DNA of 64,000 nt. Source: Bugula neritina (lineage: Eukaryota > Bryozoa > Gymnolaemata > Cheilostomatida > Bugulidae). Below the pieces are notes generated by a model. The model was given only the letters and a program-made list of their open reading frames with translations. It was not told the origin of the DNA and did not search any database. The stretch spans positions 4,277,680 to 4,341,679 of the forward strand of contig OZ037767.1 of the NCBI GenBank assembly GCA_964035545.1, read 5' to 3'. Made by a program: the position numbers and the translations under genes. Shown in pieces: positions 1 to 64,000 of this stretch. Each line of letters begins with the position of its first letter. Within the stretch, counting starts at the first letter, position 1.

Positions 1-294
1 CTGTGGTCACCTTGGTGCAGTGGGTTTCATTAAACTACAATATAAGATTGTTAATGGCAGTTTTCCGGTTTTTAATGTCAGATCAGTTTAAGCAGGTTGG
101 ATGTGATTTAGTTTATTTTAACCCAAAGAATATGTACACAAACATTGCAGAAAGATGTAAGTTTTCATCTTTTTAACTGGTACAAGTATTTTCAAAGACC
201 AAGTTAGCAATTTTGTCCTTTTTATTTAAAATTGTTATTTTGATCTGCCCAATAACGCATCTGAGAAATCCTAAGCTGTGTTTCATGTTCATAG

Positions 295-490
295 CAAAGG
301 CAAGCTCCTCCCATCGTGTCGGCCAACTCACCCACCCCAGACGATGATTACTTTGCCGAGGAGGCCATGATGACGTACTGCACGGAAGACACGCCCTACA
401 ACAAGTCGACAGCGACATCACTCAGTGATCTCAGCGTTATAGACGATGACGATTTTGACAGCGCTATTGACACCAACCCTTCTATGCCAG
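295..490 (+). CDS. APC: APC exon with 20-aa repeat 1
   Basis: The acceptor is ttcatag at 288-294 and the donor is GT at 491. The exon enters in phase 0 and leaves in phase 1. It reads QRQAPPIVSANSP, then an acidic stretch DDDYFAEEAM, then the first 20-aa repeat TPYNKSTATSLSDLS followed by a D-rich tail. The repeat lacks the usual Phe-Ser-Arg core (N-K-S instead), so its beta-catenin affinity may be reduced. Confidence 0.93.
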
Positions 491-3400
491 GTGCCTTCTC
501 CATCTGTCCTTTTAGTGGGAAACATTTTTATGCTTGAAACGGCATATGTTTTTTGATTAAAAGTACCATTTATATTTTGATGTTGCCACTATTGTTAAAA
601 TTCATGAACTGTATTCAGAAATTAAATAGTTGTCGACAATAATATCTGTAGATTTCACTGGAGCAACATTTTCTCACTGTTATTTTGTGGATCATCTCAG
701 CTCTATTAAAAAACTTTTGTTTTAATTTTTCAAGTTGAAGGTTTAGTAAAAACGGAGAGTACGTCGAGGACGACCGGCTACCCACCCCAGTCATGTGAGG
801 GTAAAGTTGGTGCTGAGGCTAGCGAGAGTGACTCGAGCACTAGTGACGATGAGGCAACCAGTTCTATGTTGAATAACGCCATATTGTCTGCTCTTCCCAA
901 GAAGTCTGGAAAAGTGAGTCCAGTGTGAATAAACAAGCTGCATTTTATGAACCACCAAATAGGGGATAATTATGTATATCTTTCTGCTATAGTGGAACCC
1001 GTTATGAATCACTTCTCCAATAGGCCACCTGAGTATGCGGAAGTTTCATGTGTCCCTCTCTAGTTTTTGACAGCAGTCCACCCAAAGTACTCGTCATTGC
1101 TTGGCTGTTTTTTCTGTTATTGTAAAGACTTTATGATTAACTGAATTTGAGTCAGATTGTATATGCAAACAGGATGTTGTGTATTGTTATTGTGTTGCTA
1201 AGGTAACTTGAAGGTTGTGTGTGCCTCTGCAGTGATTATTGCCAAGGTCAAGGTCTAACTCGTGATGCTACATCCTGATCCTGTTTCTTGCCATTTTTTT
1301 GGATGCCTCAGTGGGAAGTCAAAATCTTAATTGTTACAATCTTCTTTACTTCCCTAAAACTATTTTTAAACAGATTTAGAATTTTTATGTAAATAATACT
1401 AGGTAACGCTGGCAGAGATCGACGTAATATAAAAATAGCGTTGCCTTTTTCTTTGTAATCTATATTTAGTAAATTCATTCTTGCACCGCTCCTCTATCAC
1501 GTCCTTTCTCACCTACACATATTTCTGTGCAATCTGTTTTTTACTGCTGGATAGTTACCAACTTCCATTGTGCATACTGAGTTATGGGGTGTCCTTCAGC
1601 TACAGAATTGTGCTTATGCAATCTCCTAACCACTCGAATTACTCGCTTTATCTCTTCTCCGCCACTCTGTGACATCATACCCTATCGCCTTCTTTCTATG
1701 TCTCTTTTCCACTTGGAATCAGCGAAAACCTCCGTAGAATAATTTATGTTGCGCATATTCTAAACTCACCTTTGGAGTCTTCTATACACTATTTTATTGT
1801 TTGAAACTATACTCGATTATCAAGTTATGGTTTTTTTAACATATTTGGTAACTGATTTTAATTTTTTTAAACATATTTTCATTGAATTTCCTTTTTCAAG
1901 GACAACTCAACAGTTGAAAACGTAGTCCTGTGAAATGATGGACAGCGCGTTTTCCTGTCAGGCCCTGGAGATTCGCTGGAATTAATTGTTTTTTTATTTT
2001 AATTCTTCAATTGATGTTTTCAATGATGGGCATTTTTTCAATGTTTTGCCAGTAGCCGCAAACTAGGACTACTGGCTGCCATTGCCTATGTTTACGCCAT
2101 TGTTATATAAGTTTTACAAAGCTGCCTAGCTGGTGATGGTGGCAAGATTTTAGCATATTACTTTTTGCAACAGAACGATAAAATTGATAAACTCTGTTGA
2201 TACAAGATTGCTGTTTCTAATTGCAGGGCTCTGTAACTTCAATGCACTCGTCCCAAGCTCTTAAATGCACGAGCAGTGAACTCCGGGCTACTGATATAAA
2301 GTATCAGACCTCAGGCGACTCTGTACGCAACTATGCTACTGAAGGTAAGGGAGATAACTCCTTTGTATAGTAGTTCTATAATTAGCTGTCATATGTGTAG
2401 ACAAGAGGCATGTGGGCATTTCAAGGTTACTTGCTGATAGGCAATGTCAAGTTACATAAGAATTCTAGTTTTTTACTGCACCTGGAAGAATTTTACCTAC
2501 TGCAGTAAAAAAAAACTAGATTTTGGCATGTCCAGCCTAGGGCTTGCGTTGCACACACTTTCAGTCTAAAGGAAAGGTGATTTTATTCTCAGGAATTTAG
2601 AGTGTTGCTGAATTTATTTCTATTGACTTGGAATGTTAGATGCTGAGATTAACTCATTTGTATTCTAATTCCTCTCTGTGTGGCTTATTCACAGGAACCC
2701 CTCATAACTTTTCTACCAACACATCTCTGTCAGACCTGACTGTTGACTCTCACTACTCCACCAGTAAGACGCCAGTCTCTCAATATGTATCGGACACTCC
2801 TATTGGACAGTCCAAGCAGACCGTCAACCAATCAGCTAAGCAAATCTCTCAACTTTCCAAACGTCCAAGCTCCAGTCATACATCAACACGAACTGGCTTA
2901 GCGAGTAGAATTCCTCAGGCCACATCTTCTTCAGCACAGCGGGCTTCCACAGCCACCCCAGCCAAACAGCATTCTAGCAGCAGTTCCCCGCAACATAACC
3001 GTGTGTCCACCATGCCCCCTCCTCCCCCTACTACCTCTGATGAAATGAAATCATTCGGAGTTGAAGGTAATAATGTTAGATGTTTGACAGATTGTGTATG
3101 CACTTCCCTTTATAACTCACATTATCTGTCATAGAATAGTAAAATAGTTCAAATGCATTGACTTTCATGATCCTAAACTACTCCCTAAAATGTTCTAATC
3201 TACAGGAGATTAAAAATAATGAAACTATGCTTTGAAGAGACTGAGCAAGTCTCAATCTTACACCATCTCATCTCTGTCAATTACAGTAAATTTATAAAAT
3301 GATAATATCCTAAATTTCAAAGGCTTGTAAGTCAAGTAAATTCAGTCAAATCAAGTGGGTAGTTTAAGTACTCCACTCGTCAAGCTCTGGAGTCAGTCTC

Positions 3401-6400
3401 AAACAACTGAAGTGAATTCTAGTTGTAAGATGTAATCCCATGACTAGAGAAATACTTTCTTACGTACTATGTTGTTTGTTACCCACGTGTCTGTGTAGTT
3501 TGTAGGAATTTATTAGTGGAATGAAGATTTGTATGTGGTTCTGCACATAGTTTGGTGAAATGACAGGTTTAGATGTTTACTTCTTTTTACTGGCTCTTTC
3601 AAATCTATTCTACTGTTTATTAAATGGCTGCTAGCCTGCTACATGCAAAGCATAGCTGTATTGTATTCAAAAGGAGCAATTCGGAGTTATCTCCTATCAT
3701 TGTAAGTTGTTTTCACTATAATTCTGTATGGAGATTCTGATTGGCTGTTAGGTACTCCATTCAACTACTCGAGGAGAGAGTCCCTCAGCTCACTTAGTTG
3801 TGACGAGGATGACGAGATGAATATGACGGTGGTTAACTGTGTCACCGATGCTATGGCCAAGCGATTGCAGGAGAAGCAACTCCAGTCTCGCTCACCACAA
3901 AAACCTTCAACTGGTCAGTTCTCCATTTGCACATGACTCAGTTTAGTATGTTTCAGGCCTAATTCTACTCAAGCACAGTACTGGGGGAGTACTTTCTGTT
4001 ACTAGACACTTGCATCAAGTTCAGCATGCAATGGTTATGGTTTAGAATGATTCTGCAGCAAAAGTATTTAGTATTTTTAACTTTTGTTGTTTTCAATTTT
4101 TGATCTACCAATTTTTGAAATACTTTTTCCTCCATGTGTATGAAAAGCATGATCATCATCAGGCTATAAAATGAGCAATGGAAACGTTACGGTTGGTTTC
4201 TAATTAATCAAGTCTTAAGTCAGGAGTCTGACGTAATGTGCAGAAATTCCAGTGAACAATTTCACAACTAGTTGGAAGAGGAAACAAGTTTCTTATGATG
4301 TCATATATACCTTATAGATATTATGAAAATACTGAAAGAATAAAATTATGTGCACATGCTAGGGCGATAATTTTCTTATCCAAACCAACAATGGCGGTCA
4401 TAATTAAGGAGCATTTGAATGGAGGTGGTACCATTGCCTGTGGCAAGGAGAGGGGTGGGGCTTTGTGTATATCTGTGAAAAGAAACTTACAACTAGGTTG
4501 TTATAGTTTGAACTACAGTGACCTCAATTAAACTCAGTACTTTTAAACCCCCCCCCCCCCTCATTAAATTGATACGTGATGAAACAGTCAAGCTGGAATG
4601 ATCCTTTTTGAAATGTGGTAAATTTGTCAGTCAATTTAGAATAATAATAGGGGAGGCATCACTTAGGTTCACCTGTGTCAGCCAGGTGGCTGACCTGAAG
4701 ATTGGCTGGGAAAAGCTTAACCGAATCTCACCTTTCGCAGGTCATTGTGTGAAATAGATTTGGCAACTCAATGGCAGTGTTTGTATTTGTTGCCTTTCTC
4801 GGTGTATTATTATATGTCCTGTACTTTATGAAGTGCCATATTTATTTAGAGCTACGGCCAGAGAATATTCAATCAATTGCTCATTTATTTCAAGGAAATT
4901 GTTATTAATTATTTATATATTGCATATTTTTATTATATTCATTAACCATCACTTTTTGCAGTTACTTGTAATCAACTTGACATTACAGCATTGTGTTCTG
5001 TCTATGGACTATCTTCAGTGTGTACAGATACTTGTCTAGAAGTCTTACCCTGGCATATCTGCAGCCATGTTTAACTACATGTTGTCAGTTGTTTCTGTTT
5101 TATAATCATCGATTATGCAATGTGCAATAGTTGGTAGCAATTTAAACAAGCTTGACGACATTGGCAAAGTGGTTGCAGGTTTTGCTTTCGATGTAATGAC
5201 TTCTCATGCTTTACATCCACTAGGAAGGCGAAAGCCAACCTCAGTATAAAATATGGAGGCGGCTAGGGTGGTGTGACATCACCGAACTATCTTGTTTCAT
5301 TAAATTACGTCACTCATGCTGAGAAAAAATTTGAATGAACACTGTTCTTCGGAAATCAGTTCAAGATGTGTTAATGCACCGCAGGGGTAACTGAATGTTT
5401 TGTAAAATTCTGTCAAAATATTTTACAAAAAAGTGTTTTTTGCAAAGTAGGAAGAAGCTAAGCATTCTGCTATGTCCTAGCTGTTTGAGCTTGTTGTTGC
5501 AGAGAATTCAGGAAATAAATCTGGTGGAATAGCTACTTCAGCAGCTAGCCAGAGGCCCACTGTTGAATTCAAAGATGATATGATAACTACGTTCAAGCTA
5601 CCCCCTCCCTCCGATGGATTGAACAGTAGAGATGAGGTATACAGTTATATCTCTAGAAACTCAAGGAAATGAGAATGTTTTTTTTTCATTTGGAATATTC
5701 ATACTCAGACATTACTTTTCCTCCAGCGATGCCAACTTTATGTGATTATACTTCCTAAAAATGTTATGATCTCATGTACATTGGAGATATTTTGAAAAAT
5801 ATTTACTTTGAATCATGTTATAATATGTTGTGAATTGGAGTAATTCGTGTTAATTTCAGTGGCAGAATTCTTGAGCTGGTGCCAATTTCAGCTGTGGGTC
5901 AATGTAGTGTCCACTATCACTAACAACTAACCACAGCTATTTGTTTTTAAATCATATTTGAAAGTTGATGAGAGGTTGAGGGCTTGTCCCGTAGGAGGAC
6001 CAACGCCTGGCTGTTGGCAACTTTCCAAAGAAATGTTATTATATCAGTATTACTTCCTCACATGGAAGCAGTTCTTACTGGATCAATTAAAAACAACCAT
6101 CACTGAGCTTTTCTACTTGTGTTGTCTTAATGGAAGGCATGATGCTGTATTGTAGGCTCCTAAGGCTACAGTACAACCCGCAACAACATCTCATATGTGT
6201 TCATTTTAGGTAACTAAGGCTTACACGCCGATAGAAGGAACGCCATATTGTTTCAGCAGAAATTCACCCCTAAGTTCCCTGAGTGGATCTGATTGCGATA
6301 GTGATGCTGGTGAAGCCGGGGCGTCAGCAACCGTCTCGTCTATAGCAGAGGCACACAGGGTATGGAAAACATAGCTGGGCTATTTTTGTATATAGGCAGT

Positions 6401-9400
6401 TGGCACTAATTTTTATTTTTCTTCAATTTCCCCATTCTTACAAAAAATTTGTTTGTCCACTAAATTTAGACTTGACAATTCTTATTGACCTATTTTTCAC
6501 AACCAGCATTCTAGAAAGTTCTGTCAAAATATCCCTGAAAGCAAAAACAGTGTCTTTAATTCATGCTACTAGTTATAGCAGTGCCAACCCTACAGCCTCT
6601 CCCTCCCCTCCATCAAATAGATGAAATATATTATATCATTAGAAGTCTACCTGGCAGATCACGATTGACCCTTTGCAATTCAGTGTATTCTGTTATTTTC
6701 ATCTCACTTTTTCAAAGAAAGTGTGGTTTTTGATGTGATGCCATATTGTATGAGTAAATCAACAGGGCTGACTAAATAGATACATGCTTGGCCTTATAAA
6801 GTTCCTCATCGGTACCCAAAAATATTCTCAAAAGAATTTCTTCTTTGGCTTTATGTCTGTTGCTTTAGTGACACTTCAAAAACATGCCTTTCAGAAAATG
6901 GTACTTATTAGTTATTACTTTTTTTATCCTTTGAAAAGTAGTGAACTAGCCTTAATTTGTATTGCATTATTGTTCTCAATTTCTAGTGTAATTTATACCG
7001 AGTTCTTTACATCTCCAATAGGCAGAAGGTGGGGGTGTTTCAGACACGTCCGAGAGTGAAGACGACACATTTTTAGATCATTGCATCAGCTCAGCTCTGC
7101 CCAAGAAGCTGGTTAATTCAACTCAAGTCTCCAAAGTTTCTGCCAAGTCACCAGAATCAAAGTCTTCCAACTTTAAGCAGGTTTGAAATTGAAATTCTTT
7201 TTTGTCTACTAAAATTTGTTTTCTTGGATTTCTTTTCATCAATTCTCGTTTCTTCTGGACAAGATTTTATGTCGTTTTGGCTGAGTTTTTCTTCATGGGA
7301 TATTTGTGGTTGATGGCAATTGTTTAAAAAAGTTTCTTTTAGTGGCTCTTTGGAAAAAATTGATAAATTGTCAGCAATTTTTATTTCACGTCGCATAAAC
7401 TCTTGAAACGTTTTGCTAGCCAGTAACTAGCTGTCTCACCTTTTCCAAAAGTTTGTTTGGTTGTGGAAGGCTGTTTGTTCTACTCTGAAACAGTTGCTGG
7501 GTATGGTATTGTTGGGAAAGGAAATAAAACATTTCCACGAAAGCTGCGGTTTGTGTGTTCACCTTACCTAGTAATATTTGTATTGCCATGTTGCTTTTAT
7601 TTCGTCCAATATAACCATGCAAAGCAAAATAACATCTGATATTCAGCTTCACTGTAGCGTCATATCTTCTCGAGTTTTTGCAAATGTTTTTCTACGAAAC
7701 AGGGAAGCGCAGGTATGGCATCACTGGCCCCACCATTCAAAGTTCCTTCTCAGACGTTACCAAAACAAGTTGACACTAAACCTCCACCTGTTAGTCTACT
7801 ACCAGCTTCTGGGGAGATAGTGGTGGCACAACGTACCCCTAGCAGAGGTCTGTAGGCCTTCCTGTTACTATGAGTCATTCAACTCAGCATTTTGCTTGTC
7901 ATTTAGTCTAACGGGTGCACTGAGAACAATTTGCTGCTCAAATTTTTTCAATATACACCTCAGCTTTTGTGATTTTATTTTCCATCCAGGAATGTCTGCT
8001 GAGACATCCACAGACTCTCTGAAACAAGACTCAGCCCCACATAAGACGACAGCCGGCAGCCCTAAGCCCTCTACTTCCTCTGGCAAAACAAATCAGGTGC
8101 AGTATGATATTCACCTGGGCAGTGTAATTGTTGTCAGTTTTCTTTCCAAAGCTGTGCATGCAAGTTTTCAGTTAACCCTGCGACACCCAACTGTAAATGT
8201 TGTTTTGTTTCTACTAATGAAAAGCCTGGTTATTAATATAATAGCTGCTAACACAACCCTCGGCAGCTGGCTATTGCTTCAAACACTGATATTTATACAC
8301 CTTGAACCTGATGGTAGTTATCTGCTATTTGACACCCCTTAGATTTTAGAGGACACCCCCAAGTTAACACACCCTCCCTAATGGACACCCCCTAGTAGAC
8401 TTCCCTAGTGGACACCCCATAGTGGACACCCCATAGTGGACACCCCATAGTGGACAAACTTGTAGTATAACAGTTAGCTACTGACACTTGGCAGAGTGAC
8501 AATATTTTGGCCTCTAATTTTTTTTGATGACAAAACAAATTCCTTCAATTGATTTTATCACCTGTGGTTCTAAATATATAAACACTGTTTTGTGCCAATA
8601 CTATTTTGGAAGTTACAAAAGTATGAATTAATTGGTACTACGCTGTTCTATACCTTGATTACACTAATGGTGGCTTTCCTTCACATTCCACACCAAACCT
8701 GTGTGCTGTAGTCAATAATAACCAGTTTGTGGCACCCAATTATATATTTCATGCTTCTAAAAACTTGTTTGTTTCATAGCATAGCTAACCACCTTTACAC
8801 TACATCTGTAATCAGTATCTGAATGTTTACTATTTAGCATTCTAATGCATGGATTCCAGCTTGTGCTGCTACAGTACAGAGTGCTGTTTATTTTTATGTT
8901 TGCCTTCTACTTTATTACTAGTTGTTTTAATTTCTCTCTTTCAGCTTTGGCGTTGTAAACTTTTGCATGTCCTTTTTCTTTCTGTTGGCGCAGAAGTGGA
9001 GAAGTTTCGAAAGAATGTCTTTCAAACACAATCCCACAAAAAGTTATACTCCTTGTGAAAATTACAACCACTTACTTGGAAACAAATATCCTACAAAAAA
9101 ATTTCAACTTGGACTGCTAAAATTTCTCCATTTTTGCAGCCCAATTCCGCCATACAAAGCTGTCTTCCTTAGCGCCAACTGCTAAATTTTTTCTTTTTTT
9201 TTTTATTCTCCTCATTAAATTCTGGTTTCTCCATTAATGATGTACTGTTGGTGCACATTAGAGCTATCAAATAATTAAACATCAGAACTGGGAAAACATG
9301 CTAAACAATTAGTTTAGGTAAAAACTCTCTCTTCCTTCAGTCTTGTTTATAACTGTCAGAGTCTGAGGTGCATTTACCTTTGCAAATCACCACCTTATTA

Positions 9401-12400
9401 CTTCATCAGCCACTTCGGGTGGGGCTAGATGAGATAACTATAAACTGGTAGTTGTTGTTATTACATTGGTAGAAATGAAAGTTTCATGTTTTAGGAAATA
9501 CTACTGTTCTCATATGCAAATAAATGCAGTGCAACCATTTCAGTAATCTAGTAACACCACATTCTTTCCTTATATTCATCCAACTTCCTTTACTCATGAA
9601 GTACATTGACTAAGTTGACTTGGTTTATTAATCCTAATTAATTCCGTCAATATTTACGAGTAACCATATCATTGTTGGTAATCCTTCGTAACTTCCTCTC
9701 CAGCTTGCTCCATGACCATCACTTTAAGGAAGTACTATTAAGAATCAACGTCATACGAGTGTGCTAGTTGTACTCACTCTACTTTGCCAACAGGAAGTAG
9801 ATGCTGTAATATACAACTCATTTTACTCATACTTTGAGATTTTTGATTATTTACATTTCTCTAAACTGGAGCTACATATATCTAAAGGAGTGATTTGGTT
9901 ATCATTACTACTACATAGATCACAGCTTGTTATCAGGGGAAAGATATCATTATCATATTGCTAGTTAGCTACGATCCAGGTCTATGTTTCTCACCCTCTA
10001 ATAGTCAACCTCTATGGCAAGGATATCTCTAACATCTAATCAAAACCTGAGATGAACTTTGAATTTTGATAGTTTTATAAAGTATACTTAGTTCTCCATT
10101 GATAATGTGCTGGTCACCTCTCACTCTTTGCAAACAGCCAATGGCGTAGTAGCGCTGCCGACCAAAGGTCCCGACTTGACAGCGCTTCTCTATGCATATG
10201 TTCTATTCATATCACCATTAGTCTTTCTGTGTGACATTGAACGCAATGCTGATACATTTGCCACCAGCTTGATGCATTATGCTTTCTTGTTGTCTCTTAT
10301 TTCGTTGTCTATTTGTGTTTATATTTTAGATATAAATTATTTCTCTGCGAACTACCTAATGAAACCCAAGCATGCCGATTAGCTACTTCAACAGTAAGCA
10401 TCTTACAACTTGTCCACATTGTAATTTGTTACTCACTGCACCAGGGAACTGGGTATGACTGCTAGTCACTGCATGTCTAATGTACTTATTTTAAATACAA
10501 ACCTTTATTATAGTTTAACTGTTACATCGCCTTTAGAAGTCATTGCTGAATTATCTTTGCGGTGAATATCATCATCTGTTACCAAGCAGTAGTTCCATGA
10601 CGACAGTGCTTTTCAATAACCTCCTACTTCTTTAAAAAGCCTTGTATCTGTGTTTTATAGTATTTCAAAAGTTACTATAAAAACTAGAATTTCTTTGACC
10701 AGATGCAACTAAGAGTCACCCTCTGTGTTTTCAGTGACCGCCAAGTGACCTTTCTTGTAGAGTCAGCTGCCTTGCTATTACTGAACTTTTCTTACTGTGT
10801 AGTGCTATATGTGCCATTAAATGTTGTATGATTGTAATTTCGCTTGCATTACATAATGCATTGTCATGTCTTTAGTTTGTATTACTAAAACTGCAATCTC
10901 CTACTAACTTATATATAGTTACCATTACTGCGTTTCTGGTGGTATTGTTCTCATCTTAATGTGGTTGTTTGACAACATGAGGCATCCTTTATATTTTCAA
11001 CTACTTTAGCAGCTGGACACTTCTTAATATTTAAATGCTTGCTGATTTTTTTTTTTAGTTTACTGGATTTTTTTTTTAAAGACAGTTTTCTAATAAATCA
11101 AAATTATTTTGCTTTGCTGATCTGACTCAGGACTGGCTCTTTGGTTCATTAATTTATTCTTTTGAACTTTTGCCATAAACAATTATTCATAAGTCAAATC
11201 TGACATTCTATTGATTTACCTAGTGTTTTTGTTTTATACGTTATATAATCAGTATTATTTATTCAAACAATTAGCAAAAATTTGGCATATGTGACTAAAA
11301 TTTGAATAAAGTCATTGTGAAATTCATTGTCTGTCAGCAATATTCAAATTTGATTGGCTAAGAAAAGAGTAGCATTATTACTGCATGCACATTATTAAAT
11401 ACAGGATGTGCTACTCGTGATACCATCAGGGTCATCCATTCTTTGTTATTTGTTTAAGAATTCCTCTTTCCCCCCAAGTCCTGAAAAATCTAGTCGACAT
11501 ACGCAACTGTTGTATCATAAGGTCTCTTAGTGTACATAGTTTGTTAGTTATGGCGTATGTTTCTTCTGGTATAAGGTTTGTACTGTCAAAAGTGGAAGAT
11601 ACAATCACCTCCATTTGCAACTTAATGTCACTTTTTTCTTTTGTTAGGAGAAAAAAGATGAAAGAGAGTTGAGACGAAAGACATACACCGTAACAGAGAG
11701 TCAACTTCAATCCGCTCTTGCTCTCCTTCCTTCCTGTGACACGTCTCAACCTTCTGCAGGCGAGAGTGCAAAGTCTGACTCCCAGAGTAATATTGTCATT
11801 TCCGGTGACGAGGACGAATTTGATGACGTTTATATGTTTGAAAATGGAGAATTATTTAAAGAAGACATTGATGCAGTTTTAGAAGCTCTGAAACACGCGT
11901 CCGAGGAGGTAGACGATGCTTTAAACCCAACTTTTATGAGTTTACCCGAACCACCAGCCTGCTTTGCTGATGACTATGACGCCCCTCGCTCCGAGAGCAT
12001 CAATCACGGCAGCTCACTGCCAAAACCTGCTCGCCAAACACTCTGTGGGCCTAGAATCACTAAACCAGACAATTCAGGGAATACGGACACTAAGGAACCA
12101 GAGGTCAAGGTAGTTCGGGGCAGGCGGAAGCCTTTGTATCCTGGTAAGACGTCTTGTTTACCTTCAACTCGCTCCCCACCCGCCCGTAAACCAGTGTCAT
12201 CTACCGGGGCCACTAAGGCTACTGGCATTGCTCGAGTCAATTCTAAATCTTCAGACTCAGTTTCTCAGAACTGGAAATCTCCTTCACACAAGAAACTGGC
12301 TTCTACCGGAATACCGAAGGCACCCAAATCTGTGTCTAAGAAATCCAGTCCTGTCAGCAGCTCAAATAAAAGGGCTGACAGCAGTGAAAGTCAGCATGTT

Positions 12401-14710
12401 GCGCATGCACCTCCGCATGCACCTCCGTCTGTCAGCAGGAAAGTCACCCCTAAGGCTGCTGGGTCAAATCTGTCAAACAAATCAGCTGCCACCACAACTG
12501 GGACCACTAAAAGTAAACACACTGCAAATTCTAAGAAAAGCATGCTTTTGGACAAACAGGTGAAGACTACTAGTACAGCAGAGCTTAAGGCAGCACATGA
12601 TGAGAATTCTGATGACTGTGAGACAAGGGAAAAGATTTTGTCCCCTGCAGCTGGCTGTGAGGATAGGGGGAGGGTCCTGTCCCCTAGTGATGTCCTGCAC
12701 AGAGCTGCTGGTAGGCACTTCTCTATTTCTTACCATCAGTCATGTCTCCGTTCCATCTCTAAGATTGAAAGAGCTTATTAGTTATGTTTATGCTGAAAAT
12801 TGAATCGAAATTTTTAGCTAAAACATTAGTAGTTTCGTGATGGGTGTTTTCTCTATGAATTTAGATTAAAAAAGAGTATTTTCCTTTATGTTTTTTTCTA
12901 CTTTATGTTATTTTCTTCAAAGTCTCACTTTCTGTCACCCTAAATTTTCCTACCAGTTGCAATGCTACATAGAAACACAGTTGAGGCACAACTTTTTTTA
13001 TAGATGTAAGGTCAGCTTTTAAGTTTACTTTCTTGTGTATTGAGTAATTATTATAACAGCTGGCCTGTATGGCCCTCAACCGTAAACATTGTGTGGTTTT
13101 TCTACTCATTTCATCACACTTCCTCTTGCCCTGTTTAGTTTTGAGATCAACTATAATAGCATTCCAAGGTAGGAGTGAGCCATTGACGCTGGTAAATGTT
13201 TATAGTCTCTCTCGTATCAGTGAGGTCTGTTGTTGTAACTAGTGCTAACAGTATGTGTCTTCTAGCACTAGTGGTGGTCTAGACAAAACCAAAAGTTGGC
13301 TCTCCATATTCTGTATACAGTTTATATGATTTTGTCAGCTTGTCTTAAACAGCCGTTGAAATATAATTTGTATGTGTATAACTTTTAATTTCAGTTGCCT
13401 TGTGTTAAAAAAGTAGCACATGAAAGGCTTAAATGCTATTTTGTGTTGGTGTATATTCTGTAGCCATAAGTTTGAGTTGTATATTTCTGTGGTAGTCTCA
13501 AATATTGGTGGTGCGGTTGCTGTAGATGTTTCATAGGCATGATACTGTGAATGTTGTTTACTAAAGTTTCTTGGTTCTTGTCCATGACACATGTATATAT
13601 CTTGGAACTGTTACAGGAGGGACTTCAACTAGACCCGTAAACACTCCAGCTAAACCTGACACTCCTAGGCCGATCGCCAGTGCCAAGTCAACACTGAGAA
13701 CTGATACACAAATGAAAAGGTGTAAGCAGCCCACAACCAGACCTCCCGGTAAGAAAAGTGAAGCTGTTAGTAAGATTGCATCACTCTGGAAACCATCTTC
13801 TGCAGCTGATTCTCCAAGGACACCTCAACACAAGCCAAAACTGCAGTCATCCTTAACTGTTCAAAGCAAACTCCTTAAACCAAAGTCTGATGCCAACAGG
13901 AACAGGAAGTCTCCTGCTAAGTCAGACGGCGACTCAGTGCCGGAGTATGTGGTGGCCATTTCCTTTAGAGAAACCAATATACCAGCAGCAGTAACCGTGA
14001 CGAAGGAGTCACCCCCTTCTGACTCACTCAACACAGATACGTGTGAGCAAGCCCCTCTCCCCATTCTACCGGATACTGACAGCTTTAAAGACTCTAGTTG
14101 TGAGTCTGCCAGCCATCCTAGCAGGCATACCTCTGTCCAGCCCGACTCTTCTGTAGGTAGCCACGTCTCAGCAGATGCTCTGGCAGACGTGACTACTACT
14201 CAGCAGTCATCAACTCCGAGTAAACTGGTGCCTTCGGTGGGCGAAGCTGGCACAGAAAATAAACTCGGTAAACAGCCTAAGAACTCTGCCATAGTGAGCC
14301 CCTTCTTGTACAAACCAACTCTACCGAAGACCCCAAGTACCAACACTGCTAGTGCTCAGTCAGCCGTACCATCTTCTACAGATATTCTCTCTGCAAATAT
14401 TCTCTCCTCAACTCACACGCCACACAGCAACCACATTAAACTATGTCTCGACATAACACCACATATAACCTTGTCTCAAGTGTCCCCTAAACCTGCCAAT
14501 CTTAATGAATCTAATGATATGGTAGCTGCCGAGCATGCTGCCGAGCATGCTGGGGATGTTTCGGCCTCTCACACACCACTACCTGCTATGACTAAAACCG
14601 AGATGCTGCTTCGACGCAGATCAGAAATACTCCATAAACGACGACTTAGCGAATGCAATGCCCTGTCTTCATTAACTCCGACTTTTAGCTCAAAAACTAC
14701 AGATGTGTAG
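295..14710 (+). CDS. APC: Adenomatous polyposis coli (APC) homologue, 3' part, 12 exons
   Basis: APC is the scaffold of the beta-catenin destruction complex and also binds microtubule ends. The coding exons I join are 295-490, 735-913, 2227-2344, 2695-3066, 3752-3913, 5503-5636, 6210-6359, 7022-7180, 7703-7847, 7990-8096, 11648-12710 and 13617-14710. Every intron is GT-AG and every phase matches across each junction, giving 1,292 residues before TAG. Seen in order: 20-aa repeats of the type TPxxFSxxxSLSxLS, SAMP-like motifs (SALPKK twice), a Ser/Pro/Lys-rich basic region including GPRITKP (human APC has GPRILKP), TGIP and TNIP motifs, and a C-terminus ending TTDV. The armadillo repeats and the N-terminus are not here, so the gene starts upstream of base 1. 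Vertebrates carry this whole part in one exon. A further small exon could hide in the 3.5-kb intron. Confidence 0.95.
373..447 (+). other. 20-aa beta-catenin-binding repeat 1 (variant)
   Basis: The protein reads TYCTEDTPYNKSTATSLSDL followed by SVIDD. TP and the SLSDLS casein-kinase/GSK3-type serine cluster are kept. The aromatic residue of the FSR core is missing. Confidence 0.85.
735..913 (+). CDS. APC: APC exon with SAMP-like motif 1
   Basis: The acceptor is tttttcaag and the donor is AAA|gtgagt. The exon enters in phase 1 (G+TT gives Val) and leaves in phase 0. An acidic Ser/Asp stretch (SESDSSTSDDE) leads into MLNNAILSALPKK. This is the standard layout of an APC SAMP repeat, an acidic lead, a short helix and then SAMPKK, with Leu replacing Met. 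Confidence 0.93.
866..904 (+). other. SAMP-like Axin-binding motif 1
   Basis: The peptide is MLNNAILSALPKK. In known APC proteins the SAMP repeat docks on the Axin RGS domain. Here the core is S-A-L-P. Confidence 0.85.
914..2226 (+). other. APC intron (1,313 bp)
   Basis: A GT-AG intron between the SAMP1 exon and the 118-nt exon. It holds no supported gene. Short open frames here, such as 1481-1672, look like chance. Confidence 0.85.
2227..2344 (+). CDS. APC: APC exon leading into 20-aa repeat 2
   Basis: The acceptor is tctaattgcag and the donor is GAAG|gtaagg. It enters in phase 0 and leaves in phase 1. The end reads VRNYATE plus the first base of a Gly codon, so the second 20-aa repeat begins here and is completed in the next exon. 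Confidence 0.93.
2332..2747 (+). other. 20-aa beta-catenin-binding repeat 2, split by an intron
   Basis: Joining 2332-2344 to 2695-2747 gives YATEGTPHNFSTNTSLSDLT plus VD. It resembles the TPINFSTATSLSDLT repeat of human APC. The 350-bp intron falls after base 1 of the Gly codon before T-P. Confidence 0.9.
2464..2520. repeat. Short perfect-stem inverted repeat inside an APC intron
   Basis: The left arm TCTAGTTTTTTACTGCA (2464-2480) pairs with the right arm TGCAGTAAAAAAAAACTAGA (2501-2520), apart from three extra A's. The loop is about 20 nt. In the APC transcript it would form a hairpin. Confidence 0.7.
2695..3066 (+). CDS. APC: APC exon: repeat 2 core, Ser/Pro linker, SRIP motif
   Basis: The acceptor is attcacag and the donor is GAAG|gtaata. 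It enters and leaves in phase 1. It opens with GTPHNFSTNTSLSDLTVDS (20-aa repeat 2), runs through a Ser/Thr/Gln-rich linker with LASRIPQ (an S-x-I-P motif) and a poly-Pro run (MPPPPPTT), and ends SFGVE, the start of repeat 3. Confidence 0.94.
2904..2915 (+). other. SxIP motif (S-R-I-P) in the APC linker
   Basis: S-R-I-P lies in TRTGLASRIPQATSSS, a Ser/Thr- and Arg-containing context like known EB1-binding SxIP sites. In human APC the EB1 motif is near the C-terminus, so this place between beta-catenin repeats is unexpected. Confidence 0.5.
3057..3816 (+). other. 20-aa beta-catenin-binding repeat 3, split by an intron
   Basis: Joining 3057-3066 to 3752-3816 gives GVEGTPFNYSRRESLSSLSC followed by DEDDE. 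This is close to the APC consensus. The intron again falls after base 1 of the Gly codon before T-P, exactly as in repeat 2. Confidence 0.92.
3752..3913 (+). CDS. APC: APC exon: repeat 3 core and degenerate SAMP motif 2
   Basis: The acceptor is ggctgttag and the donor is ACTG|gtcagt. It enters and leaves in phase 1. GTPFNYSRRESLSSLSCDED is followed directly by MNMTVVNCVTDAMAKRLQEK. The second part aligns with the ECISSAMPKK type of SAMP motif, but with T-D-A-M-A-K in place of S-A-M-P-K. Confidence 0.93.
3826..3864 (+). other. Degenerate SAMP motif 2
   Basis: The peptide is TVVNCVTDAMAKR. The Cys, the small-Ala-Met core and the basic end are kept, but the Pro is lost to Ala. Axin binding is therefore doubtful. 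Confidence 0.55.
3914..5502 (+). other. APC intron (1,589 bp)
   Basis: A GT-AG intron with no supported gene. It contains a 12-bp poly-C run near 4548-4560. Confidence 0.85.
5503..5636 (+). CDS. APC: APC linker exon
   Basis: The acceptor is ttgttgcag and the donor is GAG|gtatac. It enters in phase 1 and leaves in phase 0. It encodes ENSGNKSGGIATSAASQR, then PTVEFKDDMITTFKLPPPSD. I see no named motif. It joins repeat 3/SAMP2 to repeat 4. Confidence 0.9.
6210..6359 (+). CDS. APC: APC exon with 20-aa repeat 4
   Basis: The acceptor is cattttag and the donor is AGG|gtatgg. Both phases are 0. It reads VTKAYTPIEGTPYCFSRNSP, then LSSLSGSDCDSD. This is the best match in the window to the vertebrate repeat (IEGTPYCFSRNDSLSSL in human). 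Here the repeat sits within one exon. Confidence 0.95.
6216..6293 (+). other. 20-aa beta-catenin-binding repeat 4
   Basis: KAYTPIEGTPYCFSRNSPLS, then SLSGSD. The full consensus core TPYCFSR and SPLSSLS are present, so this is probably the strongest beta-catenin site here. Confidence 0.94.
7022..7180 (+). CDS. APC: APC exon with SAMP-like motif 3
   Basis: The acceptor is tctccaatag and the donor is CAG|gtttga. Both phases are 0. An acidic lead DTSESEDDTFL runs into DHCISSALPKK, then a Ser/Lys-rich tail. Human APC has ECISSAMPKK, so only the Met to Leu change separates the cores. Confidence 0.95.
7070..7108 (+). other. SAMP-like Axin-binding motif 3
   Basis: FLDHCISSALPKK. All hallmark residues of the SAMP helix are present (C-I-S-S-A-x-P-K-K). 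Confidence 0.92.
7703..7847 (+). CDS. APC: APC Pro-rich linker exon
   Basis: The acceptor is acgaaacag and the donor is AGAG|gtctgt. It enters in phase 0 and leaves in phase 1. It encodes GSAGMASLAPPFKVPSQTLP, a K/D/P-rich stretch and EIVVAQRTPSR. I see no named domain. The phases tie it to both neighbours. Confidence 0.85.
7990..8096 (+). CDS. APC: APC Ser/Thr-rich linker exon
   Basis: The acceptor is ttttccatccag and the donor is CAG|gtgcag. It enters in phase 1 and leaves in phase 0. It encodes GMSAETSTDSLKQDSAPHKT, then TAGSPKPSTSSGKTNQ. The 142-bp intron before it is the shortest in the gene. Confidence 0.85.
8097..11647 (+). other. Large APC intron (3,551 bp)
   Basis: The longest intron of the gene, phase 0 at both ends. 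It contains a 14-bp tandem repeat (8351-8456). Because a phase-0 cassette exon could be inserted here without breaking the frame, a missed alternative exon is possible, but I see none with good splice sites. Confidence 0.8.
8351..8456. repeat. 14-bp minisatellite in an APC intron
   Basis: The unit GTGGACACCCCATA is repeated three times exactly at about 8408-8456, with more diverged GGACACCCC units to the left. Confidence 0.85.
11648..12710 (+). CDS. APC: APC large exon: acidic helix and basic region
   Basis: The acceptor is cttttgttag and the donor is GCTG|gtaggc. It enters in phase 0 and leaves in phase 1 (354 codons). It opens EKKDERELRRKTYTVTE, then an acidic region DEDEFDDVYMFENGELFKED leading to an amphipathic stretch DAVLEALKHASEEVDDAL. 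Next comes GPRITKP with VVRGRRKPLYPGK, matching the GPRILKP...KKVYKSL block at the start of the human basic domain. The rest is Ser/Pro/Lys-rich with KKLASTGIPKAPK (a T-x-I-P site) and a small in-frame duplication HAPPHAPP. The region fits the microtubule-binding basic domain of APC. Confidence 0.93.
12305..12316 (+). other. TxIP motif (T-G-I-P), candidate EB1-binding site
   Basis: It lies in HKKLASTGIPKAPKSVSKK. EB1-type sites are S/T-x-I-P in a basic, Ser/Pro-rich context, and this is the best fit of the three in this protein. Confidence 0.65.
12711..13616 (+). other. Last APC intron (906 bp)
   Basis: A GT-AG intron in phase 1 with the acceptor ggaactgttacag. No gene is seen in it. Confidence 0.88.
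13617..14710 (+). CDS. APC: APC terminal exon with PDZ ligand
   Basis: The exon starts in phase 1 and runs 364 codons to TAG. It is Ser/Thr/Pro-rich with a basic first third (CKQPTTRPPGKKSEAV, KIASLWKPSS), a T-N-I-P motif at 13973-13984, a small duplication AAEHAAEHAG, a basic stretch MLLRRRSEILHKRRLSE and the end SSLTPTFSSKTTDV. A C-terminal T-D-V is a class I PDZ ligand. Human APC ends T-S-V, so the end is conserved in kind. Confidence 0.93.
13973..13984 (+). other. TxIP motif (T-N-I-P) in the terminal exon
   Basis: It lies in SFRETNIPAAVTVTKE. The flanks are less basic than at TGIP, so it is a weaker candidate. Confidence 0.4.
14699..14707 (+). other. C-terminal PDZ-binding motif T-D-V
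   Basis: The last three residues before TAG are T-D-V. They match the class I pattern S/T-x-V and the end of vertebrate APC, which binds Dlg/Scribble-type PDZ proteins. Confidence 0.8.
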
Positions 14711-15060
14711 ATAACCACTTTCTCAACGATACTCAAACTTATTGTAATTACTTTTATGTTCGTTTAGTGTTATAATCTTTATTCTGTTTTATGGCATCAA
14801 CTTTGTACTTTTGAGATTTTAATTTTAGTTTTCGCCATAGTAGTATATATCTTATGGAAAAAGTGAAACTATTTATGTGCGCTAATTATCTCTAATATTT
14901 TATTTGTGTATATTCCGTGACTTACCAAGTGTTTATATTTTGTTTAGTGGCCACGGTTTTTGATAACCCTTGTTTTTTATATTTGTACAGTCAAGCCGAC
15001 TTTCATTCCATAAATAAATAGCAAAGTTAACTAATAATTTTTCACCCTGTTTTCAGGATC
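14711..15060 (+). other. APC 3' UTR with a candidate poly(A) signal
   Basis: An AT-rich untranslated stretch after TAG. AATAAA occurs at 15013-15018, about 300 nt downstream, followed by a T-rich stretch. The exact cleavage site is inferred. Confidence 0.6.
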
Positions 15061-18000
15061 TGGAGCTGCATTTTTTGTGATAAAATGAATGCCGCACAAC
15101 ATTTCAACTCTTATGCACTGCCAATAAGATGTGATATAAATAGTAGCGGCGTGTTATACCCTGTCACAAAGCAAATAGCAGGGTAGAAATCTCACAATTA
15201 TTTTTTTTCTTTCGTACCATTGCTTGCAAGACTCGCCTAGAATATCTGATGCAAAAAATCCTCTCACTGATAGCCAATTAGTTTTTATTCCGTATTTCAG
15301 CATTGAGTCGATAACGAATTGCTCAATTTGCTTCTTATAATTTCTCTACGCATCAGCCACTTGGGCTCCAAATCTGTGTGGAGTGTATGGGAACTGAACA
15401 CCTAATATTTGCTATACAATATACAGAGGAAAGTGTTATATAAAGCATTTAGCAAGGCTTCAGCATACTCCATCACAGGCTCTCGACTACAAACTCATTT
15501 CTGCACTGAAAACACCAACAATATTTACAGCAGGTGGCATTTATCTATGTGACCTTGTCTAAATGTGATTAACTAAATGATTTTATATTTATATATAATG
15601 TGATATTACAATATTCAAACAGTAATTACTGCAAAATGTGACATGTGCTTGCAGTTGCTCTGATTGAGCAATGCATACACTAGGCAGACTGGACAAGGGA
15701 CACTATCACATCAACTAGTATACAGCCTTTATAACAACGTACCCTTTCAACAGATACATATAGTTTGATAACATGTTGTGTTGCATAATAGTCTAAATAT
15801 AGAACATAATTTTGGTAGGATTTCGAATCTAGATATATTAGTTAGTTGGGAAAAATTATAAAGCACATTTTACAATGCACTTCTCAGTAATCATATATGT
15901 TTATTAACTATCTACGTTGTATATAGCATATTTTTTAATAAGTGGACAGTAGAGATTAAATGACTGTTAACCATACTGTTTTCTGTTTGTTCTTCATTTA
16001 TGCCATATAATTTAGTTTGATTTATAATATTTGTTATAATTATTATAGTATCTAAGATCTAACTCAAATTTCATTAAAAATTTCACATTTCAATTTAATC
16101 CATCATATTATAGATTATTATGTAAGTTCTGTTAGCTGCCAAAAATAAATTAAAGTTAAGAACTTTCAAGGCTTTAATGAAGTCGTGCTTATTTATGACA
16201 GAAATTAATATCAGTTTTTGCTTTATGGTAGAGCAGTGAAATGCTATGAAAATAGAATTTTAAATTTTATAATCAAGTATTCTAAAGAAACCCTAATTCA
16301 TAGTTACAAATTGTTCTTCGTATAGAAAAAGCAACAAGAAAAATTTTCATAACGTGTTCATAATCGTTTCCCTTACTACGTTGGTGTTACTTGGTGTGAC
16401 TAGCAGAAGTAGGATATGCAGTTTAGAAACTTAATCTTATCTTCACTATGACATCACTAGTCTTGGGTCTTATATTGCGCATTGCCAATGCGAATGTTTT
16501 CTTGGAGTTCCTTCAAACTCTAAATTCTACTTTGCACAAAAAACTATTTTCAAGTAATTTGTTATATCCAAGATTGTAATTTGTTTTTCAGGGGTAAGTG
16601 GCAGTAAGTTTTCCTTGTGTAAAATCAGTTGCCAAAAAGCACAACATTCATAAGTTCCAATGGACCCTTAGTCAAATCCTTGTTTAGAATGCCAACATTG
16701 TGTGATAGATGGCTCAAATGAGTTCTTTTTTATTTTGGCAAGATCACCTTTCTTGCTGATTTAGTGAATACTATGTTTTTGCACTTTGAAAAAATTTAAG
16801 TATTGCAAAATAAATTGACATTTTCTGAGTTTTTGCAAAGAATGTTTTTATAACATATCTGTGCACAGTCTGTAGGTGATCATGAGACGTGACTAATGAT
16901 TAAAGTAACAATTATAATGGCTTTTGTAAGTGCTTAGATTTCTTGGAATCTTAGTTTTTTGCAGAAACAGTACACATATAACTGAAATTCTTTCCGTAAT
17001 GTTCTGGTTATGATTACAAGTAAATACAAAAACAGATATTGTTGTTTTTGTTAGCAATGAGAAAACCGCAACATACAATTACTAGAATCAATAAAATTAT
17101 ACAAAATGAACAGCTGCAAACTGTTGAATGCATTTAAAATTTATAAACTTATGTTACAAAAAATTTATAATGGATTTTGAACATCAGATTGTTTATTTCA
17201 GTTATGCAATCAAGTAGTTGTGATGGTAATAGTCACTTGTGTCACTTGACTAAGATTTTAATAATTTTACAGCCGAAAATAGAACAATCCAATAGTCTTT
17301 AGATTTCTCCCATACAGTAATCCAACTGATGACTATTATTTTCAGAAACTAAGTAAAAAATAATAAGATAAATAATTGCACATGACTAAAGTCTAGGCTT
17401 GTTATGTAAGTCTTATACTGCATTTGTAATAGCATGATGTCATTGACATTTTACCACTGGGTGTAGACAAATATTATCACTTTGTGCCATAATATTATCA
17501 CAATAACATCCAACACACATCAGTAGAAATTAAATGCAAATGTATTATATATTTTAATCTGTGTCTATTTTTGCTAGCATTTGACAATAAGTATCGAAAG
17601 ATGTACATATAATTTACATTACAAAGATTTCATTGATATATTTGAAAACAGAGTACAAAAATGAAAAATAGTGGCCAGTTTAATATTTATAGAAAAAGTA
17701 TTGTTGTTGGCCATAATTTCTTAGGAAGTCTTTAGTTTGTGTTGTCTTGAAAAAACTAAGTGCCTTTTTCTTAGAAAATACCAACAGTTTATGTGCTGCA
17801 CTGCTTGCAATGTTACATAAGCAAGGCTTTTATGAAATAGTCTAAAAATCAATATAACATAATATTATGCAGCAGATTTTGAACTGGTGAAGTAAACTAT
17901 CACAAATCTTATTTCTCAAACTACTTTCATAATACTTGAAAGTTGGCTAGTGTTTAGATGAAGCCTTGTTTTCTATTTGTACATTTGAACAGTTTGGAAT

Positions 18001-19687
18001 ATAAAGCAATATTGAGTCACTCAGATTAACAGTTTATACTTCTGCCTTTCTAACACACCACAGATTTCAGAGAATGGGTTGATTAAAGGGTTAATAGTAA
18101 TTGCTTGTAAAACAAACAAAATACAGACTATACTTCTTTATTATAAAAATATGATGCTTCACAACATAGCTAAGAATTAATACAACATATACTTATACAA
18201 ATATTTCGATTTTTATGAAAAAGAGGTATAGGATTATCTAGATTGTCTATGTTCAATTTAAACAGCAAATTTATATGCTAGTATCATATCTGAGTTTTAA
18301 TATCTTTATTATTATTTATGTTCAGAAACAAGATTTAAGAACTATTAGAATTATTTTTAAAATTAAATGTTGAAATATTTTTTATTGCAAAAAAAGGCTG
18401 TAACTGTATTTTCACCCATCAACAAATAGTCAGCTGAGTTGACATGCAGGGGAGAGAGGATTTCATTTTATTTAAAATAGTTTAGCTAGTGAATTTTTTT
18501 TATGGTAACAAAAGCATATCTAGCTCATATATGTTATAGCTTTGGGAATAAACAAATAAAAAAATCAAGTAAACAAACATGTTTTTGGTTTTTGCTAATG
18601 CATCCTTCCAACAGTAGTCATAACAATTTTTTAATTGACCAAAATGACATAAGTTGTGGATGTACTATTTGTAAGGAGACCATAACAAAAATATTAAATT
18701 TATTAGAATATAAAAAATATTTCCATAATAGAAGAGGAAGATATTTCTTCATGTACGCAATAAAAATATGCACTTAATTTACACATATAGCACCCCAAAA
18801 GGAGTTTTATAGTCAATATGTTTATGTCAATATAGTTCCTATTCACTTTGTATGCCTAGTGTTCATACAAATAGTTATCACATTGCTTGGTTTTACCACT
18901 ATAAGTTGGTACAGCCTGGTCGAAAATAATTCACCACCTGCATGTTTATAAGGTTTTAAAAACTTAACCCAAAAATAGGATCTGTTCAACGTAAGTAAAA
19001 GCTGGAAACACCGATTCAACCAGCAATTTGAAAACCAAACTATTGAGTAATTAGAAAATCTTTCTACAAGATAAAAAATATGTCCTTGGCAATTTTCATA
19101 GTTTTTATGAGGCTCCTCCCTTAAAACTGTTTAATTGGCTGAATTAATTTTCATTTTTTACAAACTACAAAATCGAGTCTTAAATGATTAGAGTCACTAC
19201 AGAACACATAACAAAGGAAATGTTAGAAGGACAGAAAAAAAGATCAACAAAAATGTGAAGATACTGCATCCTCTGCTATTTTGATCATTATACAACCACA
19301 CTGCACCTAAACATAGTGGATGCCAAAGACAACAGCTGACCTACTTTCTGACTCGTGATGACTTTGCACTTGCATAATCATGAAAGCTATATTTAGAATT
19401 ATGTAAAATCTTCGTCACTGATTGCAAAGCTTTTTAGCGTAGATGGAATTTGGCAACTTTTTGGCCAATTCTGTTACTAATCAAACAAAACTTAAGTCTT
19501 TCTGATTGCTTCACGTTGACTGAACAGTATTCGTGCCAAATTTAACGGTTTATTTCCTTTTTGACGCATTTCAAATGTGCAATCATTGCAAGGCAAGAAA
19601 AAGTGTGATGCGGGAATGCATTGGCAGTTTTCACTGGAAGTAGCCAATTGCCAGACTTGTGGCAAATAAACAACTTTTTAATTTTAG
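15061..19687. other. AT-rich intergenic DNA
   Basis: I see no gene, transposon end or clear tandem repeat between the APC 3' end and the first small-gene copy. The short open frames have A/T-only codon use typical of chance. Confidence 0.7.
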
Positions 19688-19740
19688 CCAATCAACGTGG
19701 ACACTTGGTTTGAATTAAATCACAGTAACACCTTTATAAC
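19688..19740 (+). promoter_or_regulatory. Candidate promoter of small-gene copy 1
   Basis: CCAAT at 19688-19692 and TTTATAAC at 19733-19740, about 121 bp before the ATG. The TATA element is weaker than in the other copies. Confidence 0.4.
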
Positions 19741-19860
19741 AAAAAATGCGCATCTGCAGTATGTATTTGTCAATCATTGCTGGCATTAATCATTACGTAT
19801 AGAGATTTCTCTCTGCCAGCATTTCTGAATAATAAACCACCAACAACCAACGGCATTACT

Positions 19861-20913
19861 ATGGGGCGGTTATTCGCAAACCCCGAGTTCTACACAATTT
19901 CTAACATCACAGAAGAGGTCCCAGAGATGCATTGCTTGTCAGAGAATGTGGCTGATGCCAATAACTATGATCTAATTCATCAGTTGTATTGTCAGGTAGG
20001 AACCATAGAAGCACATGTGACTAAGAGTTTACTGTCATGTGGTGCAGGTGTGTGTGTGACATCAGTATTAAAGTTCTCCTGTTTGTGTACGTTATGAATA
20101 ATAATGTTGATGTAGTGGTTAACTGAAACTCTTGAGTATAAACAAAGTAGTAAATGGTCTGGTGGTACACATTTTAGGTTTTAGTAAAGCCTGTATGAAT
20201 ATTTAAAGTTGGTAAATTCCGTGTAAATTCTTCTACACCACCGAATAATCTGACATAAAAATATACTTTTGAAAGCACTATGATGTAATTAGGTATACAT
20301 TATGATTAGGTTCAACCATACAAATGGTTATATTATATTATAATCATAATGTGCTATTTTATTACATATTGTGTTATATGTTATTATATTTTCTCATTGT
20401 TTGTGTCTCATTATTCTGCATTATATTAGGTTTTGATACATTAAGTTTTTAATGAAAGGACTTGAAGTTTAGAAAATTGCAATGTTAAATTCTTTAAAAC
20501 TGATTTCAATCATTCAAAGTTGTATTTAATGATTAAAAGCCAATAAAATGTTAGCAGGTATTTGTACCATGTGTAAACATGGTACCACTGGCACATTTAA
20601 GTTTTTTTAGAGCTTAGGCAGTTGAAAAATAAACTTTAACTTAGAATACTACCTATTATTCAACAATGCAAGTTTTTTTCTTTTCTAAAAATAAAAATTG
20701 CTTCAACTGTTTAGTTTCACAATTTTCTTCAATACTTGTTGACAGCAAATGTGTGTTGGCTACTTTATGATATGAGAGAATAGCCGTATACCTAATACAT
20801 TGTAGTACTTAATGCTTGCAATATTTCAGAGCTTCGACATCCCAGATAAATCTTCTCACCAGTCAAACAGGAGCTCATATGTAAAGCTGAAATCAGATCA
20901 CTGGAGAAGGTGA
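19861..20913 (+). CDS. Small ANPEFY-box protein, copy 1 (72 aa, 2 exons)
   Basis: Function unknown. Exon 1 is 19861-19995 (45 codons, donor CAG|gtagga) and exon 2 is 20830-20913 (acceptor atatttcag, ends TGA). Both junctions are phase 0. The protein begins MGRLFANPEFYTISNITEEV, the motif shared with the four other copies in this window. The tail is unrelated to theirs and ends in a basic SYVKLKSDHWRR. No signal peptide or membrane segment is visible. I start at the ATG that begins the shared motif, although an in-frame ATG lies upstream at 19777. The intron (834 bp) is longer than in copies 2, 4 and 5. AATAAA is at 21326-21331. Confidence 0.75.
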
Positions 20914-21331
20914 CCGATTACAACAAATACATGTACTTGAAACACTTAGCTCAAAACTCCTAACTCATACTCGGTGGGGGACAGAGCTCACCTTACTCTT
21001 TTTTCTGCCTCTTAGTCTATTTATCTGTACATAGACATCTACCATTGTGACACATACTATTTATAACTTTCGATGCAATCCTGTAATTTAAATTGCATGT
21101 CGGTGTAGATGTATAATAATAAGTAGAGACAACCAGCTTATCTTTTGCTATCATAAGCTATACTTATCACTTATGTCTACCTCTACTTGTGAATGTATTG
21201 TATAATTATATCTGCATTCATCATACTTATTTTGCATCTTGTAATACAATCATATTTGACTAAAGGGCTAATATCTGCCCTCCTGCTGTTCATTTTGTTT
21301 ATTATATAATATAATATAGTGTGAAAATAAA

Positions 21332-22175
21332 TTAATTTTCTTGTTTATAACAAATGATATTACTTGCCACTTACACCATCATGTAGCAATTACTGTGTAC
21401 ACCTCCTTGCGCAAGTTTAGGCATGCCTACCACAACAATGTGATTAGTATATAAGGAAACCCGACACCTTACAGAGTAGGGGCTAATAACTTCTATTAGA
21501 TGTAGTGGAACTACTTATAGTATACGATAGCTGGGAAGGGGCCGTGAATAAAAAGACTATGAAGGAACTAGCATAAATGTTGCTTACATCTCACTTCTTT
21601 TTATGCATTTAAGTTCCAATAAGAAATACTAATTTGTGAGCCTAGTTGTTGATCTGTAGCTGTTCCTTAAAGCGGTCTTGTGGGGATGTTTCAGGTTGTG
21701 TAGGTTCAAGAATAAATTGAGAATTTCAATGACAACTTAGAGAGAAAGTTAGATGCTATTAAATAATCATGATAAATACAAATACAAATATTTCAACCCT
21801 GAGGTAGGTGTGGCAAATATAGAAACTGCAGCAGATACAAGATATAACAGCATATACAGTACGAAAAATTATAGCTATAGTGTCTAAAGTATACATATTT
21901 ACCTACAGTGCCTATGAGCAAGCTAGGATTACATAACTATTGCTGTAGTTACTACAACAACCACAACAGTGGTAGTGAGCATATTTATCAGGAAGGAAGT
22001 TATCTGTCCTTGAGCTAAACTAAGCTCTAAACTGCATTTGCTTGTTTTAATGGCATTTATACTCAATGTTTTGCCTTTGAAAGTGTTGATAGTTTGCAGG
22101 TCTTTTAAAATTTCTAGAGTCCAAAACTTGATTGTTGCTTAGAATACAAGGACTGCTATCAATACATAAACAATC
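21332..22175. other. Intergenic DNA, nothing recognised
   Basis: AT-rich and unique-looking. A TATATAAGG at about 21449 resembles the small-gene TATA boxes, but no member of the family follows it. Confidence 0.6.
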
Positions 22176-22275
22176 TAGCTACTACTACTACTACTAGCTA
22201 CTACTGCTACTACTACTGCTACTGCTACCACTGGAGTACTGGTAGTATTACTACTAGTAGTACTACTACTATTGC
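22176..22275. repeat. CTA/CTG trinucleotide microsatellite
   Basis: About 100 bp of CTACTACTA with CTG interruptions. The second half switches to TAGTAG orientation, so the tract can fold on itself. Confidence 0.9.
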
Positions 22276-25139
22276 TGACAGTATATAATCTATACAGTTA
22301 TAAAGTTGCTTTAGTTTTTATATTTAATTTATGTCTTCTGTTTGAAGTACTGGTTGTAAAACCACAACATAATGTTAGATATCAGGCAGCCCTAAGATCT
22401 AAACTCTAAAGTCACCAGACTTGCACTTGAGGCTTCATGATTCAATATGAGTAATAAACTTCTCTCTATGCAATTGTTGTTCATTTCTAAAGAGCAATAA
22501 TCTTGCAAAGTCACGATGCAATTCGCATATTCATTGTCACAGTGATCAGCTGGTAGTCTGCATGTTGTTATGGCAAGTCTAATCATAACCCAATGGGCTG
22601 AAAGAGTGAATCACTTTGGGAGAATTTTTATGATTATTGGGACGGCAGCTTTAAGAAGCTAGCCTTGAATGCATACCCAACTTAAGGCATCCCGGTGCTT
22701 CGCCTAGGTCACTGCTGTTCTAGCCATGTGTGAACCATATTTCGTATGAATGATAATTCTTTTGTTAGTTGAAAAAGCAATATTTCATAATTTATTGCAT
22801 ATTTGTGTAATTAAATGTGCATTTTATTGCTAGAAATTGCATAAAATCGTGCATGTGTGTACAATATGCTTCGATCAATGCAGAACTTTATCCATTTGTA
22901 AACAAGTAACGTTTGTTTATTAGTGGACAAGGTCTGAGTTTAAAACCATTCTTAGATGATAATTTAATAAAACTGATGCCGACTAGTTTCTCAAGGGGTT
23001 AGCGCTCAATAGATGTTTTATGTTTCATGTTTCTCAAATTTAATGTTTATGGAGAATCGAAGGAATTCAAGTTTAACTATTTTATTTTAAATACCTTTAA
23101 TTGTATATGAGTGCTTATAAATATGCATCATATTTTGTGTTTTTGTGCCAAGATTCTGAGAATTATAAAAGCTTTAGAGCTAGCCCTTGAGTTAATCCAC
23201 TTTATGATCTTGTTTATAATCTTATACTGTCATTCTATAATTTTCGCAGTATTTGGATTTAAAACATCATTGCTTTAAATAGTCAAAAAAGTTGCAATGC
23301 CTAAAGGCTGTCCAAATCAGATTTAAATGCATAAGCAAATCAGGGGCAAAAAATACTTGATCACCATTTTATTGCAATAATTAAGTTAATGATCACACAA
23401 CAACAGTACTTTTTGATATAGTTATGGTGATCCATATTTTCTACAGTAAATTCTAGAGGCTGCTATGCACTAATTTCAAATGGCTTATAATTTTTTAAAA
23501 CATTATTGATTGAATTTTTAACTAAAAATTTTACTTCATTGTTATAGTTTTTACTTCATAAAATCAATGCTTCTAACAGTGAAACCTTTATAAAAACTCA
23601 TACATTACTACAAAACAGCATGAAATTTAACGTTCAATAATTTATTTTTCAGTTATTTTATATTTTAGCCACATTTATATATACAGGCAGTACAGAGAAT
23701 AAGCTGTGATGCTGAAAACAATATGAATGCAATATAATATAATATAATATAATAATATAATATAATACAATATAACAATTTATAATTTATGGTATTTCTG
23801 ATATATGGCTTCGGCTGACAAAATGCAGTGTGAAAGCAGCTCATACTTGATGACTTGCAGAGCAAATTGAAAATAAGGAAACTGACCAACTGGTCAGAAT
23901 AAATTGACAGATATGACTCACTCAAGGAAACACCAACTGGAAGTTATTTTGAATGCAATATAAATATTTTCGTTTCAAAAGTTCTCATACTGAATGCAAA
24001 GTTTGGTGTGAAACATGTTTTTTTGAAAAGCAACAACCTGATGCAATTTGCTCTTTATGACTTTGTACTAGCATGATTAATTAAGCAAATATGATATAAA
24101 AGCAAACTACTTGCACAAATTGCATATTAGTCTTAAATGTCTTCAATTTCACATTAAAATTTCAAATGAATCAGCGCTGAACTGACAAAATATTTATTTC
24201 AGCATATTTACTTAAAATTTATAATTTGGTTTTAGACTAATTTTGTTTTACAGAATATTTGACTGGCTGTACAAGACAAACAATGGCAAGCGTAGTTATA
24301 AGAGAAACATTGTGTTACCCACAGTAGTTCGGTATTCTCAAAATGTGTTATTCATTCTCAAGCATCTCTAGCTTTGTTAATATAATGACCGCTTTTGTAA
24401 AACATTAACTCAAAAATGAAAGGGCTTTAGCTTGTCCATATACGTGGTAAATTCATTGCACTGAGAAACGTTCTTTAATGATTCAGATATCCTTCTGCAA
24501 GTAACCAATTCCTGTACAGATGACCATGAGTGAGTCAAGGAAAGGAATGCTGTCTCATGACCGTGAGTTGGTCCACCTACACATCTAGTTCCCTGTTCAG
24601 TAACTACGCTGCTTTGACAGCACACATCTACCTACCACACACATTGCAGCCTGCTTTTAATCATACAACTAGTCTGCTTTCAATCATCATTACTCTGTGT
24701 TCTAGATTCATAACTTTTCTGAATCATTAATTGAAACAAGTTTCTTTGCTTTTTCACTGTTTTTTGAAAAAAAAACATTTTTTAAAGCAGATAATTTTAC
24801 TAATATTTATCTATGAAATTGGACGTCAGGAGAACTGTTACATAAAGACATGGCTTTCTTCAAGGTTTTTATACACAAGAAACCCTGTGTTGATTCCAAT
24901 TATAGTATTGAATTTATTAATATATAAAAAAGACCTCACAATATCAAACTAATGTTTATTACAAATGATTAGTTTTATATACAAAAACCCGGGCTTCTTA
25001 AATTTAGTTTAAATATGATAAATTTACGTAAAGTTAGTGAGATAACAAGCCTATGATGATCTGCTCTTAACTCCAACTCCCCACTATTGTATGGCATGAT
25101 AAAACAAAGCTATTAAAAACAACAGAAAAAAATATTTGG
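22276..25139. other. AT-rich intergenic DNA
   Basis: No gene supported. It contains an (ATAAT)n pentamer microsatellite at 23728-23776. Confidence 0.65.
23728..23776. repeat. AATAT pentanucleotide microsatellite
   Basis: A run of AATAT/ATAAT units about 49 bp long with few interruptions. Confidence 0.85.
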
Positions 25140-25289
25140 TCCCATATAAAATCCAACCTCTGACCTCCACGTGGGAGGGACTAGACGGATGAAATTCTGG
25201 CCAACAAGAGGATATGGTACACGCCAGGATAGGCCTAGCAAGCCACTGGTGCTCAAAATTGCTACAAACACTTAAGGAAAATGAAATTC

Positions 25290-25590
25290 GGGATGGATAT
25301 TACGGAAACGAACCCTGGAACGGAAAAAACGGACTACGATTCGGAATACTGAACATTGGAACATATCGATAGGAGTCGGAAGAAATAGTGGAGAGTGGTA
25401 TGGTCACGTTAGATGAAGACCAACAGAGCATCCAACAATGGAAGCCCTGAATTACACAATACCAGGAACAAGATCTAGTGGTAGTCCACGAAAGAGATGG
25501 CACCAGTACATTGACGATTATTTAAAAGAGAGTAATACCAACCTGGAGAGAGTAAACGTAGAAAGATTATTTGAAAACAGACAAGTATGA
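25290..25590 (+). pseudogene. LINE reverse-transcriptase C-terminal remnant
   Basis: The frame 25387-25590 reads SGEWYGHVR, an in-frame TGA, then RPTEHPTMEALNYTIPGTRS and SGSPRKRWHQYIDDYLKESN. The pair W-(Y/F)-G-H-V-x-R and (R/S)-G-x-P-R-K-R-W-x-x-x-I is typical of the region after the reverse-transcriptase domain in non-LTR retrotransposons. Only the 3' end is present and the frame is broken, so this is a dead 5'-truncated copy. The repeat-derived DNA may start near 25140. Confidence 0.75.
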
Positions 25591-25887
25591 AAAAGCCTGA
25601 TTAACTTTTCTACCTGCATGACAGGCACTAGCCTAATTCGGAGTATAGTAAAAAGGTAAAAAGAAAAATATTTGAATATTCTCAAATTTATATATTTCGA
25701 TTAAAAAAGTTGACATATATAATTGCAGATATTTGTGACTATGTTGAGATATTTATTAGGCTTAATTACTAATTATTCCTAATGATATCTTAGCTGCAAA
25801 TAATATATACATGTCTATAAGATATGCAATTACATAATAAAAAATATTCCAAACATAATTATTTAATAATTTAATTAATATTAAAAT

Positions 25888-25980
25888 AGTAACAATGATA
25901 GTATTAGTACTGGTAATGGTGATTATAACCATAATGTTGGCTATAGTAATAGTAATAGTAATGGTAAAGGTAATAGTAAA
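25888..25980. repeat. Degenerate GTAATA/GTAATG repeat
   Basis: Short interrupted runs of AGTAAT and GGTAAT. The reverse strand translates to a meaningless I/T/M repeat. Confidence 0.7.
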
Positions 25981-26478
25981 ATTCATCAAAATTTGTCTTC
26001 ACTAAAAATTAAAATACGCTCATTTTACAGCAAGTTTTGTAAGTAAGTAAAATGAGTAACAATTCAATTTTCTCATCAAAACCATGCAATGTGTGTTTTC
26101 TTTTTTTTGATATCTCAACAGTTTTGTCATCCTATAAATCACCTTTCATATAACTTTGTTTGTTTTTCTTTAAATAATGATAGAATAAGTTCAAAAAACA
26201 AATCATATTGCTTCCTGTTTGTTTATTTGGTCAGGTAAAGTAAATAAAGTTATTGAGTTTGAAATTGGTTCACTGTGATAAACCTACGATGTCGTAATAA
26301 CAATACGATAGCATAACAATAGCGTACTCTATTACCGCACAATGAATAATCAGGGCCTGACTAGACTTGTGAGAGCGTAAGCTAGGCATTGTGGGTAGCA
26401 TAACTTCCTCGAACCACTCAACTGGAACTCACTGCTATTAATAACTATCTGGCAATGCAACATGCAGTCAGGTGTTAT

Positions 26479-26510
26479 CCAATGAGCAGACCCGCCCAAA
26501 TGTATAAAAG
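26479..26510 (+). promoter_or_regulatory. Promoter of small-gene copy 2 (CCAAT, CCGCCC, TATA)
   Basis: CCAAT at 26479-26483, a CCCGCCC box just after it and TATAAAAGG at 26503-26511, about 108 bp before the ATG. This is the cleanest core promoter in the window. Confidence 0.7.
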
Positions 26511-26610
26511 GCAGTATTTTGGACATTTTGAAGCACACAGCCTTCAAGCACAGCTGAAGAAACTTACCACATATCAAAGTTTCTGTTTCTAACACACTTC
26601 AACCACTAAA

Positions 26611-26959
26611 ATGGGAAAATTATACGCAAACAAAGAATTTTATCAGATTTCCGAGTGGACTGAAGAAGAAGCATCACAACAGGAGTTTTATTCTCAATTT
26701 ATTGTTGAAAAATCTTCAAGACCTGACTATCATGCTACACAGCCATCGACTGGAAATATTTTATTTTCAAAACCAACTTCAGCATATTTGGTAAGTATTT
26801 GCACTTGATTGACTCAAAATAATACTTTGAAATACTAGAAATAATTATGTTCTCAAATTCAGCATCTTTTTTAATTAATTGAGTTTAAAAGAATTCATTT
26901 TATTTACTAAATTATAACAATTTTAGGTTCAGACTAATTCCTACAAAGCTCTTTGCTAA
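26611..26959 (+). CDS. Small ANPEFY-box protein, copy 2 (70 aa, 2 exons)
   Basis: Function unknown. Exon 1 is 26611-26790 (60 codons, donor TTG|gtaagt) and exon 2 is 26927-26959 (acceptor acaattttag, VQTNSYKALC, TAA). The junction is phase 0 and the intron is 136 bp. The protein begins MGKLYANKEFYQISEWTEEE. The WTEEE version of the box is shared with copy 4. Exon 1 ends SAYL, like AAYL in copy 3. The tail is rich in S, T, Q and aromatic residues, with no membrane segment. A candidate poly(A) signal is AATAAA at 27446-27451. Confidence 0.8.
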
Positions 26960-27451
26960 AGAAAACAGGAAAAGTCCTACTCAAGCCAAAGACCAGCTAT
27001 TATGAGCCACACTCTGCACCACTCATAAGCCTACCTGTGATAAACCTGCTATAGTATTATCAGAACATCCGTTACTGTATTGCATCATTGCCACACCTCT
27101 ATGATATGCCAGACCTGTCAAATGTTGCCTGCCAGACCTGCTAGCTGTTAGTGTAATGATTTATATATGACAATATATTTAAGTATTATTGTTGTATTGC
27201 CTGAATTGGCATGAAATTGAGAATTAAAGCTAAAGCCAACTTCCAGTCTTACTTAACTATTATTTTTATTGCATATTGTTTGATCAAATATTTTGTAAAT
27301 TCTTATGATATAATACCATATTATATTTATTTGATACGAATACCTCCGAAAATTATTTATTTTACCCAACAGTATGTTAGACTATGCAAAAAATTTATAC
27401 TGTTTTTTAAATTATGTATTCAGCAATTACTATAACCAGTAAATCAATAAA

Positions 27452-29538
27452 TTTATGTGATACTTAATAAATAATTCTGGTGTATATATTTGTATATTTA
27501 TATTCAAATGCAATCACCAATTGATTGAATTATATTAAAAGCTGATTCTACATAAAAATATACATCAATGAGTATATACATAATTTCAAAAGTTTCTACT
27601 AGTATTGGCTGCTGAAAATTGCATATGGCAGAATTGATACCCAACAGTTATGACATTGTCATAGCAAAAGCTTTCTTTCTACTTGCCTTAAATTAATATT
27701 TTTTGTAATCAACGTGACAAAATAGAACAAGGCTGCTAAAATAGTGACGAAGTTAAGAAGGATCTTTCTCTCTGAAAGTCTATATTTCTTGAGCATTGAA
27801 TAGAAGACAACTCCCACCAAGTTGATGCTGATGCAATACGTGATGTTTCACCAGCTCTTGGAGCTACAAATAAACTCAGTGAGACTAGCATGAGCTAACC
27901 ATTAACGTCAACAACAATAACATTTTGTATCTTATCAGTAGACGTCATAACTTTTAGGTAGTTGAGCTATATTCATGATGAAACTGCATGCTGTGTAGTA
28001 TTTACAATGGGTCATGGAGTGACGAAACAACAACACGCATCATCTAAAATATAAACAATCATTGGCGTACTATTTTTTGACATACATGTAAGCTTGCCCT
28101 AGAAGCTTATATAACATTCCAGAATGTACTGGATAGATTTGCAGTCATAGATTTTCAACAAACAACTCATTTTGTAATCTAAATATTGTATTTCCAATAA
28201 ATACTCAACTGTATTGACAAATAATTTCTAATTTTCTTGCGTATAACAACAATTGATGAACAAATATGTCATCAATATTTGCACATAGTCAATATATTTA
28301 AGAGGAAGTGTTTATAACAAACAGCTATTCTCACTACAGTTTGCTGTGAGCTACACACAATAATGAAACAGCTGGTAGAAACAGTTGTTTCAACTAATCA
28401 ATGCTACGACAAAACAACTATCTACATCAGCAAGAAGCTAGTTCTCCAGTCTAAAGTTGTAGTTTACAATGACATGTTGAACACTTTTGATTGACTCATT
28501 TTTAATCTGTTAGGGCAGCAATCTTCTTTCAGTCTATGCATAATAGTGCCAAGTTGTCTTCTTTTAAAGACATGCGTATTTGGTATAACAACTTATGATA
28601 CATTTTCGGAATCCCACTATACTTGTATTAGTAAGAGAGAAGGGTAGCAGGTAAACTTTCATTCTGACCTTGTTGTGGGCGTTGTCTAATTTCGTATTTC
28701 TATATTTAGATCAACAGGTGAATATTTCTAAACATTGACAGACTGATCGATCATCAAAGATGTTGTCTGCAAGTTTGATTCATTAAAAGTCAACAAAACT
28801 TTTTTTGACCTCTTCATTTATATTTCCATTCATAGATTATATAGAAGTTGATATCTCATTTTCATTAGGGTCAGTGGAAATCATCTATTTCAATGGATTT
28901 GTGTGAGCAAAATCTTTTTTCAATAACATGCGTAGCTCAGGTTTCTAATATTTGTGAATGTATTGGTAAGAGGGGTATTGAAAACTGCCACATCTTCCTC
29001 TCCACCGTTTGAAGGCACCTCAACTATGTTAGGAATTAAAAATAATATTTACCCACCCATTTTAGGAATGAAGGGCATCAAGAGATGGGACTGATACGCG
29101 AGTGCAAATGTATTGTTGCTATTGAAAGACGTAAAACATTTATCAATGGGTGTCAAATGGGGAACCACCTACACCGCCTACTACTGTGACCAGAAGATTC
29201 AGCCAAGCGAGTTGAATTATATTTCTTCATACATCATCAGAACTTCCTTTATCACAGAATTTAACCTGCTCAGTCAACTGAAACTGATTTTAATGACAAC
29301 ATTTATAGATTAAAGCCGCAGTTTGTGACATAAAGCTAAGTAGTTGGGTAGTTACCTATATAATAATATAGTTATCAAACTAATACCTCCATATATCATC
29401 AGATATTAAAATTATTACTTGAGCACTATCCATTAGCATAACTGTAGTTTAAGTAGGCATGTACCACCACAATATCCACCACCCATGTGTTATTCATCAA
29501 ATTATATGAAGTATGCAAGTATGCGTTACCAAAGTAGA
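27452..29538. other. AT-rich intergenic DNA
   Basis: No recognised gene. One short ORF with a TATA-like element upstream (28363-28494) is discussed as a finding. Confidence 0.6.
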
Positions 29539-29640
29539 GGGAGTAGTTGTGGTCTACTGGTTAGAATATGGGCTGGTGTGGTATAGCAGGTGGTTATAGG
29601 TGGTGAGTTAGAAACCCTCCAGAGTCATTGATGATGTCAG
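29539..29640 (+). repeat. Diverged SINE relic
   Basis: GGGAGTAGTTGTGGTCTACTGGTTAGA resembles the head of the SINEs at 49933 and 32405, and TCATTGATGATGTCAGAAGGAACAT resembles their body (TTATTGGTGATGCCAGGAAGAGCAT). The B box is destroyed and the 3' end is gone. Confidence 0.5.
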
Positions 29641-32182
29641 AAGGAACATAGTTGATACTGCATGCCGCCAAAGAAAGAGCCTCTTAAACCAAGTTGCCAT
29701 TTCTTAGCTAATACACCCTTTCCATCAGGAGCTCGAGGGGAGGGGGGGGGGGTTGAACAAACATGAGTTTTCCAAGAGTATTCAAAGTGGGAAGTCTAAA
29801 CTCACAATTCTAGTACTATTTTATATAGTAATGTTGCACTTTATAATTTATGTCCACTGCAGAAAATTAATGTTCTTCATTTTAGATTGACTATGAGTAT
29901 TTTGACTAACATTCATAACTGACCATTAACAGCTAGCTTTTATGGTTTTGAGTTCAAGCTTTTAATTGATCTTTGATATAGAAAACTTTTTACTATGTAA
30001 TGTAATAACAACGTGCAGCTCGCGAATCCCAACAGCATCTTGATATGAAACTTGCATGCTCAAGTTTCTCAACCATGTGACAGTCTGAAATTTGCATACC
30101 AATTACATTCTCAGGTAACTCCCTCAATAAATTCTTTCACAATTTTAAAAAGAAAATATTTGTATTTATATCAGTTCTCAAGTTACAGTCATATCTTCTC
30201 ATCTTTCCAATTTGTACTTCTACCTATACAAGAGAAGACAACTACGAATATAATCAATATGTCTAGCTTATTCAACAATTTATAGGGAACATAACTCTTC
30301 GTTTTGCAAAGTTTTTACATCTGCTGTCAATTTTGTTGCTTTGTAGAGTTTTGATAATTTTAAATACACAAATATTGCAAGAATATTGCTGCAAAGTTTT
30401 CAATAGGTAAGAATTGACATTTTCCTTAAAGTACTCTCTTTAATTATAAGCATCTTTAGCTGCTAGCATATCTTTGGCTATAAGCATATGGTATCGATAA
30501 TTCTGGCTCATAAAATATTGCTTCGAAGAAAAGTATGCTTTATCCAAGAAATCTATTTTGTTTAATTGTTGTTGCAAGCAAAACACAGTTGATATCTCTT
30601 TTAAAAATTAAAAATTATAGCAAACAACTTCCTGAACACACAAAATTACCAACTATTGAGAATATCTTGAGTCAGACTTGTAGGTATTTGAAGTTATTTT
30701 CTTTTTTTTATTCACTGAACCCGTGTCATGGTATTTAGTTCTTTTCTGTAAAAACTATCACATCATGACCTGCAGACATCTATAATATTCTTGCTAACAA
30801 TAGTAGTAAAGTTTGAATTTGCATTATAGTGCCTTATATTCACATCACGGAGAGGGAGGAGGGAGGAGAGGAGGGTTTTAGGACTGAACTAAAATATGCC
30901 ATAACAGTTGAACAATCTAACAGTAGATTAATTAATTAATTAATTAATTCTTACAAAGAGTTAAAATACTCTACACTCAGCTCACCTAAAAGCACTGAGA
31001 TTCTGTGTCACTATAAACACTTTCTTGTGTCACCAGGAAGTTAAAGACCTATACCGACCTACCATGCATTTACCCAACATAGAATTTTTTCACCAACCCT
31101 GTACTTTATACAATGCAAGAAAAACAGTGTCTGAAAATTAGCATTTAACGCAGTTCCATTTTATATCATAAATTAGTTTGTTTTTCTGCTGTAAAACCTT
31201 TTGTGTTATGAAGTTTTAGTACATCTTCAGCTCTCTAAAGTCTTAGATGACAGCTTCGAGAACGCTAAGTTCACTTTTTATATAAAGTTTTAAGCAAATT
31301 GCACAGTAGTCTCGCCAGAGTATTGTAAAATTTATATTTTAAAAGAAAGAAAATAAAATATTAAAGTCACGTTTTCTAGCAACAAGCATACATACATATT
31401 TTGCATTCTTTTTTTTAATTTATTCTTCTATTTTATAATCAAATGTGTGAATCCTGCAAACATTCTGTTTTTACTATAATTAACAAATCATTTCTGAGGT
31501 GATAAGTGACTATTATTAAATTATCATTAATAGTTAGCTGTAAACGTGACATGAAAGTTTGAAGTTCAGGTGACATGAAATCATAAGCAAATTAATTTCC
31601 GATCAATCTTTAAATGTAAAAATAATTTACATTTCCGATAACAAATTCTATAAATACATATTGTATTTGACCACATGTAAAGGTTAAACCTCGTATATTA
31701 AGCTGATAGTGGATATTTGCGCAGCTTTAGTGATGTCTAGTTTCTAAACTGCCTTAATAACAACAAGAGTTTAAATCTGTCATGAATAGAAGTACGTCTA
31801 TACTGATGATGAGTGAATAACAAGCTTTATAGTGTAAAGCTATTGTTACATACATTATAGTTTATGTTTTGAGTTGGCAAACACAATAGTCAAAACCTAA
31901 AAGATATAATTGTTTTTGCATTTGCTTTTTATTTTTGTCATTACATGGCATGATTGTATTTTCTACTAACATACGCTGGCATGTTCTATGATATTGAAGT
32001 ATTGCCAATTACTGCTGTAATATAGTCTGTACTTTTGGTGCATGTTTTCAACTAATATTTCTTAAATAAAGTTGCTATAAATGAAGGACATTTTTATCTG
32101 TGTCAACTTAGTAACCAATATAGATTCAGGTCTGATAGTAACCTGATGAAAATTGTATACATGTGTACATAAATATTACAAC
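29641..32182. other. AT-rich intergenic DNA
   Basis: No gene seen. It has a G-run at about 29739-29750, a GGAGGGAGGA purine tract at about 30850-30876 and an (AATT)n tract at 30925-30950. Confidence 0.6.
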
Positions 32183-32190
32183 TTTATAAT

Positions 32191-32405
32191 AAACTCACGC
32201 AAGTTTATAGTCACCATTCCTGTGAGAAACCCCTGATAGAAAGGGTTTTTGTTGAAGCGGGCTAAGGACTTATTTAAATGAGGCACAGGAGCAATTATGA
32301 CTGGATGCCCTCCCTAACATCACCAATGGTCTTTGTCTGGGCTCGAACCCATGGCCTTCGTGTTTACCAGGCAAACGCTCTAACCCTTAGACCACGGCTG
32401 CTCCC
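32191..32405 (-). mobile_element. tRNA-derived SINE, copy A
   Basis: On the minus strand the head reads GGGAGCAGCCGTGGTCTAAG with a B-box-like GGTTCGAGCCC (complement of 32339-32349), as in a tRNA gene promoter. The body has the same order as the 49.9-kb copy and ends in CTTGCGTGAGTTT. It is flanked by TTTATAAT at 32183-32190 and 32406-32413, a probable target-site duplication. Confidence 0.85.
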
Positions 32406-32413
32406 TTTATAAT

Positions 32414-35400
32414 GATATACTAAATTTAATTAAAAAAATAAAAATATAGGTCTGAGTGTATAATGTAGTTTGTATAAGAGCTATTCTTCACTATATTATA
32501 CTGTAACACATATTTCGAATGAGCTAGTTTTAGTATTAGATGGTAGATGGCAACTCATTGTTAGATTCTTTCTCACTGTAGCTGTTTTAGTCTTTACCAG
32601 TAGAGAGAACTCTTGCATGTTTTAAAGTCTTCATCCCTTTGAGAACTCCTGAAGGCACAGAATCAATTGTGATTGGCTGCACTTTCTGACATCACCAATA
32701 CTCTGAACTGTGTCACACTAGACCTGCACTCTAACCTCTGACCTCTAGGCAAATTAGCAACTTATCATTGTGTTTTCGACAGCATATTATGCAAATGGAT
32801 GCCCATACGAATTAATCTGTGCTTGCGGCTTGCATCAACTTATGGTTGTAGTTTTGCATAACGCGAATGATGAAAACACAATGTAAATTTGTTAATCTAA
32901 CTCTATTTTAGTCTAGTAAATATATATGAAGATCCTTATAGCGGCTGTGAACTAAATTTGTTCTCTTACAGCGCAGTTAAATTTAGCTGCAACGATTTCA
33001 CATGTTAACTAATAAGACTTGGTGTGTTCTGTAATAGTATTTATATTATAAAATGAAATTTTCAAAATGCATGGCTCAATAATTTATACTTTATTATTAA
33101 AAAGCACTATTTAGAATGCTTGTAATATTTACAGAATGCTGATTAATTTCTCTGAAAACATTATTTCTAGAAATACTATTCAGCATATTATACAACACTA
33201 TTATTCAGATGTTTACATCAAGACTTGCACAACCTGCTATATACGTTTAAAAATAAAAAAAATCACACTAATGTTATTTCTATAAAGCTAAAATATTAAT
33301 TTCTCTATGATAATTTAATAAATCAGCTACATTACGTCATTGTTTATAGCATAGACTTGAAAGGTGATGCCATTTAAATTATGATACTGAATAACAAGCT
33401 ACATGATAAGAAACTGTATTGCATAATGATGAGACATACTATAGTAATACCTTATTCACATTATTATCGGATTTGTCTAATCAGTTTGAATAAATTGCTA
33501 AATAAATAAACCATTAGAGGCAATAAATTGTGCCTTATTAGTTTTTATAGGAGTTCATATCAGTTGAAACATGTTGCTATTGGCTTGTGCAACTTTTCTT
33601 TACATTCATTCTACAGACTTTGACAAATTTATTTGATTCACACCATATTGTTGTTATGGGTCATAAATTATTCCACTTCCTTCTTTTGTGTGCAACATAA
33701 TAAGAGATGCCACCATGTCCCTAATACCTAGGGTCTGCGTTATTGTATGCAGTCTGAAAATAGAAATTATAACTAAATAATTAGACGTAGCCTATAATTA
33801 TTATGTCGTCTAACATTTCACATAGCATATGATTGTCATGCCCAGTATAACTTTATACTCAGCTGTATATCATACAAAATGCAATCTAACAAAATATCTT
33901 TGTGTAATTATAAACTCTCCTTTTCTAAACTGAGACTCCAGTGTTGTGTTCACTACGGATGATGTATTCCATGAAAGTTTTAAACTTATGACAGCTAAAG
34001 TCTCATGAAAAACATAATAGAATTATTAAAAAACTTTAAATTACAACTTTTATTGAAATTAACAAATTTTTTGAATTGTTCATTATAATAATTGTATCAA
34101 AACCGATGTAATAAAAGTTTTCTTAGTGTGGCTTTATTAAACAAAGTTTTTTAGCCAGTACAAACACTAATTACGAAGACGTTTTAACTTGTTTCTAAAA
34201 AGACATTACAAATATTTTCTACTAAGCCATATGCCAGAATTAGATTTAGAGTATTTACAATACCTTTTGCTTTATTTTTTTTTCACCCGAGTTTAAAAGA
34301 TATGGAAAAGTTACTAGAAACTAAATTCTTGTTATTGTTATTTTTGATATGACTTGCCAAATTTTTATATTGATTTCTATTGCTTAATAAAATGTGGTTA
34401 TTTCTTAACATGACATTTTGCTTAATCAATGTTTTCTTTGTGTTTTCTACTTGCATGCAAAAACAGAGCCTTCTGTATAACAAACCATTCTTACATGATC
34501 AAGTTTGATATTGAAAAAAATTATTTTGTTGCAAAAGCAGAAGGTTATATTTTTAAAAAAGAATAATAAATGAAATAATTAGTTATATGCCTTCTATTGG
34601 AGATAGATTTCAGTGCTATACAATTATCATTTGCATTGGTTTGCTTGATAAATAATTAATAATTTTGTTTTTAAAATCAGCAATAGGATAAATAAAGCAA
34701 TGATGTCAAAGTTTTTCATTTTATAAGAAAACAATCTTTCCAGATAAATTTCCTTTCCAAAATAAAACTCCCATGCTACCATGGGAAGTATGACAAAAAT
34801 TATAAATTATCAGGTGCCTTTTGCAGTAATCTTAGAACTTTCCAGATCATTGCAAAGCTACTTGTTATAAGTCACCCCGTGTAACCTAATTACAATCTTC
34901 TCTCCGGAATATGTAGGATAAAATAATGAGTCTACACCGCCTAACATATTAGATTAACATCCGTCACACCTACTTGCTAACTTGCAAAGATATGCTTTAA
35001 TTGTAAAATGACGAGTTTAATATCATATAGCACCTAAACCTACATTTTATGAGTTGTCAAAAATAGTTTCAAAATAATATTATTGAAGTTACAAGCTGCT
35101 CACCTCAACATCTAACATCCTCGTTCAGTGATGTTACATACGTCTGTGTTGCAATATTTAGCCTTCCACGTTAATCAACTCTTCTACTGCTGCATTTCTC
35201 TGTTAGTTGACCAACACACCATGGTGGTGCCTCATTTAACATGTAGGTGCCATGGTGGTGCCATAAACATATGTCTAATAAAAGTGTTAGAAAGTTTGAG
35301 TGGGAAAATTATCCTGTTGACTGAAAAACAGCACAAATTATAAGCTTTTAATAACAAATAAACAATTTTTAAGTTATGTTCAGGTAGTGATAAGATTCCC

Positions 35401-38400
35401 TAATAGCCCCTATAATGTAATGATTATTAGCCAGATAGCTTGCAAGTTGGACGGACTACAGATAGGACAGTTATTTGACAAGCTCTTTTGGTTAGTTCAG
35501 TGACAAATTCGCTATTGGAAATGTATAGTTTTATAGCGCATAATTTTTGGAAAAGTTAAAGTACACTAAAGTTGCGATATTTCAACATTATTTATCAAAC
35601 TTTTTATGATTAATAATATACATTATAAATAATTTGATTCTGATTGTACTTGTGGCAGCTCTAAACTTCTTTAAAGGCTGCCTTTGTTATAATTGTGTAG
35701 CAAAATTATACCATAAAATTGCTCTAAAAATAGATAAGTTACTAAATTCTTCCAAAAAGTAAAATATCTTTTTAATATAATAAAACAAAGTTGTTGGTCA
35801 AAGTTATATACTTTTTAATATCCAACAAAGTTTAAGTAAACCAATGCCAACTAATATAAATAAATGTTATCACTTCGTTTAGAGTTTTTTTGTTTACCAT
35901 AAAGTTATCATTAATTTTTGGCTTGTATTATGCTACTAACATTAATAATATCAGTTTCACATATTTTTATTTTATCATAATGTTCTCTATTTCAATTATG
36001 CTTATCTTATTTTATGATTTGCAAAGTTTTTAACAAAAGTTTCAATTAAGTTAAATAACACTAAATCAGTGCGCAGCTGGTAATTCTAAGATATTCATAC
36101 CAGTATATACAACATCAACTGATCTGAAGCAACCAACTTTTTTAATTCCCTAAAAATGAAAAGTCCTATACTCAAAATTTTGCAACTGCAATTTATTTTA
36201 AACGATGTGAAAAAGACATTTTAAAGTTTGAGCCCAAGTAATTAGTTTGATAAGTCAATAAATTAAATATAAAACACTTTATTACTTACATAATGTATCA
36301 TAGTGTTGCTTAGATATATACAGTATAGTGTAGAACAATCTACTAGAGTGTGGTGTCATGCAACCTGCCATAATATAATGTAACCAAGTGGTGTCAAACT
36401 ACTTATTTTGTAGATTATTTATTTATTAGAATACTCCTTAAACTTTCTTTTCAGGGTATAATAATTTTTGACAAACAAAAAAATCTGGAGATTTCTTTAT
36501 ATCTGTCTATAAAAACAATTTAGACAATATTTAATTATTTTGCTTTTTAGACTTTAACTTAAAAAATAAATATAACATTTATAAAATTTTTAATGTAATC
36601 AATAAAATTTGTTTCAAATGGATGTCTTTCTAGTTTTACTATACCAGCTGCATTTTATTAGTTGGTTAATAATATCTAGTTATAATAAAATCAAATATAT
36701 ATCTATACCGGGAATTAAATTAAGTCACTAAAGCTAATTCTTATACTTGAATTAAATCACCAAAAAACTAGTCGGCTTGAAAAAAATTAAAACACCTGTT
36801 TTTTTCTTCAATCACTATGAAAAATGTAAAAATAAATTCTTACTTCAAAAATGGTTTAATACATTTATAAATGGTGATAATTTTTCACCACCTCACCTTC
36901 AATGTCAATATTCCTTGTCTCTAGCCATTAGATCATTGCTGCTAAGTAGAAAAAGTAGTATTTACTTTGAAAATGCAGTATTGGCATCTCAAAAACCATC
37001 AATGCAATATGCAGGGTTATTATTCATAGTAAGTGCAGACACCATTCTGTAATCCAAAATCATTTCAAGAAATGAAGGCACAATAGATTCTTGTATTGTC
37101 TTACAAATTATGCAATAGATAACAACAAACTTAGCAAAGTTTTTAAACAAAATAATATACAAATGCATACAAATTTTATAGTATGATTATATGACTTTGC
37201 ATATGACACCTCCATAATCTTTAGTATTATGATATTTGCTTATGTAATAAGTTGATAATCCACCTCAAACCTTACGTATGGCAATAAACTTGAAACCAAT
37301 CATATCTGGTTATGCAACTACGTACACATTAATTAAATTAGCAAGAATATTGATCATTGAACCCCATTGGCTAAAAGTATCATCCAAATATTTTAAGTCT
37401 ATGTTAACAGCAATACTGTGTCTAGATTTCCAAAATCTGTTTGCCATAAAAAATACCTCATGACTACTAATTCCAGTGCCATGTGCGCTACTTGGTGGAG
37501 CAAACATTTGTTTGGTAGAGGTGAATAAGTCACCAGAGAGATGATTATTGAATAAAGATTATACCTGTACCATATTGTGACCCAAGGAGCCTTGTTTAGT
37601 TAAGATGAGAATATCCTACAGTCCCATTGAATATATGCTAATGTTTAGAGAACTAATTCAGTCTTTATATGAGGACCACCACACAAAAAAGCTACAGTTG
37701 CCTAAATTAAAGATATGTATGGAATATTTCCCAACAAAGGAAGGAGTAGCCAGAATCCCTGATACACTTTATTTATTTATTTATTAAAAAAATTATGTAT
37801 ATCTTATCATTTGTGGTTGGCTTTTATTGCATGGTACGTAAGTCTAAACTTTTAATCTTTAACCCAACTCAGTTATTATGTGTTGTATAGCAGCTAAGAA
37901 AAGAATGCCATGAAAGTCAGCAATAGTTACTGATAGTTTTATAATACAATGGCCTTAAAGTCCAGTATAAAACATCATCTGAAATCCCAAATCTTTTCAG
38001 CACATGTGCTGACAAAATTTATTATAAAACAAAATTGTTGGAGCATAAAACCAGAAAGCAGTATTTTAATACTGCATAGTTGAAAAGTGTATCGAAGATT
38101 TATAAAAGTTCTTTAATTGTCACATGGCAGGTTACATGACTTTAATAGCATTGCTAAATTCTAATTTCATAAGCAATGCCTTTTCATATGAGCTTAAAGG
38201 CCTATTTTCATTTCGTAATATTTATTAAATCTGACTAAAAAAAATTTTTATGAACAGTTTTAATGCCGCTAAAATTCAGAAAAGAAAAATGCCTTACCAC
38301 TTGTTTTTAAAGTAACTAAAGAGTAAGGTGTATCTAAAGTATCTAAAGAGCAAGGCGTAGCTGCGATCAAAATGCAGGTTAGAGAATTTGCATATGTTGG

Positions 38401-38453
38401 AAAGACGAAACTAATTTATCTCATAAAAAAGTTTGGAAGTTTGAAGACCACAT
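32414..38453. other. AT-rich intergenic DNA
   Basis: A 6-kb stretch in which I see no gene, RNA gene or clear transposon. Only short A/T-rich chance ORFs occur. Confidence 0.6.
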
Positions 38454-38753
38454 CCCCTCATCACGCTTGCCGCACCGTACGCCATAACAGGAAATATCAG
38501 CCATTTTTACAAATGTTTGAGCTTCCTGTACGGCGTTGCGGTACGGTAGGATCAAGTACTGCTTGATTTAAATAAGTTGCGGCGGACTCCTATTGGACAT
38601 AAAAATTTTTGCGTTAACTCATTGGACATAATTGTCCAATGAAGTGTCATAGATCGTACCTAATAGCGGACTTTGAAAAACTTCAGCCCAGACACATTAA
38701 AAATGGCTGATATTTTACACCATGACCTACGTGCAGCAAATGTGAATGAGGGG
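38454..38753. repeat. Imperfect fold-back (inverted-repeat) element
   Basis: The left arm at 38454-38510 (CCCCTCATCAC ... AAATATCAGCCATTTTTA) pairs with the right arm at 38697-38753 (TAAAAATGGCTGATATTT ... GTGAATGAGGGG). Between the arms are repeated GCGGACT and TATTGGACAT words and a local palindrome ATTGGACATAATTGTCCAAT. This looks like a non-autonomous fold-back element. No target duplication is clear. Confidence 0.55.
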
Positions 38754-41700
38754 TATTATGTATACACACCGGCATTACCATGTTAAGAAGTCATTTAATG
38801 TGGTGGCCATATTAACCGATGTGACCAAAATTAGTAGTGGAGCCCCTACTAACCTTATTCAACACTTTTAGAGTAACTGAGTCTAAGATTCTAGGTTCCC
38901 AAGGAGGGGACTTATGAAGATTAATGTAAGCATTGAAAATTGAAGCTTTTAATTATAATTTATTTCATAGGTTATTACAGACACTTCTATAATATAGAAA
39001 TAAGAAATTTAAAGGGGAAATGAGGACAGACCAGGTGATGTAAATTATATATAAGCTCAAATACCTATGGCATCAATCCAGTGTTTTGTGTTGAGATATA
39101 ACAACAGAAAAGTGCCCATACATCATGTGATATCGTAACATACGCCATGTGACATTTCAACATATACCATGTGACTTTGCAACATGCATCATGTGATATT
39201 GTAAATAATAACAGTAATTATTTGTTATTATATTTCTTGCAAAATCTAATGCATTGAGCCATAAAAAATAAAATAAATTAAGCAAGTTCATAAAAGACTT
39301 AAAATTACGAATGCTTTCACATATTTGGGTCACGATTGAAAATGAATAAATAGTTTGAAACTTCTTTGGAAATTCTTTCAGCAGTGAAAGAACTTGGATC
39401 CGTTTAGTCTGTTTAAATCTTGCACAAGATTCTGGTGAATTGCAGGCAGAGTGAAGATATATAATAATATAATACAGAGTACTTACAATGCAGTTCAGCT
39501 GACAGAAGAAGTAATATTGTTGACTGAAGTAGCTAATACTTTTGATTGCTGCAGTAAAAGTGCCTTCTGTCTCTTGCTAGTTCTGTACCAACAGACCTAA
39601 CTGCTACCTCCATGCATGATCAGTGACTACTACTGTCCTGGTTACAGATATCTGGTATTGGTAACAATGCTGTGAAATTATAATGTATTATTACCTTGGA
39701 ATTCTTTTATTGTTGTTATGTCGCAACTGTTTTGATGGTGTCATAGAGGAATGGAGTTTGTTGTAAAGAACTAATGGGAATTTAATTCGGACCTCACAAT
39801 ACATGTTACGAAAAGACAGGTGTGACACAATGCCTAAGATTCCGTGGAGTTTTAAGAATTGCAAAATAAATGGCAGATGTGAAATAAGCTCTAAGTGATG
39901 TATTATTACACAAATTAATTTATATTATGAATGAATTAGATGACTCATGCATAGTCATACAGAGTTTTGCATCACAGCTAAAATCTTCATGATGTAATCT
40001 GAACCGATTATACGCTCCGGTATTTTTTAATTTATGATCAAAAGACTTATAATCATAAAATAATTGGTTGATTAAAGTAAAACTACACAAAGTATACAGA
40101 TTTTAATGGTTAAAAGTTTCAAAACTTTGAATATTCAGAGTGTCTTGTAGCTCACGAAACTATAGTCAATGTGAACAGTGAATATAGGAAATATGTTATG
40201 ATTTCTCCGCTAATGAATCACTGATGTTATATTGATGACAACTATTAGTAATGTATTGGCTATCAACGTAACTACAAAGAAAAGCATTCTATCCTTATCA
40301 CTATAACTACCTCGATACTTCAGAACTAATTATATACTTAGTCTTCTTCTGTTGTATTTTTAAATAAGCAAGTTGTTACTCCCGTTGCATAAGATTCTCT
40401 CAATTTAGTTTAGCTTCCGACTAACTCTATTTTTAATAAACTTGGCATTGCAGGGTAAAACGGTTGTATGAAGTTCCATACCTAACTATAGATAAGTTCT
40501 TTCAACAGCCTGTAATAATATGCATTTAGATGAATTAAAATTTGCTGTTTTTTGTTTTTCGTAACAGTAAAAAGCATGATATTTTAGATAGTCTTGGCTG
40601 TTGTAACATAAAAAAAATCTTATAGTGAAAGAGCAGTGAATCAGAGTTTTTTCTTTGAAAACTTAAAATATCTTTTAGTTTATTCATGTATATTATAACT
40701 GCATTGTCAAGGTTAAAAGTGATGGTAACACACGTAGAAAAAGTTCGTCAACCAAGGTCAAAAGCCTGCTCTCCGCTTTAAAATTTAAAACATTGTTTCT
40801 ATTATTTTGCAAATTCCGAAGTTCGATGAAACCGGATAAATCTAGTTCCCGGGCCCACGCAGCGTCTGGCTGAGCAGGAAACACCCAGCTGTCTTCTGCT
40901 TGATTCATCTAAATTCAGGAGGTTTGAAAACCATATTACTCGTACGCATCTAGTGTAATCTTACATGAATAATATTGTATTAGGATATTCACTGCTTTAG
41001 AATCCTGTTGGGAAGAACATCTTGACCTGCTTTTGGCAGAGTTAAGTTCTGTTGGTGCCAAATGATATCCACCAAGCAGACATTGCAAGGTGCTTGCTCA
41101 CCTAATTCAGGTAATCTGGAAAGCACCAAGTAGATCATTACAGGTGCCAAAGTGACTTTTTAAAAAAATTTAATGGCGAGTTAGAAATATTTCACACCAA
41201 TTAAAATGTTGTTGCCTGGGAAAAGCTACATAAGTAATAAATGTTATAAACATATTTGATTTAAGACTTATATATTTGTTAGTACTTGAAACTGAAGGTC
41301 AAACATGGTACAGATTTGTGCCAAAAATATTCATGTGGAAGGGTAAAATATTGCGTTACTTGGTAAATGCCGTGTAACAGCTAACTATATTGAGCAGGGA
41401 GTTTGTAAATATTAAAAAAGGAAATATGCATAAATTGCGAAAGTTACTGATTTCACTTACCTTTAGTATGTATCTACATAATATTTTCTGCTACATACTT
41501 GTTTTTGAAGTATTAAACAAAATTATGGTGGCCATGATACCTGTAAGAATCCCTGATGAAAGATTTTATAAGTGCTCTAAGGACCTTTTCACTATTAAGG
41601 CAAACGAGCAGTTACGAGTAGATGCTCTTTGTGAGTTTCAGTTTTAAGCTTTTATCCCAATCAGTTGTAAATGATTGAGAATCAGGAGTAAAAAGTAAAG

Positions 41701-43022
41701 TCATTAGTAAATACAAATGGTGAATACAAAGGGTCACTCCAATTTTTTTTCGACTGTCAACGTGTTGTATGTGTGGAAAACAAAGCTTTGCACACAAACC
41801 CCGGTTCTATGTGGCAGAGCCTTTACTTCTTTCGTATAATTGTCAAAAATTACTAGCCTATTTTATATCACTACTTTTAAAACCAATTATCAGCTAATAC
41901 TTATGCAGTTGCTTTCACTATAACTGAAAGCTGCATGTATAGATCTATTAATTTAGTCGTATAAGGAAAAGGTAAAGAGATTTCCTTCTAAACTAAAAAC
42001 TGACTAGATTTATTAACCAGCTTAGAGCCGATCAGAGAGTTGCATATCATGCCTTTATACTAGTAACTAGAGGATTGTAAATGTGCTATAAAATGTGCAT
42101 TGTCAGGTTAATGGACTTTAGAAGAATTGTTGAAATATCACGCTATGTAGATGTGATGTAAACACTTAAATCAAAGTCCTTCCAGTCACTTACTTCTGTT
42201 GACTAAACCAACTTATACAAATTTGTCAAATTTGAACATGATTTACCAATTTTATGGTAGATATCAAAAAAGTTCTGATTGAGTTAGTAGGTTTTCTCTG
42301 CAGTAGTGTTACAAATACTCAATTATCTATACAGGTTAGGTGCAGTAGTAGAGAAGTGTGCTACGTGTGCAAGTGATACTTGCATGCATGATGCAACAAT
42401 CTTGCCGGCAAAATAAATAATCTCTAATGAAATACATCTCAGTCTCTAATAACTAACTCATGTGACTTTATATCTACTCTTCTCAAGAGATTAGACTGAT
42501 GGGATGGTATGGAGCTTCATACAAACATAAAACCTTTTTCGATTTCAAGATAGAATTAATAGTTTATTATTATTATTATAAAATAGCATCAGTATAACGC
42601 AGTAGAAAATATGACTTCAACATGTAACAATGTAAAATTAAATGCAATTTTTTAAAATGATGTGCAACTTTCATATTTTTAGTGAAAAAAAGTCATTAAT
42701 TTGCAAATAAAATATAATAATTTAGTGCAAAAGGAATCTATTTTTAGCAGTATGTAGCTAGCGTCAAGGGAAGAAATGAGATCAAACGAAAGTAAATGCA
42801 TGAGGTTCACTGGTACGTGTAGAATTTCCATCACCCAGCCAAGGCTGAGTTAGAAGCAAGTGTAGCCTTTTGTCATATTATACGTATTTCTGTCTGCCAT
42901 CTAAAATATTTTAAAGAAACAGTAGCAAAAAAACTATAGTAAGGTATGCAAGATTTTAGCAAAAGCCATTAAAAATTCAAGTAAGAAAGATGTTTGGAAG
43001 CGCTAAAAGTTTCTCTATATAT
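38754..43022. other. AT-rich intergenic DNA
   Basis: No gene supported. A minus-strand open frame at 40693-40908 lies in locally GC-richer DNA but has no splice or promoter support. A solo MITE-like end lies at 42336-42357. Confidence 0.55.
42336..42357. repeat. Solo MITE-like end
   Basis: TTAGGTGCAGTAGTAGAGAA matches the terminal repeat of the 56.2-kb MITE. I see no matching opposite end nearby, so it may be a truncated copy. Confidence 0.4.
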
Positions 43023-43272
43023 TTAAGTAAGAAAGAAAGATCTTATTTTGTACAACTTCTGTATTCATAAAATTTAAATAAGCAATGTTTTGTTTTATTT
43101 CCCAGTTAACATTTTGCAGTTTCAAAATTTTAGCAATATTAGAAATGTTAGAAACACAAAATTTGTTTTGGAAAATTGTTGAGTTTAAATTTGGTATTTT
43201 TAGCTTCCTTCTATTCAATTTTGTTAACTAAACAATTGATATAGAAAATCCAACAAGTTAACCATTGCTCAC

Positions 43273-43449
43273 CAAATATGCAGCAAATGCAGAACTTCTA
43301 AAGATAGCACCAGCTTGCAATATTTTAGGCTCAAACGCCCTGCTTTTTAAGCTTTCATCACCACCGATCATCACTAAATTGCCTGCAGCTACCTCTTCGC
43401 TGATGTTGTGGATCTCGTAAAACTCGGGGTTAGCGTTGATTCTGCCCAT
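43273..43449 (-). CDS. Small ANPEFY-box protein, copy 3 (exon 1, 59 codons)
   Basis: Function unknown. The protein begins MGRINANPEFYEIHNISEEV and exon 1 ends SSAFAAYL at the donor TTG|gtgagc (intron downwards from 43272), the same phase and nearly the same residues as in copy 2. Exon 2 is not settled. One option is 43023-43058 (acceptor gaatacag, KLYKIRSFFLT, TAA). Another uses ttgtttag at about 43228 and a 45-bp intron, which is very short. I start at the ATG opening the shared motif, although an in-frame ATG lies upstream at 43551. The TATA box is at 43541-43549. Confidence 0.7.
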
Positions 43450-43540
43450 CTTATCCTTTTGGTAGACTGGTTTCTTGGAAGCTTGTTTGTTGTCACTCGG
43501 CTTCAAATGAAGGTTTATAATTCGCTTTAGTTGCACTCTC

Positions 43541-43549
43541 CTTATATAC
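43541..43549 (-). promoter_or_regulatory. TATA box of small-gene copy 3
   Basis: The minus strand reads CGCGTGTATATAAGGAG, with TATATAAG about 95 bp before the ATG. A CGCGTG word just upstream is a possible E-box/N-box-like site. Confidence 0.65.
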
Positions 43550-44048
43550 ACGCGAGGTGAAAAGTTTTCTGGTGATTCTATTTTTGAATTGATTAATTAG
43601 AATATAAGATATGATAGTTACATTAACATGTAGGTGTTGTTGCGTGTTGGCCAACTTAGGTTACATGTCATGAAACACTATAATATATCATCATCTCTAA
43701 TTATTAATACACTTATGGGAGGAGGATTACATTCCCTAAGTTTTTCTGAGCTCCTGCATTTACCAGTGGAATCTAACATTTTTTAAGTAAATGCTGATTG
43801 GTCACTTTCCAACAAGTCAGGTGTTGGCCTTATATACTTCCCCAATTTTAAATGTTTATGTAACCAGCTTTAATACTTACTGTTTACATAGCCCCTATAC
43901 ATAATATGCAGTCATCATGACTTGCAGTAAACTCATTTCATCGGAAATGTCCGACAATTGGGAAAATATCTTAACTATTGTTTCATCATTAATCGTTATA
44001 GCAATAAATTTTTCGTTAGTGATTAGAGCTTATTTGTCAACACATTAA

Positions 44049-47000
44049 TTATGTAGAGATGAAATGGTATAAACCATGATGTTAATGCAATAGAGTATTA
44101 TTATGCTACTTATTCACAAAACATTTTGAACAACATTTTTTAGTATTTGTGCCAAAGTAATAGCCTTGACTATGTTGACAGTATGGTAAGAGTTGTAGTT
44201 CTGATATAGCTCCTTTAAAAACCCTTGTCATCAGGCGCTCTCACAGGAAATGGTACCTGTAAAGTTACATAAGATATAAATAAATATTTTATATCAGTTT
44301 TTAATGTAAACTTGTATGAAAGATAAGTTGTTTTCTTAAATAAGTAATTATGTTAGACATCTCTGTTATTAAAGACAAGAAAAAAGCGATCTGTAGAAAA
44401 TTATGCAACGACATTGGTTGAAGGCTGCGACCGCACGTTTTTCGTCCTTTGGCAAGAGATAGATTCCGGTTCCGTGTCAAGGATTGTGAAACCAAACCAG
44501 TCATGTTCATCTGTGCACATATTGAGAAGATCCCTGTACCAGCATATACACCTTTCAAATCATAGATATGATAATTTAGTTTGTGAACAGCTAAAGGTAT
44601 TCAGGAACTGCTATTGAGCACTTGCATAAGATATGTAAATCTAGTAACCACAAATCATCAATTTAGCATGACCTGCATACCTCATACATAACTCTCTACT
44701 TTAATAAATTCATAGATTTTTTGTGTAAATATATAATTTTTACGACAAACACCTACTGGAAAGAAAATGAGTTATTCTCACTGCATGGTTTAAGTTTATA
44801 TTATGTTATTCAGGCAAAGCATGTAGCTGAAATAGATGAATGTGTACAACTGTTTTGCAATGTGACAGCCCGGTTGTATAACCTTGAGTGCACACACACT
44901 CAGTCGCCAACACTCGCGCGCACGTAAATCACATAAAAACGAATAACAGAGAGTTTTGGCAAGTGACAGTGGCTGTATAGTACTATGCATTGTGGGTAAA
45001 ACTCAACATTGCCTGTTAAATTATCAAACTTTGATGCTTTTAGACTTGCTTATTTGTCAAAACTGCTGTAAAGTCTTGTAAAATAAAGCAAACAGCCAAA
45101 GTAAAAGCCACTGTTGTATTTTTTTATATCTCTTTACTTATACATATGAATATGCTAGCTGGGAGGGATAAAAGGCATAATTATTGAACCAAAGTGGAAA
45201 TTAATTGCAGCTGATTTTGCTTTACTATGAACATCAGTAAGGGCAGTTTTCCTCAAGCAATATGGATACAAATAAGCTGGTAATTTCTTCATTTGCATGT
45301 TGATAAACTATAAACAGTTTCAAAGTATAAAGAGTAAAAAATTTTGTCTCTATGCGCGATTTGATGGAGCAGCTGTCTGTCTAACATGTGTTACATCTTC
45401 CCATTTGAACTCAACAATGATGACATAATCAATGAAGGTTAAACATGAGGTAGCTAATTGTTTTTTTTTCGTTATATGGTCATTGACTTAACAAACAATA
45501 TGCAAATGTGCCAACAGACAGTCAATTTGTTGTGGGAAATAAAAAGCGCAGGTGACATTGGTGTGCTTCTGTGAATAGAGAATTGTGGTGTTGAAACCAG
45601 ACAGACGGATTGAGACAATTCTGGTAAAAGTTTGACCATTTAATAGTAAAAAGACTTTGTGGACAAACTTTACAGATGATTTTTGCAGTGGCTTTTTGGC
45701 AGCTTTCCAAAAATCATTGTGTAACGAAAGCTATTTGTGAAAGCTTTCGCAATAGCTATTTACTGACAGTTTTTGGTCGATGAGTCAGTGTAGCTCAGTT
45801 TTCCTCCTGCTAAAGATGCAGGCAATCTATACTTAATTGTCAAAATAATTGTAAGTATCAAGTATTATATTATCTTTTGTTTTGAACTTCATTAACTAAA
45901 TGTTTTGTCAGCTATGTAATTAATGTTAAGTTAACAATATGTTTGTAATTTTCATGGTTATAGGTTACAGTAAAGTACAAGTACAGTATGAGTACAAGTA
46001 TGAGTATGAGTGTGAGTTCAAGTGTAAGTCTATCTTAGAAAATATACTGTTGGCAATAGACAAAAAATAGAGTTGTGGCCTGCATCTGTGTCCTTCATCC
46101 ATTCACCCTTCATTAAGTGAATCACAATACAAACAGCACCCATGCTGACGAAGCAACAATTATCAGCTGATACAGTAACCATTATCGGCTGTCACAATGA
46201 TTACAACGAATTTTGTGAAAAAATTTGAAAGTTCTAGACCATTTAGTCGGGGTACGTCAGTTTTGAAGAATCTTTCGCTTACTCAGAAATATTTGAAATT
46301 ACTGAACTATCTTGTATAAAATGTTGCAAGTTTTCCAAAAACTTCTGATGACATAATCGGCATGTTTTTCATGGAAAAGTCAAAAGGCCTCAATTGTGTC
46401 ACAATTTGTTCCTACAAACCATGAAGCCATTATACTATTTTGGTTTATACAGAACGTACAACTGACTGACAAATAGCAAATTTTCTAATGCAACTAAATG
46501 TATATAATATGAATGGATAAGCAGTAATCAAACATGCCGGACATGATATTATATGCCTGCATAAACTAAACCTTGCAGTAGCCACGGAGTATACATTCTA
46601 CCAGGAAGTGTGTAGGAGTTACAGCAATATGAGTTTCTTAGGTTACACAACGTGAGGAGGTATAATTGGTCAGCTGAGCTGCATGGAACAAGTCACTGTT
46701 GAAGCTTATTCACGTGGCTGAGTGTCCTTGGATCAACCTTGCACAGGATAGGAAAGCTATTTCTGTAAACCAAATCCAAGTGTTATTGGATTAGAAGTAA
46801 TTCAATAAATATTTACTCAATTGATGGTCACTAAAGCCGAACTTACAGCTGAAGTGTTTTTTCCGTTTTCTAAATAGTGAGTATATGTAGTTTCATAGGA
46901 TAAACCCAATGTTATTAGACATCTAATTATTCTGTAGACTAATCACTAGTGACTGGTCACCAGTATATATTAAAGAGATGGTGATGACAGATGGCAAATC

Positions 47001-47600
47001 TTGCTGACAGTTTTACTTTTCTGACCAGACAAAGTTTATAATAATCACTCATAAAGTTGATGTTTTCAACTCCCAGTATAGCAGATTTATGTGATAATTA
47101 TCACCCATATCCAGTGCAAGATTGAGTTCAACATAGGATTAACGGCTACCAATAAATTATTATCACGTGTTTGTCATGTTTATTTTGTTTACAATCTCTA
47201 CAGCCTAGCATTTTAGGTGAAAATGATATCACCTTAGATTCACAATCAATTAGAATATTAAGTTCATTTATTGTTATATTCTCATATGAATAGTTCCAAT
47301 AAAACTGCACCATGGCTTTAAAATTTCTGATTTTGAAAAACGTTTGCAGCTCACCGACTTTGAAGTTTAGACTAAAGCCAATTTGTAAACAATGTGATTT
47401 ATCAACCCTCTCAGTTTTCTTTGCAAAACTGTTGAAGTTGTCTCCTCACATATTTATTTAATAAACTTTTAAAAAAATGCAACAGTGTCCTAGAAGTGCA
47501 TCTCGCACAATGTGAGTTGCTATTACAAAACATTGTGCTAGAGATGTTATTTTATGTTTCAATTTTTGTTCAGTCAACAGCAATAGTCTTTGCAATGACT
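44049..47600. other. Intergenic DNA with one exon-like island
   Basis: Mostly AT-rich. A minus-strand exon-like island lies at 44401-44533. A hexamer-type repeat (GAGTAC/GAGTAT) lies at about 45965-46030. Nothing else is supported. Confidence 0.5.
44401..44533 (-). CDS. Candidate terminal exon, unknown gene
   Basis: The minus strand has acceptor atgctggtacag and then a frame (phase 2 entry) DLLNMCTDEHDWFGFTILDT, EPESISCQRTKNVRSQPSTN, VVA and TAA. Composition is protein-like and GC-richer than the flanks. There is no partner exon with matching phase that I can prove, and other frames here are also open, so this is weak. Confidence 0.2.
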
Positions 47601-47770
47601 AGAGAAGGTAGCCTAAGAACACGGGAGCACTACCTGGCAGCACAGAGGATAGCCTAAGAACTAGAAGTTTTACCTGGCAACACAGAGGATAGCCTAAGAA
47701 CTGAAGCGCTACCGGGTAACTCAGAAAATAGCCTAAGAACAAGGAAGCTTACGCTGGAACAGGGAAGTAG
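47601..47770. repeat. About 40-bp minisatellite, four units
   Basis: Four units each begin with TAGCCTAAGAAC and carry ACCTGGCA(G/A)CACAGAG in the middle. The units diverge toward the right. It ends about 80 bp before the large palindrome. Confidence 0.85.
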
Positions 47771-47849
47771 TTTAAAAGCAAGGAGCATGAGATAAGAATG
47801 AAGAAGGTTATGACCTTCAGTGTATTGTTATCATTCACGGGCTTTCCAT

Positions 47850-49391
47850 CACCGGCTTTCCATGTACCGATCTCAGCGAGATCGATCCATGGAAAGATGT
47901 CAAAGATCGATCTCAGTCGTTCTGAGCTGGTCGGTCTGTAGAGCTCGAACTCAGATCGATCTCAGTGAGATCGATCCATGGAAAGACTCCAGATCGATCT
48001 GAGAAGTAGAAAAAGACTGTTCGCTAAAATGTTGTCCGCTGATAAAAATGATAACTTATTGATAATTACCAAGCAAATTACTTAATAATTACGATAGCCA
48101 CATTTTCAGATGCCAAAACTTTGACTTTCAGTACTATGATTAAAAAAACTCAATTATATAAAAGTATAGTCGGTAGAAATTACAAAAAATTGGAGCATTT
48201 AAATTGAATTTAAATGACTAGTAAAACTTACTTTCATTAGTTATTTGCTGCGTAATTTCAAGCCTAACAATCCTGTAAGTTTATGAATAATCTGCAAGAT
48301 AGCTATTAATTTTATTTAAGCTGTTAAGCTAAAAAATTAAAAGTTATTATCTTAAATTGGCTATATTACTTTACACTAAAAGCTTTGTTGTGTATTGTTT
48401 ACAAGCACCATTAATTTTTAGACATCAACAATCTTGTTTTTTAACCTCAGCAGCTTTAATCATCCAGATTTGTGAACAAATTATATTATTAAAGTACTCT
48501 TCACTTAAGAGGAGGCAACTCCGTGAGATCGATCTGACACTTCTCATGGAAAAACGATCGATCTGAGAGATATGTTCAGATTGATCTCAGCGAGATCGAT
48601 CTGAGATCGGTACATGGAAAGCCGGTGCATGTACCGATCTCAGATCGATCTTGCTGAGATCGATCTGAGACATGTGCTCAGATCGATCATTTTTCCATGA
48701 GAGTGTCAGATCGATCTCTCGAAGTTGCCTCCTCTTAAGTGAAGGATACTTTAAAAATATAATTTGTTTCCCTATTTGAGTGATTAAAGCTACTGCTGTT
48801 GAAAACAAGATGGTCATAGTCTAAAGTTTAATCCCAGCTATAAACTATACGCAGCAAAGCTTTCAGTGTATAGTAATTTGGCCAATTTAAAATAATTAAT
48901 TTTAATTTTTTAGCTTGACAGCTTATATAAAATTAATGGCTGTTTAGCAGATTATTAATAAACTTACAAGATTGTTAGGCTTAAAATTACAAAGAAAATA
49001 GCTAATGAATTAAGTTTTATTAGTCATTTAAAATCAATTTAAATTCTCCCATTTTTTTACCTTCTACTGCATATAATTGAGTTTTCCTAATTATTGTACT
49101 GGAAGTCAAAGTTTTGGCATCTGAAAAAGTGGCTATCATAATTATTTATTACTTTGCTTAGTAATTATCAATAAGTTATCATTTTTATTAGCAGACAACA
49201 TTGTAGCGCGCAGTCTTTTTCTACTTCTCAGATCGATCTGGCGTCTTTCCATGGTCTTATTGACATGAGATCGATCTGAGTTCGAGCTCCACAGACCGAC
49301 CAGCTCAGATCGACTGAGATCGATCTTTGGCGTCTTTCCATGGATCGATCTCGCTAAGATCGATCTGAGATCGGTACATGGAAAGCCGGTG
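47850..49391. mobile_element. 1.54-kb palindrome: two head-to-head inverted-repeat elements
   Basis: The left half (47850-48627) begins CACCGGCTTTCCATGTACCG and ends with its inverse, ATCGGTACATGGAAAGCCGGTG. The right half (48628-49391) is a near-perfect reverse complement of the left half, except that it lacks the outer CACCGGCTTTC at its inner end. The centre is near 48622. The element termini and the middle are full of AGATCGATCT words, and each half alone is bounded by inverted repeats. No ORF of a transposase type is present, so it is a non-autonomous fold-back element in a head-to-head dimer. Short ORFs inside are artefacts. Confidence 0.9.
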
Positions 49392-49932
49392 ATTAAGCAT
49401 CCTCCAAGTGCTTTGATGGTAGAATCTTATGGCCTGCAAATTAAAAATCTAATGGCATCGCCATTACATCCAGCTAGATCAGATTAGCTGACAACATTAC
49501 ACTATATATATATAACTAAATCAACAAGCACCTGCACTGGTATTGTACAGATTTCTTTTACAATACCAGAAAGAAAATCCCCTTCAGTCGTCTTTGCATA
49601 TCTTTTACTCCTATTTAGTAGCTCTCCGGTATAACTTGAATTAGTCACAGGGTCAGGTTAGTATTGGCTTCTATAAACTACGATGGTTTTTATCAGGAGC
49701 GAATAACTTCCAGTTGTAAAGGTTGACTTTATTGATAATGCAAGAGACTCGCAGGTCTTTAGGACTTGAAGCTAGCCAAGCTCTGTTTTGAATACAGAAA
49801 CATGTAAATGTGCAACAATCTAGTCATTTGAAACTAGTTTATGCAGGTATCATGTGGTTTTATATACACGTTTGGCTCATTGAGATGTAGAGTGATATGA
49901 TCTATAACATTGGAGTTATGAATACAGCAGCA

Positions 49933-50160
49933 GGGAGCAGCCGTGGTCTAGGGGTTAGAGCGTTCGCTCAGTGAACATGGGGCCATGGGGTCATGGGTTC
50001 GAGCCTGGACAAAGGTTATTGGTGATGCCAGGAAGAGCATCCAGTCATAATTGCGCCTGTGCCTTATCTAAATAAGTCCTTAGCCCGCTTTAACAAAAAC
50101 CCGTTCTATCAAGGGTTTCTCTCATGGATGGTGACTATAAACTTGCATGCGTGAGTTTTA
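49933..50160 (+). mobile_element. tRNA-derived SINE, copy B, with 13-bp target duplication
   Basis: The head is GGGAGCAGCCGTGGTCTAGG and the B box is GGTTCGAGCCT (49998-50008). The body matches copy A over its whole length and ends GCATGCGTGAGTTTTA. AGTTATGAATACA is found at 49914-49926 and again at 50165-50177, a perfect 13-bp target-site duplication, so this insertion is young. Confidence 0.92.
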
Positions 50161-50177
50161 TTGAAGTTATGAATACA

Positions 50178-51809
50178 TTGTTCTGAATGCTAAATTATTT
50201 TCCAACTATCATATTAAATCATTTTTCGAAAACAAATATTTAATGTCAACATGCATTATTTCCTCAAGCAGAAAACTTTGTGCAAATCAAGAAGAGATAA
50301 CTCCAAAAGAATTCATGTTGATGCTTATTTATACCTTGCGGCCTAGCAACAACTCAGAGTGTTATCATGAAACTGCCAAAATTACTTCTCTGTGTTTAGA
50401 TAAATTTTTAGTAAAAAGTTGAGGCCTAAACATTATAATGAGTAATAATTAACAACTATATTTATTCAATAATAAATATCATTAGTTACTTCAAACCTTT
50501 ACGAGACATTTGGAGAAAAATAAACAAATTAAGCAGCTATTATATACCGTTCATCTTCCTTTTCAGCTATATTTGGCATGTAAACTAAATGAACTCAACT
50601 AAAGCAGTAATTGTACTCTATAGTTATCTAAAGTATAAATTGCTCTCACTCCTTGTACTATACCTATGTAGTGACAGGCTTCCTGTAGAACATGGCGGGA
50701 AGAAATGAATCTATTCATGCTGCTTGGAAAAGCGACCATACTATTGGTGGGTATCATGTAAAAAAAAGCTGAGTAGAAGTACTTGCAGAAGTTAAGCATC
50801 ACCCAAAGCAATCTTCTTGACTCTACAGATTATACCATTTTCACTATCACATACTTGATATTGTTGAATATTTATTCCAAGGTTTAAAGTTGCTATTTTC
50901 AAATATTTAAAATGAAAAGATGCTCAACGTGACTTTTTATTCAACTAATAATTGATAGCAAATGCTAATGTAAACTTCATTTAAAGATGTTCAGCTTCAA
51001 AGCAAGCCTCAGAATCTACTACAGTGTCTGCGGTCTGGAGGCAGTAATAATTATATAGGTTTAGTAGAATACTGGAGGATTTGCTCTCAATCTTTCTACT
51101 TCGAAAACTTAGAGCTTTCTAGCCACAATTCAAAACGTAATCTTTTTAAATTGCCTTGCTGTGATACATTATTTACTTCTAACTAAGATCTAAACTAAAT
51201 TCACATACTGTCATTTGCATGCTGCCACTTGATCAGGGTACACAATTAAACAGTGAACATATTTCAAAGCATTTAACTTTTTGAAATACATGTAATTGTT
51301 GCTTTCTAGTGTAATAGCCATTGGGCATATATTTGGGTTTTAGAAGCAAGTTTGCTAACAAAAGAAATGAATATTATTGTTTAGTGCTGACATATTACTA
51401 TAGCTTATAATATTAATACTACGATACAATAAATATTTAAAAATTTATTACAAACTTTTTCAAACAAAACAATCTCAATATGCAATATTAAATTGATAAT
51501 TTGTTAAAACTAACAAAATAACATGCAAGTCAATGATATAGTTAAATAACGAAAACATAATAAATAGTGTATTACAGTTTAATTTAAGGTTGATCACAGA
51601 TAGGCTTTGTTCACCAGCATTTAGAAATACTCAGACTGCTGAAAGAATTTGGCCTCATTTGTTGAGTAGACAGATGCACCGGGTGTATTGGAAAACACGT
51701 CACGAGAAAGTTAAAGGGCATCTTGACGAGGGTAGTGTGCACTCTCTTCTATCTAGAAGTGATATAAATATAAATAATCCTATTTCTTGCTTTTGAGCCA
51801 AAATTACTT
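50178..51809. other. AT-rich intergenic DNA
   Basis: No gene supported. A short island at about 50690-50780 is open on both strands and lies near no clear splice site. Confidence 0.5.
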
Positions 51810-52180
51810 TCAAACACTTCTATAGAAAGCGCTTAGCATGGTGAGTTTGTATCTGTTCTGGATATCATACATACAACTATTAGCTATAATATTGAGAAAT
51901 TAATCTAAAACTCTTTCAAGGGATAAGCAACTTTCGTCTAAAAATCTATTAGGAATACTAGAAAAGAGATATTTTACTTGCTTACCAAGTGCATTGGAAG
52001 AAGATGTTCTAAGCATAATACAGTATTCCCATAAACTAAGATTCCAGAACTATTATTATTTGTTGAAGTGTTTTTGGCGAGAAATTTAGGACTGGAGCAA
52101 AGTTCTTCCCCTGCTGTTGTCTCTTCCTCAGTCCATTCAGACATTTGATAGAACTCGCTATTAGCGTAGAGTCTTCCCAT
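51810..52180 (-). CDS. Small ANPEFY-box protein, copy 4 (2 exons)
   Basis: Function unknown. Exon 1 is 51986-52180 (65 codons), starting MGRLYANSEFYQMSEWTEEE and ending LPMHL at donor TTG|gtaagc. The tail has a Ser/Asn-rich stretch and a hydrophobic VLCLEHLLPMHL. My preferred exon 2 is 51810-51857 (acceptor atatccag, NRYKLTMLSAFYRSV, TGA), because the resulting 128-bp intron matches copies 2 (136) and 5 (130) and the phase is 0. An alternative exon at 51621-51638 (QSEYF) also fits. The WTEEE box groups it with copy 2. Confidence 0.7.
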
Positions 52181-52272
52181 TATTAAGTGTTAGGATAAGT
52201 TAGTTTGATGATAGGTTATGATGTTTAGCTAAGAGTCAGTCTGCATCTGAGCTTCTAACTGCTTCACACGTC

Positions 52273-52281
52273 CTTATATAT
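52273..52281 (-). promoter_or_regulatory. TATA box of small-gene copy 4
   Basis: The minus strand reads ATGATATATAAGGACGTGTG, with TATATAAGG about 95 bp before the ATG. Confidence 0.65.
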
Positions 52282-55200
52282 CATTGAGCAGAAAGAAAGG
52301 CTGTAGTTACTTCATGACAGACTGAAATTGTCCAATCATTTAGTTGGCTCAGCCAATGCCGTCACAACTGCCCTCTTCTCTATTGTTTACCGCCCATGTA
52401 CGAGCGCGCAGGTACCTTCGTAAAAGTGTTTGATTAAAAAGTGATAAATGCAAATCCTACGCCTCCACCCAACTAAGCCGCTTGTCTTATTGGATAGAAT
52501 ATTAAAAGTATATTCGACCACTTTCCAATTACAAACAAGTAACTTCTTTCCATTTATCTGTCAAGCTGTCACAGATGAATAAGTGATATAATTTGTTGGC
52601 TGTTGCTTGTTTTTACTGCTTGGTTGCCTGCAATGGTGAAAGGTAAAACATGTGCTTATATAACTAATAACACATTTAAGAATACAGTTCTGCAGAGAAG
52701 AATTTTATTTCAAAATTGTAAGTTCATAATTGAACCAACAGGTCTATTGCTTGTTTTATCATTAGATATAGTTTATATATTATAATTTTTATTTAAAAGC
52801 TAGTGACTATATTTTAAAGGCCCGCAAACCCTTATAGGAGATAGAATAGCAATTATATCTGCTAATATAAAAGCTAAACAAACACATCTCTATAGCAACT
52901 AGAATTGTGAGCTATAGTAAAGTAGGCCAATGTTTTGTATCAGTTCTGTACTCAAGATGTAACTCTAATTAATTTTCTTTAAAAAAAGCTGCTTGCTAAC
53001 TAAAAATTAAACTGATAAACTATGTTTTATCAGAAAAAAAACACTTTTCTGTTAAATCACAAGATATTTAATGCATATTGACATATATCCATGACCACCT
53101 ATGTATATACCAAAACACTGACAAAAGGAGAAAATTTAAGAGTGCATTTGTGTTATATTTTTTGCCTAAGAGGTGTTGATTTGATTAGTTTCTTAGCAGT
53201 AACTCAGACAGCAGAAGTGGTCTGAGCACTTTCTGTACCAGAAGCTTCACAGACGGCTATTTTAAGTTAACCAGTTAAAATAACACTCATCTGTAAATCA
53301 ATCAGCTAATAAAGAGAACTTTCATGGACGTTGGTGTTGCAAGAGTAACAGCTAACGAAAAAAGAGGGAACTACTAATACTTTTACAGATATAATAAAAA
53401 TTATTTTAAATACAGTGCTTTTCAAAGGAGTAAATATATCAAAAACTCTTAATATGTTCTACAAGTCTATTATTAAGCAGTGGATACAAATATTTAAATA
53501 AATTCATCAAAGATTGCTTATCTTATTAAATTTAAAACGTACTTTCTGTAGTGATAATACAGAAAAAACTATATACAAGTTCACATTCCTAAGACATTCA
53601 CAAATCTGGCTATTTTAGAAGGCTTCTAATACCCAACACGTGTTTGTAATATTGCTCTAAACAACATGGTCAACTGTACTTCAAACCAAGGTCCTGACCC
53701 CAATATAAGAAATATAGCAACACCATGAATTTTTTATAGCTAAGAGAATGAAGATCAAACCGCTTTTAGCGTAATGAATTGTAAAATGATTTGTACCAAG
53801 CAGAATATATATAGCATGAAGTCATTAAAAATCAACAAGCGCTTCCTCCGGTAGTTTCTTTCTTGGCACAACTAGAAATAAAAATAAAATCGAGATGGAA
53901 AAACACTCCTACAGTTTTTAACATGGACATATCCGCTAATTTGTTATGATTTATAATAAAAACAGTTTTAAAATTAAGACACTTCCTAGGTTTAGGTAGT
54001 GTTGATTAAAAACTCATTATTCAAAGCCTCCACACACCTGGGTGGGCAGGTTGATCAGCTCATGTAGGTGTCAACTCATGACCATTATACCTCATGAGGT
54101 CTGCTATCAGTATATTTAGTATGCTAGTAACACGTGTTTTTACTAGCCACATGTTCAAATATATCTCTTGCCAAGTGTTTACTTCAAATTATAAACATAG
54201 TTAGTCATTCATTCCTATGCAATCAATCACACGCTTTCAATGAAAAAGTGATATATTATAATCATGTTCTGGCTTAGGAGTTTACAATAATATTGCTTCC
54301 ATGTCGTGGCTCGAATGAAAATACACTGATTCAGGTTATATTTATTTTACCAGCTGGTAATGTGCTTCTAAAAATAATTTGGAATTGCTCAATAATGACA
54401 CGACAGTTTCTGTCATAGCATCACCAGTTACAAAATGGCGACTGGGATTGAAATTTATGACGAGGGTAGGTAATACCACTGGAGCCAACTGCCAGTGCTT
54501 CCTCCTGCATGGCCAAAAACAATGCCGTTGGCAATCACTCAACATACCAACATGTACATGTTTGCTTAGTTAATGCAGCTGATTCAGCCACACGTGTGAA
54601 CAGAACTGTCCGTTGTCCACGCTCACTTTGATTGCACAATTCAGACTAGTATCGACTGGTTTTACTTCTGCATGCTTTGGCTATTACACACAGCCAGTTT
54701 GTGTAAAGGCTTGAGAAAAGATAGAAACTCTCTACTGTTTTAATCAAGGTTGCTGCACAGTTATGTCATAAGCAAAGTCAATTCACGGACTGAATAGGAT
54801 TGATGAATAACTTCCTGTATAATAATTATATGTTTATTGTATAATTTCTAACGAAAAAAGTGTAGATTTTTTTTAAAACTGATTCAGATATTTAATAATA
54901 AACTGATTTTATTCTGTAATCAATTGCTTAAATTAAAATTATTCCCATCATGTCTTTTTTCGTCATAGATATTTATTAATAAAATTCTATAAAAACTTTT
55001 AAACTTCTATTTTCGCATTCTATTACTTAATTCTACTTTGATAGTTGACATTACTTATTTTAATATAATACTGCATCATCACAGCCTCTACATATTTAGT
55101 AATATGAAGCACACGCACAAGCTAAATTTGGGGCAAACATAAGGTGTTCATTTATTGAAGTAAAAAGTAGTTATGAGCATTATGTGTGGGCAATTGACTC

Positions 55201-55598
55201 TTAATCTCAAGTACCTTAATTTAATTTTGGGCCCACAGTGGACTTGATAAGAAATCTAGTTGCATACACACTGCTGGTCTAAAAGCCTGACATTGATTTT
55301 ACTAGAATACACTGCTTCCTGATTATGCAATCAATTAACCAAAGGAGGGAATGCTGTTTGCTCTGCACTGAACGGAAGGAATCTATATATAGCCCAGTGT
55401 CCTTGTGCTGTTACTTCACAATTAAATTACAGCTTTCCATCCGGCACTCCCTTCAACATAACCAAAATTTCATTAGTCTTTTGCTAAATTTACCAATAAT
55501 TTTTAGCATATGAGACCTGCACACATTTTCCATGCCAACGGCTTAATTATACAAACTGTTCTATTAATCATCTTTCAAGCGACACAGTCAGTTACTGG
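52282..55598. other. Intergenic DNA with one exon-like island
   Basis: AT-rich apart from about 54380-54720. A weak minus-strand exon candidate is given separately. No other support. Confidence 0.5.
54421..54504 (-). CDS. Candidate exon, unknown gene
   Basis: On the minus strand, acceptor ttggccatgcag is followed by EEALAVGSSGITYPRHKFQS and QSPFCNW, then TGA. A plus-strand frame is also open here. Weak. Confidence 0.15.
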   Translation of the reverse strand, partial: EEALAVGSSGITYPRHKFQSQSPFCNW

Positions 55599-55606
55599 TA
55601 TATAAG
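55599..55606 (+). promoter_or_regulatory. TATA box of small-gene copy 5
   Basis: TATATAAG lies 107 bp before the ATG, as in copies 3 and 4. Confidence 0.65.
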
Positions 55607-55705
55607 TTAGGGAAGTCCTCCTCGTCACGAACACTGTAAAGCCAACCATTGCAAGAGTCAGAGCAAATTAAACTAAGAATAAGAGAATTTATTTTTTCAG
55701 TGATT

Positions 55706-56069
55706 ATGGGTCGCCTCTTTGCCAACCCGGAATTTTATGAAATCTCAGCTATAACTGAGGAAGAAACAGTCTTGAAATCTTGTTTGGAAAACTTCAGCCA
55801 GTTGAATCAACACGGAAATTATTTAAATAACTTCTCAATGGTAAGTCTGTCTTCATTCATTAGCAACAGATTTGCATACTGAAATCAACCTTTCTTCTTT
55901 TATAGAAGAAATTATAAAATGCTGAAAGACATACGTTACTTAGTAAATTTATCCAGCTATTTGCTTTTAGGTATTTCCTAATGAAAGTAACACAGTGATG
56001 GAGTGTCAACAGTATAACAGAACTGGAGGAACAGTAGATACCATCAGAGTACTCAGTTTATCTAACTAA
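55706..56069 (+). CDS. Small ANPEFY-box protein, copy 5 (77 aa, 2 exons)
   Basis: Function unknown. Exon 1 is 55706-55840 (45 codons, donor ATG|gtaagt) and exon 2 is 55971-56069 (acceptor ttgcttttag, VFPNESNTVMECQQYNRTGG and so on, TAA). Phase 0, intron 130 bp. It begins MGRLFANPEFYEISAITEEE, the best match to the family consensus, and exon 1 has exactly the length of copy 1. The tail is Asn/Ser-rich with no membrane segment. An upstream in-frame ATG at 55649 exists, but the shared motif and TATA spacing favour this start. Confidence 0.8.
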
Positions 56070-56207
56070 TCAACTCTTTCCACAACCATGCTATGAGATT
56101 TATTTTTCTAAGCGTGATTTTGTAAATGTTAAGCGGTCTGTGATAATCATTCTTAGTATATTGACAAACATTCATCTGCTAAAACAAGACTCCAGGCTCG
56201 GCCGAGG

Positions 56208-56370
56208 TAGGTGCAGTAACGGAGAAATCGAAAAAATCTTGTGTTTTAGATTTGAAAATTTAGCAAAAGGAATTACGTTCTTACAAAAATTTCAACCCAC
56301 GCCTCAAACCGAAATTTAATAATAAAATTAAAGAACTTAGGCTATCTCAATTTCTCCACTACTGCACCTA
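56208..56370. mobile_element. 163-bp MITE with about 23-bp terminal inverted repeats
   Basis: The left end TAGGTGCAGTAACGGAGAAA pairs with the right end TTTCTCCACTACTGCACCTA. The termini begin and end with TA, as after Tc1/mariner-type insertion at a TA dinucleotide. The middle is AT-rich and non-coding. Confidence 0.8.
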
Positions 56371-57460
56371 AATGAATATTCCACCAGCATTCAACACATC
56401 TCCTGTAACTTACAAACTTTTCTATCATTTTATTTATAATCTTTTTTAATAAGTTGTGCTAATGCGTTTATTTGTTATATATATATATTATATTATTGTA
56501 GTTTATTTAGTTTGGTTTCTATTTATAATGATTATGAAATATGAAAGACAAATTCAAATATCTATTTTCAAAATATATGTAATACAATATAGTAAGACAT
56601 GGTGTTTGGTAAATATAGTCAAAGACAATAGTAGGCAGTTGAAGCCCCTGTTCTTCCACCCTATTGTATGCCATAACTGAGGCGTAGCAAAGACACTCCT
56701 TGTGTTAATAACTGGTCTGCGGACTTTTCTTGGCAACAATTGGTAGATGGAGGCCCGTCAAATAAGGGTTCAATTCATTCTTGACTTCAGATTCGGAGCT
56801 CTGGCAAAAAGAAACCAATCCCTTTTAATGACAATCAAATATCACAATCATATTAGAAATAGGCGCCAATGTCTGTCACACTAATTAATTATTACATTCC
56901 AGGGTAGGAAAACATTCACATCAGCTTTGATTTTTTGTCAAATAAACAACACATCTTAATACCTATGAACAATTTTTGCAGAAGCCTGCAAAAAATGCTC
57001 TAGTCAAGTATTAGCAAATGTTTTTAAAAAGCTGAAGCCAGTGAGAATAATTAATATAAAATTATTTAGAAAAAGGAAGTGATAAACATGCATGTGTATA
57101 GACACTGCACACACACACATTTACTCTGTTCATGAAAATCATTGCTGCATCCGAATAGGAATCGAGCGAGACTGAGGTTTTAATGACGTCATTTCTTTGC
57201 CAAAACCTTGAGCCCAAGGCTAAGCTGAATTAGAATATTTATTAAAATTTAATCCCTTCCACCCGTACCATTGCTTATATAACTGACAAAAGTCTGAAAG
57301 CAAAGTAAAATGCTCTAATTTCATTTTTCATTTTCAAATGCCATAATGATGGATTAATTTTAAATAGGCGTTTGTTAAAAGAATGTAGATTTGATTTATA
57401 ATTTGCAATGTTATGAATGTCATGAAATTTTGCTTTGAATATACCAGTATAATAATATCA
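56371..57460. other. Intergenic DNA with one exon-like island
   Basis: No gene proven. The minus-strand candidate at 56705-56800 is listed separately. A CRE-like TGACGTCA lies at about 57184-57191. Confidence 0.5.
56705..56800 (-). CDS. Candidate terminal exon, unknown gene
   Basis: On the minus strand a strong-looking acceptor (ggtttctttttgccag) precedes SSESEVKNELNPYLTGLHLP and IVAKKSPQTSY, then TAA, in phase 0. The candidate exon at 62495-62628 has a different exit phase, so they do not join directly. Confidence 0.25.
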   Translation of the reverse strand, partial: SSESEVKNELNPYLTGLHLPIVAKKSPQTSY

Positions 57461-57790
57461 GACTATATTGTGATGTTATAGCATAGAATAACAATCTATG
57501 ATATTATATCATGTGATAATATTATAATACCCTATATGGTAATATTATATTATTAAAATTATAGCAGTCTATATCATGACATTGCAACATAATATGATAA
57601 TTATATATTACAATATTATAACATTATATCATGATATACTATAAAATTATAATGCACTATATTATATGCAATAGTATAGCATAATATTATAACATGGTGT
57701 ATCATAATATTATGTTATAATATTATAGTATATGATATTGTAATACATTATACTATAATACTATAGCATAATGTTATATACGACTAAAGC
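57461..57790. repeat. Degenerate ATAATATTATAA repeat region
   Basis: About 330 bp almost wholly of ATATTATAATAT words, each near-palindromic, broken by single C/G bases. It can form many small hairpins. Confidence 0.75.
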
Positions 57791-59040
57791 AGTTATCAAG
57801 TTAACATAAATTAATTAGAACATTCTTCGCACACCTGCGGTGTGGCCAAGCTTCTATAAATCGCCTTTCAGTGCAGTATTTGGATAAGATAGGGTTTCAT
57901 AATGAATAAATTTACAGTCCAATAACTGAAATGTAAGTTTCACAGACTCACGCAATACCAGTCAAATGTTACCAACCATTTCTGCTCAATTTAAAAGTTC
58001 TCTCAGCAAATCTATTTTCATTTTGCATAGATTTATAGGTTTATGGAATATACTTAAAACTAGCCTTTGACACTTTGGTTTGTCATCAATTTAATTAAGT
58101 TAGTGCTTGTGTTAGTTAAGTAGCCTACTAGCTGCTCACAGGCTGCATAAACAGTAGAGATTTATTTAATCATAGCCTCACTTCTTAAAATGGTAATAGA
58201 AGCAGAAAAAGAGACCTTATGGGAAAATCCCAAAGGCAAAACCAGAGACCTCCGTAAGCGAAGTGACGTCATGAAATAAGGAAAAAGGCGTAACATTTGC
58301 ACCAGCTTTAGATAGCTGGTGGCAGTTACTTAGTCCTAAAGTATTAGTAGACCAGCTCATCCCACCACCAAAGTAGCGAATTCCAGCTGTATGCTAGTTA
58401 AAGAAATAATTAAAAATAATTGGCCACAATTAGCTTCTTGCTTAGTAATATATATGCGCTAAGCGTATTGCACATTAGAAACAACTATATGCGAATATCT
58501 TAGTTGAAAACAAGTAAAAAAAATTGTTACATAAGCAAAAAATAATTACCATCATTATATTAGCTCAAGAGTGCTTGGTTATTTGTCATGCAGGAGGGAC
58601 AAGGTCTGTTAAGCCCCTCTCTTTGGTTAGATCTCAACCGCTCATTAAAATGGTTTATAATTCAACACTTTAAAAAATCATTTACCAATCACTATATAAT
58701 TATTTATATACCAGATTAGTTTTAGTATAAACTCAGTAAAAGATACTTTAATTTTCAGATTTAAATAATTTATATGCTGTCATAATCAAGTAAAGCATAC
58801 CTCATGCATGTGGGCAAGTTATAGACTGAAAAACTAATAAATTAGGCTAGCTGTCACAAAGTTTATATAAGTTTTAAATATGTGGTAGACTTAGAATTAA
58901 TTTCTACAGTATGGCCATTTAAGGGTCAACATACGGCGGGCCATGCCTCTTATGAATATCACATCCATGTTATCATGGCTGAGAATGTCGCTTAACCATT
59001 TGTATTCTGGAGATAAGAATTACTAGAGAACTAACTTAAC
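57791..59040. other. AT-rich intergenic DNA
   Basis: No gene proven. A CRE-like TGACGTCA lies at about 58264-58271. Confidence 0.5.
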
Positions 59041-59150
59041 ACACTCAGCACACACAGCACACACAGCACACACAACACACACAGCACACACACGCTACAC
59101 ACACTACACGCTACACACGCTACACACGCTACACACACTACACACATGTG
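59041..59150. repeat. ACACAC / CTACACACG compound satellite
   Basis: ACACACAGC units pass into CTACACACG/CTACACACA units, about 110 bp in all. Confidence 0.9.
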
Positions 59151-59544
59151 GAAAAGTGTATGCATGTGTATGAATATATATGTATTTATATGCTTATATG
59201 TGTTTACAATATAAATAGATATCTATATATGGACTAAAAGCAAAAAGCGGTAACCGTATGAAAGATATAACCCCAAACAGAGTTTACCCTTTTCATTATA
59301 ATATGCTGAGAGCCTTTCTTTGCAGTCAGTGCAGTTCTCTTTTCTCCAGCAGATGCAGAGTATGGGTTATTCTAAAATATTAAACAGCAGCTGAAATACT
59401 TATCAATATGTCTTGTCAGCAACTACGAAAGGTTTGCTCAACATAACAGAAAATACCGCATGTGTTTAATCTCTGTGAAAATGTTACTATAAGATAACAC
59501 CAAGGAAATAGTGTAGTTGTGAGCTGCAAGTTTGACAGTACTAA

Positions 59545-59716
59545 AGGAGCAGCTGTAGTCTATGGGCTAGAGTTTGGCCTAGCAAACATGGAGTCATGGG
59601 TTGGAACCCCAGTAAAGGCCATTGGTGATGTTAGTCATAATTGCTCCTGTGCCACATATGGTTAACAAACAGGGGTCTCTCATAGGGAGAGTGACTACAA
59701 ACTTGAGTGAGTGAGT
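59545..59716 (+). mobile_element. tRNA-derived SINE, copy C (diverged)
   Basis: The head AGGAGCAGCTGTAGTCTATG, a damaged B box GGTTGGAACCC and the tail GTGACTACAAACTTGAGTGA follow the order of copies A and B, with an internal deletion. Confidence 0.8.
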
Positions 59717-60949
59717 AAATTTAATACTAAAATCATTCTCATGGAGTAATGGTATCGGCTTTGATTTCTTTTTGAAGTTGAAATAATTTGCTAAAAGTTA
59801 TAACTATTTCCAGAAGATTTAGAAGGATGAACAAAAATGGAGACTACATGGCAGAAATGTTTGTCTCACCTCCACATCTCTAGACTCAAACTGCTTGTCT
59901 AGAATAGAGTCTAGCATGTGGTCCAAGTTCTGAGAAATGTCCCCATTCTACAAATACACAATAGGATGTTTGCATATCTTAATACTATGTATACTATGTA
60001 TAGTATGTATACTATGAATACTATGAATACTATGAATACTATGAATGTTTGCACAGAAATGGTTTTAAACCATCTTTTAGCATATCCTGTTTAGAGTATG
60101 GCCCTAGCCAACTTCAGCATTGGCAACATTAAGTTAGTAGTAGCGATTGAACAACGATCTTAAGATGAGACGAAACAGGACCTAGAAACTTCTCCGACAA
60201 CCTAGCATATGGCAGACCGCAAATTATATGCTGGAACGCGGGATTAAACAACATATCTTGGCTTGTGAGATTTTATCAAGGCACGCTATGCAAAAGTCAA
60301 CATAGAAAATAATTTTCTCACGACAATTTGGCCGAAAACATTGGACATGTAAACTAACTTCTACCCTTCAAGTATACACACATACGCTTCACTTTGCTAA
60401 AAATCAACCAATATTGTGCTCATGAGATGAATTTTCAACTAAGTTAATTTAGTTTTTTGAGCTCTAAAAAATTTGTTATTATGAAAAATGACAAATACAA
60501 ATTGGTGGTAGAGTTAAAAATCGAAATACACCTTTATACTTGGAACAATAGTATGGCGTTAAATTCATAATTAAAAGATTGCATGTTTAGAAAATGTCCT
60601 CAAAACTGGAAAATGGAACTCTTTGTTGTTTACCATTACTTTAATCTTGAAATCCTACACAAATGCTATGAAGATATTAGGCAGTTTTTATCAAAGCAAT
60701 TATTTTATTTGACCACCCAATATTACACCAAAACACTCATTAATCACTACAGCCAATAATTTGCATTTACATTTAATGCGATTTTAATTTAGCTGCACAG
60801 AGTGACACTAATTCGTATTTTTGCATCAAAATAATTTTGTTATGCTTTTGATTTTCTAATCTTGTGAAGACAGAGACACTAGAAGGAAGAAAGTGTATAT
60901 CATCATAATATTGCAACCTTTCAAACCTACCAAAGAAAGGATTTAACAG
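59717..60949. other. Intergenic DNA with a 9-bp repeat
   Basis: A tandem (TACTATGAA)n tract at 59983-60046 lies here. I see no gene. Confidence 0.55.
59983..60046. repeat. 9-bp tandem repeat TACTATGAA
   Basis: Seven units, of which the last four are exact TACTATGAA and the first three are TACTATGTA or TAGTATGTA. Confidence 0.9.
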
Positions 60950-61046
60950 AAAGCTGCTATTGCCCAGAATTCTCCCTAAATGTAGCTAATGCAGTCCGTG
61001 TTAACAACCACATACAACCTTGCGGGCTTCTTGCACTAAGTCACTT
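60950..61046 (+). CDS. Candidate internal exon, unknown gene
   Basis: The acceptor is aaggatttaacag and the donor is CACTT|gtaaga, a perfect donor. It is open in one frame: SCYCPEFSLNVANAVRVNNH and IQPCGLLALSH (phase 1 in, phase 2 out). No neighbouring exon with matching phase is found, so it is only a candidate. Confidence 0.25.
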
Positions 61047-62494
61047 GTAAGAAGAATGTTATTTAAGTTCTATTTTTGACAACCAGAAATTATATTGTTG
61101 ACACTCGAGAACCTGTTGCAAACTAAAAGCCACCATGCAAAAACAGCTGCTACAATACTAAGACGCAAGGAAACAACAGAAGGTTTGTAAGGTTAATATC
61201 AGTAGAAATGTAAACCATCTTCAATTGGCAGTATTGTTATATAAAAACTGTGCATTTGCCCGTATTATAGGCAAAGTCATATAAGCTGCTAATAAATACA
61301 TTAGAAAAATGAATCACTGAAATTATAGCAACTGGATGGTAATCGTGGTAAATAGATATAAGCTAATCAACATGATATCCAGCATTAGTATGGAGATACA
61401 TGATTATAGATAGAGATGAGATTATTCTTAGCTTATACTGCATCTGTTCCTTATAATGCTGACACAAACCGGCACGTAACTGCAGGTGTTATGACATCAC
61501 TCCATTTCAAAAGCTTGTGTTTATGTTCACATGACTGCCAAGCAACAAGTGGATATAAGAGGAGTTATATAATACCATGTAGCCGCTAGATAAATATATA
61601 GCAAAATATTAGAAACTTAATTGTATTTCTTTAATTTGACGCATTATAAGTATAATTTAGTTTAGTAATTCCACGACTATCTTTCTAGTCATCCCTTATT
61701 ATCAAATAAAGAAAATGAAATACTTTACTTAAAATGTGGCAAAAGTATCTGTACAGATCAAGTTTATTGTGTTTACGTTTTTCTTTAACAATCTATCATC
61801 GATGTAAGCAGGGTACGCATTACGATTTTCTGTTCGTATCTAGAGAGAAGAGATTTACATAGTTGAAGGCGTAGCTAGACATAGTTGCACCAGTTCTATC
61901 TTTCTAATCGCTTTGATCCCTAACGCTTATTGAGCTTTTAAACCCAGCTGTCATATAATCATAACAACTAGAAAGGAGGACAAAATTTAATTGCTGCATA
62001 AAATAAAATAACTGGCGTACCATTTATGTGAATCCCTGTGGGAACTTTAACATTAAGTAGATTTTCTGAGCTGTGGGCAGCTTATGTTAAGACAACTGCG
62101 GTCAAACGCTTTTTTTAACAATAATATGCAGCGTGGCTTTTAAAATTCAAACTAAGAGGTGAGCAAACTGGTATTTATATTCTGGCCATTAGGCCATAGT
62201 TAGCCTTAAATATAATAAATTAGATTTATATTTTTAGTAATTATAATTTATAATTCGCCAGGAAAGTTTTGACCTAACGCTTTTAATGCTTTAATTCCTT
62301 TAAATGGTGCATAACGTTAATGAGTAGGCAACCTTGTACGTTAGCACCTGAAGAATGGGCATTAGGCTGTCTGGCTTTTTGTACTAATGAGTCATGCGTG
62401 GATATTTATAATTTATTGTTGGTAACAAGAGCCTCGTATATTATTGCCCCTGGTAACAAAGTATTTGCAACTTGTTTTTAGAAAATAAACCAAC
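61047..62494. other. AT-rich intergenic DNA
   Basis: Nothing recognised on either strand. Confidence 0.6.
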
Positions 62495-62628
62495 CTCGGC
62501 TTCTGTACAACTCTCAGCATCCATGTGGTCTCGGTCACATTCGCAGTATCCAGCCAGCATCTGTCTTTGAATGTAATTCTTGTTGAATGAAGCCGTGTCA
62601 GGGATGTTTTCATCACAACCATCAGCAG
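62495..62628 (-). CDS. Candidate Cys-rich exon, unknown gene
   Basis: On the minus strand acceptor tattacttgctag precedes ADGCDENIPDTASFNKNYIQ, RQMLAGYCECDRDHMDAESC and TEAE, with donor GAG|gttggt (phase 1 in, phase 0 out). The stretch is GC-richer than its flanks and has four Cys and many Asp/Glu, like part of an extracellular domain. A second minus-strand frame and a plus-strand frame are also open, so coding status is uncertain. If real, the gene starts right of this exon. Confidence 0.3.
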
Positions 62629-62635
62629 CTAGCAA

Positions 62636-64000
62636 GTAATATAACTAGATGTAGCTTGGTAACTTGAATTATGAAATATTTACAATATTTTAGACTTATA
62701 TCTACACAAGAGATGGCTGATTGTGTGCTTTTGCAATGGAACAGACAACTTCTGATAACGATGCTATTATTATATCAAAAAAGTAATAGGATTCAACATT
62801 TTTCTTCTACATATAGCAGAAATGAATATTTTTAAATATAAACAGACAGCTTAGCCTAAAACTGTTAGTGTGTCAGTTTAAATACAAATATTATATATTC
62901 TTAATATGAAACTTTTATGCTGCAATGTTATAAAAAACAAGCAGTTTTCAATTCAGTACTACGCTATAATTGATGCTGTAATTTTATTATTTCAAATCAG
63001 ATTTCCATCTCAGTTACACATGCTTTTGCCTCCAAGAAAGGCATTTTTGTAGAGCTTTGAATAAGAAAAGAAAATTATTTAAAAGTATACACGCGTCATA
63101 TATGATGCACATTTTATCTAATGGTTTCCTTTGTGTGCAGTACGTAAGGAAATATCAATATGGCTTAATCAAAATTTTGGCTTTCTTTCAAACAATATAT
63201 TAAATACCAAACACTACACTCATACTAAACTTTAAAGTAAAATATTTTACTGGCACTGTAACACATAATGAGCATGTGTCTGTTGACGCCATATGTTTTT
63301 TATTTTTGCATCAACAATATATGGCATAAATAAGTTTAATGTTTGGTTAAAAATTAGGCCTGACCACTGAGCTTGCTGTATGCTCATATTTTAATGATTA
63401 ATTGGTATCATTTAAGTCACAGACTACTGGAAAGTTCCTACGGCCTGACGTCTCTGCCATTTTAACTGTCTAAACTTGATGACCAATCACGACTATTAGC
63501 AAAGAAATGTTGCATAACATTCAAAAGATGCTATTTCACAATATTTTGTAGGCATATCATTGGCTTACCTCTATTAATCTATAACGTTATGTTTATTTAA
63601 TACTAGACTATGACTAAGATACATAATACTTTTTATAGAAGCTTGTTTAACAGAATCACATGGTTAAAGTAATCTATAAATCTATAATCTCATTAGATCG
63701 TTTTAAATTTTTTATTTCTCGTTCTGGTCTCTGATGTCATCCATGATAGAAATATCCTTAGCTATCTTACAGTAATCTGTTTCCTTATTGCTCCAAGCAC
63801 AAATTGTTATCGAAATGCAAAAGTCTACATAGGTTTTTTTAGCAAATTGATTACAGCAAAGTACTACTGGTTGCTATATTATATCGCAAACATCAATTAA
63901 TTCCTCTTTCTATTGAGTCACCAGTATTTGCGTTTCACCATCTCTCACATCTGTAGCACATTATAATACCTGTTTTGCCAAAAGGACAGGGGTTTGGTGG
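62636..64000. other. AT-rich intergenic or intronic DNA
   Basis: No feature supported up to the window end. Confidence 0.55.

Follow-up and report, generated by a model that had tools for sequence, protein, structure and literature searches.

Do five small open reading frames scattered over chromosome 3 of the bryozoan Bugula neritina form a genuine gene family, and what could the proteins that they encode be doing? An initial annotation of a 64,000-nucleotide stretch of this chromosome (C3:4,277,680-4,341,679; hereafter the window) had proposed five genes, starting at 19861 and 26611 on the plus strand, at 43449 and 52180 on the minus strand and at 55706 on the plus strand, with the common N-terminal box M-G-(R/K)-(L/I)-x-A-N-x-E-F-Y-x-(I/M)-x-x-(I/W)-(T/S)-E-E. 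We verified all five start codons, strands and boxes in the sequence, the box being present in 5/5, and refer to the genes as g1 to g5. Families without known relatives are often written off as annotation noise, and the box is a defined peptide for partner-binding tests in a phylum where molecular genetics is little developed.

Results

Five gene predictions and their promoters

The five genes lie within one 36-kb stretch, and each opens with an exon that carries the box; the relatives named here are proteins P0006 to P0012, described below. Exon 1 of g1 (19861..19995, plus strand; box 19861-19920; relative P0010) has 45 codons and a phase-0 donor, GTAGGA, and its exon 2 (20830..20913, plus strand; acceptor TTTCAG), similar to the P0010 end, adds 27 codons and TGA to give a protein of 72 aa. 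In g2, the first exon (26611..26790, plus strand; box 26611-26670; relative P0006) runs for 60 codons to a phase-0 donor, GTAAGT, and the second (26927..26959, plus strand; 10 codons and TAA) matches the P0006 end and completes a 70-aa protein. Exon 1 of g3 (43273..43449, minus strand; box 43390-43449; relative P0007) spans 59 codons before a putative phase-0 donor, GTGAGC; a second exon was looked for in the window and not found, and the protein has at least 59 aa. The g4 gene begins with 65 codons (51986..52180, minus strand; box 52121-52180; relatives P0009 and P0011) and a phase-0 donor, GTAAGC, followed by an exon 2 (51611..51748, minus strand) of about 45 codons and TGA, its first codons uncertain, for a protein of about 110 aa. 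This second exon was placed by the P0011 tail, which aligns to 51,736-51,590 of the minus strand with a score of 176, no other place in the window scoring above 42. At 51590-51616 a TGA closes the g4 frame at a point where P0011 stays open, and the two remain similar for about 7 codons more. Finally, g5 consists of a 45-codon exon 1 (55706..55840, plus strand; box 55706-55765; phase-0 donor GTAAGT; relative P0008) and a putative exon 2 (55971..56069, plus strand; acceptor TTTTAG; 32 codons and TAA), giving 77 aa.

First exons thus measure 135, 180, 177, 195 and 135 bases in g1 to g5, all in phase 0 before GT. The shared splice phase of the initial annotation therefore holds in 5/5, the g3 and g5 donors being read from sequence only; exon 2 is backed by relatives in g1, g2 and g4 and is a sequence reading in g5. 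The proposed size of about 70-80 aa suits g1, g2 and g5 (70-77 aa) but not g4, at about 110 aa, and for g3 a minimum of 59 aa can be given.

A common promoter spacing had also been proposed, and this held for four genes. TATA boxes matching TATA[AT]A[AG] stand at -99 to -108 in 4/5: TATAAAA at -108 of g2 (26503..26509, plus strand), TATATAA at -99 of g3 (43542..43548, minus strand), TATATAA at -100 of g4 (52274..52280, minus strand) and TATATAA at -107 of g5 (55599..55605, plus strand). The exception is g1, with only a weak TATA-like TATAAC at -126 (19735..19740, plus strand). The chance of a TATA box in 4/5 is about 1.6e-7 for one fixed 10-base slot, and the real figure is higher because the slot was picked after the data were seen. 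The 250 bases upstream share three 6-mers in 4/5 genes and no 7- or 8-mer in 4/5. Among other transcription-factor sites, none was common to all five 800-base upstream stretches beyond background rate.

The box was found in one cluster of the genome

The initial annotation judged the five boxes unlikely to agree by chance. Consistent with this, when the whole 216-Mb assembly (215.85 Mb) was searched with a 25-residue g5 box, five places came back, g5 itself and the other four genes (E 4.2e-4, 0.0055, 0.033 and 0.073; 5/5 candidates scored). This search scores only the best candidates, so very diverged genomic copies may be missed. Longer single queries gave the same picture (P0001, 4 places; P0002, 3 places; every one a family member), P0001 being a g1 query that extends five codons into the g1 intron. 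Searched in frame without mismatches, the pattern MG-x4-N-x-[ED]-F-[YF] occurs at 7 places in the genome (reversed control, 0), namely g1-g5 and two others that read MGPVA[SL]NTDFF and from which the remainder of the box is absent. The shorter AN-x-EFY has 42 places (control, 14), and MG plus three residues precede it only in g1-g5. A box profile run over the window found g1-g5 at E ≤ 1.7e-15 and nothing else below 0.48; this profile was built from g1-g5 themselves and three relatives, and the single g5-box genome search is the fair test. With five copies in 36 kb, none further found genome-wide and no family match, the proposal of paralogues in a lineage-specific cluster is supported.

Each gene has a relative in protein data

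Seven relatives, P0006-P0012, were recovered from 5.8 billion proteins (candidates passing: 5/6, 6/25 and 7/242). Because this search matches on short exact words within a length limit, distant protein relatives may be missed. All five genes have a relative: P0010 for g1, P0006 for g2, P0009 for g4 and P0008 for g5, while P0007 fits g3. Three relatives are published B. neritina gene models (EB796_024198, EB796_024199 and EB796_025084, the last being P0011). P0010 (72 aa) and P0006 (70 aa), both full-length models, have consecutive locus tags, each listing a 121,882-base contig. For P0008 and P0009 the longest contig listed measures 9,724 bases in each case, a length that would agree with the 3.5-kb spacing of g4 and g5 here. 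At their ends, P0007, P0008 and P0009 probably read into intron sequence. P0009 is identical to g4 exon 1 at 61/65 residues and P0011 at just 55/65, so P0011 may be a further copy and not g4 itself. The 2020 B. neritina draft derives from the S genotype, from Virginia, and carries AUGUSTUS models made with transcriptome hints (PMC7576161), which is some indirect support for transcripts. The literature searched, which for the most part did not include subscription papers, yielded no mention of the EB796 locus tags and, within work on the Bugula genome or on lineage-specific genes, no description of the family.

The seventh relative, P0012 (E 8.1e-8; 149 aa, 97 of them preceding the box methionine), comes from a 607-base contig in ENA and is more distant. 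Its box keeps 12-16/20 residues (16/20 identical to g1 and g5), and its tail is unrelated to all five, 10-88% of shuffled tails reaching its scores. P0012 had no part in defining the family, and its best five matches in the genome are g1-g5 (E 9.3e-5 to 0.024). Judging from the protein letters, the V-Y-K that precedes its box in frame may be the translation of a TATA box at -101, and its terminal Q-V-G-I-L may mark a phase-0 donor following the Q, the arrangement seen in g1. All named relatives in the protein searches are from Bugula neritina; P0012 suggests that the lineage carrying the family may be wider than this species.

Beyond g1-g5, the P0012 search returned a sixth match (E 0.12), a look-alike without MG, and then matches at E 1.1 and 8.7. 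The look-alike (C3:9,145,6xx; L103:263-481) has no MG start and lies inside a DNA repeat of five genomic places, one frame of which happens to read GRLFVNAEFYSIS by chance; this repeat probably represents a copia RNase H read on its antisense strand.

An old box held by selection, with divergent tails

Nine residues are invariant in 5/5 boxes (M1, G2, A6, N7, E9, F10, Y11, E18 and E19); the same nine are invariant in an 11-row alignment (A4) of g1-g5 and six relatives and, by eye, in P0012. Residue 3 is Arg in 4/5 window boxes. Across the 20 codons of the box, pN/pS was 0.09-0.39 in 10/10 pairs (pS 0.81-1.30; pN 0.10-0.32). Synonymous divergence is saturated and pN is low, which makes the duplication old, with the protein sequence held by selection. 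By pN the closest boxes are g2 and g4 (0.10; common S-E-W-T-E-E-E), then g1 and g5 (0.14), and g3 is nearest g1 (0.19). Box DNA identity of 58-75% excludes a recent tandem repeat. The sequence comparisons thus mark g1-g5 as an old family that purifying selection maintains, rather than as a recent repeat or a transposon peptide. That five paralogues, their relatives and one more distant copy share 20 residues despite saturated pS is strong evidence, at the level of sequence, that the box does something.

Among the paralogues, the conserved positions cluster in the box and the tails are dissimilar. From gene to relative the tails are kept, at 29/39 to 24/26 residues after the box.

No known domain family is recognised

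The initial annotation could name no known family, and our searches bore this out: nothing passed a curated cut-off of Pfam-A or NCBIfam, and no PDB match fell below E 1. In Pfam-A, 0/5 window proteins and 0/10 A3 members scored above cut-off (best, TFIIF_beta in g5, 15.9 bits vs 23). For NCBIfam, which comprises bacterial and archaeal families, the count was again 0/10 (best, MobP1, 14.9 bits vs 200). A profile search of PDB sequences gave one match, to the CFAP58 coiled coil at profile positions 12-37 (E 1.7), taken as chance, and two boxes searched alone gave 0 matches up to E 10. A model of P0006, the g2 relative, contained no structure (mean pLDDT 54.6, best over the first 20 residues); built from 10 short sequences, this low-confidence model is weak evidence of disorder. 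The five proteins (g3, exon 1 only) contain no strongly hydrophobic stretch, the highest Kyte-Doolittle mean over 19 residues being 1.19, in g4.

The cluster lies in a gene-poor stretch

The left end of the window is occupied by an APC gene, recognised by two APC repeats on the plus strand (295-534 and 2640-3131), and this neighbour could anchor synteny. Pfam matches nothing in the long open reading frames that reach 14.7 kb (11648-12778 and 13565-14707), which are presumably part of the APC gene. About 8 kb to the right of the window, one of three L095 open reading frames scanned carries a COMM_HN domain (L095:7927-8100, minus strand). A Pfam scan of 148/156 open reading frames from 15 kb to the window end showed no convincing domain, and no genes other than g1-g5 were recognised in this gene-poor stretch; weak single matches to Humanin, OB_RRP5 and WSK (E 0.0025-0.0032) were taken as chance, and further small genes in the window may have been missed. 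Rfam and tRNA scans of the whole window were empty, and GC content is 30-35% from 16 kb onward.

Between g3 and g4 lies a 1.5-kb foldback element (47848-49393) with nested inverted repeats, rich in GATCGATC words, the longer arms of which are 82-95% complementary. Copies of a dispersed repeat, GGGAGCAGCCGTGGTCTAG..., stand at 32193-32406, 49932-50152 and 59595-59634; we take this repeat to be tRNA-SINE-like.

Discussion

Five predicted genes encode small proteins with one shared 20-residue N-terminal box and divergent tails, and none passes a cut-off in Pfam-A or NCBIfam. We propose that they are disordered docking peptides in which the box binds one partner, most likely a PTB-domain adaptor, and the tails provide separate outputs; we put the probability of this full reading at roughly one in three. 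That they are docking peptides in general we consider fairly probable, as suggested by a box that is kept while the tails change, the lack of a domain and of a strongly hydrophobic stretch, and the structureless P0006 model. With no strongly hydrophobic stretch, the five proteins would act inside the cell. The box would be a partner-binding motif for one partner common to all five, its aromatic-x-N-x-x-F core would bind the PTB-domain adaptor, each tail would give its own copy a separate output, and the promoters may allow different cells to switch on different copies. Tails that are unlike between paralogues yet kept in relatives could also mean five different functions.

A PTB-type adaptor as the partner is our best but weak guess, drawn from the motif pattern. 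The ELM pattern for phosphate-independent PTB ligands matches 5/5 window boxes, 10/11 once relatives are counted, and 4.6% of shuffled boxes; this pattern was the best of seven tried, and the eleven boxes, being related to one another, are not independent trials. In g3, residue 5 is non-aromatic and residue 8 is P and the pattern still matches; P0011 (W5, I8) does not match. PTB binding accounts for N7, F10 and residue 5 and leaves M1-G2, Y11 and E18-E19 unexplained. The eh1, NPF, YxxPhi, NxxN and classical myristoylation patterns match no box among the eleven, and a Groucho eh1 motif (0/11) was rejected.

The invariant M1 and G2 raise a different possibility, namely that the start is a membrane anchor, N-myristoylated, with the first seven residues working like the N-terminus of ARF1. 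Human ARF1 starts MGNIFAN, which MG[RK][LI][FY]AN of the boxes resembles, the two agreeing as MG-x-[IL]-[FY]-A-N across seven residues. However, the classical myristoylation pattern, PROSITE PS00008, excludes R or K at position 3 and fails at G2 in 11/11 boxes. The five proteins also differ from ARF1 in having no GTPase domain and a basic residue 3, and no further similarity was seen. About a dozen human NMT substrates with Lys at position 3 exist, but Arg, the residue of 4/5 boxes, does not appear among the substrates in the available part of that study (PMC7048800); the available parts of a Sortase A paper (PMC6317481) and a myristoylome paper (PMC4200515) hold nothing on residue 3. Ten ARF-like places were found in Bugula and four inspected, and the three readable starts (MGVAFTK, MGNIINS and MGFLFSK) include no MG..FAN. 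The MG..FAN pattern itself occurs at five places in the genome, g1, g5 and three that stop after 7, 19 and 31 codons. Derivation of the box from an ARF first exon was rejected, the three readable starts being different, and we regard the anchor as unlikely.

It is rather improbable that E-F-Y-x-I of the box is an ATG8-binding LIR motif, which would make the proteins selective-autophagy adaptors. Every box carries E9 and F10, followed by I, L or M at position 13, and the LIR pattern matches 4/5 window boxes and 10/11 with relatives; yet it also matches 28% of shuffled boxes, and g4 carries M13.

Small clustered proteins with little conservation and TATA-driven genes also recall the Bearded complex, whose members would be small Notch-pathway antagonists of Neuralized, a very improbable identity here. 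NxxN, the Neuralized-binding motif, occurs in 0/11 boxes of 23 residues, the Su(H) site YGTGRGAA in 0/5 upstream stretches of 800 bases, and a bHLH or Orange domain in none of the 148/156 open reading frames scanned between 15 kb and the window end; with these three tests failed, a Bearded/Notch complex was rejected. The P0006 model, a poor one, contains no helix of four residues, and the hydrophobic moment of box residues 8-20 as an amphipathic helix is reached by 7-72% of shuffles. By eye, the g5 tail contains N-Y-L-N. Lastly, a transposon-encoded or repeat-derived peptide is scarcely credible: repeats are present in the region, but the box is found at five places genome-wide, in a single 36-kb cluster, and not the hundreds of times that the initial annotation had envisaged for a transposon peptide.

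For docking peptides with a PTB-type partner, the closest known parallels are sorting signals. Dab2, Numb and ARH have in common a PTB domain for cargo, NPXY being bound by Dab2 and the NPXF of the LDL receptor by Dab2 and ARH (PMC7759532). The FxNPxY/NPxF signals that these adaptors read share an aromatic-x-N-P-x-F core with g1 and g5, and g2, g3 and g4 have variants of it; such signals sit in receptor tails, whereas the putative motif here begins at residue 5, in tiny proteins that show no evident membrane span. As a long shot, g1-g5 may be a switchable microprotein complex that evolved in bryozoans, whose N-terminal NPxF-like boxes compete against receptors for binding to PTB endocytic adaptors and whose tails determine the place and time of action of each copy. 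If true, another phylum would have its own counterpart to the Bearded complex of insects. Like the Bearded-class genes of the arthropod Enhancer of split complex, g1-g5 are clustered and encode small proteins with weak conservation outside a short motif; unlike them, they carry another motif, in a box without NxxN, with no Su(H)-type sites and no bHLH-Orange neighbours found.
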